From: Spirosoma lacussanchae
Lineage (GTDB): Bacteria > Bacteroidota > Bacteroidia > Cytophagales > Spirosomataceae
Direction: 5' to 3'
NCBI RefSeq assembly: GCF_005870035.1
Contig: NZ_SWJG01000006.1
Span: 62,001-126,000 of the forward strand
Length of the DNA: 64,000 nucleotides
The notes under the pieces are model-generated. The model was given only the letters and a program-made list of their open reading frames with translations. It was not told where the DNA came from and made no database searches. Made by a program: the position numbers and the translations under genes. Shown here in pieces: positions 1-64,000 of the stretch; within the stretch, counting starts at the first letter, position 1, and each line of letters starts with the position of its first letter.

Positions 1-387
1 CGCGGCTGGGCACTGGCCGAAGTCTACTGGTCGCCGAAAACGGCCAAAGACTGGGCCGGATTCGTACCCCGACTGGAAGCCCACTTCGACCGGGCCGACG
101 CAGCCGGGGTCAACTACTCCCGGGCTATCTACGACGCTATTGTCCGGACCAGTCTGAAAGACGGGAAACTGGTTGTCGAGCTGGAAAGTGAAACGCCGGG
201 GCTGGATCTGTATTATACGATCGACGACACCATGCCCGACGGCCGTTCGCCGAAGTACAGCCAGCCGATCACCCTGCCCGACGGACCGATCACCCTGCGC
301 GTCATTACGTACCGGGCCGGCAAGCCCATCGGCCGACTCATTACGCTCACGCGCGATGCGATGCAGAAGCGGGTCGGACGGTTCTAA
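1..387 (+). CDS. Beta-N-acetylhexosaminidase (GH20), C-terminal part only
   Basis: The window opens inside this gene; 128 codons and the stop remain. The visible part starts with the last strand/helix region of a GH20 barrel (RGWALAEVYWSPKTAKDW), then a tail of about 75 residues with the chitobiase/hexosaminidase C-terminal beta-sandwich pattern (YYTIDDTMPDGRSPKYSQPI). The family removes terminal GlcNAc/GalNAc residues from chitin, glycan or murein fragments, usually in the periplasm or outside the cell. The catalytic Asp-Glu pair lies upstream of the window and cannot be checked. The next gene is 117 bp downstream on the same strand. Confidence 0.85.
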   Translation, partial: RGWALAEVYWSPKTAKDWAGFVPRLEAHFDRADAAGVNYSRAIYDAIVRTSLKDGKLVVELESETPGLDLYYTIDDTMPDGRSPKYSQPITLPDGPITLRVITYRAGKPIGRLITLTRDAMQKRVGRF

Positions 388-504
388 CGACCGGATTCAA
401 ACAACAATCCGGAACCGGGCGTTATTCGTAGTTGATATGTCGACTAAACCTATTGGATACTTGTCTGTCCAACGGGCAATTGAACACCAACTATAAGTAA
501 CGCC

Positions 505-1077
505 ATGAAAACGAACCGAGCGATTATCCTGATGGCAGTTCTGACTGCCTTTATATTCAGTCATGTTGTAGAAGCACAGCAACGCCGTAAGTGGAGTCCA
601 CAGGCCAAGGGTACTGCCATTGGGGCAGGCGTTGGCGGAGCCGCCGGGGCTATAATTAATAAGCGGAATCGGCTGGTGGGTGGCCTGATTGGTGGTGCGG
701 CTGGTGCGGCTGGTGGGTATGCCATTGGTAAAGGCGTCGATAACCGCCGGAAAACCAACGCCCGCATTGCCGCGGCCGAACGCCAGGCTGCCGAAGCCCG
801 TCGCGAAGCCGCGCTGGCTCGCCGGGAAGCGGCAGCGGCTGCCGACAAGCCCGGCGTGGTGACCCGTCCGGCTGCCGAGCGGGTAGCTGCCGTGCAGAAG
901 GCACCCGTACCCGCTGTGGCAGGGGTAGCGGCCGGGGCCGGTATGGCCGCCACCGCGTTCAGCGCCCAAACCCTGTCGGAGCCGTATCAAAACAACACCC
1001 TGTTCCTGCTGAACAACAATTACGGCGATCAGAACAGTGCCTACCCCAGCTCTGAAGTACGCCGGAAAAGCTGGTAA
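505..1077 (+). CDS. Secreted glycine-zipper protein
   Basis: A 190-residue protein with a signal peptide (about residues 1-24, ending VVEAQ) followed by a glycine-zipper stretch at about 35-75, rich in GxxxG/AGAAGG, as in YMGG/OmpA-like glycine-zipper membrane proteins. Residues 85-115 are an Ala/Arg/Glu-rich helix, and the C-terminus is low complexity with an Asn cluster. Glycine zippers pack transmembrane helices, so an envelope-associated role is likely, but no specific function can be given. The start is the ATG directly before the signal peptide. A long hairpin (1076-1149) overlaps its stop codon. Confidence 0.6.
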   Translation: MKTNRAIILMAVLTAFIFSHVVEAQQRRKWSPQAKGTAIGAGVGGAAGAIINKRNRLVGGLIGGAAGAAGGYAIGKGVDNRRKTNARIAAAERQAAEARREAALARREAAAAADKPGVVTRPAAERVAAVQKAPVPAVAGVAAGAGMAATAFSAQTLSEPYQNNTLFLLNNNYGDQNSAYPSSEVRRKSW

Positions 1078-1149
1078 ATAGGTTGCCTTCCCCATAGTCT
1101 ATGTCGGCCCGCAGGTGTCGACACAGACCATGGAGAAGGCAACCTATTT
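1076..1149. repeat. Long imperfect palindrome, 31-bp stem
   Basis: Arms 1076-1106 and 1119-1149 pair over 31 positions around a 12-nt loop. The outer 15 bp are perfect. The three mismatches (1091/1134, 1096/1129, 1101/1124) are C.A or A.C on the plus strand, which become G.U wobbles in minus-strand RNA, so the fold is continuous only for a leftward transcript. It lies between two rightward genes. It may be a terminator, a REP/MITE-like repeat or a structured RNA. Confidence 0.6.
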
Positions 1150-1192
1150 TAAAATTACGTCAACCATTCCATCATCTAAATACACCAACGTC

Positions 1193-1645
1193 ATGAAAGC
1201 ATACGGATTTGTTGTACTGGTGGCCCTGTTTGCCAGCGGCTGCTCCTCGACCGATACGGTCAATATTCAGGATTTGAACCAGCAGTTTATCGGTGCCTGG
1301 AACAACAAGGATACCGAGAAAGTCATTGGTTTCCTGGCCGAAGATGTGCATTTCCTGCAGGGCAATACCCACTTCAAAGGAAAATCGGAGGTCGCTCAGA
1401 AATGGGTTCGCGAAACCATGCCAACCCTGGCTGACTTGAAAACAAATGTAGTTAGCTCGGCGGTCGATAATCAGACTGCTTATGAAGCCGGTACCTACTC
1501 GGTCGATGTCCTGCCCGAAGGCCCTCAGCAGCCACGGGGCTACGGGGAAGGCAATTTTATTCTGCTCTGGAAGAAGGGAACCGACAATACCTGGAAACTC
1601 AACTACGCCCAGCTGGAAGGGTTACCGGTCCAGGTAAAGCAGTAA
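1193..1645 (+). CDS. Lipoprotein with SnoaL/NTF2-like (DUF4440-type) domain
   Basis: The chosen ATG at 1193 gives a 150-residue protein opening with a lipoprotein signal (MKAYGFVVLVALFASGC, lipobox FASGC); the open frame runs further 5' but that part crosses the hairpin and lacks a signal. Residues 25-145 have the cone-fold pattern of SnoaL-like/DUF4440 proteins: an N-terminal helix pair (LNQQFIGAWNNKDTEKV), 'FLAEDVHFLQGNTHFKGKSE', and a C-terminal strand ending in W-K-L-N-Y. Such domains bind small ligands or act as isomerases; here it is probably anchored in the envelope with unknown substrate. Ends at a strong bidirectional terminator. Confidence 0.7.
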   Translation: MKAYGFVVLVALFASGCSSTDTVNIQDLNQQFIGAWNNKDTEKVIGFLAEDVHFLQGNTHFKGKSEVAQKWVRETMPTLADLKTNVVSSAVDNQTAYEAGTYSVDVLPEGPQQPRGYGEGNFILLWKKGTDNTWKLNYAQLEGLPVQVKQ

Positions 1646-1661
1646 GTAAACCAGTAGTCAA

Positions 1662-1702
1662 CACAAAAAAATAACCCGGATCAACCGGGTTATTTTTTTG
1701 TG
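1662..1702. terminator. Bidirectional rho-independent terminator
   Basis: Perfect 18-bp inverted repeat (1662-1679 and 1685-1702) with a 5-nt loop, flanked by A7 and T7 tracts so it works in both directions. It separates the convergent genes ending at 1645 (+) and 1690 (-); the stop codon of the minus gene is inside the right arm. Confidence 0.9.
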
Positions 1703-2091
1703 CCTTCGTTCTGGATGCTGGTTCGCAGGGTGGCGAAAAATTCCTGGCAATCGGCAAACTGTTCGGCGTCGCCATAGTCCGTTTTTTCCTGATTCCAGCG
1801 TTTGATGGTTCCGTTAAGCAGATCGGTCAAGCGTTGACCGGGTTCGGGCTGCGCCTGGCGGAGTTTGTTGAGTTCCTGCCGAACGGCTTTGATCTCGTCG
1901 GCAATCCAGGCACGGTTTGTGGCGTAGCGTACTTTCCAGGCTGCAAACGCTTCGTCGCGCGCGCGGGTTTCGTCGGCCGTCGATGCCGACAGGGACTGGG
2001 CCGATGTTGTTGCGGCTGATGAGCCGGTTACCTGCGCCGATGCCGCCACTGACAGCATCATCAGGAACAGAAAAGAAAACAACCGAATCAT
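1690..2091 (-). CDS. Secreted small protein of unknown function
   Basis: A 133-residue protein with a clear signal peptide (MIRLFSFLFLMMLSVAASAQ), a Ser/Thr/Ala-rich spacer at about 21-40, then a mostly helical, charged domain (FAAWKVRYATNRAWIADEIK through FFATLRTSIQNEGTKK) with a single Cys. I do not recognise a family. It stands alone on the minus strand, convergent with the preceding lipoprotein gene and divergent from the operon starting at 2497. Confidence 0.6.
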   Translation of the reverse strand: MIRLFSFLFLMMLSVAASAQVTGSSAATTSAQSLSASTADETRARDEAFAAWKVRYATNRAWIADEIKAVRQELNKLRQAQPEPGQRLTDLLNGTIKRWNQEKTDYGDAEQFADCQEFFATLRTSIQNEGTKK

Positions 2092-2496
2092 GGGGTTACG
2101 TCATTGAGTCAACAAAGAAACGCATAAAAGCAGATAGGTAGTACGCAGTCAACATTTACCCAAAATCAAAGAGTATAGCTTACAGGAAATTTATAGTACA
2201 TACCTATGTATGGAGTTATGGTTGGTTGTAATTATTCGAACCGTTGCAAAATAAACTGATTAGTCAACTTACTACCGATAAATAAATTCGACTGCGTTTA
2301 TCTGAGACTATGTTCAATTGTATACACGGTAACGCAAACATATTTGTTTATTTGTAACCTATTTTATATTTACTCGATGTGGCATTTAGGATTTGTGGCT
2401 TGTAGACCTTGATTATGTCTAAAAAGCTCAGTCGTTTCTTGGCTACCTCAGGTAGTTGTAAACCGGGCAAATGTCGAAAACCAGCCTCTAAACCTG
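2092..2496. promoter_or_regulatory. AT-rich divergent intergenic region
   Basis: 405 bp without a credible gene, between divergent genes at 2091 (-) and 2497 (+). It is much more AT-rich than its flanks, especially 2140-2370, with A/T runs and TTTG-containing motifs near 2338-2355 typical of Bacteroidetes promoters. I could not fix a promoter with both boxes at correct spacing, so this is only the likely control region for the 2497-11715 operon and for the minus gene. Confidence 0.4.
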
Positions 2497-3321
2497 ATGA
2501 AGCACAAATACGTACTACTATTCTTCCTAATTATTACCCAGTTCGGTTGTTCTAAGCGAGCCGTTGTTCGGTTTACTCAGAGAGCTCCCGAGCTGACCTC
2601 GGCTGATGTACTGACCGAAATTATGCTTGTCAACAAGTCACCACGCATTGTGCTTCGTGTGCCGAATACACGTAAAGGGGTTACGAATACGCAGGGAACA
2701 GGCAGTTACCAGTCCAACGTTGTTAACCCCGTTCTGGTAAAACAGGCTGGTAGCGGAAGAGCAGCCGCCAAGGTGCAGTACGTTGAATCGCAGTATGACG
2801 AGACGGCTTTGTATAACGCTATTGAGAAGCAGCTCTTCAAGGAAGGGTTCAGCGTACGAGACCGGGGGCTGTTTAATCAGGTACTCGATGACAATGCCAG
2901 CTTAGATTATTCGAAGATCAAAGAACTGACAAATACGGATTTGATTCTAGAGCTTGTTAGTTTAGAAAGCTCGGTTGGGTACAAAACGAACGTCTGTTAT
3001 CTGGAGGCCGATGATGCGCCCAAAATTATAAATGAGTACCGCAACCAGGGAGCTTCGGTTGAATTCAAACTGGTACATGTAAAGACGAACGAGATAGTTG
3101 GGACCTACAAAATTCATTACACGCCCTGCCTGGAAGGGTGCCGGGGTATCTATACCAAAAAAGGCACTAACGGCACGTTTATGAGTAGCTTCTGGTTAAG
3201 GCCCGGCGAAAAAGAGCAGATTCAGAAGCTGAACCGAAAAGGATACGAAGATCTCGATCAGGATCGGTTGGAAGCCTTTATTACCGATGCTACCCAACAG
3301 CTGGTCAAAACAATGCGCTAA
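2497..3321 (+). CDS. Outer-membrane lipoprotein, CsgG-like fold suspected
   Basis: A 274-residue protein with a lipoprotein signal (FFLIITQFGC). The body has the alternating pattern of CsgG/LptE-like lipoproteins: a helix 'YNAIEKQLFKEGFSVRDRGL' followed by 'IKELTNTDLILELVSL', which is how many envelope lipoproteins that sense or build surface structures look. The match is by pattern only. It is the first gene of a six-gene rightward operon with gaps of 17 and 12 bp followed by 4-bp overlaps, ending in a T9SS-exported Ig-repeat protein, so a role in surface assembly is inferred. Confidence 0.55.
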   Translation: MKHKYVLLFFLIITQFGCSKRAVVRFTQRAPELTSADVLTEIMLVNKSPRIVLRVPNTRKGVTNTQGTGSYQSNVVNPVLVKQAGSGRAAAKVQYVESQYDETALYNAIEKQLFKEGFSVRDRGLFNQVLDDNASLDYSKIKELTNTDLILELVSLESSVGYKTNVCYLEADDAPKIINEYRNQGASVEFKLVHVKTNEIVGTYKIHYTPCLEGCRGIYTKKGTNGTFMSSFWLRPGEKEQIQKLNRKGYEDLDQDRLEAFITDATQQLVKTMR

Positions 3322-3338
3322 TTTCTGTACCACACCTT

Positions 3339-4556
3339 ATGAAGCAAACTCTACTAGCCACACTATTTTTCCTGGTTTTTCCGCTCCTTCTGTCAGCCCA
3401 GGATGCTATTTATACAGCTAATGGAAACCGGATCAGTGATGCACAGCTAACCGGTATCACTGAAGATAAAGTGAGCTTTACCGTTCAGCGGGACGGTAAA
3501 GCCAGTACGTTCAACTTTCAGCGTGCCAATGTTCTGTTTGCGTTTAGTCGTACCGGTAATTTTCTGGTAATAAATGACTTGAGCAGCGACCTGACAAAAG
3601 CCCAGCAACAGCTTAGCGAGTATTTATCAGCACCAGTCAGAGCGGGTGGTAGGGAGTATCTGATCAGGGCTGTTCCACTTACTGTTATTCCGGCCACTAT
3701 TGCCTATGAGAGCGATGCTATTGTAAATTACAAAACCACTGAAGGTAAATCTGCATCCATTCCCAAGAGTGAGCTCGTAGGAATTCTTTATCAGGATGGA
3801 CGTCATCAGTTGTTACGGGAAGCTGCCGAGATAGCCCCTTTATTAAAGGACATAGGCGGGCAAATAAAAGGCGAGACCCTGGCCGCAAAACCGCAGGCAC
3901 CCACAGCCAGCTCTCCGGAGTCTCTGCCTACACCATCGCCCACCGCCCCGACCGCGTTGCCCACCGACGGCGCTGCAAAACCGGAAGCAGTTATCCCGCA
4001 GGCAAAAGTGGCAGATAAGCCATTGACGTCCGAATCGGCGACTGATGTCCGAAAGCCGGCATTGACCGAGGGTGAATACCAAGGCTATCGTAAAAAAGCA
4101 TTGCAGAAGGTAGACGAATTCGTCTCGTATCTGAATATAATCACCGATAAAAAGCTGCCTACCTACGAAAAAGACAAGGCCATCGATCAGGCGGCCAGAC
4201 TGTTTATGCCGGCGGCTACTATCGCTGTTACCTCAATCAGTAAACCCGGGGCTCGCCGTTACCCCATTCGGGACTACCTCAACCGACTTAAGCTCTTGCC
4301 TTACAGCTCCGCCCAGATCGAGTGGTCAGAGGTACAATATATAAAGGAACTGTCGCAGGCTGCCGACGGAAACTATTATGGAGTCATCACGGGCCAGCAA
4401 ACATTTATCGGGTACGGCAGCCAGGATCAGGTACTCTATTCTGACGTAGTTCAGAAGAACGTACGGGTTAAACTCCAGTCATACGGATCCACGTCAGACG
4501 GGGTAAAAAGTGTAAAATGGGATGTATTGTTGGGTAGTATCGGCGTAGCGCAATAA
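3339..4556 (+). CDS. Secreted protein with Pro/Ala/Thr-rich linker, unknown function
   Basis: A 405-residue protein with a signal peptide (LLATLFFLVFPLLLSAQ). Residues 20-170 form a beta-rich N-terminal region; about 185-245 is a Pro/Ala/Thr/Ser-rich linker; the C-terminal domain (about 245-405) begins with a helix (YQGYRKKALQKVDEFVSYLN) and resembles a lipocalin or NTF2-size fold but is not recognised. The linker between two folded domains suits an envelope-spanning protein. Starts 17 bp after the preceding gene. Confidence 0.5.
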   Translation: MKQTLLATLFFLVFPLLLSAQDAIYTANGNRISDAQLTGITEDKVSFTVQRDGKASTFNFQRANVLFAFSRTGNFLVINDLSSDLTKAQQQLSEYLSAPVRAGGREYLIRAVPLTVIPATIAYESDAIVNYKTTEGKSASIPKSELVGILYQDGRHQLLREAAEIAPLLKDIGGQIKGETLAAKPQAPTASSPESLPTPSPTAPTALPTDGAAKPEAVIPQAKVADKPLTSESATDVRKPALTEGEYQGYRKKALQKVDEFVSYLNIITDKKLPTYEKDKAIDQAARLFMPAATIAVTSISKPGARRYPIRDYLNRLKLLPYSSAQIEWSEVQYIKELSQAADGNYYGVITGQQTFIGYGSQDQVLYSDVVQKNVRVKLQSYGSTSDGVKSVKWDVLLGSIGVAQ

Positions 4557-4568
4557 ATCACTACGAAC

Positions 4569-5915
4569 GTGAGGAAGGCATTACTCGTGTGCTCATCTCT
4601 GCTGAGCGTGGTGGTACAGGCGCAGGTGCCGGAGTACGCTCCATGTCTGCGATTAGAGGGCGTTATCGTCGATTACAATACCCGCAAGGTGCTGCCCAGT
4701 GCCAATCTGTTCGTTAAACTGCCCGGGGGCCAGAAGAAGGTCAGTACTAGTTCGGCACAGGGGAAATTTTCTATGAACGCTCCCTGCGAAGCAACGGCTG
4801 TTGTAATAGAAAAACAGGGTTACCGTACGCAGGTGCTTCCTATCGCTAACACACAGGCAGATACCCACACTGTGGTCGTTGAGGTTCCATTGCTGGCGGT
4901 TGAGCAGCCAGGTAAGGACCGAATCTACTTGCAAACAGAACAGAAAGCGTATGTGCAGGCTAGCCGTGTAGCCGAAGTTAAACAAGTAGACAGCACGGAA
5001 CAACACGCTGTTTTTACGTTGAGCGATGCAATTAGCAAGACACCGGTTGAAGGGAAGATCTGCTTTGTTTTTACGAAAACGGGTGAGCGTAATTGCCTGA
5101 AAACAGATAAAGCTGGTCAGGTAGCCATCAACTTTAGCCAGACTGACATCGTTGCCATTGACGCTACCGCACAAGACTATCAGCCCTACGCAGGAAACCT
5201 GCTCGTTGAATCACTTGGCGCATCAACTAAACAAATCATTCAGCTGCAACGCGAGCTGACTCTGCTGACCGTCTGGGCAGATAAAGCAGACCAAGGTGAG
5301 CTTCTAGGAAAGGGTGTCCGTATTCCGCTGAAGAAGGTAACAGGGCCCAGGGGGGACGTCTGGTTCAGTTCGTACCGAGCCAAGCCTGGTTCGTATACAC
5401 TGATCATAAAGCAGCAGAGGCAGACTCGTAGTGAAGAGGTAAACGTCAGAAGTGGCTTGACTGTGCGGTATATAGACCCGTCGAAATCCACCGCTAAGCT
5501 GGGTATAAGAACCGTAGAAACGGGAATAAAACCCAACGCGGCTACGCCTGTATCGCTGCCTGCCCTGGTACTGCCGGATAGTATTCCGATGCTTTATTTT
5601 GAACAGGGTAGTTACCAGTTGCGGGCCGATTCGCAGGAAGTCTTAAAACAGGTAGCTCTGTATCTGAAGACGCATCCGCATTACCGCCTGCAGGTAACTG
5701 GGCATACGGATAATGTAGGTAACGAGCGCCTGAACGAAAGCCTGTCTGAATACCGGGCTGCGGTTGCCTTTACATTTCTGACCCGACAGGGTATTCCCGA
5801 AGATAAGTTAAACAAAGCCGGAGAGGGTAGTAGAAATCCGATTTCACCCAACGATACAGAAGCCAACAAAGCACTAAACCGGAGGGTAGCCCTAAAACTT
5901 ATTACCAATCAATGA
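4569..5915 (+). CDS. OmpA-family protein with carboxypeptidase-regulatory-like N-terminus
   Basis: 448 residues from a GTG start at 4569, immediately before a signal peptide ending VVVQAQ. Residues 25-115 look like a CarboxypepD_reg/CNA-B beta-sandwich (GVIVDYNTRKVLPSANLFV), with a second similar segment further on. Residues 340-448 are an OmpA-like peptidoglycan-binding domain: 'LYFEQGSYQLRADSQEVL', 'VTGHTDNVG', 'LNESLSEYRAAVA', and 'NRRVALKLI'. This domain ties outer-membrane complexes to murein through diaminopimelate. In Bacteroidetes such proteins occur beside surface-protein and gliding/T9SS modules, which agrees with the neighbours. Confidence 0.8.
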   Translation: MRKALLVCSSLLSVVVQAQVPEYAPCLRLEGVIVDYNTRKVLPSANLFVKLPGGQKKVSTSSAQGKFSMNAPCEATAVVIEKQGYRTQVLPIANTQADTHTVVVEVPLLAVEQPGKDRIYLQTEQKAYVQASRVAEVKQVDSTEQHAVFTLSDAISKTPVEGKICFVFTKTGERNCLKTDKAGQVAINFSQTDIVAIDATAQDYQPYAGNLLVESLGASTKQIIQLQRELTLLTVWADKADQGELLGKGVRIPLKKVTGPRGDVWFSSYRAKPGSYTLIIKQQRQTRSEEVNVRSGLTVRYIDPSKSTAKLGIRTVETGIKPNAATPVSLPALVLPDSIPMLYFEQGSYQLRADSQEVLKQVALYLKTHPHYRLQVTGHTDNVGNERLNESLSEYRAAVAFTFLTRQGIPEDKLNKAGEGSRNPISPNDTEANKALNRRVALKLITNQ

Positions 5916-6862
5916 AGAAACTCAACGCAGCAGGCTATTCTTTATGGATCAGTGCCCTGGTGGCTGGTATAACCGGTTGTCATGAGGACCCTTTTTTGCC
6001 CAAGTCGGCCATCCCATTTGTCTGTCAGCTTAGTCAGTCAGTCACTATTGATGAAGACCTGCGGGATACGACTACCTATCAGTATAACTCATTTGGGAAC
6101 GTGGAAAAGAGCACGTATCGCAGATGGATCAAGGGGCAATTAATGATGAGTACTGAGCATGTCTACGTATATACTGCTGATCATTACCTCACCTCTCAGG
6201 TGGAACAACTGATAAATCGTGACAACAGCGGCAGGCAAACAAAGCAAGTAAACGGCTATCTCTATACATACGAAGAAGGGCGGCTCCGGACGGTAAAAAT
6301 CATTGATAACACAACGAACGTAACGCTTGGCTATCGGGACTATACCTACGATGGCGACAGGCTGAAGACATACACAGAAACCGATGCCAACCGGGCTATT
6401 ACAAAGCGGTATACATACGACGATACTGGAGAACTGTCATCCTGCCAAGCGCCAGGTTCAGTCAGTTCGTATACCGTTAACAAGGGGAAAATTATAGCAG
6501 AAAGCCACTACGGTAATCCGGATAGTACTGACATACGCTATCAATTTGACAGTCGGGGGCAACTCGAAAAACAAACTATCTATTCCGGATTAAGCCGGGT
6601 ACAGTATTCCTATACCTACGATAACAATCCCTACTGGTACCGGACGCAGTTAGGGCTGAGAGGCATTCCGGCGCTGGACTTAGGGGAGCACAGACCGCTA
6701 CATAACCTAAAAACAAGGACGTACCAGCGCTACCAGAACGACAGGCTACTTGAGGAGCAAACCCTTGTCTACAGCCATGCGTACAACAAAAACGGCTATT
6801 CGCTGGGCTACGGCCGTAGCGACGGAGCCCGTCAGATCAATTACTACATCAACTGCCCATGA
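5912..6862 (+). CDS. Lipoprotein with RHS/YD-type repeats
   Basis: 316 residues; overlaps the previous stop by 4 bp (ATGA), so translation is probably coupled. N-terminal lipoprotein signal (LVAGITGC). The body carries YD-like repeats spaced about 20-45 residues: 'TYQYNSFGNVEKS', 'YLYTYEEGRLRTV', 'RDYTYDGDRLKTY', 'KRYTYDDTGELSS', 'IRYQFDSRGQLEK'. YD repeats build beta-solenoid or shell structures, as in RHS proteins, but there is no RHS core or toxin tip. Probably an outer-membrane surface protein; function unknown. Confidence 0.6.
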   Translation: MKKLNAAGYSLWISALVAGITGCHEDPFLPKSAIPFVCQLSQSVTIDEDLRDTTTYQYNSFGNVEKSTYRRWIKGQLMMSTEHVYVYTADHYLTSQVEQLINRDNSGRQTKQVNGYLYTYEEGRLRTVKIIDNTTNVTLGYRDYTYDGDRLKTYTETDANRAITKRYTYDDTGELSSCQAPGSVSSYTVNKGKIIAESHYGNPDSTDIRYQFDSRGQLEKQTIYSGLSRVQYSYTYDNNPYWYRTQLGLRGIPALDLGEHRPLHNLKTRTYQRYQNDRLLEEQTLVYSHAYNKNGYSLGYGRSDGARQINYYINCP

Positions 6863-8130
6863 AAAACAGCATCTTCTATTTTTTACTGGGCGTCTCACTG
6901 ATCGGTCTGCCAGCTATAGCCCAGGATAAATCGGCTAAAGTATACGTAGCCAAAGTCGGTAAAGGGGGGGCGTTGACGCCCCAGCAGATGAAGCGACGCA
7001 ACGACGAGATCAAATTTCAGGCAACTACCCGAATCAGTAAAAACCTTGTTGACTTACTCAATACGCTCACCTTCGATGGGTTGGGCGATGCTGAACGTAT
7101 TGCCTTGATGCAGAACAGCTTTTTACCCAGCCCGAACCAGATTTTTAGCGGAGATGACGTAGTTATTGAAGATGATATTGACCCCACCCATACATCGGCC
7201 GAGGGGGCGGTTGATGTAGATGTTGAAAAATACCTGCGCAACATGGACCTGTTCTACATCAAGTCCGACACGCTGACCATCGCCTTTTCTCAGCTAATTG
7301 TCTCTGATGTTCAGGAGGGAAAAGATTACCCGTATGTGAAAGTGTTTTTCACCCAGACCTTCAGGAGTAAAAACAAACAGGCTGACAGACCCTATCAACC
7401 CGTTCGGCGGGTGGCTGAGCTGAAAGCAGAAATTGTTGACGGTAAATGGCGAACGTTTATCACCCGTCTGGCCTTTCTGCGACCTGGTGAAGCACTCACT
7501 CAACTTACCAATCCAACAATCCTGCAATCTGCCGGACCAAAGAAACCCATTGATAGTAAAGAATTCAGCTTTCATAAAGCCGACAGCCCCGTTGACTCGC
7601 TAACGGTGAAGTGGGATAATCATTGGCTGAGTGTTGTCCGGTCAACAATCGATATGATCCCTACCGGTTACTACCAACGGGGTATAACGGCCAGCAAGAG
7701 CCAGGATAATATCAGCATAACCTTATCCCGAGAAGATCAGCAGCTTACGTTTCGCCGGATTGATGGATCAACAGTAGGGTTTACGCAGGCGAGGTCAATT
7801 GTGGGAAATGAGAAGTTGCGCCAGCGTAGCCGGCACCGGCTGTACGGCTGGCTTCAGGTGGCAACGGGGGTTGTATCGCTTGGCGCTAGCTATGCAGGCT
7901 ATGCGTATCTCCAGAAGCAATATGATGCCTACGACCGTCAGGTGTCGGCGCTCAATGCTGACTATGCGATCTGGCAAACGCTCGCGCAGCGGCCCGATAC
8001 CAGTCCGTTAGCAACTATGCCGTTTACGTCCTACGCCAGGCCTGGTATTTATGCTGTCTATGGCGGAGGGGCTATAGGCAGCAGCCTGCTCATCAATGGA
8101 ATCAGATTGGTACTGAAAGCTAGAAAGTAA
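6859..8130 (+). CDS. Secreted/membrane protein of unknown function
   Basis: 423 residues, overlapping the upstream gene by 4 bp (ATGA). N-terminal signal (FYFLLGVSLIGLPAIAQ), a long soluble region with helices at about 60-110 and a mixed alpha/beta middle, and near the C-terminus two hydrophobic segments (VATGVVSLGASYAGYAYL and YAVYGGGAIGSSLLINGIRL) that probably return the chain to the membrane. I do not recognise a family. Strict overlap with its neighbours says it works with the RHS-repeat lipoprotein and the Ig-repeat adhesin. Confidence 0.55.
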   Translation: MKNSIFYFLLGVSLIGLPAIAQDKSAKVYVAKVGKGGALTPQQMKRRNDEIKFQATTRISKNLVDLLNTLTFDGLGDAERIALMQNSFLPSPNQIFSGDDVVIEDDIDPTHTSAEGAVDVDVEKYLRNMDLFYIKSDTLTIAFSQLIVSDVQEGKDYPYVKVFFTQTFRSKNKQADRPYQPVRRVAELKAEIVDGKWRTFITRLAFLRPGEALTQLTNPTILQSAGPKKPIDSKEFSFHKADSPVDSLTVKWDNHWLSVVRSTIDMIPTGYYQRGITASKSQDNISITLSREDQQLTFRRIDGSTVGFTQARSIVGNEKLRQRSRHRLYGWLQVATGVVSLGASYAGYAYLQKQYDAYDRQVSALNADYAIWQTLAQRPDTSPLATMPFTSYARPGIYAVYGGGAIGSSLLINGIRLVLKARK

Positions 8131-8181
8131 CCAGGGATGCCTACGAATACCCAGGTAGAAAAAATACTCATCCATACTAAT

Positions 8182-11100
8182 ATGCAGCTAGTTGTAAAAA
8201 CTTTGTGGGTAACAGCTCTACTAATCGTTGGTAGTGCTCTGCTGGCAAAGGGCCAGTCGTTGGCTTTGTACTACGGCGATCCGAATGGGAGGCCAGAGGA
8301 TGCCTTCGATGGCAATGTATTCCGATCGGGTACGGAGTATGGCGATGCCAGTATATATGCGGTTCTGAGTAATGGAGCCCAATCCTTTCAGATAGCATCG
8401 CCCGGTGAGAACCTGACAAAAACCGTAACCTCTACCGGCTATTTTACAATCCGCCCAACGAGCAGCATCGTTATTGACCGGACCAGAATTCTCAACTTCA
8501 CCGGCTCGGTGACGGGATCTGTTACCGTCAATGTCAAGACTCTGAGCATTTCAACCATCAGTGCCAACGTGGCTACAGAGGCAGTCCCCGGCTCAACGCT
8601 CACCATAACATACACGACCGGAGCCGGCACCTATCCTGTGGGGCTCGCTGCGGGTAGATTCAAAGCTCAGTTATTGGATGGCAACGGTATACTGTACGCT
8701 GATCTGTTAAATTCAGAAGACCAGTATACCGACGGCGAGAAATTTGGCTCCAGCCGGGGCGGTACCCGGTCTATTAAAGCAACCATTCCGGCCAGTGTGC
8801 CTCCTGGTACATACAGGGTTCGGGTTGTAACCCAGGGCCTGATCTCGAATGTGGTGGGTAGCGCCAGCGGCACGTTTGTAATCAGAAATAATACCCTTGG
8901 CATCACCGCCGGTACCCTGGCTTCAACGCCTGTTTGTGCCGGGAACACAGTATCATTTTCTTTTTCGACAACCGGTAGTTTTCCACAGGAAAACCAGTTC
9001 AGAGTTCGGCTGCTTACAATGAATGGTTCACTAGTACAGGACTTCCCCGAGACCAGTGCTACGTCGCCAGTCCGGGCTACAATTCCGGCTTCGCTGGCTG
9101 GTGGGTCGTATCAGTTTCTCGTCTTCAGTACGTCGACCTCTACCCTAAGTGCTCCCAATCCTATCAACATACGGGCCAGGCCAACGCTTACCTTGTCGGG
9201 GGGCGGTAGCATCAACGCAGGCGCCAAAGCAACGGTGCAGCTTACGTTTACAGGTACAGCACCCTGGTCAGTTGGCTTCGTTGATTACAGTCCTGACCTG
9301 GCGCCCACCTATGTACGAACGCTTTCTTTTTCCAACAGCATTGGTAGCATCAACCCGATGCTTTTTTCCAGTTCGACAATCGATCGCCAATCCATAAAAG
9401 AGTTTAGCGATAACGGATGTGGTACCAGCGATGCTATAACCGGCTCGGCATTCGTTTCAGTAGCGCCCATAACGGTGACGACCGGCAGCCTATCAGAAGC
9501 GTATTGTCCCGGTTCCGCTATATCTGTTCCATTTACCGTTAGCAGCCCATTGCCAGCCGACGCGGTATACCGGCTACAGATTTCGGATCGTAACGGCAAC
9601 TTTCAGAATGCACAACTTATCGGTGCGGGCGCCCGTACCAGTCCTCTGAGTGCAACCATTCCTCAGTCGCTACCGGCTGGCACGGGGTATAAACTGCGTG
9701 TTGTGCTGCAGGAACCGACAGTGGCAGGCTCTGTTGATTACGCAAAAGCCACAAATCCAGTACCCGGATCACTGATTGTCAGCCGACCCAATGCCCCCGG
9801 TGTGACGGATATATCGTTCTGCCAGGGAGCTTCGCTGAGTCAGCTCACAGCTACCGGCACGTCGTTGACCTGGTATAGTAACGGAGGGGCTTCGCGGTTG
9901 GATGGGGCTCCGTTACCACCCAATGACCGATCGAGCCAGTATCAGGTAAGCCAGACCATAAACGGCTGCGAAAGTGCTTTGGCAACGATTACTATATCGA
10001 TGAAAACGCTGCCTCCGGCGCCGACCGTAAGCAGCGTGGCCATATGCCAGGGCGGGTCAGGGCAATTCTCCACGTCGATTCCGGGGGCGTTGTGGTACAC
10101 TTCCGGAGCCGGTGGTACCCCAAGCCCGCAGCCCCCGCTGCTGAATAGCCAAAACCCCGGTAGTCAGACTATCTATGTAAGTCAGACTATCAACGGGTGC
10201 GAAAGCCCCCGGGCAGCGGTGGTAGCTATCGTTTACCCAATTCCGCCTGCCCCCGCTGTTCAGAGACCTAGGGAGCTATGCCAGTATGCCACGGCGAGTC
10301 CACTCGCGGCTACCGGCCAAGACCTAACCTGGTATGATCAGTCCGGTAAACTGGCCGCAGTACCCGTACCCGAAACCTCCACGGCTGGTATTAAATCCTA
10401 TTCGGTTACCCAGCGCATAAACGGTTGCGAGAGCCCCCGATCTCTCGTTGAACAGGTCGTGCGGGCTGCACCGGTCAATCCGGTTGCCGGTTCAATACGC
10501 CTTTGCGTTGGCGAAAATCCACGTTCGCTTACGGCTACCGGCGCTGACATCCGGTGGTACAGCAACGGCACGGGCGGCACGGGCTCGCCGGCTCCGCCAG
10601 GCTACTTTACTGACGTAGCCAATGTGTTTACATTCTATGTGACCCAGACTGATAACAACGGCTGCGAAAGCCAGCGTCAGCCTGTATCGGTATCTGTAGT
10701 TGCACCGCCTTCGGCCCCTACTGTTACGGCAAATCAGACGGTATGTCAGTTTGCCAGAGTAAATCCACTCTCTGCCATTCCTGCTACCGACTTAATCTGG
10801 CAGGGGCCGGGTATCATAGGAACCACCGGTGTGGCACCTACTCCTTCTACAACTGAACCCGCCACATTCACCTATTCAGTAGCCCAGCGGGCTGGGAGCT
10901 GCACAAGTGCCTATACCACCATCTTGTTTACAGTTCGGAAGACGCCCGAGGCTCCTAAAGTGAACTCGCCAGCTGCCTTCTGTATCGGACAGAGTAGCGC
11001 AACCCTTTCGGCAATAGGAGAGGGGCAGCTCCGCTGGTACACCAACGCCGGACGCATAGGGCCATCCTCGGCACAAGTACTGGTAAACACCCAACAGGCC

Positions 11101-11715
11101 AGTATAACAACCTACTACGTCACCCAAACGGATGCTTTCAACTGCGAGAGCCCTGGTAGCGCCCTAACCGTTCGGGTGTCTGCCAAAGCTACCGCCCTGC
11201 TGACCGGCGACGGCGTGATTTATGCCGGCGACAGTACGGCAATCCGGGTACGACTTACGGGCGACGGTCCCTGGTCGTTCACGAACTGGGAGGATAAAGC
11301 TATCAATACTAAAGACTCTGTATACGTAAAGTGGGAAAAACCAGTGAGTACCCGTACGTATACGATCACCAACTTAACTAGTGCCTGCGGAAAGGGAGAT
11401 ATCCTGAATAGCTATCGGCTAACGGTCATGACGCCCCTGTCAAATCAGGCTGCATTGGAACCGCTGGAGGTTAACGCGTACCCTAACCCAACTACGGGTA
11501 ATGTAACCGTAAGCTGGAGAGCGGCTATGAAACAAGAGATACGACTGCAATTGATCAACGCCCAGGGGCAAATAATCAGGCAGGTAACCCGGCAGGGTAG
11601 TAGTGTGTCGCAAACGGAACCGTTTCCGCTTGACAGACAACCAGCCGGTACGTATATACTGCGCGTTAGTACGCCCAAAAATGGGACAGTCACACGCGTC
11701 ATTGTCAGGCAATAA
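8182..11715 (+). CDS. Large T9SS-exported Ig-repeat surface protein
   Basis: The ATG at 8182 is chosen because it directly precedes a signal peptide (WVTALLIVGSALLAKGQ); 1177 residues. After a less regular N-terminal half of beta-sandwich domains there are six Ig-like repeats of about 80-90 residues, each starting with a Cys motif (FCQGAS, ICQGGS, LCQYAT, LCVGEN, VCQFAR, FCIGQS), passing a Trp-Tyr strand (LTWYSNGG type), and mostly closing with NGCES. The last 75 residues are a type A T9SS sorting domain (NAYPNPTTGNVTVSW ... PAGTYILRV). It is exported by the type IX system and probably acts as an adhesin or gliding-associated surface protein. Confidence 0.85.
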   Translation: MQLVVKTLWVTALLIVGSALLAKGQSLALYYGDPNGRPEDAFDGNVFRSGTEYGDASIYAVLSNGAQSFQIASPGENLTKTVTSTGYFTIRPTSSIVIDRTRILNFTGSVTGSVTVNVKTLSISTISANVATEAVPGSTLTITYTTGAGTYPVGLAAGRFKAQLLDGNGILYADLLNSEDQYTDGEKFGSSRGGTRSIKATIPASVPPGTYRVRVVTQGLISNVVGSASGTFVIRNNTLGITAGTLASTPVCAGNTVSFSFSTTGSFPQENQFRVRLLTMNGSLVQDFPETSATSPVRATIPASLAGGSYQFLVFSTSTSTLSAPNPINIRARPTLTLSGGGSINAGAKATVQLTFTGTAPWSVGFVDYSPDLAPTYVRTLSFSNSIGSINPMLFSSSTIDRQSIKEFSDNGCGTSDAITGSAFVSVAPITVTTGSLSEAYCPGSAISVPFTVSSPLPADAVYRLQISDRNGNFQNAQLIGAGARTSPLSATIPQSLPAGTGYKLRVVLQEPTVAGSVDYAKATNPVPGSLIVSRPNAPGVTDISFCQGASLSQLTATGTSLTWYSNGGASRLDGAPLPPNDRSSQYQVSQTINGCESALATITISMKTLPPAPTVSSVAICQGGSGQFSTSIPGALWYTSGAGGTPSPQPPLLNSQNPGSQTIYVSQTINGCESPRAAVVAIVYPIPPAPAVQRPRELCQYATASPLAATGQDLTWYDQSGKLAAVPVPETSTAGIKSYSVTQRINGCESPRSLVEQVVRAAPVNPVAGSIRLCVGENPRSLTATGADIRWYSNGTGGTGSPAPPGYFTDVANVFTFYVTQTDNNGCESQRQPVSVSVVAPPSAPTVTANQTVCQFARVNPLSAIPATDLIWQGPGIIGTTGVAPTPSTTEPATFTYSVAQRAGSCTSAYTTILFTVRKTPEAPKVNSPAAFCIGQSSATLSAIGEGQLRWYTNAGRIGPSSAQVLVNTQQASITTYYVTQTDAFNCESPGSALTVRVSAKATALLTGDGVIYAGDSTAIRVRLTGDGPWSFTNWEDKAINTKDSVYVKWEKPVSTRTYTITNLTSACGKGDILNSYRLTVMTPLSNQAALEPLEVNAYPNPTTGNVTVSWRAAMKQEIRLQLINAQGQIIRQVTRQGSSVSQTEPFPLDRQPAGTYILRVSTPKNGTVTRVIVRQ

Positions 11716-11786
11716 AGGCTCGGCTGTTTTTAATGCTGCCTGATTGTCATTGTAAAACGTAATTGCCAAATAAAACCTCCACAACT

Positions 11787-12650
11787 ATGTTAAGCTTTAA
11801 GCAATTTGACTTCCCGCCCGGTCAGGATTTTGTCCCATCAAAAGAAACGAAAAATTTTTGGCTATACACAAAGAAAAGCAAGCGTACTTTTAGTGGGGTT
11901 GTACTTCCTGGTTTGTTTGAAACAGTCGGGTACCCTACACAAATGCTGGCTTTTTTTGCTATAATTATCCTTGAGATAGTACCAACAATTTATGGAATAG
12001 ATCAAGGGGTTTTATGGCAGGCAATTCTTGCTGCTATTTTTATAGATATATTCCTCGCTGTAGTTTCTCATATATGGCACGATAGTATATGCCGCTATCG
12101 GAACGAATTGGTGAACACAGATGAGCCTGTGCTGAAAGAAGCGTTGAGAAGAAAGATAAATCGTTGTCTTTGGTATACATACTTTTTCTATGTTTTGATT
12201 TTATCATCAGGTATTCTGAAGTTCTATTTTTTTTATGACGCGTACATGACTCCAGATGCTATAGCTGGAGCAGTTTTGGTATGCTATTTACTAGGCGCTT
12301 TACTGCACGTAGCCTATACGGGTTATTTTTTATACACGTCCCGATTTAATTATAAAATTCAGTCAGAGTATAGTCGGTATGTATCATCTGGTGGTGTAAA
12401 ATTTAAAGACCAAACTGGTAAAGTTGCACAACCTCTCTTTCTGGATGGTAATATATTTCAGGTAGAACCAACTTCTTCAGGCAATCATCATATTTTCCAG
12501 GATGAAAGCGGACGCCCTTTCTTGGAGACAAGTGGGGTGCTGACTGATAATGAACTAGCGAATCTGATTGTCAGACAGTCATACAATGTACAGGGGCTGG
12601 TAGCACGAGTCGGGTTGAAGCGTCAAATGGAAATTTTACAGACCAACTAA
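11787..12650 (+). CDS. Four-helix membrane protein of unknown function
   Basis: The frame is open from a TTG at 11763, but ATG 11787 (MLSFKQFDFPPG) is the better start. 287 residues: a soluble N-terminus to about 45, then four hydrophobic segments near 55-75 (MLAFFAIIILEIVPTIYG), 80-100, 135-155 and 165-190, then a cytoplasmic or periplasmic C-terminal domain of about 90 residues. Base composition is AT-richer than the operon before it, hinting at separate origin. It is followed after 8 bp by a lipoprotein gene. Not recognised. Confidence 0.55.
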   Translation: MLSFKQFDFPPGQDFVPSKETKNFWLYTKKSKRTFSGVVLPGLFETVGYPTQMLAFFAIIILEIVPTIYGIDQGVLWQAILAAIFIDIFLAVVSHIWHDSICRYRNELVNTDEPVLKEALRRKINRCLWYTYFFYVLILSSGILKFYFFYDAYMTPDAIAGAVLVCYLLGALLHVAYTGYFLYTSRFNYKIQSEYSRYVSSGGVKFKDQTGKVAQPLFLDGNIFQVEPTSSGNHHIFQDESGRPFLETSGVLTDNELANLIVRQSYNVQGLVARVGLKRQMEILQTN

Positions 12651-12658
12651 CTTTTAAC

Positions 12659-13594
12659 ATGAAAAAATTTACAAATTTATTATTGCTGTGCCTTGTCGTA
12701 ATGTTCATGTCTGATGGTTGCAAAGGTGATCGTACCGGACAGGGACCAGACAGAAGTGGGCTAAAGATTGTAATGGTGGATTCTCTGTCTGTCCAGGAAG
12801 AAGATGATGGCAGACGACTACCTGAAACTATCCGTGATTTATGTTCCGTGCTAATTTCAGAGACTAAAGACTGTGATCGAATTTTCATTCTCGATCCAGT
12901 GATTACACGCCTGGACTTGAATAAAACTTTCTCTCTCAAGACAGCCATAGAGAAGGGAGGGGCAAAGAATGTTGATAATCCTAAAGTTATTGGTAAACTC
13001 ATACAAAAAAACTTTGACGAATTAGAGGTTCCTCGAGAGTTTACTACGCGTCAGGCTAGCAACATTAATGCGGGAGCTTTGATTGAAAAATTTTCAACGA
13101 CTGAGTCTGTAAACGACTCAATTCTGATAGTCATTGAAAATTCTTCTACGGATAAATATCAGTTGAACGGAAAGCAGTATAAAGTATTTACGAGTATGGA
13201 AGAGGTACGAAATAAAATTGCATCTCTCCTTTGCCAGAACGATAAGACTAATTTTACTCTTTTTATTAACCCCCCACTGCTTAATACTGGTATTTCAATT
13301 TTACCGAAACCTGTCGAGCCAAAAGTATATTCTCCCAAATCCGCGTCTCCTCGTTTTACAAAAAGACGAATCAACTCAGGCGGAGGAGATCTGGTGATGG
13401 TAAAAGGTAGTGAAGGGTGTGATGTATGCACCCGTTACTACAGTGCGGTCGATAATGCAGGACGTGTACGGCAGATTACGGAGAAGAATTCAACGAACTG
13501 CTGCCCCTGTGGGAAGGATATCGTATTGCGAGGAAGAACCTACCGTATGAACTGCGATGATACAGGTGGTAACAGGCTTGAATCTGTAGATTAA
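12659..13594 (+). CDS. Probable lipoprotein with Cys-rich C-terminus
   Basis: 311 residues with a lipoprotein-like signal (LLLLCLVVMFMSDGC). The middle resembles a von Willebrand/caspase-like alpha/beta fold ('LKIVMVDSLSV', 'DSILIVIENSS', 'FTLFINPPLL'), and the last 60 residues contain three Cys pairs (DVCTRYY is single; CCPCG; MNCDD) that could bind metal or form disulphides. No family is recognised. It shares its AT-rich composition and tight 8-bp spacing with the membrane gene upstream, so they form one unit. Confidence 0.5.
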   Translation: MKKFTNLLLLCLVVMFMSDGCKGDRTGQGPDRSGLKIVMVDSLSVQEEDDGRRLPETIRDLCSVLISETKDCDRIFILDPVITRLDLNKTFSLKTAIEKGGAKNVDNPKVIGKLIQKNFDELEVPREFTTRQASNINAGALIEKFSTTESVNDSILIVIENSSTDKYQLNGKQYKVFTSMEEVRNKIASLLCQNDKTNFTLFINPPLLNTGISILPKPVEPKVYSPKSASPRFTKRRINSGGGDLVMVKGSEGCDVCTRYYSAVDNAGRVRQITEKNSTNCCPCGKDIVLRGRTYRMNCDDTGGNRLESVD

Positions 13595-13631
13595 AACATA
13601 TAAGTAACTCCACACCAAACCCTTTTTCAAC

Positions 13632-14735
13632 ATGGATTTCAAAGATCAGATTAAACAGCTGGGCGACCGGGTTGCCCGGCTGAAAGATTCTATTCAAACT
13701 GAAGAAGCCACCAAAACAGCCCTGATTTTGCCCTTTCTGCAAACCCTCGGGTACGATGTATTTAACCCCCTGGAAATTGTACCAGAATTCATTAGTGACA
13801 TCGGTACTAAAAAAGGCGAGAAGGTCGACTATGCGGTTATGCGGGAAAGCGCTGATGGCAAAACAGCAGAGCCTTGTATGCTGATCGAGTGTAAGCACTG
13901 GAAACAGGCGCTTACTCTGCATGACAATCAGCTACTACGTTATTTTCACGTTACGAAAGCCCGGTTTGGCGTGCTGACCAATGGTATCGTTTATCGGTTC
14001 TATACAGACCTGCAGGAGCCGAACAAAATGGACGAAGCGCCATTTCTGGAGGTCAACCTGCTGGATCTGCGCGATAATCAAATTGAGGAACTCAAGAAGT
14101 TTCACAAATCGTACTTCGACGTTGAAACGATTATCTCTACAGCCAGCGAACTGAAATATACCGGCGAGTTGAAAAACCTTATTCAGCAGGAAATGGCCAG
14201 TCCGTCTGATGCTTTAGTACGGCATTTCGCAAGGCAGGTCTACAGCGGAACGCTTACGGCCAAAATGATGGACTACTTCACGAATCTGGTTCGTAAGTCA
14301 TTCCAGCACACCTTTTCCGACCAGATCACAGATCGCTTAAAAACAGCTCTGGGACAGGAAGAAATGACGGTTTCGCAGCCTGTTTCTTTGGAGATCGCTA
14401 GTACTGCTGCTTCTGATGAAAAGAAGGGCCCCGTGATTGTAACTACACAGGAAGAACTGGAAGGCTTTTATATTGTGAGAGCTATTCTTAGAAGTATAAT
14501 CGATGTCAACCGAATCGTCCATCGAGATGCTCAGTCCTACTTCGCTATTCTGCTCGATGATAACAACCGTAAGCCAATTTGTCGGCTGCACCTGAACGGA
14601 ATAAAAAAATCGATCACTGTATTTGACGAAAACAAGGCAGAACAACGTCATGAGATAAGCAGTATCAATGATATTTTTCTGCACAGCGACGCGCTGGTAA
14701 AGTCCCTGTCTGCTTATGAGAAGGCAACAGCCTGA
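13632..14735 (+). CDS. Orphan type I restriction enzyme R-subunit N-terminal domain protein
   Basis: 367 residues. The first 180 match the HsdR N-terminal nuclease domain (HSDR_N_2 type): the helix 'TEEATKTALILPFLQTLGYD', then 'KVDYAVM' and 'MLIECKHW', which give the PD-(D/E)xK core D...ECK, then 'TNGIVYRFY'. There is no helicase and no hsdM/hsdS partner next to it, so it is a stand-alone protein as found in many genomes; its target is unknown. The C-terminal 120 residues form a second alpha/beta region ('ILRSIIDVNRIVHRDAQSYF'). Confidence 0.75.
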   Translation: MDFKDQIKQLGDRVARLKDSIQTEEATKTALILPFLQTLGYDVFNPLEIVPEFISDIGTKKGEKVDYAVMRESADGKTAEPCMLIECKHWKQALTLHDNQLLRYFHVTKARFGVLTNGIVYRFYTDLQEPNKMDEAPFLEVNLLDLRDNQIEELKKFHKSYFDVETIISTASELKYTGELKNLIQQEMASPSDALVRHFARQVYSGTLTAKMMDYFTNLVRKSFQHTFSDQITDRLKTALGQEEMTVSQPVSLEIASTAASDEKKGPVIVTTQEELEGFYIVRAILRSIIDVNRIVHRDAQSYFAILLDDNNRKPICRLHLNGIKKSITVFDENKAEQRHEISSINDIFLHSDALVKSLSAYEKATA

Positions 14736-14772
14736 TCATCTTTATTGATTTCCACCCCAATACTCATCAGCC

Positions 14773-15276
14773 ATGTTTCGATGGATCGTTGTTCTTGGCC
14801 TGCTTGTTTCTGTAAACCTGTCATTGGCACAGGTTCGCGTGCGTGGGTACTATCGGGAGAACGGCACCTACGTGCCTCCCCGTGAGCGTACTCGGCCAAA
14901 TCATACTACTACCGATAACTACAGCTATCCGGGCAATTACAATCCGAATACAGGGCGTATTACGGGGAGTCCGTCATCAACCTCCTATGCAACGGCTCCA
15001 ATCGTACCCGCCAGTCCTGTGTATTCGACCTCTGGTTCTACGAAAGAACCTATGCTTGTAAGACCAGTAGGCGATGGTGAACTATATGCCGAAACAGAAG
15101 CTAATGCTGCCCTAAGGGACAGGGCGAGTTATAAGGCTCCATCCATCTATGTGATTCCCAAAGGAGCCGTTGTTAAGATAGACTTGTACGACGACTATTA
15201 TTATCGGGCTGAGGTCAATGGTCGTAGCGGTTATATATGTATTTGTCAGGTAAAGAAGACGTTCAGGAAGTTATGA
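14773..15276 (+). CDS. Secreted SH3-domain protein
   Basis: 167 residues with a signal peptide (VVLGLLVSVNLSLAQ). The mature start has a 'RGYYRENGTYVPPRERTRPN' segment, seen in many Bacteroidetes secreted proteins, then a Ser/Thr/Pro-rich linker (50-100), then an SH3b-like domain at 105-165 ('LRDRASYKAPSIYVIPKGAV', 'YRAEVNGRSGYICICQV'). SH3b domains usually bind cell-wall peptides. Stands alone after a 37-bp gap from the nuclease-like gene. Confidence 0.65.
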   Translation: MFRWIVVLGLLVSVNLSLAQVRVRGYYRENGTYVPPRERTRPNHTTTDNYSYPGNYNPNTGRITGSPSSTSYATAPIVPASPVYSTSGSTKEPMLVRPVGDGELYAETEANAALRDRASYKAPSIYVIPKGAVVKIDLYDDYYYRAEVNGRSGYICICQVKKTFRKL

Positions 15277-15384
15277 CCAGAGTAGTCTGACCTTGTCTAT
15301 AGTCTGTTTGGGAAGCATGATGATACAATGCATCTCGTAGCCGATACAAACCAGATAGAACCGGCAAGCCGCCTGGTATTGCCA

Positions 15385-15417
15385 GCAAAAAAGCCGGTCC
15401 CAGCTGGGACCGGCTTT
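15385..15417 (-). terminator. Rho-independent terminator of the zinc-ribbon gene
   Basis: A 28-bp perfect palindrome (15390-15417) followed on the minus strand by a T6 run. It lies 22 bp past the stop of the minus-strand gene at 15440. Confidence 0.8.
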
Positions 15418-15439
15418 GGGCCATTCAGTATACAGACTA

Positions 15440-15661
15440 TTACGCGAAACGCAGGAATCGTTTCATGCAGGAGTAGCAGATATAGTATTTGGTGGGTAAG
15501 TAGCCGAGAAACGTTCGGACAAGGGCAGGTCTGGGAATACGCTCGATCGAATGCGTTTCGCCACAGGCCGGACAACGGCTTTTGAAGACAGGGCGATAGT
15601 ACAGCAACGGCAATACGAAGACCGCCAATGCGACCGCACCGGCTAAAAAGATAAGACTCAT
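15440..15661 (-). CDS. Small membrane protein with zinc ribbon
   Basis: 73 residues from ATG 15661: one transmembrane segment (SLIFLAGAVALAVFVLPLLYY) followed by a two-CxxC zinc ribbon (CPACGETH ... CYSCMKRF). A longer frame begins at TTG 15694, but that TTG lies inside a TATATTTG -7 box (15692-15699), so the ATG is preferred. Function unknown; zinc ribbons on a membrane anchor are common in small Bacteroidetes envelope proteins. It has its own promoter and terminator. Confidence 0.6.
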   Translation of the reverse strand: MSLIFLAGAVALAVFVLPLLYYRPVFKSRCPACGETHSIERIPRPALVRTFLGYLPTKYYICYSCMKRFLRFA

Positions 15662-15691
15662 AAGGTGAATAGTGTTTGAGGAAGAACTAGA

Positions 15692-15699
15692 CAAATATA
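15692..15699 (-). promoter_or_regulatory. -7 box (TATATTTG) of the zinc-ribbon gene
   Basis: Exact match to the Bacteroidetes -7 consensus TAnnTTTG on the minus strand, 30 bp upstream of ATG 15661. No clear -33 TTTG at the usual distance was found. Confidence 0.5.
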
Positions 15700-16014
15700 A
15701 GTTTTATAATCGGCTGATATGTAATGTATTGATTAATATTCTTTGAATATTATAAACATATTAGCTAATAATTCACATGTAGTTACATGTAAATCAAATC
15801 TTACCTGGTTGTAGGTTATACTTAGCAGGGAAGGTGGTTATTATTACTCAACTTAGCACATATAGTATATATTGATATGGGTGGGTTGTATGTGAATAAG
15901 GCTATCGGAACAGCTACGAAACCAGGTTGAAAAAATGTTTGCTACGGTGTTCCATGAGCCAGTACCCGATCAGCACCGACCGGGTACCGGCTTATGGATG
16001 CGCACCTGTCGGCA
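15700..16014. other. AT-rich intergenic region without genes
   Basis: 315 bp between two minus-strand genes. The half next to the zinc-ribbon gene (15700-15860) is very AT-rich and contains short palindromes near 15745-15790, including a tacatgta pair; it probably holds upstream control sequence. The half near 15990 is GC-rich and contains only the 3' trailer of the hydrolase gene. No RNA gene is recognised. Confidence 0.4.
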
Positions 16015-17673
16015 TCAGTGTAACACAGCGGGTAAGATGAAATCTTCCATCATTCGGTCTACCTGCGGGTGCGCGTAGGGGGCGTTGTAAGCAGTGGCGG
16101 TCACGACCACGACCAGCGGCAGATCGGTGAACACGTAGATTTTATTACCCCCGTTTCCGGTGCAGTAGTACGTTTCGTAGGACTTCCCCCCGACTGTGAA
16201 GGTCCGGTTCCAGAACAGATACCCGTAATACTCGTTGGTTCGACCGGGAATCACCTTCCGCTTGGTAAAGGTTTTGGAGACCCACTCGGCGGGTAGGAGC
16301 TGCTGGCCATTCCACCGGCCGCCGTTTTTGTATAGCTGACCGTACTTGGCAAAGTCGAGCGCGTTCATCTGAATACCACCCGCCGTGTTAACTACCTGCT
16401 GGGGCGTGTATTGCCAGCTGTACTCCCGAATGCCCAGGGGCGAGAACAGCTTTTGCTTCGAATAACGATCCAGGCCGCCCGGTACTGCTTTGTGCAGCAC
16501 GTCGCCCAAGACCACTACCCCGGCTGTGAAATAATGCCAGTCGCCCCGAAATTTCGATGGGGTGACGGGCAGGTCGAGCGCAAACTTCACCCAGTTGGGC
16601 GTCGGGTACATGTTCTCTTCGTTTCCCGGTGAGTCCATCTCGTTATCGTCGCCGTCGAAAGCGGAACTCATCGTGAGCAGGTCGGCAAGGGTGGTGCGGG
16701 CCTTGTCGGTCGAATAATGCTGGTAGGCTTTCAGATCGTAAAAGTCGGACAGGGGCTGCTGTTCATGTGTCAGGTGTCCTTCGCCGAGTGCCATTCCGGT
16801 AAGGGTCGAAGCAAAGGACTTTCCCACCGAACGGACATCGTGCCGGGTGGTTCGGCTGGCTCCGTTGAAGTACTCCTCGAGCAGGAGTTTCCCGTTCTTT
16901 AGGACAACGACGCTGGTAATATGCCGGAATACGCCTGCCTCGATGTTTGCCTTCAGGATTTTGATGCGACGCGTATCCAGCGAGTCGGTGGCTACCGGGA
17001 GCCCGGCATAGGGTTTTGGTACGGCCAGCCGGATGCGCGTCAGATCTATAACCGGCTTTCGTTTCACGAGCAGAGTCAGTTCGCCAGTAGCTATCGGCTC
17101 GCCTGTTTTCACGCCGACCAGGTTTACATACGGACTGATCACCAGCCTAAACTGGTGCCTGCCGTCGGACAAGGCACTGTCTCCGCCGTTCTGCATAAAC
17201 CGGTTCCAGGCCGACTGGCTCCACCATCGGCCTTCGCGTTCGTTATCGACCAGGGGTTTGCTCAGGATCGTTTGCTCATTTTTTATCCGGGCATAGGGCG
17301 CCCCCGGGTGCAGGTTGGTCTGGTAGATGAGCCGGTTATCGACGTAGAAGGCAAACTGGTAGTTTCCTACTTTGGTGAGTGAGTCCGCGCTGAGGGTAGG
17401 GGCCAGCGGATGCAGGTAGTTGGTCAGGGAACTGGCCATGAAAACCGTCATGAACAGATTGCTCCGGTTGGTCAGCTCGTGGGTTTTCAGAAAGTCCACT
17501 GGTTTCAGGGCCGCGACCGGGATGTCGGTCGCCGTAAAAACGATCGTGCCCACTTGAGCCTGATGAAGCCCTGAGCTAATTCCCTGATCGTTGACAAATG
17601 AACCCGGCTGGGCCTGGGAGCCCCAGTAAGTAAGCAGAAATAAAGGCAGTAGCCAACTGTATCGACCCGACAT
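16015..17673 (-). CDS. Serine hydrolase of the beta-lactamase (class C/EstB) family
   Basis: 552 residues from ATG 17673, chosen because it starts a signal peptide (WLLPLFLLTYWGSQAQ). Residues 25-215 form an extra N-terminal beta-rich region; the beta-lactamase/transpeptidase fold follows. The nucleophile motif is S-V-G-K in 'DVRSVGKSFAS'; typical family blocks 'LADLLTMSSAFDGDDNEMD', 'FTAGVVVLGDVLHK', 'GGIQMNALDFAKYGQLY' and 'TGNGGNKIYVF' are present. Such periplasmic enzymes hydrolyse esters or D-amino peptides, and resistance activity cannot be inferred. An AraC gene lies just upstream on the same strand. Confidence 0.85.
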   Translation of the reverse strand: MSGRYSWLLPLFLLTYWGSQAQPGSFVNDQGISSGLHQAQVGTIVFTATDIPVAALKPVDFLKTHELTNRSNLFMTVFMASSLTNYLHPLAPTLSADSLTKVGNYQFAFYVDNRLIYQTNLHPGAPYARIKNEQTILSKPLVDNEREGRWWSQSAWNRFMQNGGDSALSDGRHQFRLVISPYVNLVGVKTGEPIATGELTLLVKRKPVIDLTRIRLAVPKPYAGLPVATDSLDTRRIKILKANIEAGVFRHITSVVVLKNGKLLLEEYFNGASRTTRHDVRSVGKSFASTLTGMALGEGHLTHEQQPLSDFYDLKAYQHYSTDKARTTLADLLTMSSAFDGDDNEMDSPGNEENMYPTPNWVKFALDLPVTPSKFRGDWHYFTAGVVVLGDVLHKAVPGGLDRYSKQKLFSPLGIREYSWQYTPQQVVNTAGGIQMNALDFAKYGQLYKNGGRWNGQQLLPAEWVSKTFTKRKVIPGRTNEYYGYLFWNRTFTVGGKSYETYYCTGNGGNKIYVFTDLPLVVVVTATAYNAPYAHPQVDRMMEDFILPAVLH

Positions 17674-17753
17674 AGTGCGTTGTGAGGATAAATAATGCCC
17701 CAAAGGTGGCCACACCGGCCGTCTGGAAATAGAACAGAATTAACCTGCCCGGC

Positions 17754-18563
17754 TTAGCGTACCCAAAGCTTTCGGTACTGGAAGGGTGTAAGCCTGTACT
17801 GTTGCCGGAACGACCGGATAAAATGACTCTGATCGGAAAACCCGCAGGCCAGCGCTATGTCGGTCAGGGAACGGCCCGGTCTGAGCAGCAGAGGCATCGC
17901 CTGTTGAAGTCGGATCATACGCAGGTAGTCCCCAAAATGGCACTGGAAGTAACGGGGAAACTGGCGACAGAGGTAAACGGGATGTAGACCTGTCTGGGTT
18001 GCCAGCTGCGCCAGTGTCCACGGTTCATGGGGAGCGTCGTGGAGTAAATCCCGGAGCTGACCCACCCAGGCCGGTTTCTGGCGGTCGAGCCTGACCGGAG
18101 CTGAGTTGATCTCGCTGAGAAGCTGCACCAGCAACGCATCAACAGTCAGCTTTTCGTGACCGTCCTGCAACTTTGTTTCCGTAACGATGCTGTACATGAG
18201 CGCTTTCAACCCCGGATCGGGCAGGTTGAGGCTTCCCTGCAAACGGGCCGTATCCAGCCCGTAGGCGTTGAACCAGTCGGGCGTGATTTCGACATGGAAG
18301 CCGCGCGTGTACCCTTTGGGCTTGGTATTGTAGTGGGCCTCCTGCCAGTGGTGAAATAGCAGGCTCCCGGCGGTGCAGTGGTAGGTGTCGGTACGGTTGC
18401 CTTCCAGCACCCGACCCGCCAAAACAAAGGTGAAGTAGGCGTTTTCGTGATAATGCCAGTCGACCCGATCGTGGGTGTATTCCGTATCGGTCAGCGTCAG
18501 GCCCCCCAGCGTCACCAGCTGGTTGGTCAGGCCGTAATACTGTCCATTCCGCAACGCGTTCAT
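17754..18563 (-). CDS. AraC-family transcriptional regulator
   Basis: 269 residues from ATG 18563 (MNALRNGQYYG); the frame stays open upstream but that part has no domain character. The N-terminal half is a cupin-like ligand-binding region ('DWHYHENAYFTFVLAGRVLE', 'LLFHHWQEAHYN'). The last 100 residues have two helix-turn-helix motifs: 'WTLAQLATQTGLHPVYLCRQF' region and 'SLTDIALACGFSDQSHFIRSF' region, with the standard 'RLTPFQYRK' ending. Probably controls its downstream neighbour, the beta-lactamase-fold hydrolase 80 bp away on the same strand; this is inferred from position. Confidence 0.9.
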   Translation of the reverse strand: MNALRNGQYYGLTNQLVTLGGLTLTDTEYTHDRVDWHYHENAYFTFVLAGRVLEGNRTDTYHCTAGSLLFHHWQEAHYNTKPKGYTRGFHVEITPDWFNAYGLDTARLQGSLNLPDPGLKALMYSIVTETKLQDGHEKLTVDALLVQLLSEINSAPVRLDRQKPAWVGQLRDLLHDAPHEPWTLAQLATQTGLHPVYLCRQFPRYFQCHFGDYLRMIRLQQAMPLLLRPGRSLTDIALACGFSDQSHFIRSFRQQYRLTPFQYRKLWVR

Positions 18564-18782
18564 AGAAGACTGACAGGGAAATAGGATCGAATACGCCCCA
18601 TTGTCGCTGCTAAGGTACACCGAACGGACTAATAACCACAGTTTCGGAAGACAACCCGACCGACGAACAACCCATGCCGTACTCAATAAGGTTAATAAGG
18701 TGCTGCCCGCACAACGTCCTTTGTTGGCAAACGCGGCAGGGGGCGTTGCGCGGGCAGTAGTAGCCTGAAGAAATAGCCGAAT

Positions 18783-19544
18783 TCAAGCCCACAACTGGTT
18801 GGCTGCTGTCAGGATGATTGGCTCTTTATCCGTCACGACGATGGTTTGCTCGTGCTGTACGGCCAGACTATTCCTGGCGATGAGTGTCCAGCCATCGCCT
18901 TTCTCGTGGGCATACGACGCTTTGGTGGATAAAAACGTCTCAATCGCTACTACGGAATCCTTTTTGAAATGCGCTTTATTGGACCGGTCATAATAGCACA
19001 GGATTTCGTGGGGCTCTTCGTGCAGGCTCCGGCCGATGCCGTGCCCGGACAGGTTCTTGATAACCCGGTATCCGCTTCGTTTCGCTTCCGTTTCGATCAA
19101 GCGACCAATCTCAGCGATCCGCACCCCACCCCGGATCCGGCTAATGGCTTTAGCCAGAATCCGTTTGGAGGCTTCGACCAGCTTACCGTGCTGATGAATA
19201 TCCCGCCCCAGGACAAACGAGCCACCATTGTCAGACCAGTACCCATTTAGCTCGGCTGATACATCGATATTGACCAGATCCCCTTCCTGAAGAATCCGTT
19301 TGGCAGACGGAATACCGTGACAGACTTCATCGTTCAAACTGATACAGGTCCAGCCCGGAAAGCCGTAGGTCAGTTTCGGTGCCGAACGCGCCCCGTACGA
19401 TTCCAGCAGTTGCCGCCCGTAGCGGTCCAGCTCCAGCGTCGACATGCCCGGCTGGGCGTACTCCTGCATGCGTTTAAGCGTTGAGCCAACCACCTGGCTA
19501 ATCTGCTGCATGCCTACCCATTCTTCCTCGGAGGTCAATGACAT
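18783..19544 (-). CDS. map: Methionine aminopeptidase, type I
   Basis: 253 residues, the usual length. Removes the initiator Met from new proteins in the cytoplasm. The metal-binding set is visible in order: D in 'VNIDVSAEL', D in 'GYWSDNGGSF', H in 'SGHGIGRSLHEEPHE', E in 'VVAIETFLS' and E in 'AVQHEQTIVV'; the substrate His is in 'EVCHGIPS'. It stands apart from ribosomal-protein genes, where the housekeeping copy often lies, so this may be a second copy. Confidence 0.95.
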   Translation of the reverse strand: MSLTSEEEWVGMQQISQVVGSTLKRMQEYAQPGMSTLELDRYGRQLLESYGARSAPKLTYGFPGWTCISLNDEVCHGIPSAKRILQEGDLVNIDVSAELNGYWSDNGGSFVLGRDIHQHGKLVEASKRILAKAISRIRGGVRIAEIGRLIETEAKRSGYRVIKNLSGHGIGRSLHEEPHEILCYYDRSNKAHFKKDSVVAIETFLSTKASYAHEKGDGWTLIARNSLAVQHEQTIVVTDKEPIILTAANQLWA

Positions 19545-19838
19545 AACGTTCGGTTAAAGAGTCAATTTCTGGCGAAAGTAAGCCCTGCAGACCGTTTTCA
19601 CACCAGGCAAAAAACGCCGAGGCATCAGTAAGGCCGATCAGCCATGGGTCAGACCAAGATGACATCGTCACCTAACAGACATGGACATTAGCGTCAGAAT
19701 TCCGCTGTTGTGCTCCTCATGGCGGATCGCTGAAAGTATACCCGAAGGTCTGCGCTTAATTTATAGCGTTAGTCCAGGCTATAAAGGCTCATACTGTTGT
19801 GTGATAGTTACTGGTGTAAACGGCCTTGCGCCAGTAGG

Positions 19839-20042
19839 TTAGTTCAGGTCTTTTTCAGAGTATAAACAAATGTAAACAGCCGGCCCATAACTTACGGTGT
19901 TGGTTGACATAAGCCAGTACCCCTGCTGAGAGTATTCATCGAGTTTCGTTTGTACTTCGGCTTGGGAATCGTTCAGAATATGCCTGGAATTGAGCGTAAG
20001 ATTGGAATAAAAGATCAGGCCTTTGACTTTGTAACTTTTCAT
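19839..20042 (-). CDS. Small protein, DUF4177-like
   Basis: 67 residues. Pattern of small DUF4177-like proteins: a first strand (YKVKGLIFYSN), a helix (DSQAEVQTKLDEYSQQGYWL) and a closing strand (GPAVYICLYSEKD). Function unknown; cytoplasmic. The start is the only ATG in frame. It stands alone with 294 bp of non-coding DNA separating it from map. Confidence 0.5.
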   Translation of the reverse strand: MKSYKVKGLIFYSNLTLNSRHILNDSQAEVQTKLDEYSQQGYWLMSTNTVSYGPAVYICLYSEKDLN

Positions 20043-20231
20043 AAATACGGGTTTAGTCTACATGTCAACTTGTCTCCAGCCCGCCCACTTGAGTTCGACG
20101 CATCGACAGCGTAGGGCTTCATAATCTGTTTGTTTATAGAAACCAATCTATATGTCAATCCTATACATTTACGGACTTACGCACGCGTTCCAGGCCCGTG
20201 AACGCCGGAGGACTTACTATAATCGAAGAGA

Positions 20232-20828
20232 TTAGTCATACCTGATGAACGTTGGGTATTGCCTGATAAACTTTCCAAAGGCCCAAAGTGCCTGGTCGGT
20301 GGTTTGGCTATTGTCGGTCGTAGCGGCCACAATCTGATTGAAAAACGGCAGGTAGCTTTCATGGTACAAACGCATGCGGTTTGCTTTGCCGAAAGGCAAT
20401 TCACAGGGTCGGCCCGTGGTCAGGTACCGGTAAGCCCGGTAAACGTGCTGGTCGAAGATAGGAAATGTAGCGGGTTGCAGGATGTGCAACAGAAAGGCTT
20501 GCCAGATAGCGGATAAGTCGGAAAAATGCTCCTCAAACGTTGTCAATGAAAAGTCTTTCCGGAGTTGATGGAGCAGTTGTTCTTTAGAAACAATATCCTG
20601 CTCAACACGTAGCTGTTTGGCACGGCTCAAATTCATGCCATTCTTCCAGGCAAAAAGCCACGCAGTGTCATTTACCGTTAATTGGTCCTGCTGAATCAAA
20701 CGGCCGTACTCCTCTAAATCAGGGTATGCATACAGCCGACTCCAGGAGCTGATATAGCGTGACCAATCGGATGTTTGGTCTGTGCTGAGTACCCATAAAA
20801 AAGTTGTAGAAGGATGCAGTATGGGCAT
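20232..20828 (-). CDS. Hypothetical helical protein
   Basis: 198 residues, mostly helical, many Trp/Tyr/Phe. The segment 'LLHILQPATFPIFDQHVYRA' recalls helix-hairpin-helix glycosylase-like folds and proteins of unknown function with a FPIxDxxV motif, but I cannot name a family. It lies 38 bp upstream... downstream of the PIN toxin gene on the same strand and may belong to the same small defence/addiction cluster next to the tRNA integration site. Confidence 0.5.
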   Translation of the reverse strand: MPILHPSTTFLWVLSTDQTSDWSRYISSWSRLYAYPDLEEYGRLIQQDQLTVNDTAWLFAWKNGMNLSRAKQLRVEQDIVSKEQLLHQLRKDFSLTTFEEHFSDLSAIWQAFLLHILQPATFPIFDQHVYRAYRYLTTGRPCELPFGKANRMRLYHESYLPFFNQIVAATTDNSQTTDQALWAFGKFIRQYPTFIRYD

Positions 20829-20866
20829 GGATTAGGGAACAGAAAGTACGGGTCGTGTGGCTGTTG

Positions 20867-21289
20867 TCAGGATGTGCTAGTGTGTTGCTTCAATTGCTGG
20901 CAGAACTCCTCAAATGACAATAAACCAAGTTTAGGAAATGGAACATCGGGAATATGCCGAAAATGGCCATCGTTTGTAACGATATAATCGGCGTTTCCAA
21001 TTACGGCAGCATCGGTAAATTTATTGTCGTCGGGATCATTCGGGATGAGCATAAACCGAAACGCCGGTTCTACCCGAACCACAGTTGGAAAGTTATCGAG
21101 GGCCAATAAGGTTCGTTCGGCAAATACGGCAGAGTACTGGCGTTCCAGCAATTCGGCATACTCGTCCAGAATTTCAGTCGACACCACCAACTCAAACTGG
21201 CCAGCGCGTAGGGCGTCATACACCCAGCGGTAGGCAGAGAAGTACGGCGTAATAACCAGCATAATGTTGGTATCGAGCAGTACCCTCAT
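20867..21289 (-). CDS. PIN-domain toxin (RNase) of a toxin-antitoxin pair
   Basis: 140 residues with the PIN-domain pattern: first acidic site in 'MRVLLDTNIML', then 'VSTEILDEYAELLER' with the second, and 'NDPDDNKFTDAAVIGNADYIVTNDGHF' with the third and fourth. PIN domains are metal-dependent RNases; this subfamily (COG1569-like) is usually paired with a small antitoxin. The start overlaps the end of the upstream antitoxin frame by 4 bp, as expected for a coupled pair. Confidence 0.85.
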   Translation of the reverse strand: MRVLLDTNIMLVITPYFSAYRWVYDALRAGQFELVVSTEILDEYAELLERQYSAVFAERTLLALDNFPTVVRVEPAFRFMLIPNDPDDNKFTDAAVIGNADYIVTNDGHFRHIPDVPFPKLGLLSFEEFCQQLKQHTSTS

Positions 21290-21510
21290 TGCGTTTTGTA
21301 GGGAGTACGCAGGTGCGTGTTCAGCAAAGCATCCAGATCGGCCTGTGTGGTTGGCTTTTGCTGTTGCAGGCTAGCCATCTCCTCATCGGCTTTCTGGACA
21401 AAATAGTCGGCCAGTAAACGCTTGATGTCAGTCAGTTCGTTCTGACTTAAATCGTGGGAAAACAATTGCAGCAGGTGCAGTTGTACCGGATTAAGTTTTG
21501 TCGTTGTCAT
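21286..21510 (-). CDS. Antitoxin partner of the PIN toxin
   Basis: 74 residues from ATG 21510 (MTTTKLNPVQ); a GTG/ATG-rich extension to 21534 is open but unnecessary. Helical and acidic, with 'LTDIKRLLADYFVQKADEEM' typical of small antitoxins found in front of PIN genes, where the N-terminus may bind DNA or dimerise and the C-terminus ('DLDALLNTHLRTPYKTQ') blocks the toxin. Overlaps the toxin gene by 4 bp. Confidence 0.7.
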   Translation of the reverse strand: MTTTKLNPVQLHLLQLFSHDLSQNELTDIKRLLADYFVQKADEEMASLQQQKPTTQADLDALLNTHLRTPYKTQ

Positions 21511-21553
21511 AACTGATATAATCGTATTTACCAAAGTTATAGAATCTCCTGAA

Positions 21554-21787
21554 TCATGCCGCTGTTTTGTGTTCTAATGCCAGAATGGCGGCTTTTATCT
21601 CGGCAAGTGAGCGGGGTGCTTTGTATTCGTAGAAATACCGGATAAAGTTTATTTCGTAACCCACTATACCCACTTCGCCATCACTCTCATCGCGTTTTTT
21701 GGCATCAATCCAGGCATCGGGCACATGGGGCTGCACCTCACGAGCAAAGTAGTCATCAATATCTTCGAGGAGCGATACATTCTCAAA
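21554..21787 (-). pseudogene. Remnant of a type I methyltransferase gene (hsdM C-terminus)
   Basis: The frame read from 21787 gives FENVSLLEDIDDYFAREV then QPHVPDAWIDAKKRDE, then GYEINFIRYFYEYKAPRSLAEIKAAILAL. This is the conserved C-terminal block of HsdM-type N6-adenine methylases. An in-frame TGA lies directly before it and nothing of the methylase core remains, so it is a dead 3' fragment of about 77 codons. It sits against the tRNA-Arg integration site, showing an older event there. Confidence 0.75.
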
Positions 21788-21994
21788 TCATGCAGATTAG
21801 CATCAGCATCACAGTGCGAAGGGTACCCAATCTTTTCTAACTTCAACGGCTTCTGGATCGATTTTACAGCATAGATCCACAAATGCACTGTTTCTTAACG
21901 CTAGGCTTTTGATTAGCAGGAAAATAAGATTTGAATTTTAAGCCGGTTACTGGCATTTTCACCAATTGGGGACACAACATTGGCTTTATGTAAT

Positions 21995-22033
21995 AAAAAA
22001 TCCCTCAAAGCGGCTTGCTTTGAGGGATTTTTT
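21995..22033. terminator. Original tRNA-Arg terminator, now cut off by the prophage
   Basis: Perfect 17-bp inverted repeat (21995-22011 and 22017-22033), 5-nt loop, A6/T6 flanks. It ends 8 bp outside attL. If the prophage is removed by joining attL to attR, it falls directly behind the tRNA-Arg 3' end in the tRNA's direction, so it was probably the tRNA terminator. Confidence 0.8.
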
Positions 22034-22041
22034 GACTTTTC

Positions 22042-22058
22042 GTGCACTCGTAGGGATT
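22042..22058. repeat. attL, 17-bp core repeat
   Basis: GTGCACTCGTAGGGATT, identical to 60374-60390 (attR). It matches the 3' end of the tRNA-Arg gene on the minus strand (acceptor and T-arm side), the usual target of tyrosine integrases. Confidence 0.9.
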
Positions 22059-22145
22059 AACAAGTAGCAACTTTCAAACCTTAACAATCAGCCTTTTACC
22101 GCTCTTGGCGATACTGGTACACCCCAAATTGCACCCCAAAGCTAC

Positions 22146-22174
22146 AAGAAAAAGCCATTAAAGGCTTTTTTCTT
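22146..22174 (-). terminator. Terminator of the repressor operon
   Basis: Near-perfect hairpin (AAGAAAAAGCC pairing with GGCTTTTTTCTT) with a T-run in minus orientation, overlapping the stop of the repressor gene. Confidence 0.7.
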
Positions 22175-22592
22175 AGTTATAGCACAGGAGCGCAACCTGG
22201 CTGAGATAGGGTGCACCTTTAGGCTTTCCCAGTACGTTCTCCAGCATTCTGGTCAGGCTAGCAATCTGTTGATCCTTTGTATTTAGCTGCTGCGAAAACA
22301 ATTCTCGCATTTGGCTCAATTCGAATTCTAATTGCTGAATTACTTGCTGACCAAAGGCTTGTGGCTCTTGTTTTGTTGAAATCATAGAACCGTCTCCTGA
22401 TAGAATCCAGTCAGTACTTACTGTTGGATATTCTCGTTTGATAGCATCTAAAACCTTGGAGCCAGGCTTGTGTACATCTTTAACGATGCCGTTGATTACG
22501 GTCGATGAAACCCCAATTTTTTGGGCAAAAGCATTCTTGGACAGGCCTAAATGCTGAATTAGGGCATTTGCTCTTTCTCCGGGAGTGTTCAT
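22173..22592 (-). CDS. Phage repressor-like XRE/HTH regulator
   Basis: 139 residues. Residues 5-55 form an XRE helix-turn-helix: 'GERANALIQHLGLSKNAFAQ', 'IGVSSTVINGIVKDVHKPG', then 'PTVSTDWILSGDGSM', the typical ending of phage repressor DNA-binding domains in Bacteroidetes. Residues 75-120 are a predicted coiled coil (QLEFELSQMRELFSQQLNTK) for oligomerisation. There is no LexA-like protease domain, so induction is not by simple self-cleavage. It is transcribed leftward with the gene upstream (4-bp overlap) and faces the early rightward genes. Confidence 0.85.
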   Translation of the reverse strand: MNTPGERANALIQHLGLSKNAFAQKIGVSSTVINGIVKDVHKPGSKVLDAIKREYPTVSTDWILSGDGSMISTKQEPQAFGQQVIQQLEFELSQMRELFSQQLNTKDQQIASLTRMLENVLGKPKGAPYLSQVALLCYN

Positions 22593-23425
22593 AATAGCAA
22601 ATTAATTGGTTCGACAATTACTATAGGGGTTTGGTCGGCAAATAGGGTGATTTTAAAGTCACCATCGTGAGCGAAGTACTCGTTGGTGTATTTTCCACTA
22701 TGGTACTGCTTGTCCGCGAAAAAGCGCTTTGCGCTAAGGCTAGACGTGGAATATGATCTTCGGCCATTACCTACTTCTTTTGTTACCCAGGCTGTATTGA
22801 GACGTTGCTTGTATCTCTTGGTTGTCGCAAGCCATGTGTTCCTCTGTGTAGGTAGCAAGTGGTTAGAAATATACTTTTCATATTCAATATTGTCTAGAAC
22901 TACAACTGGTATTGTTAAAACATTGACTTCTAGATTTTTACAATTAATTTCAACTTCCACTAAGTTGTTTAAATCAGACGTATAAACCCAAGGGCGAAAG
23001 GCGAATAGTGCTTTGTTTCCCTTAAGGCTTACACAGGCTTCCTTTTCGTTTATATGAGGTTTTTCTCTAACCCTACTATTACCCTGCTTTGCTATAATAT
23101 TTACATCATAGAAATTAATAGATGAATTTGCAATGACTTCAAATTCAATGAGTTCCTTGTTTATCCGTTTTAAATAAATAGTGTCTCCAAGCTTGTAGAC
23201 TTTTCCTTTAGTCTTGATTATTGGGTCTTCATATACTACTGGTTGCGATATTTTATTATCATCTATTCCATGTATCTTTCTTATATTAAATGACAGATTA
23301 TCAGATGGTTGTCCAATATTCGCTGAGCTTGTTGGCTTATCTCGTTGCCATATATACATCTGCACTGCTCTAAAAGAGACGAATAGCGCAAATCCTATAA
23401 ATATATATTGTAAAATCTTTTTCAT
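22589..23425 (-). CDS. Membrane-anchored protein co-transcribed with the repressor
   Basis: 278 residues, AT-rich. One N-terminal transmembrane segment (ILQYIFIGFALFVSFRAVQMYI) and then a soluble, beta-rich domain rich in Lys, Asn and Tyr, probably outside the cytoplasmic membrane. I recognise no family. Its end overlaps the repressor start by 4 bp, so it is expressed in the lysogen. Genes in this place are often superinfection-exclusion or lysogenic-conversion proteins; that is an inference from position and membrane anchoring only. Confidence 0.6.
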   Translation of the reverse strand: MKKILQYIFIGFALFVSFRAVQMYIWQRDKPTSSANIGQPSDNLSFNIRKIHGIDDNKISQPVVYEDPIIKTKGKVYKLGDTIYLKRINKELIEFEVIANSSINFYDVNIIAKQGNSRVREKPHINEKEACVSLKGNKALFAFRPWVYTSDLNNLVEVEINCKNLEVNVLTIPVVVLDNIEYEKYISNHLLPTQRNTWLATTKRYKQRLNTAWVTKEVGNGRRSYSTSSLSAKRFFADKQYHSGKYTNEYFAHDGDFKITLFADQTPIVIVEPINLLL

Positions 23426-23600
23426 GTAATTTTCTGTAAGTCAACTAATTGTAAATAATTATCAAATAATATTAAATATAAATTTCTAATATTAGAAATT
23501 TAAGTCTAACATTGCCCAATGATTTCTCGCTGACTGTGCAATATTATCACAAAGGCAGTTGAAATCTAGCAATAAACTTTACAAACGGACTTATTTTCTT
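23426..23600. promoter_or_regulatory. Divergent immunity/early control region with 22-bp palindrome
   Basis: AT-rich 175 bp between the leftward repressor operon and the rightward early genes. A perfect 22-bp palindrome lies at 23480-23501 (half site AAATTTCTAAT), a likely repressor operator. Candidate promoter boxes on both strands are A/T-rich but I cannot assign them with certainty. Confidence 0.6.
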
Positions 23601-23885
23601 ATGAGCACAATCCAAGAGCATTACGACCGATTGCGCCAGGAGGATCTGGCAAAGTGGGGAGCTATGAACGGGCAATTAGCCTCTCGACTCCATATGCGTA
23701 GCGACTGCCTAACCTATTTCCGGCGCTCGATCCTAGAGAAAGAGGCAAAGCAGGAGGAACGGCTGGACTTGTCTATGTTACCTGCTTGGATTGTGCGTCA
23801 ATTTGTCGATTTCTTAGGCTTTACGTGGGAAGATATTTGGGCCAATCACATACCTGCCTTACAGGATTTAGAGCCCGCCGAATAA
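23601..23885 (+). CDS. Early phage protein of unknown function
   Basis: 94 residues from ATG 23601 (MSTIQEHYDRLRQ); an upstream TTG in frame is less likely. Helical, with Trp-rich C-terminus (WIVRQFVDFLGFTWEDIWA). The 'GAMNGQLASRLHMRSDCLTYF' part could be a small helix-turn-helix, so a second regulator (Cro- or activator-like) is possible. First gene rightward of the repressor control region; its stop overlaps the next start by 1 bp (TAATG). Confidence 0.55.
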   Translation: MSTIQEHYDRLRQEDLAKWGAMNGQLASRLHMRSDCLTYFRRSILEKEAKQEERLDLSMLPAWIVRQFVDFLGFTWEDIWANHIPALQDLEPAE

Positions 23886-24013
23886 TGCAAGACCTTACCA
23901 ATAACGTGCAACCGTGGGCGGCATTCGGCCTCATAATCGGCCTAAATGTTTTGTCCTTTTTGTGCCTCCTGGCCTGGCTTACTTTTCGGGACAATTTCAA
24001 ACAGGCCGATTAA
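23885..24013 (+). CDS. 42-residue single-pass membrane protein
   Basis: ATG 23885 overlaps the previous stop by one base. The peptide is MQDLTNNVQPWAAF followed by one hydrophobic segment (GLIIGLNVLSFLCLLAWLTF) and a charged tail (RDNFKQAD). Overlap and clean topology argue for a real gene though it is short. Function unknown. Confidence 0.55.
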   Translation: MQDLTNNVQPWAAFGLIIGLNVLSFLCLLAWLTFRDNFKQAD

Positions 24014-24026
24014 CCTTATACAGACC

Positions 24027-24263
24027 ATGACCACACACCCCACACTAGACCGGGAGCAGATTGAGGCTCTACCGGATGAACAGGTGGCTAACGTCTATGA
24101 AAAGGCCAAAAGCCAGTTGGATAGCCTGCTGAGTAGAGTGGAGACCGATAACCAGGCCAAAGCGATACTCCAGGCAAACATTACAGCGGCTAGGCTCCAG
24201 TACATCATGCTACGTTTTCGGCGCTATCCGAAGCACTTTGCAAAGGTCAATCTGGCAGCGTAA
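24027..24263 (+). CDS. Small helical early protein
   Basis: 78 residues from ATG 24027. Entirely helical with a coiled-coil character (EQIEALPDEQVANVYEKAKS, then SRVETDNQAKAILQANITAA) and a basic end (RFRRYPKHFAKVNL). Not recognised. Last of three small early genes with 1-13 bp spacing; followed by the long non-coding stretch 24264-25072. Confidence 0.55.
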   Translation: MTTHPTLDREQIEALPDEQVANVYEKAKSQLDSLLSRVETDNQAKAILQANITAARLQYIMLRFRRYPKHFAKVNLAA

Positions 24264-24294
24264 ACCAGGAGCCAGCCCGCTCGACAAAAAGGGT

Positions 24295-24371
24295 AAGGTG
24301 GTAGGCTCAGCCGGTGAGCCATGCCTGGCAGGGTGCCAGGTATTTAACGGGTTCGACTCCCGGCCACCTGC
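24295..24371 (+). tRNA. tRNA-like sequence, probably degenerate
   Basis: Cloverleaf-like order: 6-bp acceptor stem (AGGTGG with CCACCT), T8-A9, D arm with GGCTC/GAGCC and a loop holding GG, an anticodon-like arm CCTGG/CCAGG around CAGGGTG, and a good T arm (CGGG TTCGACT CCCG). Faults: no U33 (A instead), three extra bases before the anticodon stem, a mismatch in the T stem base, no CCA. The nominal anticodon would be GGG. It may be a decayed tRNA or a tRNA mimic. Confidence 0.3.
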
Positions 24372-24557
24372 AAAGCTAATGGAGTTAGGAATTAGGTATT
24401 CCGGTGTTGGTGGCTTGGTTTCAGGCCACCAACCTAACCAAGCCAATTCTTGACGTATATATAACACCGTTAGTTATATAGTCACTGCTAGGAGCTCACG
24501 GCAGTATGATTTTACTACCCGCAAAAAAATCAGCCCACAAGGCTGGCCGGTATCACT

Positions 24558-24580
24558 GTGCCATTTTGGCACGTTTTTTT
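24558..24580 (+). terminator. Rho-independent terminator
   Basis: Hairpin GTGCCA-TTT-TGGCAC, then G and T7 in plus orientation. Would stop transcription from the three small early genes before 25073. Confidence 0.75.
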
Positions 24581-25072
24581 GAGCCGGTGCCAGTTACTCC
24601 TGCTGTTAATCCCTTGTCATTCAACTATTTGACAACATTTTGATAACAAGAATAACGGTTTGAATAACTTATTTTTTTGTAGAGTCTTTCCCTAACTGAA
24701 TAACTGACTTTCAGAGGCCTGAAAACGGCCAAAAGCAGCCCAAAAAATGAGCCCAAAAATCCGAATTGGCCACCAGCGGCCACCATGAGCCCACTAGGCA
24801 ACGATCTTTTTTTGACCTGGCTAAAACACGTTAAACACCCTAAAAGGGCTTAAATCGAACAAAATGCCACCCCATTCCAGGCCAGCACCGGCCAGCAGCG
24901 ACAACGGGGCAACCCGCTAAAAAGTAACCTGAAAAAATGGCCCAAATTTTCAAAATGACAGCAGGGCCAAAATGGAGCTCCACAAGGCACGATCTTTTTT
25001 TAGCCTGGCTCAACTAAGACAATACACAGTAAATAGCTCTACGGGGCTAAAATCAAGCAATTCCTATCAACC

Positions 25073-25816
25073 ATGAACACATCAGCCAATCAGTCGTACA
25101 CGATTCCAGGCCAGCGCCAACCAGGCTACCAATTTGTAGGCGACCGCGATTTAAGCACCTACCGCTGGAAAATCTTTATGAGGCCGGAATGGAACCGAGT
25201 AAAAGGCAGCGACGATAAAATCATAGAGGGCTATTCTAAGGACGTTAGGAGTAAAGAGAAAGAGGACAAGCAGCAATTACTCCAGGATTGCATCAGCCGA
25301 CTGGCCAACAAAGGATACTTGGATGGGTGTTGGTACTGGGTCATTTTCAAACGCGAGTTTACCCACAAAGACGCGGATACGGTCATTCTGGAGCTGAATC
25401 CGCACGGCTACATGGCCCACGATTACCTAACCTTAGATCTGGCCACCTTAAGCTGGTTAGACCGGCTCTTTACCGCTCGGAAAACCAACACGCAGGGCAT
25501 ACTGGATTATAAGCATTTACTACCCCCACGGACAACCCCACAGCAGCAACTCAAAGAAGATTTCCGCTTTAGCCTGGAGCGCTTTCCAAACCAGGACGCG
25601 CTGGCCACGTATTGCCGGGAGGTGCTGCTAAAAAAGTACGCCAGAAACCAGGTCGTGGGTTTTTATCATAACTACGTGGGAAGATACACCACCAGCCAGC
25701 AGCAGCCACCAGCCGGGGCCGTGGTGCTTGGTGGCGACAAAGACAACGAACGGGCCGCACAGTTGGCCCAAAATGCAATGGCCAACCTAGCCCAAAGATT
25801 CACGCGGGCAAAATGA
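25073..25816 (+). CDS. Unknown phage protein after the long non-coding region
   Basis: 247 residues, GC-rich phage composition. 'YRWKIFMRPEWNRVKGSDDK', an alpha/beta middle ('GYLDGCWYWVIFKREFTH'), and a Gln/Pro-rich linker near 210 before a helical tail. No family is recognised. It is the largest early-region gene and follows a repeat-containing non-coding stretch, so a replication or early regulatory role is possible, but no replicase, helicase or primase motif is visible. Overlaps the next gene by 4 bp. Confidence 0.55.
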   Translation: MNTSANQSYTIPGQRQPGYQFVGDRDLSTYRWKIFMRPEWNRVKGSDDKIIEGYSKDVRSKEKEDKQQLLQDCISRLANKGYLDGCWYWVIFKREFTHKDADTVILELNPHGYMAHDYLTLDLATLSWLDRLFTARKTNTQGILDYKHLLPPRTTPQQQLKEDFRFSLERFPNQDALATYCREVLLKKYARNQVVGFYHNYVGRYTTSQQQPPAGAVVLGGDKDNERAAQLAQNAMANLAQRFTRAK

Positions 25817-26166
25817 AAGTGCCGCTTTACGTTTACCGGAGTGGTATGGTGGCGCTGCTTCAACTAATCCACCATCCGAGCCAGTACAGCCTGGCCGACG
25901 CCCTAAACACCCTTACCCTGGACGAGCTGGTATTGATCGAGTGGCGGGGCAAGATTACCACCCACAACCTACTCACCTGGCAACTCCGAGAACACAACAA
26001 AAGGTATACCGTAAACCTACCCGTTTCGGTAGCCGTGGCGCTCTGGAAAGCGCTCCGGAGGGTGCCACTTTCTCCCGATCTGCAAGAGCTCTCGGATGAG
26101 CTGGACAGACAGTTAACAAACGCAGGATTCTCCATTAAAAACCTAACATTTCAAGACCATGATTAA
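25813..26166 (+). CDS. Small phage protein of unknown function
   Basis: 117 residues starting in the stop of the previous gene (ATGA). Alpha/beta, with 'LADALNTLTLDELVLIEWRG' and 'VNLPVSVAVALWKALRRVPL'. No recognised motif. Overlaps the next gene by 8 bp, so it belongs to one tight early operon. Confidence 0.5.
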   Translation: MKVPLYVYRSGMVALLQLIHHPSQYSLADALNTLTLDELVLIEWRGKITTHNLLTWQLREHNKRYTVNLPVSVAVALWKALRRVPLSPDLQELSDELDRQLTNAGFSIKNLTFQDHD

Positions 26167-26344
26167 AGCCGTTTTATCCTTTCCGGTGCTGCTATTGGTG
26201 GGCCTGGTGCTGGCCTTTTGGCTCCTGGTGGCCATTGGCTCGGTGGTGCTGCTGGCCTTTTGTCTCAGCCCGATTTTAAGCCTGTTCGATGAGTTTTTTA
26301 ACGCGCAATCAGTACCCTCTAAATACGCTCATTATGACGCCTAA
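26159..26344 (+). CDS. Small two-helix membrane protein
   Basis: 61 residues; almost half is hydrophobic: 'VLSFPVLLLVGLVLAFWLLV' runs into 'AIGSVVLLAFCLSPILSLF', i.e. one long or two short membrane segments, then a polar tail. Overlaps both neighbours. Size fits a holin, but it is in the early region rather than with the endolysin, so an early membrane function is equally possible. Confidence 0.5.
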   Translation: MIKAVLSFPVLLLVGLVLAFWLLVAIGSVVLLAFCLSPILSLFDEFFNAQSVPSKYAHYDA

Positions 26345-26564
26345 CCAAGCAATGACCGAACAGGAGCGGGACAACCAAGAGATTCAAGAATCGCTCCTAA
26401 TTCCGAACCGGTCAGCTAAAGCGCCTACCAGGCCAGTCTGCCGGTGTACCTATTGCGCTAGCCGGTGGCTGGAGCCGAAGCCATCGGGCAAAGTTACCAC
26501 CCGGTTACGTTACCCACTGGCCATACAGTTCAACCCGATAATCAGCGTACCAGAACACCCTTAA
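26334..26564 (+). CDS. Small protein with Cys motif
   Basis: 76 residues from ATG 26334, overlapping the previous gene by 11 bp; a second ATG at 26352 is possible. Acidic N-terminus, then a basic part with 'PVCRCTYCASRWLEP', where CRCTYC could bind a metal. No family recognised. Confidence 0.45.
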   Translation: MTPNQAMTEQERDNQEIQESLLIPNRSAKAPTRPVCRCTYCASRWLEPKPSGKVTTRLRYPLAIQFNPIISVPEHP

Positions 26565-26614
26565 CTTTATGACTATCTGGCCATCGAAAGAGACCAGGCT
26601 AACCAACCAGAACC

Positions 26615-27001
26615 ATGTTAGAAATTCGTTACAAAACCTCTCAAAAAAAGTACGCGTTTAAGAAAGTCGAGAATGTACTGGCCATACAGCCGCTACTAGC
26701 CGGTTCGTCGCTGGTGCGGGTTAAAGAGACGGATCCGGAGCGGTATGAGGTTGTAAGCATCGAACCAGCCCTATACTATGGCATTTTTCGGGCCGTTAAC
26801 ACCACCGGCAATGTGGAGGCCATTGGCTACCTGGATACGAACGTGGGCGGGGCCATTATGTGGGAGGAGGTTTCTGGAAATTTCCTTTTGGTGAACTATC
26901 CAGCTTATAAACAGATCTGCCAACTTACAGATATTGAACCCGCTGACTTTGCTACTTATGTAGAGAAGTATACTACTAATGGGCTGCTAGTAAATGAGTA
27001 A
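26615..27001 (+). CDS. Early-region phage protein of unknown function
   Basis: 128 residues, beta-rich N-terminus (LEIRYKTSQKKYAFKKVENV) and helical C-terminus. The last 90 bp are clearly more AT-rich than the rest of the gene, with codons such as TTA, ACT, AAT replacing the phage-preferred ones. This shift occurs exactly where the AT-rich cargo pair 27059-28652 begins, so the 3' end may have come with the insertion. Confidence 0.5.
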   Translation: MLEIRYKTSQKKYAFKKVENVLAIQPLLAGSSLVRVKETDPERYEVVSIEPALYYGIFRAVNTTGNVEAIGYLDTNVGGAIMWEEVSGNFLLVNYPAYKQICQLTDIEPADFATYVEKYTTNGLLVNE

Positions 27002-27008
27002 ACTAAAA

Positions 27009-27036
27009 AAGGACGCGGTCACTCAACCGCGTCCTT
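27009..27036 (-). terminator. Terminator behind the membrane-protein gene
   Basis: Perfect 11-bp hairpin (AAGGACGCGGT / ACCGCGTCCTT), 6-nt loop; followed by a T-run only on the minus strand, so it ends transcription of 27059-28652 and lies between convergent genes. Confidence 0.8.
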
Positions 27037-27058
27037 GCAGAAAAATTGACACCTTTTT

Positions 27059-27343
27059 CTATAGCCACCGTACAATGAGCGCTACAAGGAATAAAAGTGC
27101 TATTAAATTTAATCGACGTAGAACTAGAAAAGGTAGCAATATGAGTACAGTAACTACCTTGTTTGTCAAGCTTCTGTATTCAATGTCTATGCCATCAATT
27201 AGTAGGTGAACGTACGCAAAATAGCCTATTCCCACTAGTAAAATAGCTCCAAAAAACAGCAACCAAAATTTAGGTTGCCCCATTGTAACACCTTGATCTA
27301 TATAAGATTCATAGTGCTGTTTGAGAAGTTGATAATCAATCAT
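27059..27343 (-). CDS. Small multi-pass membrane protein, cargo
   Basis: 94 residues, AT-rich. Three hydrophobic segments: 'FWLLFFGAILLVGIGYFAYV', 'NKVVTVLILLPFLVL', 'NLIALLFLVALIVRW'. Lies 7 bp downstream of the lipoprotein gene in the same direction. Small multi-pass proteins next to secreted proteins are often immunity or export helpers; that is an inference only. Confidence 0.55.
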   Translation of the reverse strand: MIDYQLLKQHYESYIDQGVTMGQPKFWLLFFGAILLVGIGYFAYVHLLIDGIDIEYRSLTNKVVTVLILLPFLVLRRLNLIALLFLVALIVRWL

Positions 27344-27350
27344 AATTCAA

Positions 27351-28652
27351 TTAAGGGCATGGTTGATTATATGCATCACTGTAAGCATTATAGGCTTTTT
27401 CAATCTCAGCAGCGATGTCGCCTTGTACGCCTGATATACAAGCACTCAAATTTAAATTATTATACATTTGACCATATAGTAAACCTCTTGCGGCTGACCG
27501 AAATGTAGCACTAACATTGGCACCCATGAACTGTGCTATAGAGGTAAAAGACAGCCCGCCAGCTAGTGCCGCAAGTGCTTCTCCACTAATATTATGTTGA
27601 ACGCCACATTGAGTAATTTTATTAAGGTAATCCACCTCTAAATCTTGAGCTTTCAAAAGGTAAGCCCTTAGTGCTTGGTGTTGGCATCTGTTGTTTATGA
27701 CGACTTTACCAGAAAGATTAAATATTCTTTTTTTGATAGGGTCATCACCTAGATCAGCCTCATATGCACGAATGAACTCAGGGTTGTCAATTCCTGCTCC
27801 AGAGCCTTGACTAGGCCCTCCACCCTCACCAGGATTTGTTTGACCGTCATCATAGCATTGATGATAAAGATATTCGCCAACCAAATCCCAGGGGCCGCAT
27901 GAGTGGTATTCGCCTCCGTGCCCATACCAAGGCGGTGTACAAGTACTGTTAGGACCAGCGTGAGTAGTCGTTCCAAACAATACAGCGCTCATGCCTGATT
28001 CGCCGGTTTCGCCTAGATTATAGCAATAAGAAGACCATTGGCACGAGGTGTAGACTTCACACACAATTCCTCTGGCATTTGCTTTAGTACCATTAGAGAT
28101 AGGTTTCATGGTTGCTTCCCTTTTACCGTTCAGGTAGCTACTTCCCCCAATAAACTCCCCATCCCATGTCCACATGACGACTTTACCTGTAAAATCACTT
28201 TTGTTGACCCCACTTCTATGTGTGCTCAGGTAGTCTTGGCTGGGACTAACTTCTTTAATGTTTTCTTTAGTTTGGCCTGCTTGATTGTATATAACTAGTG
28301 AGGGTCTAACTGCATCAATCGACTTTAAATTGCTTCCTGAACCAGTAATCCACTTCACTCGCTTACTGGCTTGTAAAGGTACTTCGACGTAACTTTCACC
28401 AGTAGGAGCTGTTCCTTCGAATGCCTCCTCCCAGAGCGGCACCATATTTTTAAATCTAGACGCTTTTGCACGCCCTTTGCCCGATAGTGTGTTATATTGT
28501 GAGTGGCGGGCGAACCAACTCCGGGCAGTCTGTATACTTAGTTTGCTAGAACCATACTCTACAGATGGTATATCCAACTGCTTAGTACAGGAAAGTACGG
28601 CCACGACCAATAGTAGGCACACGGCTTGGATAAATTTAGATGTTCCTTGCAT
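27351..28652 (-). CDS. Secreted lipoprotein, lysogenic-conversion candidate
   Basis: 433 residues with a lipoprotein signal (CLLLVVAVLSC). Residues 20-230 are beta-rich and contain several Cys (IVCEVYTSCQWSSYCYN); about 240-270 is a Gly-rich linker (GEGGGPSQGSGAG); the last 150 residues are helical with a hydrophobic stretch (ALAALAGGLSFTSIAQFM) and end in a Cys near the terminus. This N-domain, glycine linker and C-domain layout is like an exported effector or surface protein. Runs against the phage late direction with its own terminator, so it is likely expressed in the lysogen. Confidence 0.6.
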   Translation of the reverse strand: MQGTSKFIQAVCLLLVVAVLSCTKQLDIPSVEYGSSKLSIQTARSWFARHSQYNTLSGKGRAKASRFKNMVPLWEEAFEGTAPTGESYVEVPLQASKRVKWITGSGSNLKSIDAVRPSLVIYNQAGQTKENIKEVSPSQDYLSTHRSGVNKSDFTGKVVMWTWDGEFIGGSSYLNGKREATMKPISNGTKANARGIVCEVYTSCQWSSYCYNLGETGESGMSAVLFGTTTHAGPNSTCTPPWYGHGGEYHSCGPWDLVGEYLYHQCYDDGQTNPGEGGGPSQGSGAGIDNPEFIRAYEADLGDDPIKKRIFNLSGKVVINNRCQHQALRAYLLKAQDLEVDYLNKITQCGVQHNISGEALAALAGGLSFTSIAQFMGANVSATFRSAARGLLYGQMYNNLNLSACISGVQGDIAAEIEKAYNAYSDAYNQPCP

Positions 28653-28834
28653 TACAATTAAGCGTTTAAAAGTTTATGCAAGTTTATTCAATGGTTTAAT
28701 TAGCAATTAAATTGGCATTTAACGAATTTATTATGAGTAAATGTTTACAATTAATTAAATTTTAATACATTTTATATGATTATTCTTCAATTAATAGGAG
28801 GATAAGTCATAGTTAATTATAAGGGTAGATGTTC

Positions 28835-28866
28835 GCCAGCCAGCTCTCGCCAGGGCTGGCTTTTTT
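28835..28866 (+). terminator. Terminator upstream of late promoter 1
   Basis: 7-bp stem GCCAGCC/GGCTGGC then T6. The late promoter starts 3 bp after the T-run. The same terminator-promoter unit recurs at 49996-50035. Confidence 0.75.
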
Positions 28867-28868
28867 GT

Positions 28869-28903
28869 GTCCTTTCGGCTGGCCTGACCAGGGGTGAGCT
28901 TTG
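28869..28903 (+). promoter_or_regulatory. Late promoter 1 (GTCCTTT-N24-TTTG)
   Basis: GTCCTTT at 28869-28875 and GAGCTTTG ending 28903. Drives the spanin-like pair. The first ATG (28908) is only 5 bp after TTTG, so the transcript would be nearly leaderless. Confidence 0.7.
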
Positions 28904-28907
28904 CCCC

Positions 28908-29282
28908 ATGAAACAGCTATTTACTACCGTCTGGAATTTCATCCGGAGCAATTCAGCCCGCTTTGTCTGGGAGCTGGTGGCCGTGGCGCTAGGCATCGGC
29001 ATTACCTATTTGATTAGCCGGTTTACGGGCCAGCAAACGCTCCAGGCCTGCCAGGATGAGCGGGCCGAACTGCTCCGAAAGAATGCCACCGGCCAGGCCT
29101 TTGCCGACTCGGTAAAATGGAGCGCCGTAGTGAGTGAAAAAACCCAACAAATCAACCGCCTACAAAATGAACTACTTTATTTCCGTGAAAAGAACGCTCT
29201 TGATTCTGCTGCTGCTGTTACCGAGCTGGAAACTATGCGGGCAATCAACGCCCGGTACAAAAGCAAAACCGGCCACCGATAG
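28908..29282 (+). CDS. Inner-membrane spanin-like protein (Rz-like)
   Basis: 124 residues: an N-terminal transmembrane segment (FVWELVAVALGIGITYLIS, about 20-40) and then a long periplasmic helix with coiled-coil character (QACQDERAELLRKNATG through VSEKTQQINRLQNELLYFRE). This is the layout of phage i-spanins, which fuse inner and outer membranes in the last step of lysis. A second secreted protein starts inside it in another frame, just as Rz1 starts inside Rz. The match is by topology, not sequence. Confidence 0.55.
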   Translation: MKQLFTTVWNFIRSNSARFVWELVAVALGIGITYLISRFTGQQTLQACQDERAELLRKNATGQAFADSVKWSAVVSEKTQQINRLQNELLYFREKNALDSAAAVTELETMRAINARYKSKTGHR

Positions 29283-29598
29283 CCTGGCCGTGGCCGTGGA
29301 GTTGATCCACAACGCCAAAAACATCCAGCAGGATCTAATCCGGCTCGATTGGGCCATAAAACGGGAGGTAGTCTACAAGGCTCAACTATCCGAGCAAGAG
29401 ACCGCAAACCAGCGGCTCACGGGCCAGCTCCAGAACTGCCAGCAGACGAACGGCCAGCTCACCACCCAACTAACCACCAGTAAACAGGCGCTCCAGGAGC
29501 AGACGCTAAAAACCAAAACCGCCAAACTGGAAATTTGGGCCATGCGGGTGGCCGTGGCGCTCTACGTAGCGGGCAAACTAAAGGGCGTTTTGCCGTAA
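29167..29598 (+). CDS. Secreted spanin partner-like protein, overlapping frame
   Basis: 143 residues from ATG 29167, overlapping the upstream gene by 116 bp. It begins with a signal sequence (VKRTLLILLLLLPSWKLCG) with Cys in the place of a lipobox though not a standard one, continues as a coiled coil (QETANQRLTGQLQNCQQTNG, TTSKQALQEQTLKTKTAK) and ends in a weak hydrophobic stretch. An embedded secreted frame inside an Rz-like gene suggests an o-spanin role. It could also be a tail-linked coiled-coil protein. Confidence 0.5.
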   Translation: MNYFISVKRTLLILLLLLPSWKLCGQSTPGTKAKPATDSLAVAVELIHNAKNIQQDLIRLDWAIKREVVYKAQLSEQETANQRLTGQLQNCQQTNGQLTTQLTTSKQALQEQTLKTKTAKLEIWAMRVAVALYVAGKLKGVLP

Positions 29599-29604
29599 CA
29601 AACC

Positions 29605-29639
29605 GTCCTTTTCGGCAGGTGCTCCACCGGCCAACTTTG
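29605..29639 (+). promoter_or_regulatory. Late promoter 2 (GTCCTTT-N24-TTTG)
   Basis: GTCCTTT at 29605-29611, CAACTTTG ending 29639, spacing exactly 24. Lies in the gap before the portal block; first ATG at 29675. Confidence 0.7.
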
Positions 29640-29674
29640 AGCGCTGAACAAAATCAATCAATCGACCATCAATT

Positions 29675-29878
29675 ATGGCGCTCAAACTAGTACGGTTTTC
29701 AACCGATTCAGACGGGCCGGCACGGCAGGTTTCTATCAATCCGGAGTACGTGGCCACCGTGGAGCAGGATATGGCCAAACCTGGCCAAATCTGCCACCTG
29801 ACAATGGTAAACGGCCAATATTACCGGATCCTGGAGCCGGAGGAAATAGCCAATAAACGGCTCCAGTATGGCAGCTAA
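29675..29878 (+). CDS. Small phage protein
   Basis: 67 residues, beta-rich: 'VRFSTDSDGPARQVSINPEY' then 'CHLTMVNGQYYRILEPEEI'. The size and 'VNGQYYRI' ending recall small FlbD-like proteins, but the link is weak. First gene of the portal block; overlaps the next by 11 bp. Confidence 0.5.
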   Translation: MALKLVRFSTDSDGPARQVSINPEYVATVEQDMAKPGQICHLTMVNGQYYRILEPEEIANKRLQYGS

Positions 29879-30167
29879 TACGATCAGCAGGCGGGCCATG
29901 TTTGCCGAGATCCACCAGGACACCCTGGAGGGCGGCAGAAACCACGTTTTTAGCCTTAAGTACGTCAAAAAGGACAGTACGGTAGGCTATAAAGCCAGGG
30001 TTCGCAAATGCGCCAAAAACCTGCCAGGAGAGCGGGGCTATCGGGGTAACATCAACCTAAACCACGTGCTGCTCCTGGAAAACCTGGAGGCCAATAAACA
30101 GCCGTTCGAGCTGGCTATTGATCTAATCACGCACTACAACGGCCTACGGGTCGTACACACCTTTTAA
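29868..30167 (+). CDS. Small phage protein upstream of portal
   Basis: 99 residues, basic. 'FAEIHQDTLEGGRNHVFSLK', then 'VGYKARVRKCAKNLPG', then an acidic helix 'LLENLEANKQPFELAIDLIT'. Not recognised. Overlaps its upstream neighbour and ends 9 bp before the portal gene, so it probably serves head or connector assembly or DNA binding. Confidence 0.5.
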   Translation: MAANTISRRAMFAEIHQDTLEGGRNHVFSLKYVKKDSTVGYKARVRKCAKNLPGERGYRGNINLNHVLLLENLEANKQPFELAIDLITHYNGLRVVHTF

Positions 30168-30176
30168 TTCCAAACA

Positions 30177-31451
30177 ATGGAGTGGATTTCTGAAAACGCG
30201 TTTGTTATTCCGAGCGATAGAAACGGGGCGCTGCTCCAGCTCACCGACGGACGCGATCAATTTTTCGGTACTAGCCTGCTGCTCTCCCGGCAGTATGGTT
30301 TAGATCATATTCCCTGGGGGGCCGAAGATAACCAGCCCCAACAAATGGCCAGGATGGTGGAGAAAAACAACCAGGTACGGCCACTCCTGGAGGCCAGCCG
30401 GGATATGATTTACGGCACAGGCATAGGCTTTTTTCGACAGATCCAGGAGGGGAACACCATCCACCTGGAGCCCTACCAGGACGAACGGCTAACCGATTGG
30501 GTGTACCAAACCGAGCTGGCCAATTACATGATTGCGGCCATTAACGAGCGGGTGACGAATGCCAACCACTGGACACGGTTCGAGTTCACGCCGGAGGGGG
30601 TGCCACTGCTCTCGGTATCCGATGGCTTCACCACGCGAATAGGCAGGCCGGTAGGGGGTAAAATAACCCACTATCTGCAAAACGCGGCCTTTGGGGAGGG
30701 GTGGGGAGCCGTGGCCACCAGCAGCGAAAAGCTACCCGCGTTTGATCGGGTAAACCCGCTCCGGCACATCGTTAGTCTGTTCCATAGCCGGGAGCACATT
30801 TCTGGCAATCCATACTACGCGTTTCCCTCCTGGTGGTGCAGTAAAGACTGGATCGAGGTGGCCAACCTAATACCGCTCTTTCACAAATCCGGCCTTAAGA
30901 ATGGGTACAATATCAAGTACCTAATCAAGATGCCAAAGGACTACTTCGATAAGGAGGGCGGCAAGGATCTGGAGCCCAAAGAAATCCGTAAAAAGTGGGC
31001 GGCATTCGGGGAGAACCTGAAACAATGGCTTTCCGGAGTGGACAACGTGAATAAATCGCTCCTGGTGCGGTATCTGCGGGGGGATGATGGCAAAGCGCTG
31101 GAGAGTATTGATGTGGTGCCGTTGAAAAATGAAATGTCCGACGACGCCTATAACAAGGTTTGGGAAATGGCCAATATTTCTATTACCAACGCTGCCGGGA
31201 TCCTGCCGGTTTTAGGGGGCGTAACACCAGGCAGCAAGAGCGGAGACAGTGGAAGCCAGGTGAGAACCGTGGCCGACTATCAACAGCATTTCAGGACGCC
31301 CGTACAACGCCAGATTTTGCTGGAGCCAGTCCGGATGGCGCTCCGGATTATGAATTTTAAAGACGTTGTGCCAGCCTTTAAAGAGGTGCAACTAACGACG
31401 CTCGACAAGAACCCCACCGGCAAACAGGCCGTAGTTAACCACGCCAGCTAA
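30177..31451 (+). CDS. Phage portal protein
   Basis: 424 residues, normal portal size. The pattern fits Bacteroidetes-phage portals: N-terminal 'IPWGAEDNQPQQMARMVEKN', the clip/stem region with 'LLEASRDMIYGTGIGFF', 'IVSLFHSREHISGNPYYAFP', and the C-terminal 'MSDDAYNKVWEMANISITNA' leading to 'AGILPVLGGVTPGSKSGDSG'. The portal forms the dodecameric ring through which DNA enters the head. Unusually, it is about 24 kb away from terminase, separated by all the tail genes. Confidence 0.8.
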   Translation: MEWISENAFVIPSDRNGALLQLTDGRDQFFGTSLLLSRQYGLDHIPWGAEDNQPQQMARMVEKNNQVRPLLEASRDMIYGTGIGFFRQIQEGNTIHLEPYQDERLTDWVYQTELANYMIAAINERVTNANHWTRFEFTPEGVPLLSVSDGFTTRIGRPVGGKITHYLQNAAFGEGWGAVATSSEKLPAFDRVNPLRHIVSLFHSREHISGNPYYAFPSWWCSKDWIEVANLIPLFHKSGLKNGYNIKYLIKMPKDYFDKEGGKDLEPKEIRKKWAAFGENLKQWLSGVDNVNKSLLVRYLRGDDGKALESIDVVPLKNEMSDDAYNKVWEMANISITNAAGILPVLGGVTPGSKSGDSGSQVRTVADYQQHFRTPVQRQILLEPVRMALRIMNFKDVVPAFKEVQLTTLDKNPTGKQAVVNHAS

Positions 31452-32419
31452 TGCTCACCAAAGAGATTTTAAAACAGCAGCTCGGAGGCATAAACGCCAA
31501 AATTGATTTCCAGACCGTGGAGCCGTTCGTTCGATTTGCGGAGCGCTGGTTTCGGGAGCAGGTGGGCCAGGAGCTGCTGGATTACCTGGCCAGCCTGACC
31601 GCTCCCGGCATTGGCCAGGACGAGGCCGAATTGATCGACCTGGCCCAATCCTGTATGAGTTGGCGCTGCTATGAGCTGGCTTTTCCCCACCTAAAGTTAC
31701 GGGTGGGTGATTTAGGGATTCAGAAGCTAAACACCACTAACGCGGTGGCCGTGGCTAAGTGGGAGTACGTGGACAGCCGGGAGGCTAACCTGGCCATGTT
31801 AGACCTGGCATTAGAAAACTTTTGGAGCGCCGTGGAGCGGATCCGGCCAGCGGCCTGGACAGGTTCAGCAGCCTACAAAAAGCGCCAGGGTGTATGGATC
31901 CGGAGCGCCGGGGAACTGGCCGAACATATCCCGACGCTGGGCCGCAAGAGCCGGTTATTTGACCAGCTCCTAACCTACATCCGACGCGCCGAAGCGGTGT
32001 ATATAAAGCCGGTACTTACCGACGCGGTGTATAAACAGCTAAAACAGCGCTGGAGCGATCCGGAGGCCGACCTAACCGAACCGGAGCAGGAGCTGCTGGA
32101 GCGGATCCGGCCCGCGCTGGCTCACCTGGCTCTATTCGAGGCTTACCCCTACTTACCGCTCACGCTCGACACCACCGGCATAACCGAGCGCCGTAGTAAG
32201 GATGGCACGATGGAGGAGGTAGCACCGAGCGCCGACAGCAGGGGCACCCAAAAACGGCAGCTCTACCAGGATGGCCAGTTTTACCTTTCAGAGCTGGCCG
32301 ACTACCTAAACGACACGGCCAGCGCCCACCAGTGGGCGGGCTTTTACCAGGCCAACCAGGCCCGCAATGGCCAGCCGGAGGCCGATGATTTTACGCATTC
32401 CTCTTTAGTAATTCTTTAA
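31451..32419 (+). CDS. Phage head-tail connector-type protein (position-based)
   Basis: 322 residues, starting on the last base of the portal stop (TAATG). Helical throughout: 'FQTVEPFVRFAERWFREQVG', 'QSCMSWRCYELAFPHLKLRV', 'WEYVDSREANLAMLDLALEN'. This kind of protein often follows the portal in Bacteroidetes phages. I would expect a connector or head-completion role from position; no catalytic motif is present. Confidence 0.5.
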   Translation: MLTKEILKQQLGGINAKIDFQTVEPFVRFAERWFREQVGQELLDYLASLTAPGIGQDEAELIDLAQSCMSWRCYELAFPHLKLRVGDLGIQKLNTTNAVAVAKWEYVDSREANLAMLDLALENFWSAVERIRPAAWTGSAAYKKRQGVWIRSAGELAEHIPTLGRKSRLFDQLLTYIRRAEAVYIKPVLTDAVYKQLKQRWSDPEADLTEPEQELLERIRPALAHLALFEAYPYLPLTLDTTGITERRSKDGTMEEVAPSADSRGTQKRQLYQDGQFYLSELADYLNDTASAHQWAGFYQANQARNGQPEADDFTHSSLVIL

Positions 32420-32430
32420 CTAGTCAATCC

Positions 32431-33198
32431 ATGCAATCAGTAAACAACAACCACGACCAGGGCGGGGAAACGCCCACCAATTTCGACCAGGTAGCCGACG
32501 CGATCCAGGAGCGTAAACGCCAGCTAGAGCTGGAGGAGCAGGAGCTGGAGCGTAAACGGTTCGAGGCCCAACAGGCCGAACGGGAGCGCAAACTTGACGC
32601 CTACAACGCGCTCCGGGACGACGCCAACGGATTCCGTGCCACAGCGGCCAAAGAGACCGACGAAGCCAGCAAAAAAACCTATGTGCAGTGGGCGCTCGAT
32701 GCCGACCGGCAGGCCGTGCAACTGGCCAGAGAGCTAGGCCTGGCCATCGAAGAACCGGAGCCGGAGCTGGAGCCCACCACCCTGGAGAAAGTAACCAGCC
32801 TGCTCCGGCATCGGGTGGGGGCGCTGGTGCAAATGATTTTGTTAGGGGCGGCTATCATGTGGGCCAGCACCAACTTTGAGAGTATTGGCCAGCACATCCA
32901 GGAGCTAAACAAATCGCTCCCGGTAGAGCAGCAAATGAACGCCTACGACCTGACGAGCAATCAAAAATTCTTTTTTGAGAAGTACGTGGAGTTTTGGGAT
33001 TTGCCGGTGGGCCTGTTTAAACTCCTAATCCTGGTGCCGTTCGTGGGGCTCTACCTGCTCCCGTTTATCCGGAGCCGCAAGGATTTTTTTACCGAGTTTT
33101 TCGAGGATCTAACACCCTACCAGAGATGCGTCATTACGCTGGCTTTTGTGGCCTTATTTATTTTGCATTCTGCCTTGTCGCACGGGGTCAAACCGTAA
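32431..33198 (+). CDS. Coiled-coil protein with two membrane segments, holin-like candidate
   Basis: 255 residues. Residues 25-60 form a long charged coiled coil (LELEEQELERKRFEAQQAER), followed by a helical linker and then hydrophobic segments 'VGALVQMILLGAAIMWAST' (about 130-150), 'LPVGLFKLLILVPFVGLYLL' (about 190-210) and 'CVITLAFVALFILHSALSHG' at the end. Overlaps the endolysin gene by 73 bp. Location immediately in front of the endolysin suggests a holin or holin-linked role. Confidence 0.5.
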   Translation: MQSVNNNHDQGGETPTNFDQVADAIQERKRQLELEEQELERKRFEAQQAERERKLDAYNALRDDANGFRATAAKETDEASKKTYVQWALDADRQAVQLARELGLAIEEPEPELEPTTLEKVTSLLRHRVGALVQMILLGAAIMWASTNFESIGQHIQELNKSLPVEQQMNAYDLTSNQKFFFEKYVEFWDLPVGLFKLLILVPFVGLYLLPFIRSRKDFFTEFFEDLTPYQRCVITLAFVALFILHSALSHGVKP

Positions 33199-33788
33199 CA
33201 AAGCAGCCGGTGGCCACCCGACAGGTGGCCACCCTTAAGCCGGTAAAAACGGTGGCTTATCCGCTCAAACCGATCAGCCTGGACGAGACGATTTTACGCC
33301 AGGCCATCCTGGATTCCGCTGCGGCATTCGTCGGTATGGTGGAGCTCACTAACCACAATGACGCGCCGTGGATTACCAAGATAAACGCCTACAACGGTCT
33401 ACCGATCCGGAGCGCCTACTGCGCGAGTGGATTCTACTACGCCCACCGGGTCAACGGGGTACGGTTGCCGGTGCGGGCGCTGGGGGCGGTGAGCTCTTAT
33501 TTTGCGGTTCCGGCTAAAATCATCTATCGACGCAACCAGCGGGGAAACCAACGGCTGGGAGTGATGCCGCGCCGAATGGATGCCGTGAGCATTTACACCA
33601 GCCACATAGAGGGGTTAGTGGATGACGTTTGGGATCCGGATGAGGAATATGTAACGCTAATCGGGTTCAACACCTCCGGAGGCCGGGGCACCAAATACGG
33701 CTGCTACATTAACCGGAGACGCAAGAGCGAAATTAAATTTATTGCCAACTGGCTCACGCCTTTTTTAACCACCTATAAACCACAGTAA
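33126..33788 (+). CDS. Secreted CHAP-like endolysin
   Basis: 220 residues with a signal-type N-terminus (GLIYFAFCLVARGQ) that could also serve as a SAR anchor. The enzyme domain from about 60 starts 'ILDSAAAFVGMVELTNHNDA', followed by the probable catalytic Cys in 'RSAYCASGFYYAHRVNG' and a His in 'SIYTSHIEGLVDD', the order seen in CHAP/NlpC-like murein peptidases. It likely cuts peptidoglycan at lysis. Starts within the preceding membrane-protein gene in another frame. Confidence 0.65.
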   Translation: MRHYAGFCGLIYFAFCLVARGQTVTKQPVATRQVATLKPVKTVAYPLKPISLDETILRQAILDSAAAFVGMVELTNHNDAPWITKINAYNGLPIRSAYCASGFYYAHRVNGVRLPVRALGAVSSYFAVPAKIIYRRNQRGNQRLGVMPRRMDAVSIYTSHIEGLVDDVWDPDEEYVTLIGFNTSGGRGTKYGCYINRRRKSEIKFIANWLTPFLTTYKPQ

Positions 33789-33796
33789 CCACCACA

Positions 33797-33922
33797 ATGG
33801 ACGCACTACCCAAACAAAAAATGGCCTCCTTTACCATGTGGGCGCTGCTTACCCTCCTGGGTTTAGCGGTGGCCGGATGGGAGTTTGGATGCCGGTTAAT
33901 GGCTCTCCTGTTTGCCGAATAG
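33797..33922 (+). CDS. 41-residue membrane protein after the endolysin
   Basis: Short frame from ATG 33797: MDALPKQKMASFTMWALL followed by 'TLLGLAVAGWEFG' and 'CRLMALLFAE'. One transmembrane segment. It lies 8 bp behind the endolysin gene and uses phage-type codons. A small holin or antiholin is possible; unproven. Confidence 0.45.
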   Translation: MDALPKQKMASFTMWALLTLLGLAVAGWEFGCRLMALLFAE

Positions 33923-33952
33923 TTCACCCTCTTTTATGCCAATCAAAAACCC

Positions 33953-34123
33953 ATGAGATACTTTTTTTACACCCTGCTCCGGTGGCTGCTTTGCCTGCTG
34001 GAGTTCGCCGTGGCCGTACTCTACTGGCTACCCGTTCGGCTCCTTTGGGGTAAGAACACCTTTGATTACGTAGTCGAATATCTGAGCTTAAAAGGGTGGC
34101 TTAAAAAGCACCTGGGCAACTAA
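33953..34123 (+). CDS. 56-residue membrane protein
   Basis: Short frame from ATG 33953. Hydrophobic N-terminal half (YFFYTLLRWLLCLLEFAVAV, then LYWLPVRLLW) and a basic C-terminus (YLSLKGWLKKHLGN). Its TAA overlaps the ATG of the next gene by one base (TAATG), which supports it as real. Function unknown, perhaps lysis. Confidence 0.5.
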   Translation: MRYFFYTLLRWLLCLLEFAVAVLYWLPVRLLWGKNTFDYVVEYLSLKGWLKKHLGN

Positions 34124-34983
34124 TGCAGACAATCCAATTCGATGGCCAGGCCTACCAGTTGCCGGAGGCCTGGCAGGAGCTCGACCCGAACCACCTGCCG
34201 GAGCTGGTGCAACTGGTGTACTTTACGCCACAGACGGAAGAAACCAGCCACACCTTACTCCGGATCGTTTTAGGGATCCGGAGGAAACGCTGGCAAACGA
34301 TGATGCAAACGCACTTTGGCCCAAAAGTCGGACAGCGGGCCAGGCGGGCCAATGCCATCGTATTGCACACGCTGAAACACCAGCTCAGATGGCTCTATAC
34401 GGAGCCGATCCGGCAGCAGCCATTTACCAGCCTGGAGCTGGATTTTGGCCTGGAGCTGCTACTACCGGAGGCCGGTTTTTATACCATGAGTTACGGCGAA
34501 CTGACCGACGCGTATATTCATTTTCTGGTGTATATCCGGCAACTGGTACAAGGCCAAAAGCATCTGGATTTGTTGGTGGCCACGCTCTGCCGACCAAGGC
34601 GGGCGGGCAACTACCAGGCGGCTCCGGACTGGAACGGAGACCACCGGGAGCCCTACAATGAGCACCAGGCCAAAGAGCGGGCCAAACTCCTGGCTCATGT
34701 GGAGCCAGGCTATAAAATGGCCGTGCTGCTGTTTTTTCTGGGCAATATGCAGCAGATCCTGGAGCGGTATGAGTTATGGGGCCAGGAGGAGGGAGAGCCG
34801 GAGGAGTACCCTGGCCAGGGCTGGGTAAAAAACAGCCACCTGCTGGCCGGTAAGGGTATCTTTGGCAATATCGACCAGACCAAAGCGGCCAACGTGCACG
34901 ACGTACTTTTATTCCTGGAGGAACATAGAAAGGATCTGCTGGCCGACATTGCACACCGTAACCAACAGGAGGCCGACCAATGA
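34123..34983 (+). CDS. Phage protein of unknown function (tail-assembly candidate)
   Basis: 286 residues, helical. 'AYQLPEAWQELDPNHLPELV' at the N-terminus followed by 'LRIVLGIRRKRWQTMMQTHF'. No motif recognised. It starts at the stop of the preceding small gene and overlaps the next by 4 bp. Position between connector and tail blocks suggests a role in tail or neck assembly. Confidence 0.5.
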   Translation: MQTIQFDGQAYQLPEAWQELDPNHLPELVQLVYFTPQTEETSHTLLRIVLGIRRKRWQTMMQTHFGPKVGQRARRANAIVLHTLKHQLRWLYTEPIRQQPFTSLELDFGLELLLPEAGFYTMSYGELTDAYIHFLVYIRQLVQGQKHLDLLVATLCRPRRAGNYQAAPDWNGDHREPYNEHQAKERAKLLAHVEPGYKMAVLLFFLGNMQQILERYELWGQEEGEPEEYPGQGWVKNSHLLAGKGIFGNIDQTKAANVHDVLLFLEEHRKDLLADIAHRNQQEADQ

Positions 34984-35450
34984 CCAGCACCCAACAGTTT
35001 TGGCAGTTCTTTAAAGCGCTGGCCGACGCGGTGCCAGGCATGAAAACCGTAACGCGCTCCGGTGGCGATAAAATGGACAGGCTGCTAGGCAGCACCCGAA
35101 GCGAAGATATTTATCCGGCCACGTTTTTACTCCGGCCTAAATACAGCCTGGAGGAAAACGGGGCGGGCCTGGTAACGGCCTGGTTCGATGCCACGTATTA
35201 CGTACTTTGCAGCGCCCAAATGGGAGAGGAGGCCGATGAGGACAGCGCTTTCGATGAGGCCGAACGGCTGGCCAGTACGCTCTCGGTATTGATTCGACAG
35301 CAGGAGGATGGCTATAAAACCCTAATCGACCCGATGGCAAAGGTATTTATGGAGCCAATCCAGATGGTTAACGGCGAGGCCTCTTTTGGCTATGAAGTAC
35401 GGCAACGAATTGGTTTAATGGTAAACGCTGAAGTGTATGCAGATCTTTAA
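34980..35450 (+). CDS. Phage protein, neck/tail completion candidate
   Basis: 156 residues, starting in the previous stop (ATGA). Alpha/beta, with 'VTAWFDATYYVLCSAQMGEE', 'FDEAERLASTLSVLIRQQED' and 'MEPIQMVNGEASFGYEVRQR'; this layout resembles small tail-completion proteins. Position-based call. Confidence 0.45.
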   Translation: MTSTQQFWQFFKALADAVPGMKTVTRSGGDKMDRLLGSTRSEDIYPATFLLRPKYSLEENGAGLVTAWFDATYYVLCSAQMGEEADEDSAFDEAERLASTLSVLIRQQEDGYKTLIDPMAKVFMEPIQMVNGEASFGYEVRQRIGLMVNAEVYADL

Positions 35451-35631
35451 AATAGTGCGGTTCTGGCTGGTTTGGATCCTGGCCGCGCCGTTGGTGTTTT
35501 TGTTCCTGGTGGGGGCGGCAGTCGTTTCTGGCCAGTGGCGGCTCATTGGTGTAAAATTTCAGCTTATTCAAATGAGCCTTAACCAGCGCTTTGTAGGTAA
35601 AGCCGCAAAATTTCCGAACGTATCCAAATAA
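35437..35631 (+). CDS. Small membrane protein
   Basis: 64 residues overlapping the previous gene by 14 bp. One strong membrane segment (FWLVWILAAPLVFLFLVGAA) preceded by positive charge, so the N-terminus is probably inside. Followed by a short amphipathic tail (KFQLIQMSLNQRFVGKAAKF). Unknown. Confidence 0.45.
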   Translation: MQIFKIVRFWLVWILAAPLVFLFLVGAAVVSGQWRLIGVKFQLIQMSLNQRFVGKAAKFPNVSK

Positions 35632-35690
35632 TTTCATAACTTTTTGGCTTCTAACGAGAAACATGCTAATCAAACTCAATTGCTTACACA

Positions 35691-35915
35691 ATGAGCATAG
35701 AAGAAAAAGAGCAATTTAAAAGCCAGGGTACGGGTCAAGGACTTGATGCGTGGTTGGTGAGTGATGTAGTACAGACCGTTGAGGAAATATTTGAGCAACT
35801 AAAAGCGAGTAATAAAGGATTGCCGCTTTCCAAAGGGATTGCAGAGTTTCAGTCCGAAAAAGAGATGATAGAGTTTTTATTCGACAAGGCTAAAATCATG
35901 GCAACTAACAAATAA
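35691..35915 (+). CDS. Small acidic protein between late blocks
   Basis: 74 residues, AT-richer than its neighbours. 'EEKEQFKSQGTGQGLDAWLV' then 'VQTVEEIFEQLKASNKG'. No family. It stands alone between the portal block and late promoter 3, with a 60-bp leader, and could be a small regulator or cargo. Confidence 0.45.
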   Translation: MSIEEKEQFKSQGTGQGLDAWLVSDVVQTVEEIFEQLKASNKGLPLSKGIAEFQSEKEMIEFLFDKAKIMATNK

Positions 35916-35920
35916 GTCTC

Positions 35921-35955
35921 GTCCTTTCCCTCCGGAGCGCACTGGCTCACCTTTG
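35921..35955 (+). promoter_or_regulatory. Late promoter 3 (GTCCTTT-N24-TTTG) with overlapping hairpin
   Basis: GTCCTTT at 35921-35927 and CACCTTTG ending 35955, spacing 24. The -7 part is embedded in a perfect 10-bp hairpin (35944-35953 with 35963-35972) that is followed by AT5, so promoter and terminator-like hairpin overlap. First ATG at 35979. Confidence 0.7.
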
Positions 35956-35978
35956 TACAAACAAGGTGAGCCATTTTT

Positions 35979-38039
35979 ATGCTGATTGATCCACTAAAGA
36001 CCAGCCTGGCCTTTTTGCCGGTGCAATTTTCCCGCAACAAAATTGAGTACGTCATTGATCCGGCAGATACCAGCCTGGCCGACCGGAGCGGGTTACGGTA
36101 TTACCTGGAGCTGCTGGTTCCGGAGTTTGCGGGCTCCAGTCAGTTCGAGCGGTTGGTAAAGATGCCGGGGGCCGAGAAGCCACCCACCAGCGGGGGCGGC
36201 TCAGTCGTTTACGAGGGGGCTTTTTTCTTACTGGATGAGCTGCTGGATGGATTCCTGGAGCACCAGAAGCCCGACGCCGGAGCGGCTGGTATGTGCATTG
36301 TGTCCACGCTCACCATGCCGTATATGGTGCGGGAGACGGTGGAGAACAACGGCCAGGTACTGGCCGGATCGGCCAGGGAGCAGGCCAGTAAATGGCTCCT
36401 GAAAGCCGGGCTCCAGGAGCGGGATTTTGTGGCCTGGGGCGGGGCGTTCTTTACCGACTACATGAGGGCCAACCGGCCATTTTTGACCTGGCAACCGGAT
36501 AATAAACTGGTGAGCGCTGGCCAGGAGGAATATTTGTTTTTCCTGCTCAACTGCCAGCCGACACCGGCCACCCTAATCCGTAGGGTGCGGATTACCTACC
36601 AGGATGGCACGATGGAAACCAAAGACGCGGGCCAGCTCTCCGGTGGCCAGGCCTACCAGGTGGTTTGTGTGCCGGTAGGGCCAAAGGCGCTGGGTCTGGC
36701 CAGCAACGTGGCCAGCTACGAGGTTTGGCTGGCTGATACCAATTACTACCGAATCAGCCAGGTACGCACTTACCAGATTGATCCGCAATTCAGGAGCCAG
36801 GAGCGATGGCTTTTGTTTTCCAACAGCCTGGGCGGGTGGGACACGCTCCGGCTACTCGGTGAGGGATCCGAGACGCTGACCACCCAGCGAACCGTGGCCG
36901 AACTGGAGCGGCCAGTGGGAGCGCCAGCCGACTACAACGAACTGCGGGTAATTTATGTACAGGGCTCCCGAACGCTCCAGGTGAATACCGGCTATTTTGA
37001 GCAGCACCAGGCCGCGCAACTGGCTTACCTGGATGAGTTGCTACTGACCAAAGATTTGTACCTGGTGGATGCCAGAGGCCACCAGGCGCTGGAGCTCTTA
37101 ACTACCAGTCTGGTGGATTCGGAAGATGATAGCGATTTAGTGAGCCGGAGTTTTTCATTCCGGATCGTAACGCCACAGGTGAACTTTTCGACCATGCCAG
37201 CCGCTCCGGCTACTCCAGCCAGGCCCACCGGCTGGAGAGGGGTGGGGGTGGTTCAGGTACTGGATGGCAACGGCAAACGAACCGGCAAAGGCCGACCGCT
37301 CAAACTCCAAAAGTATTACCTGGACGACGCCAGCGTTTACAAGCCCATAACCGAAAAGCCGAACCAGCCAGGGGATCCGGATTTTGTGGAAAGTTTGCCG
37401 CTGCCTGGCACCGTGGCCGGTTCGACACCCTACCCGAACCAGGCGCTCACCAGGCCCACCACGTTTACCCGTTCGACCTGCCCGAATGGCCAGCTCGGAG
37501 AGGCCGCGCTGGTGGTCGTACCTGCCGGAACCTACGGCTCCGAAATGAGCCAGGCCGATGCCGACAGCAAGGCCGAAGCGGCTTATAGGGCGCTCAATAC
37601 GCAGGCCTACGCCGATGAGTTCGGCAGTTGTACCGTTGCGCCGGAGCTCTACCAGGTGGCCGTACCAGCGGGCCAATGGCATTACCGCGTAAACAACCCG
37701 CAACTAGTCGAGGTGGAATGGTTGCAGCTTGACAGCCAGGAGCTCAAAATAGGCAACACCTGGGATCTGCAAGGGCAAAACAGACCGTTTGTTTACCCAC
37801 GGTTCAGCAGCGGTTTGAACTTTCCCGTTCGGGCATCGGACTGGCGTTTTTTCACCTACGGGCCGTACAGTAGCCAGGTAAACGTAAAGATCTACCAGAA
37901 CGGAGTACTCCGGTTTGATCGAACGTTGACCATGAACCGGGACAACTACGAATATTTAAGTTTAAGCCAGGAGCTCATAACAGGGGGCCGCGCCCTAACC
38001 TATGGCGATAAACTGTACTTTAAAGCCACGCCGTTATAA
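35979..38039 (+). CDS. Tail protein with DUF5977-type repeat
   Basis: 686 residues. N-terminal two-thirds beta-rich ('LAFLPVQFSRNKIEYVIDPA'); a stretch at about 490-550 ('FTRSTCPNGQLGEAALVV', 'SEMSQADADSKAEAAYRALN', 'AYADEFGSC') is a DUF5977 repeat known from Bacteroidetes secreted and phage proteins. Probably a tail or baseplate component given its place before the next tail gene (1-bp overlap) and the tape measure. Confidence 0.65.
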   Translation: MLIDPLKTSLAFLPVQFSRNKIEYVIDPADTSLADRSGLRYYLELLVPEFAGSSQFERLVKMPGAEKPPTSGGGSVVYEGAFFLLDELLDGFLEHQKPDAGAAGMCIVSTLTMPYMVRETVENNGQVLAGSAREQASKWLLKAGLQERDFVAWGGAFFTDYMRANRPFLTWQPDNKLVSAGQEEYLFFLLNCQPTPATLIRRVRITYQDGTMETKDAGQLSGGQAYQVVCVPVGPKALGLASNVASYEVWLADTNYYRISQVRTYQIDPQFRSQERWLLFSNSLGGWDTLRLLGEGSETLTTQRTVAELERPVGAPADYNELRVIYVQGSRTLQVNTGYFEQHQAAQLAYLDELLLTKDLYLVDARGHQALELLTTSLVDSEDDSDLVSRSFSFRIVTPQVNFSTMPAAPATPARPTGWRGVGVVQVLDGNGKRTGKGRPLKLQKYYLDDASVYKPITEKPNQPGDPDFVESLPLPGTVAGSTPYPNQALTRPTTFTRSTCPNGQLGEAALVVVPAGTYGSEMSQADADSKAEAAYRALNTQAYADEFGSCTVAPELYQVAVPAGQWHYRVNNPQLVEVEWLQLDSQELKIGNTWDLQGQNRPFVYPRFSSGLNFPVRASDWRFFTYGPYSSQVNVKIYQNGVLRFDRTLTMNRDNYEYLSLSQELITGGRALTYGDKLYFKATPL

Positions 38040-39442
38040 TGAGCCTGCAAATACGAATCAATGGCCAGGTGGCCGACTTATCGCCAGGTATGAGCACCGG
38101 CCTGGAGCTGATAAACCCCTACCTGGTTTATGAGGATATACTGGCCAGTAAAGCCAGTATTCCCGCGCTGCCAGCCACCCGACGCAACCGGCAAATTTTA
38201 GGGTTTCCGGATCTGCTCCAGAATGAGGCCGTAGGGATGCGGTACCGCTGCGAAAAGTACTACAATGGCCAGCTACTCCAGGCCGGAGTGGCCGTATTGA
38301 CCGAAGCCGCGCAAAATTTCGCGCTGACGGTCGTTCAGCCGCTCGGTGAGGTATTCGGTGAGCTACAACGTAAAAACCTCTCAGAATTGAACTTTGGGGC
38401 TCTGGCCGTACCTGGAGTGCTCCAGCCGACGCTGCAACAGTTCGGGCGGGATGTAGTGGCCTTTCCTACCGTGCTCAATCCAACCTACTACGGAGCCAAC
38501 GGAGCGGCCATTTCCTACGGGGGCCGGATGAACAACTACCAGGGGGGAGCCTACACGGCGGGGCCGCTGGTGCCGATGGTGTTTGTAGCCGAGCTCCTGC
38601 TGCGGATCGGAGAGCTTACGGGGGTGGCGTTCATTGGGGAATTTTTCAGCCATCCGGAGCTCCGGCAGCTCCTGCTCTACAACACCAGGGCGCTCGATGG
38701 CCGGAGCCAGGTGGAGCTCCGGCAGCACCTGCCGGAGCTGACCATTCCGGAGCTGCTGCTGGAGCTCCGCAAAACCTTTAACCTGGCCATGCGGGTGAAT
38801 GCCATAGAGCGAGCCATACGGCTCGATTTTACGGACTCGTTCCACCGGCGAGCGGCAAGTATCGACTGGAGTGAAAAAGCGCTTAAGGAGTACAAGAAAC
38901 GACCCGAAACGGCCAGGCGGCTCCAGCTCGGTAGTGTGGCCGACAGTGCCGACGGATTGACCAAAGACAAACCGGAGAGCCTGGCCGACTACCTGACGCC
39001 GGAGCTGGAGAGCGAAACTGGCATCGGCAAACTAACCAGCCGGTTCTCTACCCTGCTCACCGATCCGGCCACAGGCCTGGCCACCACCCAACAGGCAGGC
39101 CGCACGGAGCAGTTTGGGCAACTGGCCAGCGGGTGGAGCCCACGGCTTTTATTCTGGAACGGGCTCCAGAGCGGGCTCCCGATGGCCACGGCCAGGCTAA
39201 ATGGCTATTCCCTGTACTGGCCGGGAGCGGATGGCCTGGCCGCTCGGTTCTGGCCCATGACGGAGCAGCACCGGACGCGCCGGTTTTACGTAGAGCGCCA
39301 ACTGGATTTAAACGAGGTCGATCTGGCTACCCTAGATTTTTCCAAAAAGGTGCACATCAACGGCCTTGACTATTTCGTTGCAAGAGTTGATTTAATGCTA
39401 CCTATCAAGAAAGTTTCAAATGTCTTATTGGTGAAATCATGA
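38039..39442 (+). CDS. Tail/baseplate protein with altered 3' end
   Basis: 467 residues, overlapping the upstream stop by one base. 'MSLQIRINGQVADLSPGMST', then a mixed domain ('LDGRSQVELRQHLPELTIPE'). Up to about 39365 the codons are phage-typical; the last 25 codons switch to AT-rich (GTT, AGA, TTA, CTA, AAT, TCA). The stop lies in the left arm of the 29-bp inverted repeat that closes the NACHT gene, so the 3' end seems to have been exchanged when that cargo arrived. Confidence 0.55.
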   Translation: MSLQIRINGQVADLSPGMSTGLELINPYLVYEDILASKASIPALPATRRNRQILGFPDLLQNEAVGMRYRCEKYYNGQLLQAGVAVLTEAAQNFALTVVQPLGEVFGELQRKNLSELNFGALAVPGVLQPTLQQFGRDVVAFPTVLNPTYYGANGAAISYGGRMNNYQGGAYTAGPLVPMVFVAELLLRIGELTGVAFIGEFFSHPELRQLLLYNTRALDGRSQVELRQHLPELTIPELLLELRKTFNLAMRVNAIERAIRLDFTDSFHRRAASIDWSEKALKEYKKRPETARRLQLGSVADSADGLTKDKPESLADYLTPELESETGIGKLTSRFSTLLTDPATGLATTQQAGRTEQFGQLASGWSPRLLFWNGLQSGLPMATARLNGYSLYWPGADGLAARFWPMTEQHRTRRFYVERQLDLNEVDLATLDFSKKVHINGLDYFVARVDLMLPIKKVSNVLLVKS

Positions 39443-39507
39443 TGATATTTTTCAGTAATTAACCATATAGTTAGATTGTATGGTTAATTACTGAAAAATA
39501 TCATCAT
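39439..39507. terminator. Perfect 29-bp inverted repeat between tail gene and NACHT gene
   Basis: Arms 39439-39467 and 39479-39507 are perfectly complementary, 11-nt loop. It holds the stop codons of both convergent genes. AT-rich with A5/T5 tracts, so it can terminate in both directions and isolates the cargo from late transcription. Confidence 0.85.
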
Positions 39508-41377
39508 AACTTATGTTTTTAGTTTGAATTTCTAATTCTAGGTTTTTAATAATTAGATTTATCTCATCTTTTAATTCTATTAAAGAATTGATTGGTAGAA
39601 AAACTTCAAATATTTTATCAAATTTGTGTATATTTCTTAAAGGAAAATATATAATTTCTTCTCTAGTTATGCTTGAATTTTTAATATAATGATTTAGTTC
39701 ATTTTTGAGCAAAAAATCTAGCTCAATTTTTTTTGCACGATCTAAACTGAGAAAATTGACTATTTCTTTAAATAGCCCATCTGTAATATGAAGCTGAAAT
39801 TTTAATTTAAAGTTTTCTTCTGTCCCGATTTTGTGAAAAAGGGTAGAACTTTTGCGGATATCTTCAAGATTATCGATTAACATATCTGCACTATTGATGA
39901 ATATATCATCATCTCCCAAATCATTAACTTCGTCTACTGCTAAATATAGGGTGAGTATTGTTAATTTGGCGATTTCTATATAGGCGTAAGTTAACTCTGC
40001 GTCGTTTTTTGTCTCAAATAATTCTTTGTACATCATTAAGCGCTTTAGTAGTACTTCTTTGACAAAGTCAATTCTATCTAGTTCTGACATAAGACTAAAT
40101 AAGTTACCACTATTGTCAAAACTTTTGTTTGATATAAAATTGCAAATTCTACTGTAGGCGTTTGATTTTTGATTAGAAGGGAGATCTTTTATGAATTGTG
40201 CAGTAAAAAATTCTTGTAAAGATCTGTGAGGGTATGAATACTGGAATCCATCTAAGACTAATATTGAAATTTGTGTTCTGAGATCATAAATTAAGTCGTC
40301 ATTATTGTATGACAAGCCGGTAAATTGCTTAATTTGAGTTAGTTTGCTTCTCAAATATTCATCTGTAAAAGAATATATACCTTCTGTTTGAGATATAAAA
40401 GAAAAACAATTTAATATCTTCTCAAAATCTTCTCTTTCCAGTTTTGATTTTTTCTCTCTAGGAAAACTGAATTTTGTAATTGCGTCATGCTTTGAATACA
40501 ATGTGTCGAATACATTTTTGTAGAATGCGCTTTTTCTTCTAGGTATCTCAGGATGACTTTCGTAAGCTAAAATAAACATTGATAGTAGAAGTGGATTTCT
40601 CAAGAAAGAGGTTATATCTTTATTACTTGGATCAGATATTGTCTTAAGGATTCGACCTCTTCTCTCCGAATCATTCACAATCTTTGTGGTGAATTTAATT
40701 ATATCGTCATTGTCTAGTCCTTGAAGATGAAAATCATGAAATCTTGGAAAGTTTTCAATTCCTCCTCCAGGTCTTGTAGAAATTACATACCAGTTTTCAG
40801 AAAAAGAATCAATAAAAAATTCGATTTGCTTATTTATTGATTGTTTTTTTGATGATGTTATTTCGTCATATCCATCAAAAAGAAATAGGAATTTCCCACT
40901 TTTTAGGGCTCTGGAAAAATGGTTATTTGATGGTTGTAGATTTGTTTTTACCACTTTTTCAAGGATCAACTTTTCTAAATTGTCATTGTAATCGTTTAGG
41001 TGCCTTAGTTCGATTAATACCGGAATTTTGCTTTTATTTAAAATTGAGCTTAAGTATATATATTTAATTAAAGTTGTTTTTCCGCTCCCAGCACTGCCAA
41101 GTAAGGTGATGTATTTGTATTCTTCAAATATTTCATTTGTGTTAATGAAATCGGTTGTTAAGAGTCTATATTTGCATTTGATTGGATAGTATATGTCATA
41201 GAATTTAACTTTTTCGTTTCTAGAAAGAAATGTATTTGTGTAATAGTATTTTGATGTTTGAGATTCTAAATATTCTCTGAGTCCCAGGTCAAGTAAATAT
41301 TTTATCTCATTATTTATTGTCTCAAAGCTGTTTAAAATGGGTGTGATCAAGTTTGTTACTTCTACTTTCGCGTCCAT
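39488..41377 (-). CDS. NACHT-domain NTPase, likely anti-phage defence protein
   Basis: 629 residues from ATG 41377 (MDAKVEVTNLI); the frame is open to 41491 but the extension has no domain character. A helical N-terminal part (1-85), a NACHT NTPase with Walker A GSAGSGKTT (about 94-102), Walker B KFLFLFDGYDEI (about 162-173) and sensor STRPGGG (about 200-206), followed by winged-helix/helical parts and a C-terminal domain of 200 residues without recognised repeats. Bacterial NACHT proteins detect phage and abort infection. Very AT-rich, antisense to the tail genes, with its own terminator: a moron. No separate effector domain is recognised. Confidence 0.85.
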   Translation of the reverse strand: MDAKVEVTNLITPILNSFETINNEIKYLLDLGLREYLESQTSKYYYTNTFLSRNEKVKFYDIYYPIKCKYRLLTTDFINTNEIFEEYKYITLLGSAGSGKTTLIKYIYLSSILNKSKIPVLIELRHLNDYNDNLEKLILEKVVKTNLQPSNNHFSRALKSGKFLFLFDGYDEITSSKKQSINKQIEFFIDSFSENWYVISTRPGGGIENFPRFHDFHLQGLDNDDIIKFTTKIVNDSERRGRILKTISDPSNKDITSFLRNPLLLSMFILAYESHPEIPRRKSAFYKNVFDTLYSKHDAITKFSFPREKKSKLEREDFEKILNCFSFISQTEGIYSFTDEYLRSKLTQIKQFTGLSYNNDDLIYDLRTQISILVLDGFQYSYPHRSLQEFFTAQFIKDLPSNQKSNAYSRICNFISNKSFDNSGNLFSLMSELDRIDFVKEVLLKRLMMYKELFETKNDAELTYAYIEIAKLTILTLYLAVDEVNDLGDDDIFINSADMLIDNLEDIRKSSTLFHKIGTEENFKLKFQLHITDGLFKEIVNFLSLDRAKKIELDFLLKNELNHYIKNSSITREEIIYFPLRNIHKFDKIFEVFLPINSLIELKDEINLIIKNLELEIQTKNISYDDIFQ

Positions 41378-41518
41378 AAATATTACAGGTAAGATAAATT
41401 TTTTTTGTTTGTGTGGCCTGCACGAAAATCCAATGTACTGTATGGAGTGGGATAGGTCACCTAAATTTAAGTAATTATCGGTATGGCCCAATGTTATTGT
41501 GTTTTAAAGGCTGTATTG

Positions 41519-41552
41519 GTCCTTCTGTCAACATTCCTTTTCACTGTATTTG
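41519..41552 (+). promoter_or_regulatory. Variant late promoter before the tape-measure block
   Basis: GTCCTTC at 41519-41525 and TTTG at 41549-41552; spacing 23, and the A of nAnYTTTG is missing. Weaker than the five others. Placed after the inserted NACHT gene, where late transcription would otherwise be cut by its terminator. Confidence 0.4.
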
Positions 41553-41573
41553 CTGGCCTAAACAGCAGATACT

Positions 41574-42137
41574 ATGGAATCAGCAACCGGCATTCGAGGG
41601 GATGCCAGGGCCGAATGGCTCACCAGTAACCGCGACGCGGCCAGGATCCTAACGGCCTACATCGGCCAGGCCGAAAACGCATTTAAAAGTAAGATCCAGG
41701 CCGCTGGCCTCACGCTCACCGGGGAGCTCCTGGCATCGTTTCGCACGACAGCAGCCACGGAGGGGGAGGGGTACGTGGAGGTCAGGCTACAGATGGCCGG
41801 TTATGGCCGGATTAAGGATTTGCGCCGGATGAACTACAGCCGGACGCCACCACTCCTGGCAATGGAGGCCTTTGTGGAGAAAGTGGGCGTTTCCCATTTC
41901 GCCTACGTAGGTGGCTACCCACGGGGCGTATTTCCGCGCACCGAATCCCAGACCGTAGAGCGGATTGCCTGGAGCCTAAAAATGAGCCTGGCCAGGAGGC
42001 CCAACGTGGTACGCGGCTACCGGGGTATTTACTCGGATCCGCTCCTAAATGACGTATTACCCTACCTGTTTCGAGATCTGGCCACGGCCTGCAACTTAAC
42101 GGCCAGCCGGGCCTTTAAAGTGGCATTCTCCGACTAA
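41574..42137 (+). CDS. Tail protein upstream of tape measure
   Basis: 187 residues. 'ILTAYIGQAENAFKSKIQAA' then 'LTGELLASFRTTAATEGEGY', a helix-plus-beta pattern like small tail-completion or gp10-like proteins, and a basic C-terminal half. GC-rich again, showing the return from cargo to phage core. Its stop overlaps the tape-measure start by one base. Confidence 0.5.
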   Translation: MESATGIRGDARAEWLTSNRDAARILTAYIGQAENAFKSKIQAAGLTLTGELLASFRTTAATEGEGYVEVRLQMAGYGRIKDLRRMNYSRTPPLLAMEAFVEKVGVSHFAYVGGYPRGVFPRTESQTVERIAWSLKMSLARRPNVVRGYRGIYSDPLLNDVLPYLFRDLATACNLTASRAFKVAFSD

Positions 42138-45100
42138 TGGCACTGAATCTAAACGAAACAGCCACCTTATCCCTAAAGCTCAATAATGGCGACGTTAGCA
42201 AGAGCATAGACGAGCTAAACGATAAGGCCAAAGCGCTTAAAAAAACAATCAATGAGATTGAGAAAGAGGGCGGCAAAGGGAGCGAAAACTGGCAGAAGTA
42301 CAAGAGCGAACTAAAGGAGGTTCAAACGGCCACCAGCCAGCTCAAAAAGGAGGTAGACTTAACTACCCTTAACTATGGCCAGCTCGAAAGTGTAATCAAG
42401 CAACTTAATAAAGACCTCCGGGGCATGAAGCCAGGCACGGAGGAATTTATAGCGGCCACCAAGCGACTCGGTGAAGCTGAAAAGCAATTCAAAGGGGTAA
42501 AGGAGGAGGTGGACAAGATCAAAAAGGGCGGGGAAGATCTGGCCCAGCCAGCCCTCTGGCAAAAGATAGGCGGGGGCGTAGGCGTGATGGCCAAAGCGTT
42601 CCAGGCCTTTATGGCGCTCCAGGTGATTGGCTTTATTATCGACATCGGTAAAAGCATCTTTGAGACAACCAGCAAATTCGAGAAATACGGCAAGGTGCTG
42701 GATACCGCGCTAGGCTCTCAGAAAGAGGCCCAGCAGGCAATGGCCGCGCTCAAAGACCTGGGAGCTAAGACCGCGTTTTCAGTCGATGAGCTGACGGATG
42801 GGTACGTAAAGATGATAAACCGGGGGCTCCGACCGAGCCAAAAGGAAATGGTGGCCATGACGGATTTAGCGGCCAGCCAGGGCAAACAGTTCGACCAGTT
42901 GGTGGAGGCCGCACTGGACGCGCAAACCGGGGAGTTCGAGCGGCTTAAGGAGTTCGGGATTAAGGCCAGCAAAGAGGGCGATAATGTAACGCTTTCCTTT
43001 AAGGGATTAAACCAAACCGTCAAGAACACGCCGGAGGCCATTAACGGGGCCATTACGGCCTTTGGTGAAATGGAGGGGGTGGCTGGCCAGAATGCCAAAA
43101 TGATGGAAACCCTAGACGGAAAAGCCTCCAACATGGGAGACAGTTTCGATAGTCTAAAGGTGCAAATCGGCAACCAGCTCCGGCCCGTCTTTTTGATGAT
43201 CCTGGACACGATCAGCAACGGGATCGGGATTTTTGGCGGCTTTACGGGCGTACTGGCCACGGTCATAACGGCGGTAGTTACGACGGTGAAAACCCTGGCT
43301 GATTTTGCCATTAGCTCCGGTTCGGTTTTCAAAAACACCGGCCTGGCCATTAAAGAGTTTTTGAGCGGCAATTTCGAGGCTGCCGGAGCGGCCTGGGATC
43401 AGACCAAAGCGGCAGGCCTGGCAGCGGTAGAGCAGGTAAAAACCAACGTCAAAACCGGAGCCGCTGCCGTGGTGGCTATTTGGTCGGATCCTGGCAACAC
43501 GGCCAAAGCGCAGTTTGCGGGCCAGACGCAGGGCAAGGCCCACGGCGACGCGCTCACCAGTGAGCAAAAAAAGGCGCTGGAGGCACAGGAGAAAGAGGCC
43601 GAAAAAGCCCGCAAGAAAGAGCAGCAGGAGCAGGAGAAAGCGCTGGCCGAACGGGCCAAAGCGAACGAGGCCGCGCTTAAGAAAATAGCCGACACGGAGG
43701 CCGAGATTTACCTGGCCAGCGTAAAGGGTGAGCTCCAGCAGCACACCGTAAAACTCATGCAAAAACGGGATAAGGAGGCCGAAGCCATCCTAAACACCGT
43801 GGCCGATGAGGAGCTAAAAAACCAGCAAATCAAACTCCTGGATGAGAAACTGGTGGCCGATATTCAGCGGCTCCACACGGAGCACCGGCAAAAGGAGCTG
43901 GCAGCAGAAGCCAAAGCCGCGCAGGAACGGCTCCAGGCAAACAACCAGATCCGGGAGCAGGAGCGCCAGGCTAACCTGGCTTTGCTGGATCTTAAGGAGC
44001 TCCAGGCCGCTGGCAACGCCCGCAAATTAATTGAGATCGAACGGGATCGGGCCAACCTGCAAGCGAAGTACAAAAAGGATAAGCTGGATGAGGAGGAGCA
44101 GGCCGAACTGGCCAAAGCCAGCCGGGACGCGGAGCGCCGTATAGCGGAGCTCGGAGACGTTAAAGACAAGACCGAACAGACGCGCCAAATTAAGGATCAA
44201 CTGGCCCAACAGGTAACGGCCATCAACAACCGATTCCGAGCGGAGGAGCAGGTGGCCGAAGCCAGCCACTCCGAAAAGCTAAAGCAGATCGAGCTCCAGG
44301 AGAAGCAGCAGCGCCAGGAGCGGAGAACCGCGTTCTCCAACTCGTTTAAGGCCTTGCTGGATGGCGATTTGATGGCCTTTGCCCAACAAACCGGCAAAAT
44401 CGTATCTGGTGAACAGGAGGCCTGGCAGAAGCGAATGCAGAAAAATATGGAGAGTTACGACCAGGTGGCTGACCTGGCCAAGCAGGGCGTAGCTTTCCTA
44501 AACAAACTCACGCAGGAGCGGCTGGATAAGGAAATAGCGGCCAGCAAAAAGGAGACGGAGACCAAAGTAGCCGACTCCCAAAAACGGATGGAGGAGGCCA
44601 TAGAGGCCGCTGAGAAGCAGGCCGAAGCGGAAAAGCTGGCCGCTGGTGACTCTGCCGAAAAAATCGCAGAAATAGAGGAAAAGCTGGCCACCAGTAAAGC
44701 TGAGATTCGGGAGCAGTTCGAGAGTGAGGCCGACGATATACGCAAAGACGGAGCCGACAAAGAGAAAGCGCTGGCCAAACAGAAATGGGAGGCCGACAAA
44801 CGGGCGCAAGTGGCCACGGCGCTCATTTCCGGAGCACAGGCCGCACTCAAAGCGCTGGCCTCCGGTATCTTTCCGGTAAACCTGGTATTTGCCGGTATAA
44901 TCGCCGGATTGACAGCCGTTCAAATCGCTAAGATCAAGAGCCAGCCCGCGCCGGTATTCGAGCACGGTGGTTTTGTGGCCAGGGGCGGGCGGCACGGCTC
45001 GGAATATGGCCGGGGTGGTATTGCGCTGGTGGATCGACAGAGCCAGCGCGAGGTGGGCGAAATGGAGGGGGATGAGGCCATTATAAGCCGGGAGCAAACG

Positions 45101-45907
45101 GCGGCAAACTGGCCACTCATTAGCCGGATGTTCCGGAATGCCCGCACACCTGGCCGACGCTCCACGCCGGTACTCCAGGACAGAGGGCCAGCCTTTCGGG
45201 AGGGCGGTTTGTTTACCAGTCCGTACTGGAAAAAGGAAATGTATTTGTTTGGCTCCAAGAAAGCCAAACGCGAGGCCGAAGCGCAGGCCAGGGAGGCCGA
45301 AGCAGCCGCGAAACGAGCCGAAGCCGAAGCACAGGCGGCAATGGCCACGGTGTACGACGGTGCCACCTCCGGAGACGCCGGAGACGCCAACGGGACAGCC
45401 GACGCGGCCACCTACAACGGCCAGGCCGACGCGCAGGCAGCAGAAGCCGCGAAGATGGCGCAAACGCAGTTGGAGCTCCTGGAAAACATCGGCCTGGCCA
45501 TCGAAACGATGGACGAAAATATACAGCTCTCCAATAAGAATTTGGCGCTCCAGATCGAGGAGGCTTTAGCGCTGCTCAATACCGACGTAAACACCGGCCT
45601 GGATAACCTGGCCAGCCAAATGGAGAAAGCGCTGGAGGCCTTGAATACGGACGTTTCCACCGGCCTGGAGAGCCTGGCCGAATCGACTAAAACCGGCCTG
45701 GATAACCTGGCCCAAACCACAAAGGGCGGGCTGGATGGCATGGCCGTAGAGGTGGGCGGGCTTAAAGGATCCATCAATGCGGTAGAGGGTGCCACCAGGG
45801 AGGTACGGGGGGCCGTGGACGGTGTACAGGGCGCTGTATGGAGCACGAACCAGGCGGGCCGGTTAGACGCGCTGATAGGGGCCATTTCATCCTTTGCTGG
45901 TAAATAG
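42137..45907 (+). CDS. Tail tape measure protein
   Basis: 1256 residues, the longest phage gene. Long coiled-coil stretches at the N-terminus (ELNDKAKALKKTINEIEKEG) and from about 480 to 900, with a characteristic phage tape measure core ('FEKYGKVLDTALGSQKEAQQ', 'TAFSVDELTDGYVKMINRGL', 'KMMETLDGKASNMGDSFDSL') and hydrophobic segments near 150-175 ('FMALQVIGFIIDIG'), 350-390 and 905-930. Sets tail length and helps DNA passage. The C-terminus has degenerate repeats ('NTDVNTGLDNLASQME', 'NTDVSTGLESLAESTK'). Confidence 0.9.
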   Translation: MALNLNETATLSLKLNNGDVSKSIDELNDKAKALKKTINEIEKEGGKGSENWQKYKSELKEVQTATSQLKKEVDLTTLNYGQLESVIKQLNKDLRGMKPGTEEFIAATKRLGEAEKQFKGVKEEVDKIKKGGEDLAQPALWQKIGGGVGVMAKAFQAFMALQVIGFIIDIGKSIFETTSKFEKYGKVLDTALGSQKEAQQAMAALKDLGAKTAFSVDELTDGYVKMINRGLRPSQKEMVAMTDLAASQGKQFDQLVEAALDAQTGEFERLKEFGIKASKEGDNVTLSFKGLNQTVKNTPEAINGAITAFGEMEGVAGQNAKMMETLDGKASNMGDSFDSLKVQIGNQLRPVFLMILDTISNGIGIFGGFTGVLATVITAVVTTVKTLADFAISSGSVFKNTGLAIKEFLSGNFEAAGAAWDQTKAAGLAAVEQVKTNVKTGAAAVVAIWSDPGNTAKAQFAGQTQGKAHGDALTSEQKKALEAQEKEAEKARKKEQQEQEKALAERAKANEAALKKIADTEAEIYLASVKGELQQHTVKLMQKRDKEAEAILNTVADEELKNQQIKLLDEKLVADIQRLHTEHRQKELAAEAKAAQERLQANNQIREQERQANLALLDLKELQAAGNARKLIEIERDRANLQAKYKKDKLDEEEQAELAKASRDAERRIAELGDVKDKTEQTRQIKDQLAQQVTAINNRFRAEEQVAEASHSEKLKQIELQEKQQRQERRTAFSNSFKALLDGDLMAFAQQTGKIVSGEQEAWQKRMQKNMESYDQVADLAKQGVAFLNKLTQERLDKEIAASKKETETKVADSQKRMEEAIEAAEKQAEAEKLAAGDSAEKIAEIEEKLATSKAEIREQFESEADDIRKDGADKEKALAKQKWEADKRAQVATALISGAQAALKALASGIFPVNLVFAGIIAGLTAVQIAKIKSQPAPVFEHGGFVARGGRHGSEYGRGGIALVDRQSQREVGEMEGDEAIISREQTAANWPLISRMFRNARTPGRRSTPVLQDRGPAFREGGLFTSPYWKKEMYLFGSKKAKREAEAQAREAEAAAKRAEAEAQAAMATVYDGATSGDAGDANGTADAATYNGQADAQAAEAAKMAQTQLELLENIGLAIETMDENIQLSNKNLALQIEEALALLNTDVNTGLDNLASQMEKALEALNTDVSTGLESLAESTKTGLDNLAQTTKGGLDGMAVEVGGLKGSINAVEGATREVRGAVDGVQGAVWSTNQAGRLDALIGAISSFAGK

Positions 45908-46021
45908 GCCTAAGTAAATAAATACGCTCATTCGTTCAACTGTTGTAGGTTAGGCGGCTAAACCGTATCTTTAAGGGATTCCAATAGCTGCCTAACCTAT
46001 GAAAAAACCACTACTCAATCC

Positions 46022-46495
46022 ATGCGTAAAAAAGTTGTTCTTTCCGTTCCCCGTTACCTCAAAAAGTACTTATTGAATGCCGAATTTGGCCAGGTGGTCG
46101 ATGGCACGTTACAGGTTGGAGGCCGTAGCTTTATCGGCTCCTATATTGCCAGCGTTTCCCGGCCTATTCCTTACCCGTTACCGCGCCTGGATCTGGCAGG
46201 CACCAAACTGATAATTTGGTACAGCAGCCGCGAACGAACCCACGAAGTACCACCGGAGAAACTGGCCAGCCTGGTACGCTCTTTAGATGAGCAATTCAGA
46301 CGGAGCCTAATTTGCGAGGTGCGGGCGCTGCATGAACTCTGCGGGGGTGACTACTCCAAGTTTATCCGCAACTTTTTAAAGCGTTACAGCATCGAGCCGG
46401 ATGTGGACATAGATTTCGATACGGTGCGGAAAATTTACCGGGATTACCTGGAGCGAATGGACAAATCGAACCGGGAGCTTTACCAGGTAGCGTAA
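46022..46495 (+). CDS. Phage protein of unknown function, regulator candidate
   Basis: 157 residues, basic N-terminus (MRKKVVLSVPRYLKKYLLN), a beta-rich middle ('RLDLAGTKLIIWYSSRERTH') and a helical, partly basic C-terminal part ('GDYSKFIRNFLKRYSIEPDV') that could bind nucleic acid. It stands alone between the tape measure and a set of tandem repeats with a terminator. An overlapping frame from 45999 (25 codons) precedes it. A role as late regulator is speculative. Confidence 0.5.
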   Translation: MRKKVVLSVPRYLKKYLLNAEFGQVVDGTLQVGGRSFIGSYIASVSRPIPYPLPRLDLAGTKLIIWYSSRERTHEVPPEKLASLVRSLDEQFRRSLICEVRALHELCGGDYSKFIRNFLKRYSIEPDVDIDFDTVRKIYRDYLERMDKSNRELYQVA

Positions 46496-46526
46496 AAATA
46501 TTTTGCATTAAAAAGGCCGGACTGGT

Positions 46527-46580
46527 GCAGTTTGGGCCGGATATGAGCAGTTTGGGCCGGATGTGTGCAGTTTGGGCCGG
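46527..46580 (+). repeat. Three tandem 20-bp repeats
   Basis: GCAGTTTGGGCCGG occurs at 46527, 46547 and 46567, exactly 20 bp apart, with a semi-conserved ATRTGW spacer. The iteron-like layout suggests a protein binding site. It lies 84 bp upstream of late promoter 4, before a terminator. Confidence 0.75.
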
Positions 46581-46594
46581 GCTGTTTCTACCAC

Positions 46595-46628
46595 AAAACG
46601 GCCTCCATGTTGAATGGGGGCCGTTTTT
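46595..46628 (+). terminator. Terminator upstream of late promoter 4
   Basis: AAAACGGCC/GGCCGTTTT stem (46595-46603 with 46619-46627), 15-nt loop that itself has CC/GG pairs, ending in T5. Confidence 0.75.
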
Positions 46629-46663
46629 GTTGGTCTACTACCCGTAAAATCGGGTGCTTTTTC

Positions 46664-46698
46664 GTCCTTTCCAGGAGCCTGGCCGCGCTTTACTTTTG
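46664..46698 (+). promoter_or_regulatory. Late promoter 4 (GTCCTTT-N24-TTTG)
   Basis: GTCCTTT at 46664-46670 and TACTTTTG ending 46698, spacing 24; the -7 part is a full TAnnTTTG. First ATG at 46707, 8 bp after TTTG, so nearly leaderless. Confidence 0.75.
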
Positions 46699-46706
46699 GA
46701 TCAAAA

Positions 46707-47273
46707 ATGATTGTAACAAATCAGCTTTTATCCAACTATGAACAAGGGGCGAACGTGGGCCATGTGGCCAGGTTACGACTCCTGCCGGTAGAGGCCGTGC
46801 TGGCCATCGTTCCACCAGGAGCGGGGCCAGCCACGGCCACGCCGTTTACGGTCTCCAGGTACGGCCTGGCCGTGGCCAACGGAGCGCAAACCACGGAGCT
46901 CCTGTTTCCACCAGGGGGCTGCTCCTTTACGGAGGGCTCCGCACAGGATGCCGCTGGCATCGTTTACGCGCCGGAGCTCACGGCCACCCTCCCCAAAAAT
47001 CAGCCTGCTCTACTGGACTGGCTCCAGCGCAACCAGGGCAGGCGCTGGGTGGCGCTGTTTCTCGACCGAAACGGCCAGGCCTATGTGGCGGGTGAGCCAG
47101 GCAACGGGCTCCGGCTCCAGCTAAACCGAGCCATTGCGGCAGGTAACTCCATCGCTATTTCACTCAAAGGAAAAGCCACCCATCCGGCCTGGCTCCTGGA
47201 GACGTTCGACGCGGCTGTTTTGTTCGCGCACGTTGATTTTGACCTAAGTTTTGATTTCTCTTTTAACGCTTAA
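46707..47273 (+). CDS. Tail/baseplate protein upstream of fibre
   Basis: 188 residues from ATG 46707 (MIVTNQLLSNYEQGANVGHV). Beta-rich, with 'ARLRLLPVEAVLAIVPPGAG' and 'LFPPGGCSFTEGSAQDAAGI'. Start chosen because upstream codons of the same frame run through the late promoter. Followed by the fibre gene at 11 bp; probably a distal tail or fibre-attachment protein. Confidence 0.5.
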   Translation: MIVTNQLLSNYEQGANVGHVARLRLLPVEAVLAIVPPGAGPATATPFTVSRYGLAVANGAQTTELLFPPGGCSFTEGSAQDAAGIVYAPELTATLPKNQPALLDWLQRNQGRRWVALFLDRNGQAYVAGEPGNGLRLQLNRAIAAGNSIAISLKGKATHPAWLLETFDAAVLFAHVDFDLSFDFSFNA

Positions 47274-47284
47274 AACGCCAACCA

Positions 47285-48946
47285 ATGTCAGCACCAGACG
47301 ACAGTTATTTAAAGGCACTTATTGATACCAACCTGGCCGACTCCCCACCAGGCCAGCCGCGCAGCATCAAACCGGCCATTCTACGCTTTACCCTAAAGAC
47401 TCTTATAGACTGGACAAAAACCGCCATCAACGGGGCCACTAATGCCTGGCTCCGAGTAGGAGACAACCAACCGACAGGCGTATCAACCGATACGATTTAC
47501 CACCGGGGTAAAGTGATTGCGGGCCGAATGACCGACGACGGGAGCGGGGCGTTTATCCAGGCTCCAAGCGCCCGATTTGAGGCCGTTAACGGCATTCCTG
47601 GCCCGTTTGCGGCCATTACGTCGGTGGGTGAGAGTACGCTGCCAGGCACACGCTATTACGCGTTTACTGAACTGCCAGCATCGGCACAAGGTACGTTTGA
47701 TTTTATCGACATATCCTTAACCGCTAAACCCTGGGATAACAGTTCAGGCAAGCACCTCCATCTGGAAATGTACGCGGCCAACCGGGGGACATTTCGATAC
47801 GAATACACGGTACAGGGAGAACAGGATGGTGTAGGCATTGTAGCGTATCAACAACCCGATGGCCGTACCATTTTTTACGTGGTCTCTGATAATAACTTTC
47901 GGTCGTTTGTGGTTACGATCAACCGACACCAACAAGCCACCTTGTACGGAAACTTTGTTTATTCGGCCAACCCTACCGGCACTCTTGTATTTAGTTCCCT
48001 AAACACAACCGCTTACAAACCCTTAACCATTATTCGGAGCCGGTTTACCAAGTTCAATGTAGGCAACTCGGATAGTGCGTATCCGGCTGAAACGTTGAAT
48101 GAACCGGGTTCCTCACAGTTGACGCTGGCAGCTAACTGGATTTCGGGAAGTTCTGATTTGGGACTGGTAAACAGCAACCTGGCCGGAGGGGGCTTTTCAT
48201 TCTGGCAGCAGACTGGAGCAGCCGCAAAAAAACTGCTGGCCTGGTTAACGCAGGATGGCAATTTAGGTCTAGGCACCCTCACACCAGGCGAACGGCTCCA
48301 CGTTGTTGGCTCTGGTTACTTTACGGAATCCGTAAAATTTCCAAGCACCTTATTAAACCGGAAAGTGATCCTTTACGACCTGAACGGCAATGACCATCAG
48401 TACTACGGCATGGGGGTTACTAATGTAGGGTATAGGTATCAGATTTCTAGTGTAGACGGTGCCCACGTTTTTTACGCCGGAACCTCTCCGACCACCAGCG
48501 CCGAACTTATGCGTATAACCGGAAGCGGACGAGTTGGTATAGGCATGGCCGCGCCCGCTTACACCCTGGATGTTGGGTCGAGTAACCCAAGCAGTGGCAT
48601 AATTGCTCAGTTCACCAATACGGCCACCTCAAACGGCACCGGGGCCATTATGCAGATCCATCAGGGAGGTATTGCCATTTGGCGTTACGGGATTCCTGCC
48701 GGAGCTGACGCGTTTGTTATTTATGGCTGGGGCGGTGGATCCTTTCCCGAATACCTGAGAATTTCCGGAGATGGCCAAATGCGGGTAAACGGCTCCATTT
48801 CGGGCAAATATGCCACCTCCAACGTTAATCCGGCTCCGGCTGATTTAGCCGATGGCTATTGGCGAGTGCAGCGCAACAGCTCAACCGGAGAGGTGCGTAT
48901 GTGGGTCAACGTGGGCGGCACTATCAAATCTGTTTTATTCTCTTAA
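47285..48946 (+). CDS. Tail fibre protein
   Basis: 553 residues, beta-rich, Gly/Asn/Ser/Thr rich. N-terminal attachment part ('SYLKALIDTNLADSPPGQPR', 'TLKTLIDWTKTAINGATNAW'), then a fibre shaft with repeats of the fibre type: 'NLGLGTLTPGERLHVVGSGY' and 'VGIGMAAPAYTLDVG', and a C-terminal tip ending in 'SSTGEVRMWVNVGGTIKSVL'. These V/L-G-x-G-T-x-x-P repeats are common in phage fibres of Bacteroidetes. It likely sets host range; no chaperone domain is seen. Confidence 0.7.
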   Translation: MSAPDDSYLKALIDTNLADSPPGQPRSIKPAILRFTLKTLIDWTKTAINGATNAWLRVGDNQPTGVSTDTIYHRGKVIAGRMTDDGSGAFIQAPSARFEAVNGIPGPFAAITSVGESTLPGTRYYAFTELPASAQGTFDFIDISLTAKPWDNSSGKHLHLEMYAANRGTFRYEYTVQGEQDGVGIVAYQQPDGRTIFYVVSDNNFRSFVVTINRHQQATLYGNFVYSANPTGTLVFSSLNTTAYKPLTIIRSRFTKFNVGNSDSAYPAETLNEPGSSQLTLAANWISGSSDLGLVNSNLAGGGFSFWQQTGAAAKKLLAWLTQDGNLGLGTLTPGERLHVVGSGYFTESVKFPSTLLNRKVILYDLNGNDHQYYGMGVTNVGYRYQISSVDGAHVFYAGTSPTTSAELMRITGSGRVGIGMAAPAYTLDVGSSNPSSGIIAQFTNTATSNGTGAIMQIHQGGIAIWRYGIPAGADAFVIYGWGGGSFPEYLRISGDGQMRVNGSISGKYATSNVNPAPADLADGYWRVQRNSSTGEVRMWVNVGGTIKSVLFS

Positions 48947-48950
48947 CCTT

Positions 48951-49397
48951 ATGGACTTTATCAAACTACCTATTTCTACCGAGCTGGTAACTGGTTTTAA
49001 GCGCCAGGCCAAACACGAAAGTTTTGTAATCCTGCCGGATTTGCAGATGGTGCAGCAGGTGCGGGTTATTACCGTAGATGCCGCTGGCCATCCACTCCTG
49101 GAGCGGATCCTGGCCGACGACTCGTTAAGCGCCGAACAACGCCAGGCGCTAGGCCAGCGGTATGCTGACCAGATCGTTACGCGCCAAACTACCGGGGCGT
49201 TTGTCGATACCACCGGCCTGGTAGTGGAGCCTAGAGAGCCGGGAGCCATTCCACAGCGGAGCTTTTTCCAGGCCATTACCTTGGGAGACCTCAAAAAGCA
49301 GGGGCTCACCATTACCGATAAAACCACCGTGGCCTCCCTGATTTACGCGCTGATCGGCCAGGAAATTACCAACATCGACAACCGGGGCGGGCTATGA
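48951..49397 (+). CDS. Phage protein following the fibre
   Basis: 148 residues from ATG 48951 (MDFIKLPISTEL), 4 bp after the fibre stop. Mixed alpha/beta ('AKHESFVILPDLQMVQQVRV', 'ILADDSLSAEQRQALGQRYA'). Position after a fibre gene suggests a tail-fibre assembly or accessory role; no family is recognised. Overlaps the DUF1353 gene by 4 bp. Confidence 0.5.
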   Translation: MDFIKLPISTELVTGFKRQAKHESFVILPDLQMVQQVRVITVDAAGHPLLERILADDSLSAEQRQALGQRYADQIVTRQTTGAFVDTTGLVVEPREPGAIPQRSFFQAITLGDLKKQGLTITDKTTVASLIYALIGQEITNIDNRGGL

Positions 49398-49855
49398 TGG
49401 AGCCCACCCTTTTAATTCGCCGGACAGCCACGTACTACACCGTGCCGGTCATGGTAGACAGCCGACTCAACAAGCCCGACCAAATCAGCCTGGCCGTTAC
49501 GGTGGTGGTGGAGCTGGCCGACTATCGGCGGGTATTGCTGCCGGTGGGTTTTGTGACGGACTGCCATTCCACGCCAGCCGCTGGCCAGTCGATCCTGCCA
49601 GGCTTCAACAACCGGACAAACCTGGCCGCTTGGGTGCACGACCGGCTGTATATGTGTTGGGAGGAGTTCCTACTGGTGTATCCGGAGTTGGCCGACGCCG
49701 ACGCCAGAGCCTACGCCGACGCGGCTTACCTGGAGCTTATGGAACGGTTTAACCGGGGGCGGTTCCGGAATCGGGTGTACCTGGCAGCGGTGCGGCTGTT
49801 CGGCTGGTGGAATTGGCGCACGTTCAGGAGCCAGGCCACCCCACCAACCGGATAG
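49394..49855 (+). CDS. DUF1353 phage protein
   Basis: 153 residues with the DUF1353 pattern: 'VVVELADYRRVLLPVGFVTD', then 'NLAAWVHDRLYMCWEE', 'ADADARAYADAAYLELMERF', and 'VYLAAVRLFGWWNWRTF'. DUF1353 proteins are frequent in prophages near tail and lysis genes; the conserved Asp and His suggest a metal-dependent enzyme but activity is not established. Start overlaps the upstream stop. Confidence 0.75.
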   Translation: MMEPTLLIRRTATYYTVPVMVDSRLNKPDQISLAVTVVVELADYRRVLLPVGFVTDCHSTPAAGQSILPGFNNRTNLAAWVHDRLYMCWEEFLLVYPELADADARAYADAAYLELMERFNRGRFRNRVYLAAVRLFGWWNWRTFRSQATPPTG

Positions 49856-49857
49856 CC

Positions 49858-49990
49858 CAAAACCGTAGATTCTTTGGTGGGCGGGGGCTAAAATCGGCAT
49901 CGAGGCCGACCGAGCGGGCCGGAGCCGCACCAGATCCGGCCCAAACCAACCCGCTCCAGCCACCCACCCGCCAAAGAATCTACGGTTTTG
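49858..49990. repeat. 20-bp inverted repeat enclosing a structured spacer
   Basis: Arms 49858-49877 and 49971-49990 are perfectly complementary; the 93-bp inside is GC-rich with its own stem (GGGCCGGA/TCCGGCCC near 49914-49950) and an imperfect continuation of the outer stem. Together about 133 bp of strong RNA structure directly before the terminator-promoter unit of the head block. Confidence 0.7.
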
Positions 49991-49995
49991 CTTTT

Positions 49996-50026
49996 CCAGC
50001 CAGCTCTCTCCAGGGCTGGCTTTTTT
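49996..50026 (+). terminator. Terminator upstream of late promoter 5
   Basis: CCAGCC/GGCTGG stem with T6 at 50021-50026. Nearly identical to 28838-28866, including the sequence up to the promoter. Confidence 0.75.
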
Positions 50027-50028
50027 GT

Positions 50029-50063
50029 GTCCTTTCGGCGGGCAGGACTGGAAAGCACTTTTG
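50029..50063 (+). promoter_or_regulatory. Late promoter 5 (GTCCTTT-N24-TTTG)
   Basis: GTCCTTT at 50029-50035 and CACTTTTG ending 50063, spacing 24. Drives the head/packaging block; first ATG at 50098. Confidence 0.75.
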
Positions 50064-50097
50064 CACAACAACGCCACTTTGCTGGCAGTAAACAACA

Positions 50098-50973
50098 ATG
50101 ATGAACGCGGTAAACATTGCGGGCCTCTGGTGCCTGGAGGAGTCTTTTGCCATGCGAATGTGGGGTATCGTAGAGCCACGCCTAAAGGCTGGAAAAGAAC
50201 CCTTTGCTCCGGCTATGGTGGCAGGGCATCCGGCCAGAACTATCCAGGCTACGCTCCAGACAGCAGGAAAAAGCATACTGGCCGGTACAATCGAGTATTA
50301 CCAGTACGTGGTTAACGCCTATACGGTGGAGGGCGTTTGTGTTATCCCGGTGATGGGAACGCTTACCAGGTACGGCCTTTGTTCGTGGGGGTACGAAGAT
50401 TTGGCGGGGCTGCTGGCCGTGGCCGATGGCCAGGAGAGCGTAAAAGCCGTGGTACTCCGGATCGACTCACCAGGCGGGGCGGTGGATGGCGTTAAAGTGC
50501 TGGCTGACGCGGTTAGAGCCGTGAAAAAGCCGGTAGTGGTCTGGACTAATTTTTGTGCCAGTGCGGCCTATTTCGTGGCCAGCCAGGCCAGGGAGATTTG
50601 GGTAGAGGAGCAAACCCTGTACGCCGTGGGCTCCATCGGTACGCTCATGGTCTACACCGACCAAAGCGAAGCACTTAAAAAGGCGGGCCTCAAAGTCGAG
50701 ATTATGCGGGCCAGCGAGAGCACCGACAAAAGCCGGATGAACGGCACCGAGCCACTACCGGACGAGACCAGGGCCGAAATACAGGGCATTCTGGACGCCA
50801 GCCAAAAGGAGTTTGCGGGCTATGTACGCCGGGGGCGGGCGGGGCTGCTCACCAGCGACGAATGGAAAACCGCCAAAATGTACGGGGTTCGGGATGCCAT
50901 CCGGATCGGCCTGGCCGATCAAAAGGGAACGCTCCGGCAGGCCATCCAACGGGCCGCACAGTTGGCCGCTTAA
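50098..50973 (+). CDS. S49/SppA-like prohead protease
   Basis: 291 residues. The ClpP/crotonase fold of phage C-like proteases is clear: 'VKAVVLRIDSPGGAVDGVKV' (oxyanion loop SPGG), then 'FCASAAYFVASQAREIWVEE' with the candidate nucleophile Ser near 155, and 'LYAVGSIGTLMVYTDQSEAL' with the S49 signature VGSIG. Cuts scaffold and capsid precursors during head maturation. The scaffold and capsid genes follow, as in lambda-like heads. Confidence 0.85.
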   Translation: MMNAVNIAGLWCLEESFAMRMWGIVEPRLKAGKEPFAPAMVAGHPARTIQATLQTAGKSILAGTIEYYQYVVNAYTVEGVCVIPVMGTLTRYGLCSWGYEDLAGLLAVADGQESVKAVVLRIDSPGGAVDGVKVLADAVRAVKKPVVVWTNFCASAAYFVASQAREIWVEEQTLYAVGSIGTLMVYTDQSEALKKAGLKVEIMRASESTDKSRMNGTEPLPDETRAEIQGILDASQKEFAGYVRRGRAGLLTSDEWKTAKMYGVRDAIRIGLADQKGTLRQAIQRAAQLAA

Positions 50974-51018
50974 GTCAATCACAACCAATTTTTTTTCAAC
51001 CAACCAATTACCCAACCA

Positions 51019-51450
51019 ATGGCAGCAGTAAAGCAGACGCTGGCCACGTTCATGGCCAACTTTTTCGGAAAGTCTGAAAAAGCCGTTTCGGAAAAACTCA
51101 GCTCGGAGGAGTTTAACCAGTTCACCACCGAAGCGCTCGGACTCCAGGAGAAAGTTACCGGCCTGGAAACCGAACGGGACACCCTCCAGGCATCGGTTAC
51201 GAACCTGACGACCGAACGCGACACCCTGGCTACCCAAAAGGCCACGCTGGAGGGTGAGAAAACAACGCTCCAGGGGCAAGTTACCAGCCTGGAAACCGAC
51301 CGGGACAAGTATAAAGCCTGGTTCGAGAAACAGGCCGGAGCCGGGGCGCAACTACCCGAAACGGACGCCACCAACACCAGCGGCCAGCCGGAGCTCACCA
51401 GCTACAACGCGGAAGCGCTGGCTTATTTCCGCAAGAACAAAGGCCACTAA
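51019..51450 (+). CDS. Capsid scaffold-like coiled-coil protein
   Basis: 143 residues, dominated by heptad repeats at 40-105 ('ALGLQEKVTGLETERDTLQA', 'TTERDTLATQKATLEGEKTT', 'LETDRDKYKAWFEK') and an unstructured tail. Short coiled-coil proteins between protease and capsid are usually scaffolds. Internal repetition of ETERDTL suggests expansion by duplication. Call rests on position and composition. Confidence 0.65.
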   Translation: MAAVKQTLATFMANFFGKSEKAVSEKLSSEEFNQFTTEALGLQEKVTGLETERDTLQASVTNLTTERDTLATQKATLEGEKTTLQGQVTSLETDRDKYKAWFEKQAGAGAQLPETDATNTSGQPELTSYNAEALAYFRKNKGH

Positions 51451-51514
51451 AACCGGCCACCAGTCAACACAACCAACTTTTTTTATCCAACCTCTTTTTT
51501 AACAAAAATTCAGT

Positions 51515-52492
51515 ATGAGCCAGATTAAAGGCTATGATTTTGGCAAGTTGCCCGACGCGTTAATGCAAACCTTTTCGGGACGCCGGGAAATTATCACGGA
51601 CGTTTTAACCGATGGGGAGGCCAAAATTCGGGAGTTGTACCAGATCCTGGTTACGGACAATAAAAGCCCGCTCATTAACCTCCAGATCATGGATATTCTG
51701 CGTGCGGCATCGGACGACTTCAACCCATCGGAGGGAGCCCTACAGTTCGGCGCCAGGATTCCGGAGTTTGAGGACGTAGATATTGACCTGCAATTCACGA
51801 CCGGAGAAATACAGACGCTTTACCGTTCGTACCTCCAGTACGTTAAGGGGCTCAAATCGGAAAAGGAAGTACTGGCCAATCCGTTCGAGGTATTTTTTAT
51901 CAGCGAGATTCTACGCACAGGCCGCGCCAACCTGGTAGAAAAAGGCTCCTGGAAAGCGGTTAAGAACGCGGCCAACACCGGATCCGCTTACGCCATTACC
52001 GGCCTGCTGGCTAAAATGACCGCTGGCCGGGGAGCAAACGGAGACATTCCGGAGAGCAACGTTTTCGAGGCAGCAGCGGCCATAACCGACGCCAACGCCT
52101 ACGACCAGGCCATAAGCCTATGTAAGACCGTGGAGGCCGCAAACGAGGCCATGCTGGAGATTCCGCTGCAACTTCGTTGCTCTCCTGGTATGGCCCGTAG
52201 CATCAACCGCCAGCGCCAGGCCAAATTTCCCAACACAGTACGGCCTAACGAGAGTATGGTAACGGTGGACGGTTACGACAACATTACGGTTACGCCGGAT
52301 GTTGGCCTGGCCGGTAAGCAAACAATGGTCATTACGCCAGGCTCCAACATGAATTTTGTTTGTAACGAAGATGTGAGCGCCTACACGTTGACGGTTGTAA
52401 AGGATGTTAAAGCCATCAAAATCAACATTCGGATGAGCGTAGGGTTCGACTACGGTTTCGGCAAATTCACCTTTCTAAACGATAAGGTCTAA
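51515..52492 (+). CDS. Major capsid protein
   Basis: 325 residues. Called from position (protease, scaffold, then this gene) and composition: 'SQIKGYDFGKLPDALMQTFS', a middle with 'FTTGEIQTLYRSYLQYVKGL' and the C-terminal 'TVDGYDNITVTPDVGLAGKQ', 'FVCNEDVSAYTLTVVKDVKA', 'RMSVGFDYGFGKFTFLNDKV', the pattern of an HK97-type E-loop and A-domain in Bacteroidetes phages. A strong hairpin follows at 52500-52527. Confidence 0.7.
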   Translation: MSQIKGYDFGKLPDALMQTFSGRREIITDVLTDGEAKIRELYQILVTDNKSPLINLQIMDILRAASDDFNPSEGALQFGARIPEFEDVDIDLQFTTGEIQTLYRSYLQYVKGLKSEKEVLANPFEVFFISEILRTGRANLVEKGSWKAVKNAANTGSAYAITGLLAKMTAGRGANGDIPESNVFEAAAAITDANAYDQAISLCKTVEAANEAMLEIPLQLRCSPGMARSINRQRQAKFPNTVRPNESMVTVDGYDNITVTPDVGLAGKQTMVITPGSNMNFVCNEDVSAYTLTVVKDVKAIKINIRMSVGFDYGFGKFTFLNDKV

Positions 52493-52499
52493 GCCTCCC

Positions 52500-52527
52500 A
52501 CCGGCCACTCCTGAGCGGGTGGCCGGT
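52500..52527 (+). terminator. Hairpin after the capsid gene
   Basis: 9-bp perfect stem ACCGGCCAC/GTGGCCGGT with T3 after it. May be a weak terminator or an mRNA stabiliser that raises capsid over downstream genes. Confidence 0.5.
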
Positions 52528-52574
52528 TTACAAATGTGTTTTACTTTCCTCTTTTTATCCAACAACGAATACCC

Positions 52575-53285
52575 ATGAAGTTTGTAAAATTTTTGATGAG
52601 TTTGGCCACGCTGGCCATTGGTGCACTGGTGGCCACCAGCACCGGCAACGTTTTGGCCGGAGTGGTGGCCATGCCGGTAACTGCCTACGGGCTCCAGGTC
52701 ATTACGGGCGGTTCGCTGTATGATACCACCGGCCTGGCTCTGGCCACGCTGGCCGCTATTCCCCGAACCAAGCAGCAGGAGACCAACCCTGGAGGGGGCC
52801 GGAGGCTGTTTTTGATGGCCACCGACAACATTACCAGCGAATGGCCCAAGCTGGAGGAAATTGTGGACGGTGAGTTAGGGGTGGTTCCTACGTTCGTAAC
52901 CGGAGGCACAGCGCCCACGTTCGTAGAGGTGGCCGTTTCGGACAACAGCCTAAAGATTGACGAGGCACTAAAAGGCGCTACCGGCTACCAGAGTTGGGAG
53001 CAATCCCTAGAGGTAAAAGTGGCCGGTTATACAAAGGAGCAGGTGGCCGCTATTGGCAAACTGATTAATACCGAAGTGGTGGCCGTGGTCATTCTGACCG
53101 ATGGCCAACGGGTGGTGCTTGGTTCTTCGTTTTTGGGCCTGCAATTCGAGGTGATGCACACGACCGGAGCCAAAGGGGGCGACCGCCGGGAATGGTCGCT
53201 AAAGGCCAAACAAGATGGCTACCAATTCGGCTATACGCCACTAGCTGACTCGGTGGTGATTCCTGGCCTGCCTGCCACTGTTTAA
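52575..53285 (+). CDS. Structural phage protein of unknown function
   Basis: 236 residues from ATG 52575. An N-terminal hydrophobic part ('FVKFLMSLATLAIGALVAT', 'VVAMPVTAYGLQVITGG') is followed by a beta-rich domain from about 75 ('MATDNITSEWPKLEEIVDGE', 'FVEVAVSDNSLKIDEALKG', 'KQDGYQFGYTPLADSVVIPG'). It could be a tail tube, decoration or DNA-injection protein. The hydrophobic N-terminus is odd for a tube protein. Flanked by hairpins at 52500 and 53309. Confidence 0.5.
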   Translation: MKFVKFLMSLATLAIGALVATSTGNVLAGVVAMPVTAYGLQVITGGSLYDTTGLALATLAAIPRTKQQETNPGGGRRLFLMATDNITSEWPKLEEIVDGELGVVPTFVTGGTAPTFVEVAVSDNSLKIDEALKGATGYQSWEQSLEVKVAGYTKEQVAAIGKLINTEVVAVVILTDGQRVVLGSSFLGLQFEVMHTTGAKGGDRREWSLKAKQDGYQFGYTPLADSVVIPGLPATV

Positions 53286-53308
53286 TCTATTATCCACGCT
53301 AACCACCC

Positions 53309-53340
53309 AAAGCCTCCCTCCAGCCGGAGGGAGGCTTTTT
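53309..53340 (+). terminator. Terminator inside the head block
   Basis: 12-13-bp stem (AAGCCTCCCTCC with GGAGGGAGGCTT), 4-nt loop, then T-run. Genes downstream (53347-56503) would be read through at a lower level. Confidence 0.8.
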
Positions 53341-53346
53341 TTGATG

Positions 53347-53586
53347 ATGAGCACCATTACTATCCTTTATCCGGCCAGCCTGGAATTTTCGATTGGTAGA
53401 CGAACCGTAACGCTGGAGCCGGATATGAGCCTGGCCGATGCCCGGCTAATCAATGAGCAGTACCGTGGCCTTTATCTGGCCATTTCGGAACCCGAAGCGC
53501 CCGCGCTGGAGCCAGGCACGGAGGCCGCACCCGCCGAAAAAGCCCCAACGGGCCGAACCGGCAGAAATCGACAATCCGCCAAATAA
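53347..53586 (+). CDS. Small phage protein
   Basis: 79 residues from ATG 53347 (53344 also possible). 'STITILYPASLEFSIGRRTV' with a beta N-terminus and a Glu/Pro/Ala-rich tail ending in basic residues (TGRTGRNRQSAK). Unknown. Confidence 0.4.
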   Translation: MSTITILYPASLEFSIGRRTVTLEPDMSLADARLINEQYRGLYLAISEPEAPALEPGTEAAPAEKAPTGRTGRNRQSAK

Positions 53587-53649
53587 TCTACGGAAAACGA
53601 GCCGCTTCAACAACCGCAAAACCAAATTATATTTTACGCTTTCCCCACA

Positions 53650-54012
53650 ATGAACCAAACGAGCAAGCAACTAAAAGCGGCCTATCAACTGGCCCAAATG
53701 GCCCACCAGGCCGACCCAACCAACGAACGCAAAAAGGCGGCTTACGAGCAGGCCAAAATCAGCTATGAGGAGACTATTCCGGAGGAGCCGGTGGCCGATC
53801 CAAGCCAGGAGCCGGTGGCCGATTCAGCGGATAAACTAGCCGAATTAGAGAAGCAGCTCTTTCTCAAAAACCAGCAAATTGAGAAGCTAACCGAGCAAGT
53901 CCGGAAATTGGAGCAGGCCCAAAAATCGCCACTTCCAGGAAAAGCACCCGCTGGAAAGGCCACCGGCAAACCGGCAGCGACGCCAACCGACGCCCCAAAA
54001 AAAAACAGCTAA
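53650..54012 (+). CDS. Helical phage protein ending at a slippery sequence
   Basis: 120 residues. Helical start ('KAAYQLAQMAHQADPTNERK'), Pro/Val-rich middle with a twofold 'EPVADPSQEPVADS', a coiled coil ('LAELEKQLFLKNQQIEKLTE') and an Ala/Pro/Lys-rich end. The stop comes two codons after A AAA AAC (54000-54006). A -1 shift there would join it to the frame ending at 54473. Function unknown; lies in front of terminase. Confidence 0.55.
   Translation: MNQTSKQLKAAYQLAQMAHQADPTNERKKAAYEQAKISYEETIPEEPVADPSQEPVADSADKLAELEKQLFLKNQQIEKLTEQVRKLEQAQKSPLPGKAPAGKATGKPAATPTDAPKKNS
54000..54006 (+). promoter_or_regulatory. Candidate -1 ribosomal frameshift heptamer
   Basis: A AAA AAC in the reading frame of the gene ending at 54012, within an A9 run, followed by AGC TAA. 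The -1 frame is open without a stop from here to 54473 and has no ATG near its start. A weak stem (TCCGG/CCGGA near 54030-54046) follows. Confidence 0.5.
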
Positions 54013-54104
54013 CAGCGGCCAGCCAGGCCTCCGGATCGTTACCGGATCCACGTAAAGAGCAGCTCACGCTGGAGGCCGAACGGCTCCACCGGGAGGCTGC
54101 TCTT

Positions 54105-54473
54105 TTGTCGAATAGCCTGGCCGATTTTGCGGATGATGATGTGGCAGGCCGGAGGCCGGTGGTGGAGAAAATCCTGGCCATTCGGGAGGCCTGGAAAGAT
54201 GCCAGGTACGAGCTCCAGACCGGCCAGCCACGCCGACCGGAAAAGCAGGCCAAACCGGCCACGGCCAGCCAGGGGCTCCTGGCCGCTGAGATCCGGCTGG
54301 AGCTCCAGAAAATACGGGTCAATATTTCCAAAAACGAGGGCAAACTAGCCGACCGGCCAGAGCACCGGCTGGCCACCACCTGGAGCCAGGAGCTGGCCAG
54401 GCTCAGGGCCATCAAAGAGCAGTACGACGACGAATTAAGACGTATGAACTATGAAAGCACTAAAGCAGAGTAA
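54105..54473 (+). CDS. Phage protein, probable product of frameshifting
   Basis: The frame is open from the slippery site (54006) to 54473; the only start codon near its beginning is TTG 54105, giving 122 residues ('NSLADFADDDVAGRRPVVEK', 'AEIRLELQKIRVNISKNEGK'). The open part upstream of TTG encodes sensible helical sequence (DPRKEQLTLEAERLHREAAL), which supports translation by -1 shift from 53650 rather than from TTG. Overlaps the next gene by 23 bp. Function unknown. Confidence 0.5.
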   Translation: MSNSLADFADDDVAGRRPVVEKILAIREAWKDARYELQTGQPRRPEKQAKPATASQGLLAAEIRLELQKIRVNISKNEGKLADRPEHRLATTWSQELARLRAIKEQYDDELRRMNYESTKAE

Positions 54474-54996
54474 TAACAAGTATTTAGACAAGATTCGGGA
54501 CGAGCTGACGGTTTACCAGCGGTATCTGCTGGAGGGAACCGAATTGACGCCGGAGCAGTGGGCAACCTGGGATAAAATCGACAGTGCCAGAGCCTGGCTT
54601 AAGGCTGGCCATTCAGATGGCCAGGTTTTGCTCATGCTTAAAAATAGCCGTTCTATCCAGGATCGACGAGCCAGGGAAATCCTGGCTCTTTCCTACGCCG
54701 TTTTTGCCGAATTGCGCCAGGGCCGGGAGAAAGAGGGGGTTAAGCACCTTTACGCCGAACTATTTCGGGAGGCCGCAAAAAAGGCATTGGACGCCGATGA
54801 TTTTTATAATTATTCGCTCCTGCTCAAAGAAGCGGCCAAAATAGATGGCGCTTACGATACCCAGAAAGAACTGGATGCCGACGCCTATAAGAAGCCCTCT
54901 AAAGTGGTATTCAAAACCAAGCAACTCACCATAAACAACGCCAGCCAGGACGCCAGGCCGGTAGAAACGACCACCTATGAACTCAGCACCGACTAA
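54451..54996 (+). CDS. Terminase small-subunit-like protein
   Basis: 181 residues, helical, in the usual place directly before the large subunit (20-bp overlap). 'KYLDKIRDELTVYQRYLLEG', then a helix-turn-helix-like segment 'DGQVLLMLKNSRSIQDRRAR', and 'LFREAAKKALDADDFYNYSL'. Small terminase recognises the packaging site. Called by position and DNA-binding pattern. Confidence 0.65.
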   Translation: MKALKQSNNKYLDKIRDELTVYQRYLLEGTELTPEQWATWDKIDSARAWLKAGHSDGQVLLMLKNSRSIQDRRAREILALSYAVFAELRQGREKEGVKHLYAELFREAAKKALDADDFYNYSLLLKEAAKIDGAYDTQKELDADAYKKPSKVVFKTKQLTINNASQDARPVETTTYELSTD

Positions 54997-56503
54997 CCAG
55001 GATCCGGATGAGCTGGTGGTGGAGGTAAACGAAAAACAGGCCATCTTTTTGGAGACCGTTTATACGCACCGTTACAAAATCGCCGGTATGATCGGGGGCC
55101 GGGGCTCCGGCAAATCCATTACCCTCTCGGACTTTCTCCTATTGGCAATGGGAGAGCTGCCTAAGGCCAAATGTGGCTGGGGTGTACCCACCATCAAAAA
55201 AGCCAAATCTAAGCTCACCAGCGGCCTAAAAGCGGGCTGGAAACGCCACGGCCTTAAAGAGTACGACTTTCGGACTGGAGAGGGCTGTTTTGTGCTCTGG
55301 AGAGAACCACCGGCCCACTTCGACCGACCGCACGAAGCGCCGGACATTTGGGAAAACTGTATAAGTTTCCCCAACGGGTTTGTGATCGAGTTCGAGAGCT
55401 TCAAGATGGCAGCAGCCGAAAACCGGGGGGCCAACTATGACCTGTATGTGATTGATGAGGGGCTAAACTTTAAAAAGGAATGGCTCAAAGTTGTATTACC
55501 AACCTTACGCGCAAACGTAGGGGTCTATAATTCGACGTTCCACCAGATGCTGGCCGTTTTTTCCTCACCTCCCTGGGATCTAAGCGGCCAATGGATGTAC
55601 GATATAGAGGAGCAGGCCAAAGCGGAGCCGGATAAATACTTTTTCCTGGAGGTTAAGACAAAGGATAACCTGGCCTTTTTGCCTGCTGACTACCTGGACA
55701 CGCTCCAGAAAAACCTATCCCGGTTGGAGTACCAGGTGGAGGTGGAGGGTGAACGGCTGTCTAAAATGCCGCACAACTTTTACCCATCGTTTCAGCACCA
55801 TATACACGTATGCAAAGAGGAAAGCGAGGAGCTGGAGGGGCGGGCCTGCCGGAACGGTGAACTCCTGTATAATACGAGCCTGCCACTGGAGGCCAGCCTG
55901 GATTTTAACGCCCACTTTACCAGCGCTACCCTCTGGCAAAGTGACAGGGTGGAGGCCAGGCTGGTGGACAATCTGTTTTGTAAGGAGCCCGACACCAACG
56001 CCGACGGGGTGGCCATGACGATGGCGCAGACGCTGGCCACGATGCTGGCCACCGAGTACGCTGGCCATCGGTGCAAACAGATTGTTTTAACCGGAGACCG
56101 AAACGGGAAAAACAAAAGCGCAGGCTCAACCAAATCTATGTTCGACCAGGTAGCGGAGGTACTGGAGGGAGAGGGCTGGACAGTAGACACCGAACCACTC
56201 AATTACAACCCACCCCACATAGACAAGTTTAAAGACCTTAATACCGTCTTTGCGGAGGGTAGTATAGACCTGGTACGGATCCGTATAGATGGCATACGAT
56301 GTAAGGCCACCGTTATCAGTATGGATAATAGCCCGCTGAATGCCGACTTTACCAAAAGTAAGAAATCCGAGAGCAGCAAGATCGACCAGGAGCGGGCCAC
56401 CCACCTCTCGGATACGGTGGACTACTACATACTATGGAAACTGAAAGGAGGAAAGCGCTGGAGCGGATCCGGTGGTGAGGACTTCGATTTGGATTACTTC
56501 TAA
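54977..56503 (+). CDS. Terminase large subunit
   Basis: 508 residues, normal length. ATPase: Walker A GGRGSGKS (about 40-47), an adenine/coupling region, Walker B DLYVIDEG (about 155-162) and 'LAVFSSPPWDLSGQW' coupling motif. Nuclease: 'LEASLDFNAHFTSATLWQ' with the first acidic residue, 'QIVLTGDRNGKNK' with the second, and 'ERATHLSDTVDYYILWKL' with the third. It cuts and pumps DNA into heads. Here it is the last late gene, far from the portal. Confidence 0.95.
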   Translation: MNSAPTNQDPDELVVEVNEKQAIFLETVYTHRYKIAGMIGGRGSGKSITLSDFLLLAMGELPKAKCGWGVPTIKKAKSKLTSGLKAGWKRHGLKEYDFRTGEGCFVLWREPPAHFDRPHEAPDIWENCISFPNGFVIEFESFKMAAAENRGANYDLYVIDEGLNFKKEWLKVVLPTLRANVGVYNSTFHQMLAVFSSPPWDLSGQWMYDIEEQAKAEPDKYFFLEVKTKDNLAFLPADYLDTLQKNLSRLEYQVEVEGERLSKMPHNFYPSFQHHIHVCKEESEELEGRACRNGELLYNTSLPLEASLDFNAHFTSATLWQSDRVEARLVDNLFCKEPDTNADGVAMTMAQTLATMLATEYAGHRCKQIVLTGDRNGKNKSAGSTKSMFDQVAEVLEGEGWTVDTEPLNYNPPHIDKFKDLNTVFAEGSIDLVRIRIDGIRCKATVISMDNSPLNADFTKSKKSESSKIDQERATHLSDTVDYYILWKLKGGKRWSGSGGEDFDLDYF

Positions 56504-56905
56504 GTGAGCCGGTGCCGTTTCAGATATTCGGAAACGTGGAAAGTGGAAATTTCCAAAATGCTAAAGGGCGGGGTCGATTATAAAAAAAAACGCCCAAAAA
56601 GGGGGGTGGTTAATGGCTAAAGTTCTATCTGCTAGAACCTTAGCCATTTTTTTTGGCGCAATTTTTATACAGTTTAAAAAGGTACGTAAAAACACTTAAT
56701 CTGAAGCATACAAGAAAGGGGTAAGTCTTTTATCTCCCGACTATATGCCTTTAACTTATAAAAGATCGAGAAGAAGGCTTCGAGTAACTTATTGAGCAAT
56801 AATAATTTACTTTTTTGAGCCCGCAGTATCTTAAGACATTTGATTTGATTGTGTAATTTTTTTACAACAAAATAACATTATTGATAGAAATACTTACGCG
56901 GAAGT
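56504..56905. other. Intergenic region with terminator between phage core and histidine kinase
   Basis: 402 bp without genes. A strong terminator (56612-56627 with 56633-56648, one mismatch, then T8) ends the terminase operon. From about 56660 on, the DNA becomes AT-rich and continues so into the kinase gene; the promoter of that gene probably lies in 56800-56900. Confidence 0.6.
56612..56654 (+). terminator. Terminator of the head/packaging operon
   Basis: 16-bp stem with one A.C mismatch and 5-nt loop, followed by a T8 run; 109 bp after the terminase stop. Confidence 0.85.
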
Positions 56906-58870
56906 ATGCTATATTGGTTAAGTATATCGCTTAAAAAGAGATATGCCCAACTAAACACAGCTCTCACTAAAATGAATGAGGTAGACAGAGATATTTGCCA
57001 TTTCGTAAGCAACTATGATAATCCTGAATCACTAGGGGCTGCTCTTTTCGAACCAGTACGAATCAGTAGTAGTATTATTCCAGACTTCTGTTGCACGGCC
57101 GCAAATCTTAAGTTTTCCAATCTGGTGGGTTGGGACTATACGAATCCGCCTAATTTATTAACAGCTCATTTTGTGCCGATCGATGAGGCAGACAAGTTGC
57201 TTGAAGCTTTGAAGTACGTTTTTTTTCATCAGAAAGAATTAGATTACTCCATTTCTACAGTTCATCTTAAGTCGGCTAAAAGTCATATATGTGATTGTAG
57301 AATGAGTCCATTAGGGCAGGGAGTTCTTGTATCTATTTCTACGATCAATCCAAAACACCCAGAAGGGACTGATACGGTAAGTCAGGTGGAGGTGTTAGAA
57401 AATGCTTTTGAGGCATGTCTCAATGGAATCACTGTATACAAAGCCGTACTAGATGATAGCCAAGAACCGATTGATTTCAAATTTGAGGCTATAAACGAGG
57501 TTGGGCTGGCTATGAGTGGTTTATCCCGTGAGCAAGTTATTGGTAAGACGTTGCGCGAACTTTACCCACCTACGGACTCGTTTGGCTTATTTTCTATCTA
57601 CAAGCAGGTTTACACAACAAGAGAGCCATATAAAGGAGAACATTTTTACCCAGATCATGGCATTTGGCGAAAGCTAGTTATCACTTATATAGAGCGAGGT
57701 ATTATGGTTACATATCATGATATAACTCCGTTCAAACAGTTGCAGCAGCAGCACGAGCAGCTAATAGATTACTTAGTTACAAGTTTGCCGGGTGGATTGG
57801 TACTGCTGGAACCTATCATGAGTGATGGCCAACTGGTGAATCTTCGGATAGTTCGCTGTAATTTGGCTTATGCCAAACCGAAAGATAAAGATCCCGATCA
57901 ACTAAAAGGTCAGCTTATGGATGATGTGCATCCACAATGGCGATCAACACAGTTAATGGCGTGTGTTCAACAAGCTTTATTGGGTGATCAAGCTTGTCAA
58001 GGCTACGAAACGCAGCGTATTAATGGCAGATTAACTGAAGTGGACTTTCAACTTATTCAGGTAGAAGGCCTATTATTGATTACATACAGGGACTTGAATA
58101 ACTACCATAGTGAGCAGCATATTCAAAGACTCGTGAGCGATCTAGATCGTATGAGTGCCAACTTGCAAGAGTTTGCTTTTGTGGCTTCGCATGACTTGCA
58201 AGAACCATTACGAAAGATTCAGCAGTTCGGTGGGTTGCTAGCAGCACAATACGGTGATCAGTTAGGGGCAGGCCGAGAGTTTTTGGATCGTATGCAGGGG
58301 AGCGCAGGCCGGTTGTCAAGTCTGCTTAAAGAATTACTGGACTACTCTCGTTTGACGACAAGGTTAAAGGAATTTAAACTGGTTTCCTTAACCGAACTAG
58401 TAACCAGAGTTTTAAACAGATTCGCAATTGAGATTAGGGAAAGTGAGGCTCGAGTATACGTAGATTCGTTACCAATAGTCATGGGCGATGAAATCCAGTT
58501 GGAGCTATTGTTTGAGCATTTAATAAGCAACAGTATCAAGTTTGCTGCTTCTGGCACATCTCCTAACATACACATTCGTAGTGTGACAGATTATGAGGAG
58601 CAATTGCCCGCCTGGCTAGATATTAAAGGGTCTCGTACCGAATTCATATGTATCAAGGTTGTTGACGAAGGTATTGGATTTGAGCAGCAGCACGCAGAGC
58701 GCGTTTTTGGCGTTTTTCAACGGCTACATGGCAAGAGCCAGTATCTTGGAGTGGGCATGGGACTTGCAATCTGTCGGCGAGTTGTAGAAAATCACAAAGG
58801 AGCTATTGTGGCTCAAAGTGACAAGGGGGCGGGTGCAACGTTCACCATCTTTTTGCCCTCTGCTGGGTAA
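56906..58870 (+). CDS. PAS-domain sensor histidine kinase carried by the prophage
   Basis: 654 residues. Two or three PAS-like domains in the first 400 residues ('ENAFEACLNGITVYKAVLDD', 'LSREQVIGKTLRELYPP', 'YLVTSLPGGLVLLEPIMSDG'). HisKA with phospho-acceptor His near 429 ('FAFVASHDLQEPLRKIQQF'). HATPase domain with N box ('LLFEHLISNSIKFAAS'), G1 box (VVDEGIGF), F box (VFGVFQRLHG) and G2 (GVGMGLAICRRVVENH). All catalytic boxes are intact. No transmembrane segment, so cytoplasmic. No response regulator lies beside it. AT-richer than the phage core; cargo. Confidence 0.9.
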   Translation: MLYWLSISLKKRYAQLNTALTKMNEVDRDICHFVSNYDNPESLGAALFEPVRISSSIIPDFCCTAANLKFSNLVGWDYTNPPNLLTAHFVPIDEADKLLEALKYVFFHQKELDYSISTVHLKSAKSHICDCRMSPLGQGVLVSISTINPKHPEGTDTVSQVEVLENAFEACLNGITVYKAVLDDSQEPIDFKFEAINEVGLAMSGLSREQVIGKTLRELYPPTDSFGLFSIYKQVYTTREPYKGEHFYPDHGIWRKLVITYIERGIMVTYHDITPFKQLQQQHEQLIDYLVTSLPGGLVLLEPIMSDGQLVNLRIVRCNLAYAKPKDKDPDQLKGQLMDDVHPQWRSTQLMACVQQALLGDQACQGYETQRINGRLTEVDFQLIQVEGLLLITYRDLNNYHSEQHIQRLVSDLDRMSANLQEFAFVASHDLQEPLRKIQQFGGLLAAQYGDQLGAGREFLDRMQGSAGRLSSLLKELLDYSRLTTRLKEFKLVSLTELVTRVLNRFAIEIRESEARVYVDSLPIVMGDEIQLELLFEHLISNSIKFAASGTSPNIHIRSVTDYEEQLPAWLDIKGSRTEFICIKVVDEGIGFEQQHAERVFGVFQRLHGKSQYLGVGMGLAICRRVVENHKGAIVAQSDKGAGATFTIFLPSAG

Positions 58871-58890
58871 CAGACAGATCTTACTGCTAA

Positions 58891-58920
58891 GTAGTAGCCA
58901 CGATTGTGGCTACTACCTTT
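58891..58920. terminator. Terminator between kinase and integrase
   Basis: Perfect 11-bp stem (58891-58901 with 58906-58916), 4-nt loop, ending in CTTTT on the plus strand; separates convergent genes. Confidence 0.75.
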
Positions 58921-58925
58921 TAGCT

Positions 58926-60101
58926 TTATTTGTAAACTACCTCCCTGGCCACTCGCTCCTCATTGGCTTTGCCATAGTAGCGAACGTGCTTAGTAGTGGT
59001 ATGGCCGAGCATAGCGGCCACGCTTTCCTCTGACACACCGAGCTCATTAAGCATGAGGTTGGTAAAGGTTTTACGGGCAACCTTAACGGTGAGTTTGGTT
59101 TTGATGCCTGCCAGGTGTTGAATCTGCTTCAACCAGTCGTTAAAGCCGGAGTTACTGATTTTAGGCAGGTTCTCCACGCTGCCATATTTGGCAATCAGCG
59201 CCAGCGCTTTATCCGAGAGGGGCACCAGTTGCACCGGCTCATTCACGAAGAAATCGGATTCGGCATACTTGCCACGAGTTTTATACAGCCATTTCCGGCC
59301 ATCAATGCCGGTGCGAACGTCGGCAGTGGTGAGGGTTTGGGCATCCTGGTAATGGAGGCCGGTGTAAATCGAGAACAAAAACAGATCCACGATTCGCTGT
59401 ATTTCCGGCCTCCAGTCGGTGCTGGCCAGCTCATTGAGCTCCTGCCTGGTAATGTGGTCGGTGTTGACCTTTTCCCGTTTCTTGTAGACGAACGAGGCTA
59501 GCTTATCCACCCGCAAGATTTCGCGCCTTACGGCATCTTCTGTGATGTTCTTAAGCACCTGAGTATGCCGAACGATGTAATTGCGGTCTAAATCCCGTTC
59601 GTTGCACCACCTGACAAATTCGTCAGCGGATCCGAGGCTAAACCGATCAGCAGCCAGCTTTTTCCATTTCCGATCCAGCAGGAAAAGCCGGATGTTTTCG
59701 ATTCGGGTTTTGTAGTTGCGACGCGTACCACCGTTTTTGTAGGTGGCGTTTATGTGCTGCTCATACAAATCCACCAGCTCCCAAAACGTATAGCTACGCT
59801 GCTGTTTGCCGGTGTACAGATCGGCCAAATGTTGGGCGCTTACGGGGTCTCCAGCGCTCTCCAACTGGAGGAACATCCTGGTAATGTCGGAATGGATTTG
59901 GGAGAGCTTGGTATTTTCATCGAACACCCGGAGGCTCTTGCCTTTGATGCGTTGCTTTTCGGAATCCCACTCTTTATCCGATACCTGGATAAAGGTGGAA
60001 AAATCATTAGCGGCCACACCCTCTACTTTGATCCGGCAATATATGGCGGCTTTACCATCCGGTTTTTTTCGGTTCTTCCGTTTGATGAACAGAACACGCA
60101 T
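58926..60101 (-). CDS. Tyrosine integrase of the prophage
   Basis: 391 residues, typical of Bacteroidetes phage integrases: arm-binding and SAM-like core-binding N-terminus ('YTFWELVDLYEQHINATYKN'), catalytic domain from about 210. Box I reads FSIYTGLHYQDAQTL, with His where Arg I is expected; box II reads KVARKTF, keeping Arg II but with Lys where the first His of HxxR would be; LGH and the nucleophile Tyr in 'KHVRYYGK' are present. IntDOT of Bacteroides also lacks Arg I and is active. Faces away from attR, 273 bp from it, with a promoter and arm-site region between. Confidence 0.92.
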   Translation of the reverse strand: MRVLFIKRKNRKKPDGKAAIYCRIKVEGVAANDFSTFIQVSDKEWDSEKQRIKGKSLRVFDENTKLSQIHSDITRMFLQLESAGDPVSAQHLADLYTGKQQRSYTFWELVDLYEQHINATYKNGGTRRNYKTRIENIRLFLLDRKWKKLAADRFSLGSADEFVRWCNERDLDRNYIVRHTQVLKNITEDAVRREILRVDKLASFVYKKREKVNTDHITRQELNELASTDWRPEIQRIVDLFLFSIYTGLHYQDAQTLTTADVRTGIDGRKWLYKTRGKYAESDFFVNEPVQLVPLSDKALALIAKYGSVENLPKISNSGFNDWLKQIQHLAGIKTKLTVKVARKTFTNLMLNELGVSEESVAAMLGHTTTKHVRYYGKANEERVAREVVYK

Positions 60102-60373
60102 TTTTTACGATACATGAAAATATGTTGTTATTAGTTTGGTAAAAAATTGGCAAAACTAATACAACACAACCCTATTATATCTATGGTACATTTGTATTAT
60201 ACAGACAAATTGGTAACTACTTGTAAACAGGTGAGTAAAGAGCACCTCAGTTGGTAGGTGGTACACCTCAGTAGCTGCCCGCTTGCAGTCGATTCGTACA
60301 GAGTACAATAGGGGGTACACAAAGCAAAAGCCCACTTAAAAGCGGGCTTTCTGGCTAGTTGTTAATGTATCTG
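60102..60373. promoter_or_regulatory. Integrase promoter and putative attP arm region
   Basis: 272 bp between the integrase and attR. Contains an imperfect inverted repeat of about 15 bp (TGTTGTTATTAGTTT near 60123 against AAACTAATACAACA near 60154), a CACCTCAGT direct repeat (near 60243 and 60264) and GTACA repeats near 60296-60318, all possible integrase or excisionase sites. The integrase promoter should lie in the AT-rich part next to 60101. Confidence 0.5.
60327..60350 (-). terminator. Prophage-supplied terminator for tRNA-Arg
   Basis: 7-bp AAAGCCC/GGGCTTT stem with a T-run on the minus strand, 24 bp after attR inside the prophage. It would stop tRNA transcription that originally ended at 21995-22033. 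Confidence 0.65.
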
Positions 60374-60390
60374 GTGCACTCGTAGGGATT
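60374..60390. repeat. attR, 17-bp core repeat
   Basis: Identical to 22042-22058. Forms the 3' end of the intact tRNA-Arg gene, so integration restores the tRNA. Confidence 0.9.
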
Positions 60391-60448
60391 CGAACCCCAA
60401 ACCTCCTGATCCGTAGTCAGGTGCTCTATCCAATTGAGCTACGAATGC
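60375..60448 (-). tRNA. tRNA-Arg(ACG)
   Basis: 74 nt; 7-bp acceptor GCATTCG/CGAGTGC with one T.G pair, D arm GCTC/GAGC, anticodon stem CCTGA/TCAGG around CTACGGA (anticodon ACG), T arm with TTCGAAT loop, discriminator A, CCA not encoded. Its 3' third is the prophage attachment site. Confidence 0.95.
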
Positions 60449-60467
60449 GATTTACATTTTTTGCGGA

Positions 60468-60511
60468 GTGCTCTATCCAATTGATGTCGAGCGCGACCCC
60501 GGTACGAATGC
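60468..60511 (-). repeat. Broken duplicate of the tRNA-Arg 5' half
   Basis: 60468-60484 repeats the D-arm part of the tRNA (17 bp identical to 60421-60437) and 60502-60511 repeats the acceptor start; an unrelated stretch of about 18 bp replaces three bases between them. It lies just upstream of the tRNA gene. Confidence 0.7.
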
Positions 60512-60564
60512 ATTTCCCGTTGATTGGGAGTGCAAAAGTAGGGAGAAAAAAGGCGTCTGTCAAC

Positions 60565-61362
60565 CTATCGGCCCGAAAAATTTGCTTTTCGCTTCATCAG
60601 AAAGGCACCAATCCCCTCGGCGGCATCGGCCGAACGACCTAGTGCATCCTGATTTTCAGCTTCCTGCTCCAGCTGGTGGTCAAGGTCCGAATACAGCGAT
60701 TGATTCAAAACTTTTTTTAACGCCCCGATCGCGCGGGTAGGGGCAGTGGCGTAATACCCCACTACCTCCGCTATGGCCGCGTCGAGTTCAGCCGCAGGAA
60801 CCGAGCGGCTGACGAGGCCGATCTGGGCCGCTTCGGGGCCGTAGACGCGTTGGCCGGTGCTGCTGAGCTCAAAAGCCCGCTGAGGGCCCACCAGACGCGG
60901 CAGAAAGAACGTAGAGCCGGCGTCGGGCATGAGGCCAATGTTGATGAAGATCTGGCTGAAATAAGCCTCGTCGGTGCAGATAACGACGTCGCAGGCCAGG
61001 GCCAGCGAACAGCCCGCACCAGCCGCCACCCCGTTGATACGACCCACAACGGGTTTGGGCAGGTTACGGATGGCCCGGATCATGGGGTGATAGCCGTTCC
61101 GCAGCGAGTCGCCCAGATTCATCGTTCCTCCCGAGGCTGCCGCGCTGGCGAAGCCTTCTTTCAGGTCGGCGCCGGAGCAGAAGGCTTTGTCGCCCGCGCC
61201 GGTCAGCACCACGACCCGCACGCGGTCGTCGGCACCGGCGGCTTCCATAGCGCTGGTAATATCCCGGATCAGGCCGGGGCTGAGGGCGTTGTAGACCTGG
61301 GGCCGGTTGAGGGTAATGCGGCAAACGCCGTCGGCCAGTTCGTAGAGCAGTGTATCGTACAT
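60565..61362 (-). CDS. Enoyl-CoA hydratase/isomerase family protein
   Basis: 265 residues. Crotonase fold with oxyanion-hole segments 'FCSGADLKEGFAS' and 'INGVAAGAGCSLALACDVVI', and 'NIGLMPDAGSTFFLPRLVG', where Asp replaces the hydratase Glu; this pattern is closer to PaaG-type isomerases (ring 1,2-epoxyphenylacetyl-CoA isomerase) than to classical hydratases. The next genes are not paa genes, so the substrate is left open. Cytoplasmic. Confidence 0.88.
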   Translation of the reverse strand: MYDTLLYELADGVCRITLNRPQVYNALSPGLIRDITSAMEAAGADDRVRVVVLTGAGDKAFCSGADLKEGFASAAASGGTMNLGDSLRNGYHPMIRAIRNLPKPVVGRINGVAAGAGCSLALACDVVICTDEAYFSQIFINIGLMPDAGSTFFLPRLVGPQRAFELSSTGQRVYGPEAAQIGLVSRSVPAAELDAAIAEVVGYYATAPTRAIGALKKVLNQSLYSDLDHQLEQEAENQDALGRSADAAEGIGAFLMKRKANFSGR

Positions 61363-61389
61363 GATCGGTAAAGGTTAGTCAGGGCAAGG

Positions 61390-62088
61390 TTAGATAAACC
61401 AGAACACGGCCAGCAGGCTGATGGTCACCCCCAGCGCCAGCCCGGCCAGGATCTGGCCGGGCGTATGGGCATTGAGCTTCAGACGAGCACTGGCCACAAA
61501 TCCGGCCAGCAGCACCAGCAGCAGCATCGGGAGAAACAGGTCGGTCAGGCTGAATTTCAGCATCAGCCCGCCAATGCCGCCCAGTACGCCCCCCAGTCCG
61601 ACGCCGTGGGCGCTGATTTGCCAGTATAGACTGATCAGCCCGACCAGCAGTATCGATACGGCAATACTGCCCAGCAGAATCGCTATTTCGGGCGCTACGG
61701 TCGAGACGAGCTGCATCCGGAAGGCAAACAGATAAGCGACAAAGGTGTAGATGAGCGCCGTCAGGAAATAGGGCAGCCGGCGGTCGGCCAGGGTTTCGAG
61801 CTGGAGGCTGCTGACGTAGCCCGTACGAACCAGATAAACGATCAGCAGCGAGGGCACCGCGAAGGTGCCAATGAAGATCAGCACCAGCAGGCTGAGCCGC
61901 AGGGCCGGCGAAAACGCATCCATACCCACTACACCGGGTGCCTGAAACAGCAACAGGCCGAACAGCAGTGTCGGCATGAGTAGGGGGTGCAACAGAATCG
62001 AGAGGAAGCGGGCGAACGAGGTTGTCAATGAATAACGATGAATGATAATTGATGAATTCGTTTTGGGGAGCCTGCGGCTGGGTTGCAA
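61390..62088 (-). CDS. PAP2-like membrane protein
   Basis: 232 residues with about six to seven membrane segments (e.g. 'LLMPTLLFGLLLFQAPGVV', 'LLVLIFIGTFAVPSLLIVYL', 'IAILLGSIAVSILLVGLISL'). The end 'LNAHTPGQILAGLALGVTIS' corresponds to the last catalytic block of PAP2 phosphatases (HTxxQVLAG), while the first block (KxxxxxxRP) is not clear. Possibly a phosphatase acting on lipid phosphates such as undecaprenyl diphosphate, or an inactive relative. Lies 55 bp downstream of rpoN on the same strand. Confidence 0.65.
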   Translation of the reverse strand: MQPSRRLPKTNSSIIIHRYSLTTSFARFLSILLHPLLMPTLLFGLLLFQAPGVVGMDAFSPALRLSLLVLIFIGTFAVPSLLIVYLVRTGYVSSLQLETLADRRLPYFLTALIYTFVAYLFAFRMQLVSTVAPEIAILLGSIAVSILLVGLISLYWQISAHGVGLGGVLGGIGGLMLKFSLTDLFLPMLLLVLLAGFVASARLKLNAHTPGQILAGLALGVTISLLAVFWFI

Positions 62089-62143
62089 AGTTAACCGTCC
62101 TGCCTGTTGTCACTCATCATCCATCCTCCATAATTCGTTGTTC

Positions 62144-63598
62144 CTATAACTGTTTTCGCAACCGGGCTACGGGTATGTTGAGTTGCTCACGGTATTTGGC
62201 CACGGTACGGCGGGCAATGTTATAACCGCGATCATTCAGAATCTTCTCCAGCTTATCGTCCGAGAGCGGGTTCATCTTGGGTTCGCTGTCGATGAGATCT
62301 TTCAGGATGTTTTTCACCTCGCGGCTGCTGACGTCTTCTCCCGTATCGGTCGAGATCCCTTCCGAGAAGAAATATTTGAGCGGATAAATGCCGAACTCGG
62401 TCTGGACGGCCTTGCTGTTGGCTACCCGCGACACGGTCGATACGTCCATGTCGATGAGCGTGGCAATGTCTTTCAGGATCATGGGGCGCAGCTTCGACTC
62501 GTCACCGGTCAGGAAGAAGTCGTACTGGAACCGCACGATGGCGTTCATGGTCTTGAGCAGGGTTTGCTGCCGCTGTTTGATGGCGTCGATGAACCACTTG
62601 GCCGCGTCGAGCTTCTGCTTCACGAACGAGACCGTTTCGCGCAGGGATTTGTTCTGCTTGCTGCTCTTGTCGTAGGTATCGAGCATGTCGGCAAACGACC
62701 GGCTAATGCGCAGTTCGGGCGCGTTCTTGGAGTTCAGCGTCAGTTCAAGCTTGCCGTTGCTGTTGGTCAGGATAAAGTCTGGAATAAGGTACTGTACGTT
62801 GCCGGCTTCGCCTTCTACCGACCCCGGCTTGGGGTTGAGCTTGATAATCACATCGACCACCCGTTTCAGCGATTCGTCGCTGATGTTGAGCCGTCGCTGA
62901 ATTTTGTCGTAGTGTTTCTTCGAGAACTCATCGAAAAAATCTTCGATGATGCGAACGGCCAGTACGTTGTAGGGGTCCGACTGATCTTTACGCCGGAGTT
63001 GCAGCAGCAGGCATTCCTGGAGCGAGCGGGCGGCAATACCCGGCGGGTCGAACGTCTGAATTTTATGCAGCACTTCCTGAATTTCTTCGGCATCGGTGAA
63101 TACATTCTGCGAAAAGGCCAGATCGTTCACAATGGCCTGCATGGATCGGCGGATGTAGCCATCGGCTTCGATACTGCCAATCAGCTGTAGGCCGATGATC
63201 CGCTGTTCTTCGCTAAGCGAGAGGTACCCGAACTGCTGTAGCAGCGAGTCGGTCAGGCTCGAGCTGGTGGCTAGCGGCATGTCGCGCTCTTCTTCGCTGT
63301 AGTTGCCGTCGCCCTGCATCTTGTAGCCGGCATAATCTTCACCCTGCAGGTAGCTGTCGATATCGAGGTCGTCGGTGCGGTCTTTGTAGTCGTCGTCACC
63401 GAAATCATCGTCGAAGGGATCATCTTCTTTCTGATCGAACTCGTCGTCCATGCCTTCTTCCAGCGCCGGGTTGATTTCCAACTCCTCTTCGATGCGGGTA
63501 TCCAGTTCGGCAGTAGGAATCTGCAACAGCTTTATGAACTGAATCTGCTGGGGCGATAACTTCTGCTGAAGAGACTGGGAAAGGCTTAACTTCTGCAT
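62144..63598 (-). CDS. rpoN: RNA polymerase sigma-54 factor
   Basis: 484 residues, normal length. Region I starts 'MQKLSLSQSLQQKLSPQQIQ' with the Gln/Leu-rich activator-binding motif and 'ELEINPALEEG', followed by an acidic region II (about 50-105), the core-binding region III and the DNA-binding domain with the RpoN box ARRTVAKYRE near the C-terminus. Directs polymerase to -24/-12 promoters with ATP-dependent activators. Upstream and divergent of it is the pncB start. Confidence 0.97.
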   Translation of the reverse strand: MQKLSLSQSLQQKLSPQQIQFIKLLQIPTAELDTRIEEELEINPALEEGMDDEFDQKEDDPFDDDFGDDDYKDRTDDLDIDSYLQGEDYAGYKMQGDGNYSEEERDMPLATSSSLTDSLLQQFGYLSLSEEQRIIGLQLIGSIEADGYIRRSMQAIVNDLAFSQNVFTDAEEIQEVLHKIQTFDPPGIAARSLQECLLLQLRRKDQSDPYNVLAVRIIEDFFDEFSKKHYDKIQRRLNISDESLKRVVDVIIKLNPKPGSVEGEAGNVQYLIPDFILTNSNGKLELTLNSKNAPELRISRSFADMLDTYDKSSKQNKSLRETVSFVKQKLDAAKWFIDAIKQRQQTLLKTMNAIVRFQYDFFLTGDESKLRPMILKDIATLIDMDVSTVSRVANSKAVQTEFGIYPLKYFFSEGISTDTGEDVSSREVKNILKDLIDSEPKMNPLSDDKLEKILNDRGYNIARRTVAKYREQLNIPVARLRKQL

Positions 63599-63877
63599 GG
63601 TAGTGATGTTTCAAATCGGGTAGAGGTGTCAACGGGGATTGGCTGCTCCGGTTGGCAAAATGCCCCTCACAATTATCAGACCAATTTAGTTAGGATTTTG
63701 TTTAGGGCTACAAAAAAAATACACCAAGTCGTTCAGAATTAATGATTTGGCCTAAAAAAGTGCCTGGTTAACGATCTTTATGGGTTAGTAAATTGCTGAT
63801 AGATAGCCATTTAATGGCTTGCTTTCGGGTGTTGGCAGCGGATACGAAAACTGGTATCATTTTTCTACCTTAGCGTC

Positions 63878-64000
63878 ATGACAAATAAGCTGTACGACAC
63901 CTCGCTGAGTCTGCTTACCGATCTCTATCAGGTCACTATGGCCTATGGGTACTGGAAATCAGGCACTGCCGAAAAGGAAGCGGTCTTTAATCTGTATTTC
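63878..64000 (+). CDS. pncB: Nicotinate phosphoribosyltransferase, N-terminal part
   Basis: 41 codons before the window ends. '[20 protein letters not shown]' followed by '[19 protein letters not shown]' is the conserved start of the nicotinate phosphoribosyltransferase family, which makes nicotinate mononucleotide from nicotinate and PRPP in NAD salvage. The start ATG is at 63878, after a 279-bp divergent region with rpoN. Confidence 0.85.

Follow-up and report, generated by a model that had tools for sequence, protein, structure and literature searches.

Promoters read by the primary sigma factor of Bacteroidota carry a -7 element, TAnnTTTG, and a -33 element, TTTG, separated in B. thetaiotaomicron by a variable distance, and about 3.7% of the 5' UTRs of that species are shorter than 10 nt (PMC7366714, in the part drawn on here). 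In one survey, in the portion cited here, many genomes of the phylum were found to use neither leaderless genes nor Shine-Dalgarno-led ones (PMC3160421). Outside the phylum, the closest described arrangements are the middle promoters of phage T4, in which a MotA box, together with AsiA, replaces the upstream element and the downstream element of the host is kept (PMC2988021, in part), and the late promoters of P2, where several late units share one common box and are served by Ogr (PMC3931495, in part). In titles and abstract beginnings of the literature searched, late-gene timing in Bacteroidota phages appears to be undescribed, and no promoter of the kind reported below is named there.

In this study we analysed a stretch of 64,000 nucleotides of Spirosoma lacussanchae, referred to as the window, which holds a prophage (C20:82232-122448) with a two-part signal, the box GTCCTTT and a downstream octamer, nAnYTTTG. 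Like the host promoter, the octamer keeps the A and the TTTG, and the TTT of the box sits at the host -33 position, where the host itself shows a weak peak (5/48 with TTG at spacer 19). Unlike the host promoter, the phage sites carry GTCC upstream, have an optional first T in the octamer, show nearly invariant spacing and, in their own genome, are confined to the prophage.

Two-part sites in the Spirosoma prophage

The sites and the landmarks around them are as follows.

22173-22592, - strand: HTH_3 gene of repressor type, at the prophage's early end
23953-23987, + strand: weaker box, octamer TACTTTTC, matrix score 17.0, before early-region gene 24024
28838-28861, + strand: intrinsic terminator-like hairpin ending directly upstream of promoter 1
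28869-28903, + strand: promoter 1, before genes 28908 and 29134; ATG 4 nt past TTTG, predicted leaderless
29605-29639, + strand: promoter 2, before 29675, 29868 and portal-type gene 30177
35921-35955, + strand: promoter 3, before tail-region gene 35979; -7 octamer within an inverted repeat
35943-35973, + strand: terminator-like perfect inverted repeat of 11 bp with a T run after it; covers the -7 of promoter 3 and its predicted start
41519-41553, + strand: degenerate box, GTCCTTC-N20-GTATTTGC, negative matrix score, before gene 41574
46639-46656, + strand: intrinsic terminator-like hairpin directly upstream of promoter 4
46664-46698, + strand: promoter 4, before ATG 46707 (by eye) and fibre-type gene 47285
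49998-50021, + strand: intrinsic terminator-like hairpin ending directly upstream of promoter 5
50029-50063, + strand: promoter 5, before the head block and S49-type protease gene 50098
54977-56503, + strand: large terminase gene, the query used for finding relatives

The five exact copies reported by the initial annotation, each verified directly, all lie on the + strand, which is the late strand, and consist of GTCCTTT, a gap of 24 bp and TTTG, with A at octamer base 2 in 5/5. When the spacer was relaxed to 20-28 bp the window still gave these five matches and no more (100 shuffles: mean 0.45, maximum 4), and in the host genome of 6,329,194 bases (6.33 Mb) the exact pattern occurs at the same five sites only, against 4+4 for the reversed control pattern. 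A stricter form, GTCCTTTY-N20-ANYTTTG, gave 5 in the host genome and 0 for the controls, while a search allowing three mismatches was uninformative (68 found, 64 expected). The motif is thus absent from the host outside the five, and the equal density in host DNA by which the initial annotation was to be judged is not what is found.

Among the downstream genes, the portal-type label of 30177 comes from a weak PHROG match (E 0.0033), and family matches for 28908 and 29134 neither support nor exclude the earlier label of spanins. Gene 24024, behind the weaker box, is found in four prophages and is preceded by the box in two of them (the window and G211). The term 'late' used for this regulon is slightly too narrow, since the weaker box stands before a gene of the early region. 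The counterpart of gene 41574 has a better box in front of it in 11/20 prophages. The terminator scan that bears on the hairpins before promoters 1 and 4 carries much noise, with 43 found against 26.2 in shuffles, and a sigma-70 promoter scan, which does not cover Bacteroidota promoters, was set aside. PADLOC returned nothing for the six prophage genes tested, and a tRNA was the sole Rfam match.

Recurrence in related and distant phages

Twenty related prophages, found through the terminase, were compared together with the window. A matrix scan of the kind proposed in the initial annotation finds the motif kept, with 108 sites on the late strand and 3 on the opposite strand. Without any matrix, GTCCTTT placed 20 bp before.A.YTTTG is the top fixed-distance pair in the relatives, with 45 occurrences, and no fixed-distance pair on their opposite strand exceeds 4. 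The spacing is 20 bp at 63 sites, 19 bp at 2 and 21 bp at 3, and 86/108 sites are intergenic, compared with 18.8% of bases. On the shuffles, the host-genome count, the strand bias of the matrix and the matrix-free pair count, we rejected a chance origin.

These sites also refine how the two elements are to be described. Octamer base 2 is A in 101/108 sites and base 1 is T in 27/108, so the first T, said earlier to be dropped, is often replaced yet is optional rather than absent. The base after GTCCTTT is C or T in 90/108 sites and G in 3/108; the box therefore does not read as the host TTTG, as had been noted, although its TTT occupies the host -33 position. An ATG stands exactly 4 nt past the octamer at 22/108 sites in the relatives and window, and at 42/78 in the total that includes Leef_1-type contigs, which suggests that many late mRNAs are probably leaderless. 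The totals of 36 and 78 sites include four occurrences of GTCCTTT within the gene of a 157-aa protein of Leef_1-type contigs (L197 3896, L198 2704, L199 4082 and L201 2506), which we regard as coding coincidences.

The box extends well beyond these relatives. In a second family of the same order it recurs as GTCCTAA, in Leef_1-type viral contigs as GTCCTTT or GTCCTAT, and in the cultured Polaribacter phage Leef_1, described in a paper whose main text does not contain the word 'promoter', 6/6 coding-strand copies of GTCCTTT precede genes of the structural half. It is retained in phages whose hosts span two classes and, judged from sequence, a two-part signal of fixed spacing is recurrent in many distantly related Bacteroidota viruses. 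Several late units are thus preceded by a phage-specific box whose distance from a core element of host type is fixed. Conservation in related phages and in very distant ones, strand bias, rigid spacing, intergenic placement, start-codon position and absence elsewhere in the host all lend strong support to the earlier proposal of a promoter family dedicated to phages. We consider it nearly certain from these sequence features that the sites form a dedicated class of phage promoters. It is scarcely credible that they are instead operators, packaging signals or chance occurrences: several do lie within inverted repeats, but the -7 octamer, the fixed ATG offset, the strand bias and the position before transcription units all argue against it.

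Proposed switch and its candidate activators

Our main reading, to which we give a probability of roughly 0.68, is that host RNA polymerase with the primary sigma would bind nAnYTTTG, a relaxed form of TAnnTTTG, at these dedicated promoters, while a phage-encoded activator, most likely the 157-aa protein, would bind GTCCTWW at the host -33 location, at a constant distance of 20 bp from the octamer, and would thereby replace or supplement the -33 contact. Transcription would start about 5 nt past the octamer, in many cases at the start codon's own A. Expression of the basic 157-aa protein would begin from a host-type promoter that lacks the box, and the protein would subsequently turn on the late units. 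The features relevant to the choice of activator are listed here.

25813-26166, + strand: early 117-aa protein, rival activator candidate
45948-45997, + strand: inverted repeat GGTTAGGC...GCCTAACC surrounding the octamer upstream of the 157-aa gene
45966-45973, + strand: octamer TATCTTTA, resembling a host -7, identified by eye before the 157-aa gene, where a GTCC box is lacking
46022-46495, + strand: candidate late activator of 157 aa, pI 9.5, from a conserved family; its C-terminal part is predicted to form three helices

That a positive, phage-encoded activator works at the sites seems to us quite probable, and if there is one, it is more likely than not the 157-aa protein, our best candidate. 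Its family occurs in 19/20 relatives of the terminase-found set, and its gene usually has a predicted host-type promoter of its own, free of the box. Pfam gave no usable name for the family and PHROGs none, a Foldseek search of the model against the PDB returned nothing at E < 0.001, HTH and winged-helix proteins included, a BFVD fold search returned one match, and tblastn of the window protein against 50,697 phage records found no match; its relation to a Leef_1 protein was seen by fold search only. It was the 157-aa protein that led to the second-family loci and to L161-L180, and its presence there is therefore not evidence of co-occurrence; L195-L221 were found through the terminase.

The initial annotation left the choice between an unknown activator and a sigma factor. 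The activator is favoured; a sigma factor is disfavoured, since the host genome has 40 and 43 matches to the Sigma70 r2 and r4_2 domains and the prophage has none. It is unlikely that GTCCTWW is read by a replacement for sigma region 4, whether a sigma-like protein that escaped recognition or a pair that remodels sigma as AsiA and MotA do in T4. Rigid spacing and the altered first base of the -7 (T at 27/108) would fit changed sigma contacts, and MotA boxes also occupy the -35 location (PMC2988021, in part), but the -7 still shares its A and its TTTG with the octamer of host promoters, and the prophage lacks Sigma70 r2 and r4_2, the two domains searched. No MotA or AsiA name appears among the Pfam families listed for the scanned prophage proteins (in one scan, the best 25 of 36 families).

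The early 117-aa protein, encoded shortly upstream of the late genes, seems to us an improbable activator. Its model has strand-helix-helix repeats, possibly a tandem ribbon-helix-helix, and 9f0x_E, a chain of the F-plasmid relaxosome which we take to be TraY, and VirC2 (2rh3), both presumably ribbon-helix-helix proteins, stand low in its Foldseek list with E > 1; nothing in the PDB reached E < 0.001, Pfam offered no usable name for the family and PHROGs gave one unnamed weak match. By clustering it is present in 11/19 prophages, the window counted, and it was set aside as a universal activator. It is equally improbable that the box is read by a transcription factor or ECF sigma of the host, which the phages exploit. 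The 40 Sigma70 r2 matches offer candidates for such a factor, but outside the prophage the host's own genome lacks any exact box pair, 20 same-genus genomes listed without a terminase relative hold the strict pattern less often than its control (12 vs 40, hand tally), and phages of two host classes retain the box.

Returning to the 157-aa protein, we speculate, at about even odds, that its family and GTCCTWW-N20-nAnYTTTG form one ancestral late-gene switch of phages of at least two Bacteroidota classes, which would capture the -33 contact of an unusual primary sigma and drive late mRNAs that are leaderless for the most part, at some places from a promoter lying within the terminator of the preceding unit. 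Since box and spacing are defined, a start point is predicted and a single candidate protein is named, the question of late-gene timing can be tested directly, including in a cultured phage, and the box is useful for annotating late units of viral contigs. The predicted leaderless mRNAs bear on the translation-start patterns described for the phylum in the cited part of PMC3160421.

Comparison with host, T4 and P2 promoters

A predicted leaderless start is frequent at the phage box sites, in contrast to the small fraction of very short 5' UTRs in B. thetaiotaomicron. The arrangement resembles T4 middle promoters in that a phage box stands in for the upstream element and the host downstream element is kept; the box sequence differs from the MotA box, however, and strictness is distributed the opposite way from T4, with a strict box and a loose -7 at the phage sites described here. 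The P2 box, TGT-N12-ACA, occurs at 1/108 sites and at 0/6 window sites, and Ogr carries a zinc finger, CX2CX22CX4C, whereas the 157-aa protein has two cysteines only. The likeness to P2 lies in the organization, in which several late units share one common box. In P2 the activator gene is located near the tail genes, much as the candidate activator gene is in this prophage.

The paired box in the window and the host genome

Our searches confirm all five exact copies of the candidate phage late promoter claimed by the initial annotation, which start at 28869, 29605, 35921, 46664 and 50029 and consist of GTCCTTT on the -33 side, 20 bp and the -7 octamer nAnYTTTG. With the spacer between GTCCTTT and TTTG left free at 20-28 bp, the window yields these five matches only, while 100 shuffles give a mean of 0.45 and never five. 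GTCCTTT by itself is not enriched in the window (12 seen against 9.35 expected), so the signal comes from how the two parts are paired and spaced. The absence of the motif elsewhere in the host also holds, as the entire host genome contains the same five matches only; the reversed pattern gives 4 + 4. No description of the box was found in a literature search that reached few subscription-journal papers. In a 400 kb sample of host DNA, 48 TAnnTTTG octamers are present in 240 upstream regions. GTCC occurs at 0 of 18 tested distances from these octamers, and TTG shows a weak peak 19 bp before them (5/48). Because this is the commonest position of the host TTG, the TTT of the phage box falls at the host -33 place, with GTCC immediately upstream. 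The features of the prophage are as follows.

22173, HTH_3 repressor gene, at one end of the prophage, before the early region
25813-26166, early 117-aa protein, rival candidate regulator
27351-28652 (-), 433-aa gene, antisense between the early and late regions
28869 (+), box 1, upstream of gene 28908
28908-56503, late genes, after the early region
29605 (+), box 2, upstream of gene 29675
29868-30167, 99-aa protein
35921 (+), box 3, the tail promoter, upstream of gene 35979
39488-41491 (-), 667-aa NACHT-type NTPase gene (E 2.4e-11) in an AT-rich stretch, antisense among the tail genes
46022-46495, 157-aa protein, candidate late activator
46664 (+), box 4, 9 bp upstream of an ATG at 46707 that was spotted by eye
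50029 (+), box 5, upstream of gene 50098
56906-58870 (+), PAS/HisKA/HATPase sensor kinase gene, cargo or host gene, with terminase on one side and integrase on the other
58926, integrase, beside tRNA-Arg

Among the products of the late genes are terminase, a head protease of S49 type, a tail-fibre-type protein and a weakly portal-like protein (PHROG E 0.0033). Terminator-like hairpins end immediately upstream of boxes 1, 4 and 5. The NACHT-type gene, possibly defence cargo, is matchless in the stretches of 20 relatives and gives no PADLOC hit; the 433-aa gene has no match in the same stretches or in PHROGs, Pfam or PADLOC.

The box in related prophages

Of the family's 222 genomes, 55 contain terminase relatives. 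We analysed 20 of these relatives, in 19 genomes and with at least 44% identity, by fetching 40 kb around each (25 kb for genome G184). From 54 exact sites of the window and the relatives we trained a matrix. At a score of at least 14 it detects 108 late-strand sites, about half of them training sites, against 3 on the other strand, one of which (window 17735) is not in the prophage; in shuffled sequence it detects 0.8 per strand. In a matrix-free test of the relatives' late strand, 45 of 568.A.YTTTG octamers have GTCCTTT exactly 20 bp upstream. This is the top 7-mer over 22 distances; on the other strand, with 633 octamers, the highest count is 4. The box stands 20 bp from.A.[CT]TT[TC]G at 63 sites, 19 bp at two and 21 bp at three. 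Among 58 exact sites, positions that the query left free are conserved: A at octamer base 2 and C/T at base 4 (93% each), C/T right after GTCCTTT (93%) and A/T 4-6 bp upstream (88-93%). By hand tally, the strict pattern has 44 matches against 17 controls in 11 genomes with terminase relatives of at least 59% identity, and 12 against 40 in 20 listed same-genus genomes without one.

Box centres lie outside ORFs of at least 100 aa at 86 of 108 sites, against 18.8% of bases. By orthologous position, a box precedes gene 28908 in 8/8 prophages having the gene, 29675 in 5/5, 35979 in 13/20, 41574 in 11/20, 50098 in 14/20, 46614 in 13/19 (too low a figure wherever the mapped start was too distant) and the early gene 24024 in 2/4. 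The 99-aa protein is present in 18/20 relatives, with a box directly upstream of gene 29868 in 14/19 prophages. Most structural genes are missing from a shortened prophage in genome G110 (locus L058), a remnant or possibly a satellite, in which early genes, terminase, gene 29868 and boxes are still present.

Some promoters are nested in inverted repeats. Perfect repeats of at least 9 bp span the -7 element and the predicted start at 12 of 108 sites, against a mean of 0.5 and a maximum of 2 in 20 shuffles and 1/108 in a displaced-window control. In the window (35943-35973) and in relatives, the tail promoter lies within a terminator-like inverted repeat, whose arms vary among relatives yet stay complementary (GGCTCAC/GTGAGCC, GCCTCAC/GTGAGGC, GGCTCAA/TTGAGCC). 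T runs follow this repeat and are absent at most other repeat-bearing sites. From its sequence, the tail promoter probably sits within the terminator of the preceding unit. Readthrough RNA would then fold and stop, and RNA begun in the loop would escape the stop.

The box beyond the family and the predicted transcript start

In phages of another family in the order (f12), which we take to be Hymenobacteraceae, the box reads GTCCTAA or GTCCTTA, again at 20 bp, and only 4/10 sites have A as the second octamer base. Leef_1, a cultured Polaribacter phage of 29.7% GC, carries six coding-strand GTCCTTT, each 39-69 nt upstream of a structural-half gene and none in the early half; two occur on the other strand, neither preceding a gene (expected 1.43 per strand). 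With the octamer read at 20 bp, base 2 is A in 5/6, and only 3/6 satisfy the paired pattern. Across 26 Leef_1-type viral contigs, the coding strand holds 36 GTCCTTT where 14.8 are expected, and the other strand 11 where 39.4 are expected. A blind count in more distant contigs of this type finds GTCCTAT 20 bp before.A.YTTTG, 8 against 1; a looser octamer divides the tally between spacings of 20 bp (18 sites) and 21 bp (14), because octamers such as GAATTTTG are readable in both registers. Counting GTCCTTT and GTCCTAT jointly, we obtain 78 distinct sites on the coding strand, 4 of them coding coincidences, against 4 on the other strand. Stretches of the Bacteroidota phages crAss001, B40-8, FCL-2 and phi14:2 (191.9 kb; half records for crAss001 and phi14:2) hold 0 paired sites on the plus strand and 1 on the minus, and no match to an HMM of the 157-aa protein.

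The ATG lies exactly 4 nt past the octamer in 42/78 Leef_1-type sites; among the 108 sites the offset is 3 nt in 8, 4 nt in 22 and 5 nt in 4. The simplest reading of this arrangement is that transcription begins at the A of the ATG, 5 nt past the octamer, which would yield a leaderless mRNA.

Candidate regulators

Searches for Sigma70 r2 and r4_2 domains found none in the prophage. For the early 117-aa family, possibly a tandem ribbon-helix-helix, the structural model (pLDDT 90.9) has no clear PDB match. The 157-aa gene is present in 19/20 related prophages, the sole exception being that of G110, which is without most structural genes. Its AlphaFold2 model (pLDDT 90.5) gives weak and mixed PDB matches, some of HTH type, so we can only infer that the protein binds DNA.

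Among 14 Leef_1-type 157-aa genes, including that of Leef_1, 13 are without GTCCT in the 150 bp upstream and 10 have TAnnTTTG or TAnnTTTA within 30 bp of the ATG (hand tallies). Under the same octamer criterion, controls give 23/269 box-free ORFs of these loci, 157-aa genes counted in, 0/47 ORFs with a box and 3.4% of random positions. The 157-aa gene of the window is preceded by TATCTTTA, which ends 48 bp upstream of it. These mostly box-free upstream regions with a host-type octamer suggest a cascade, in which a host promoter would drive the 157-aa protein and this protein the box promoters. The f12 phages have a different gene order, and their 157-aa gene is box-flanked on both sides in 6/9 loci (hand tally).

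Compared with viral models, the 157-aa model has one good match, the 157-aa protein of Leef_1 (E 1e-5), and the family HMM built without this protein recovers it, as Leef1_39, at 2.5e-13. The gene lies at most 10 kb before terminase in 13/15 Leef_1-type contigs with the full 10 kb available. Spirosoma and Polaribacter belong to separate classes.
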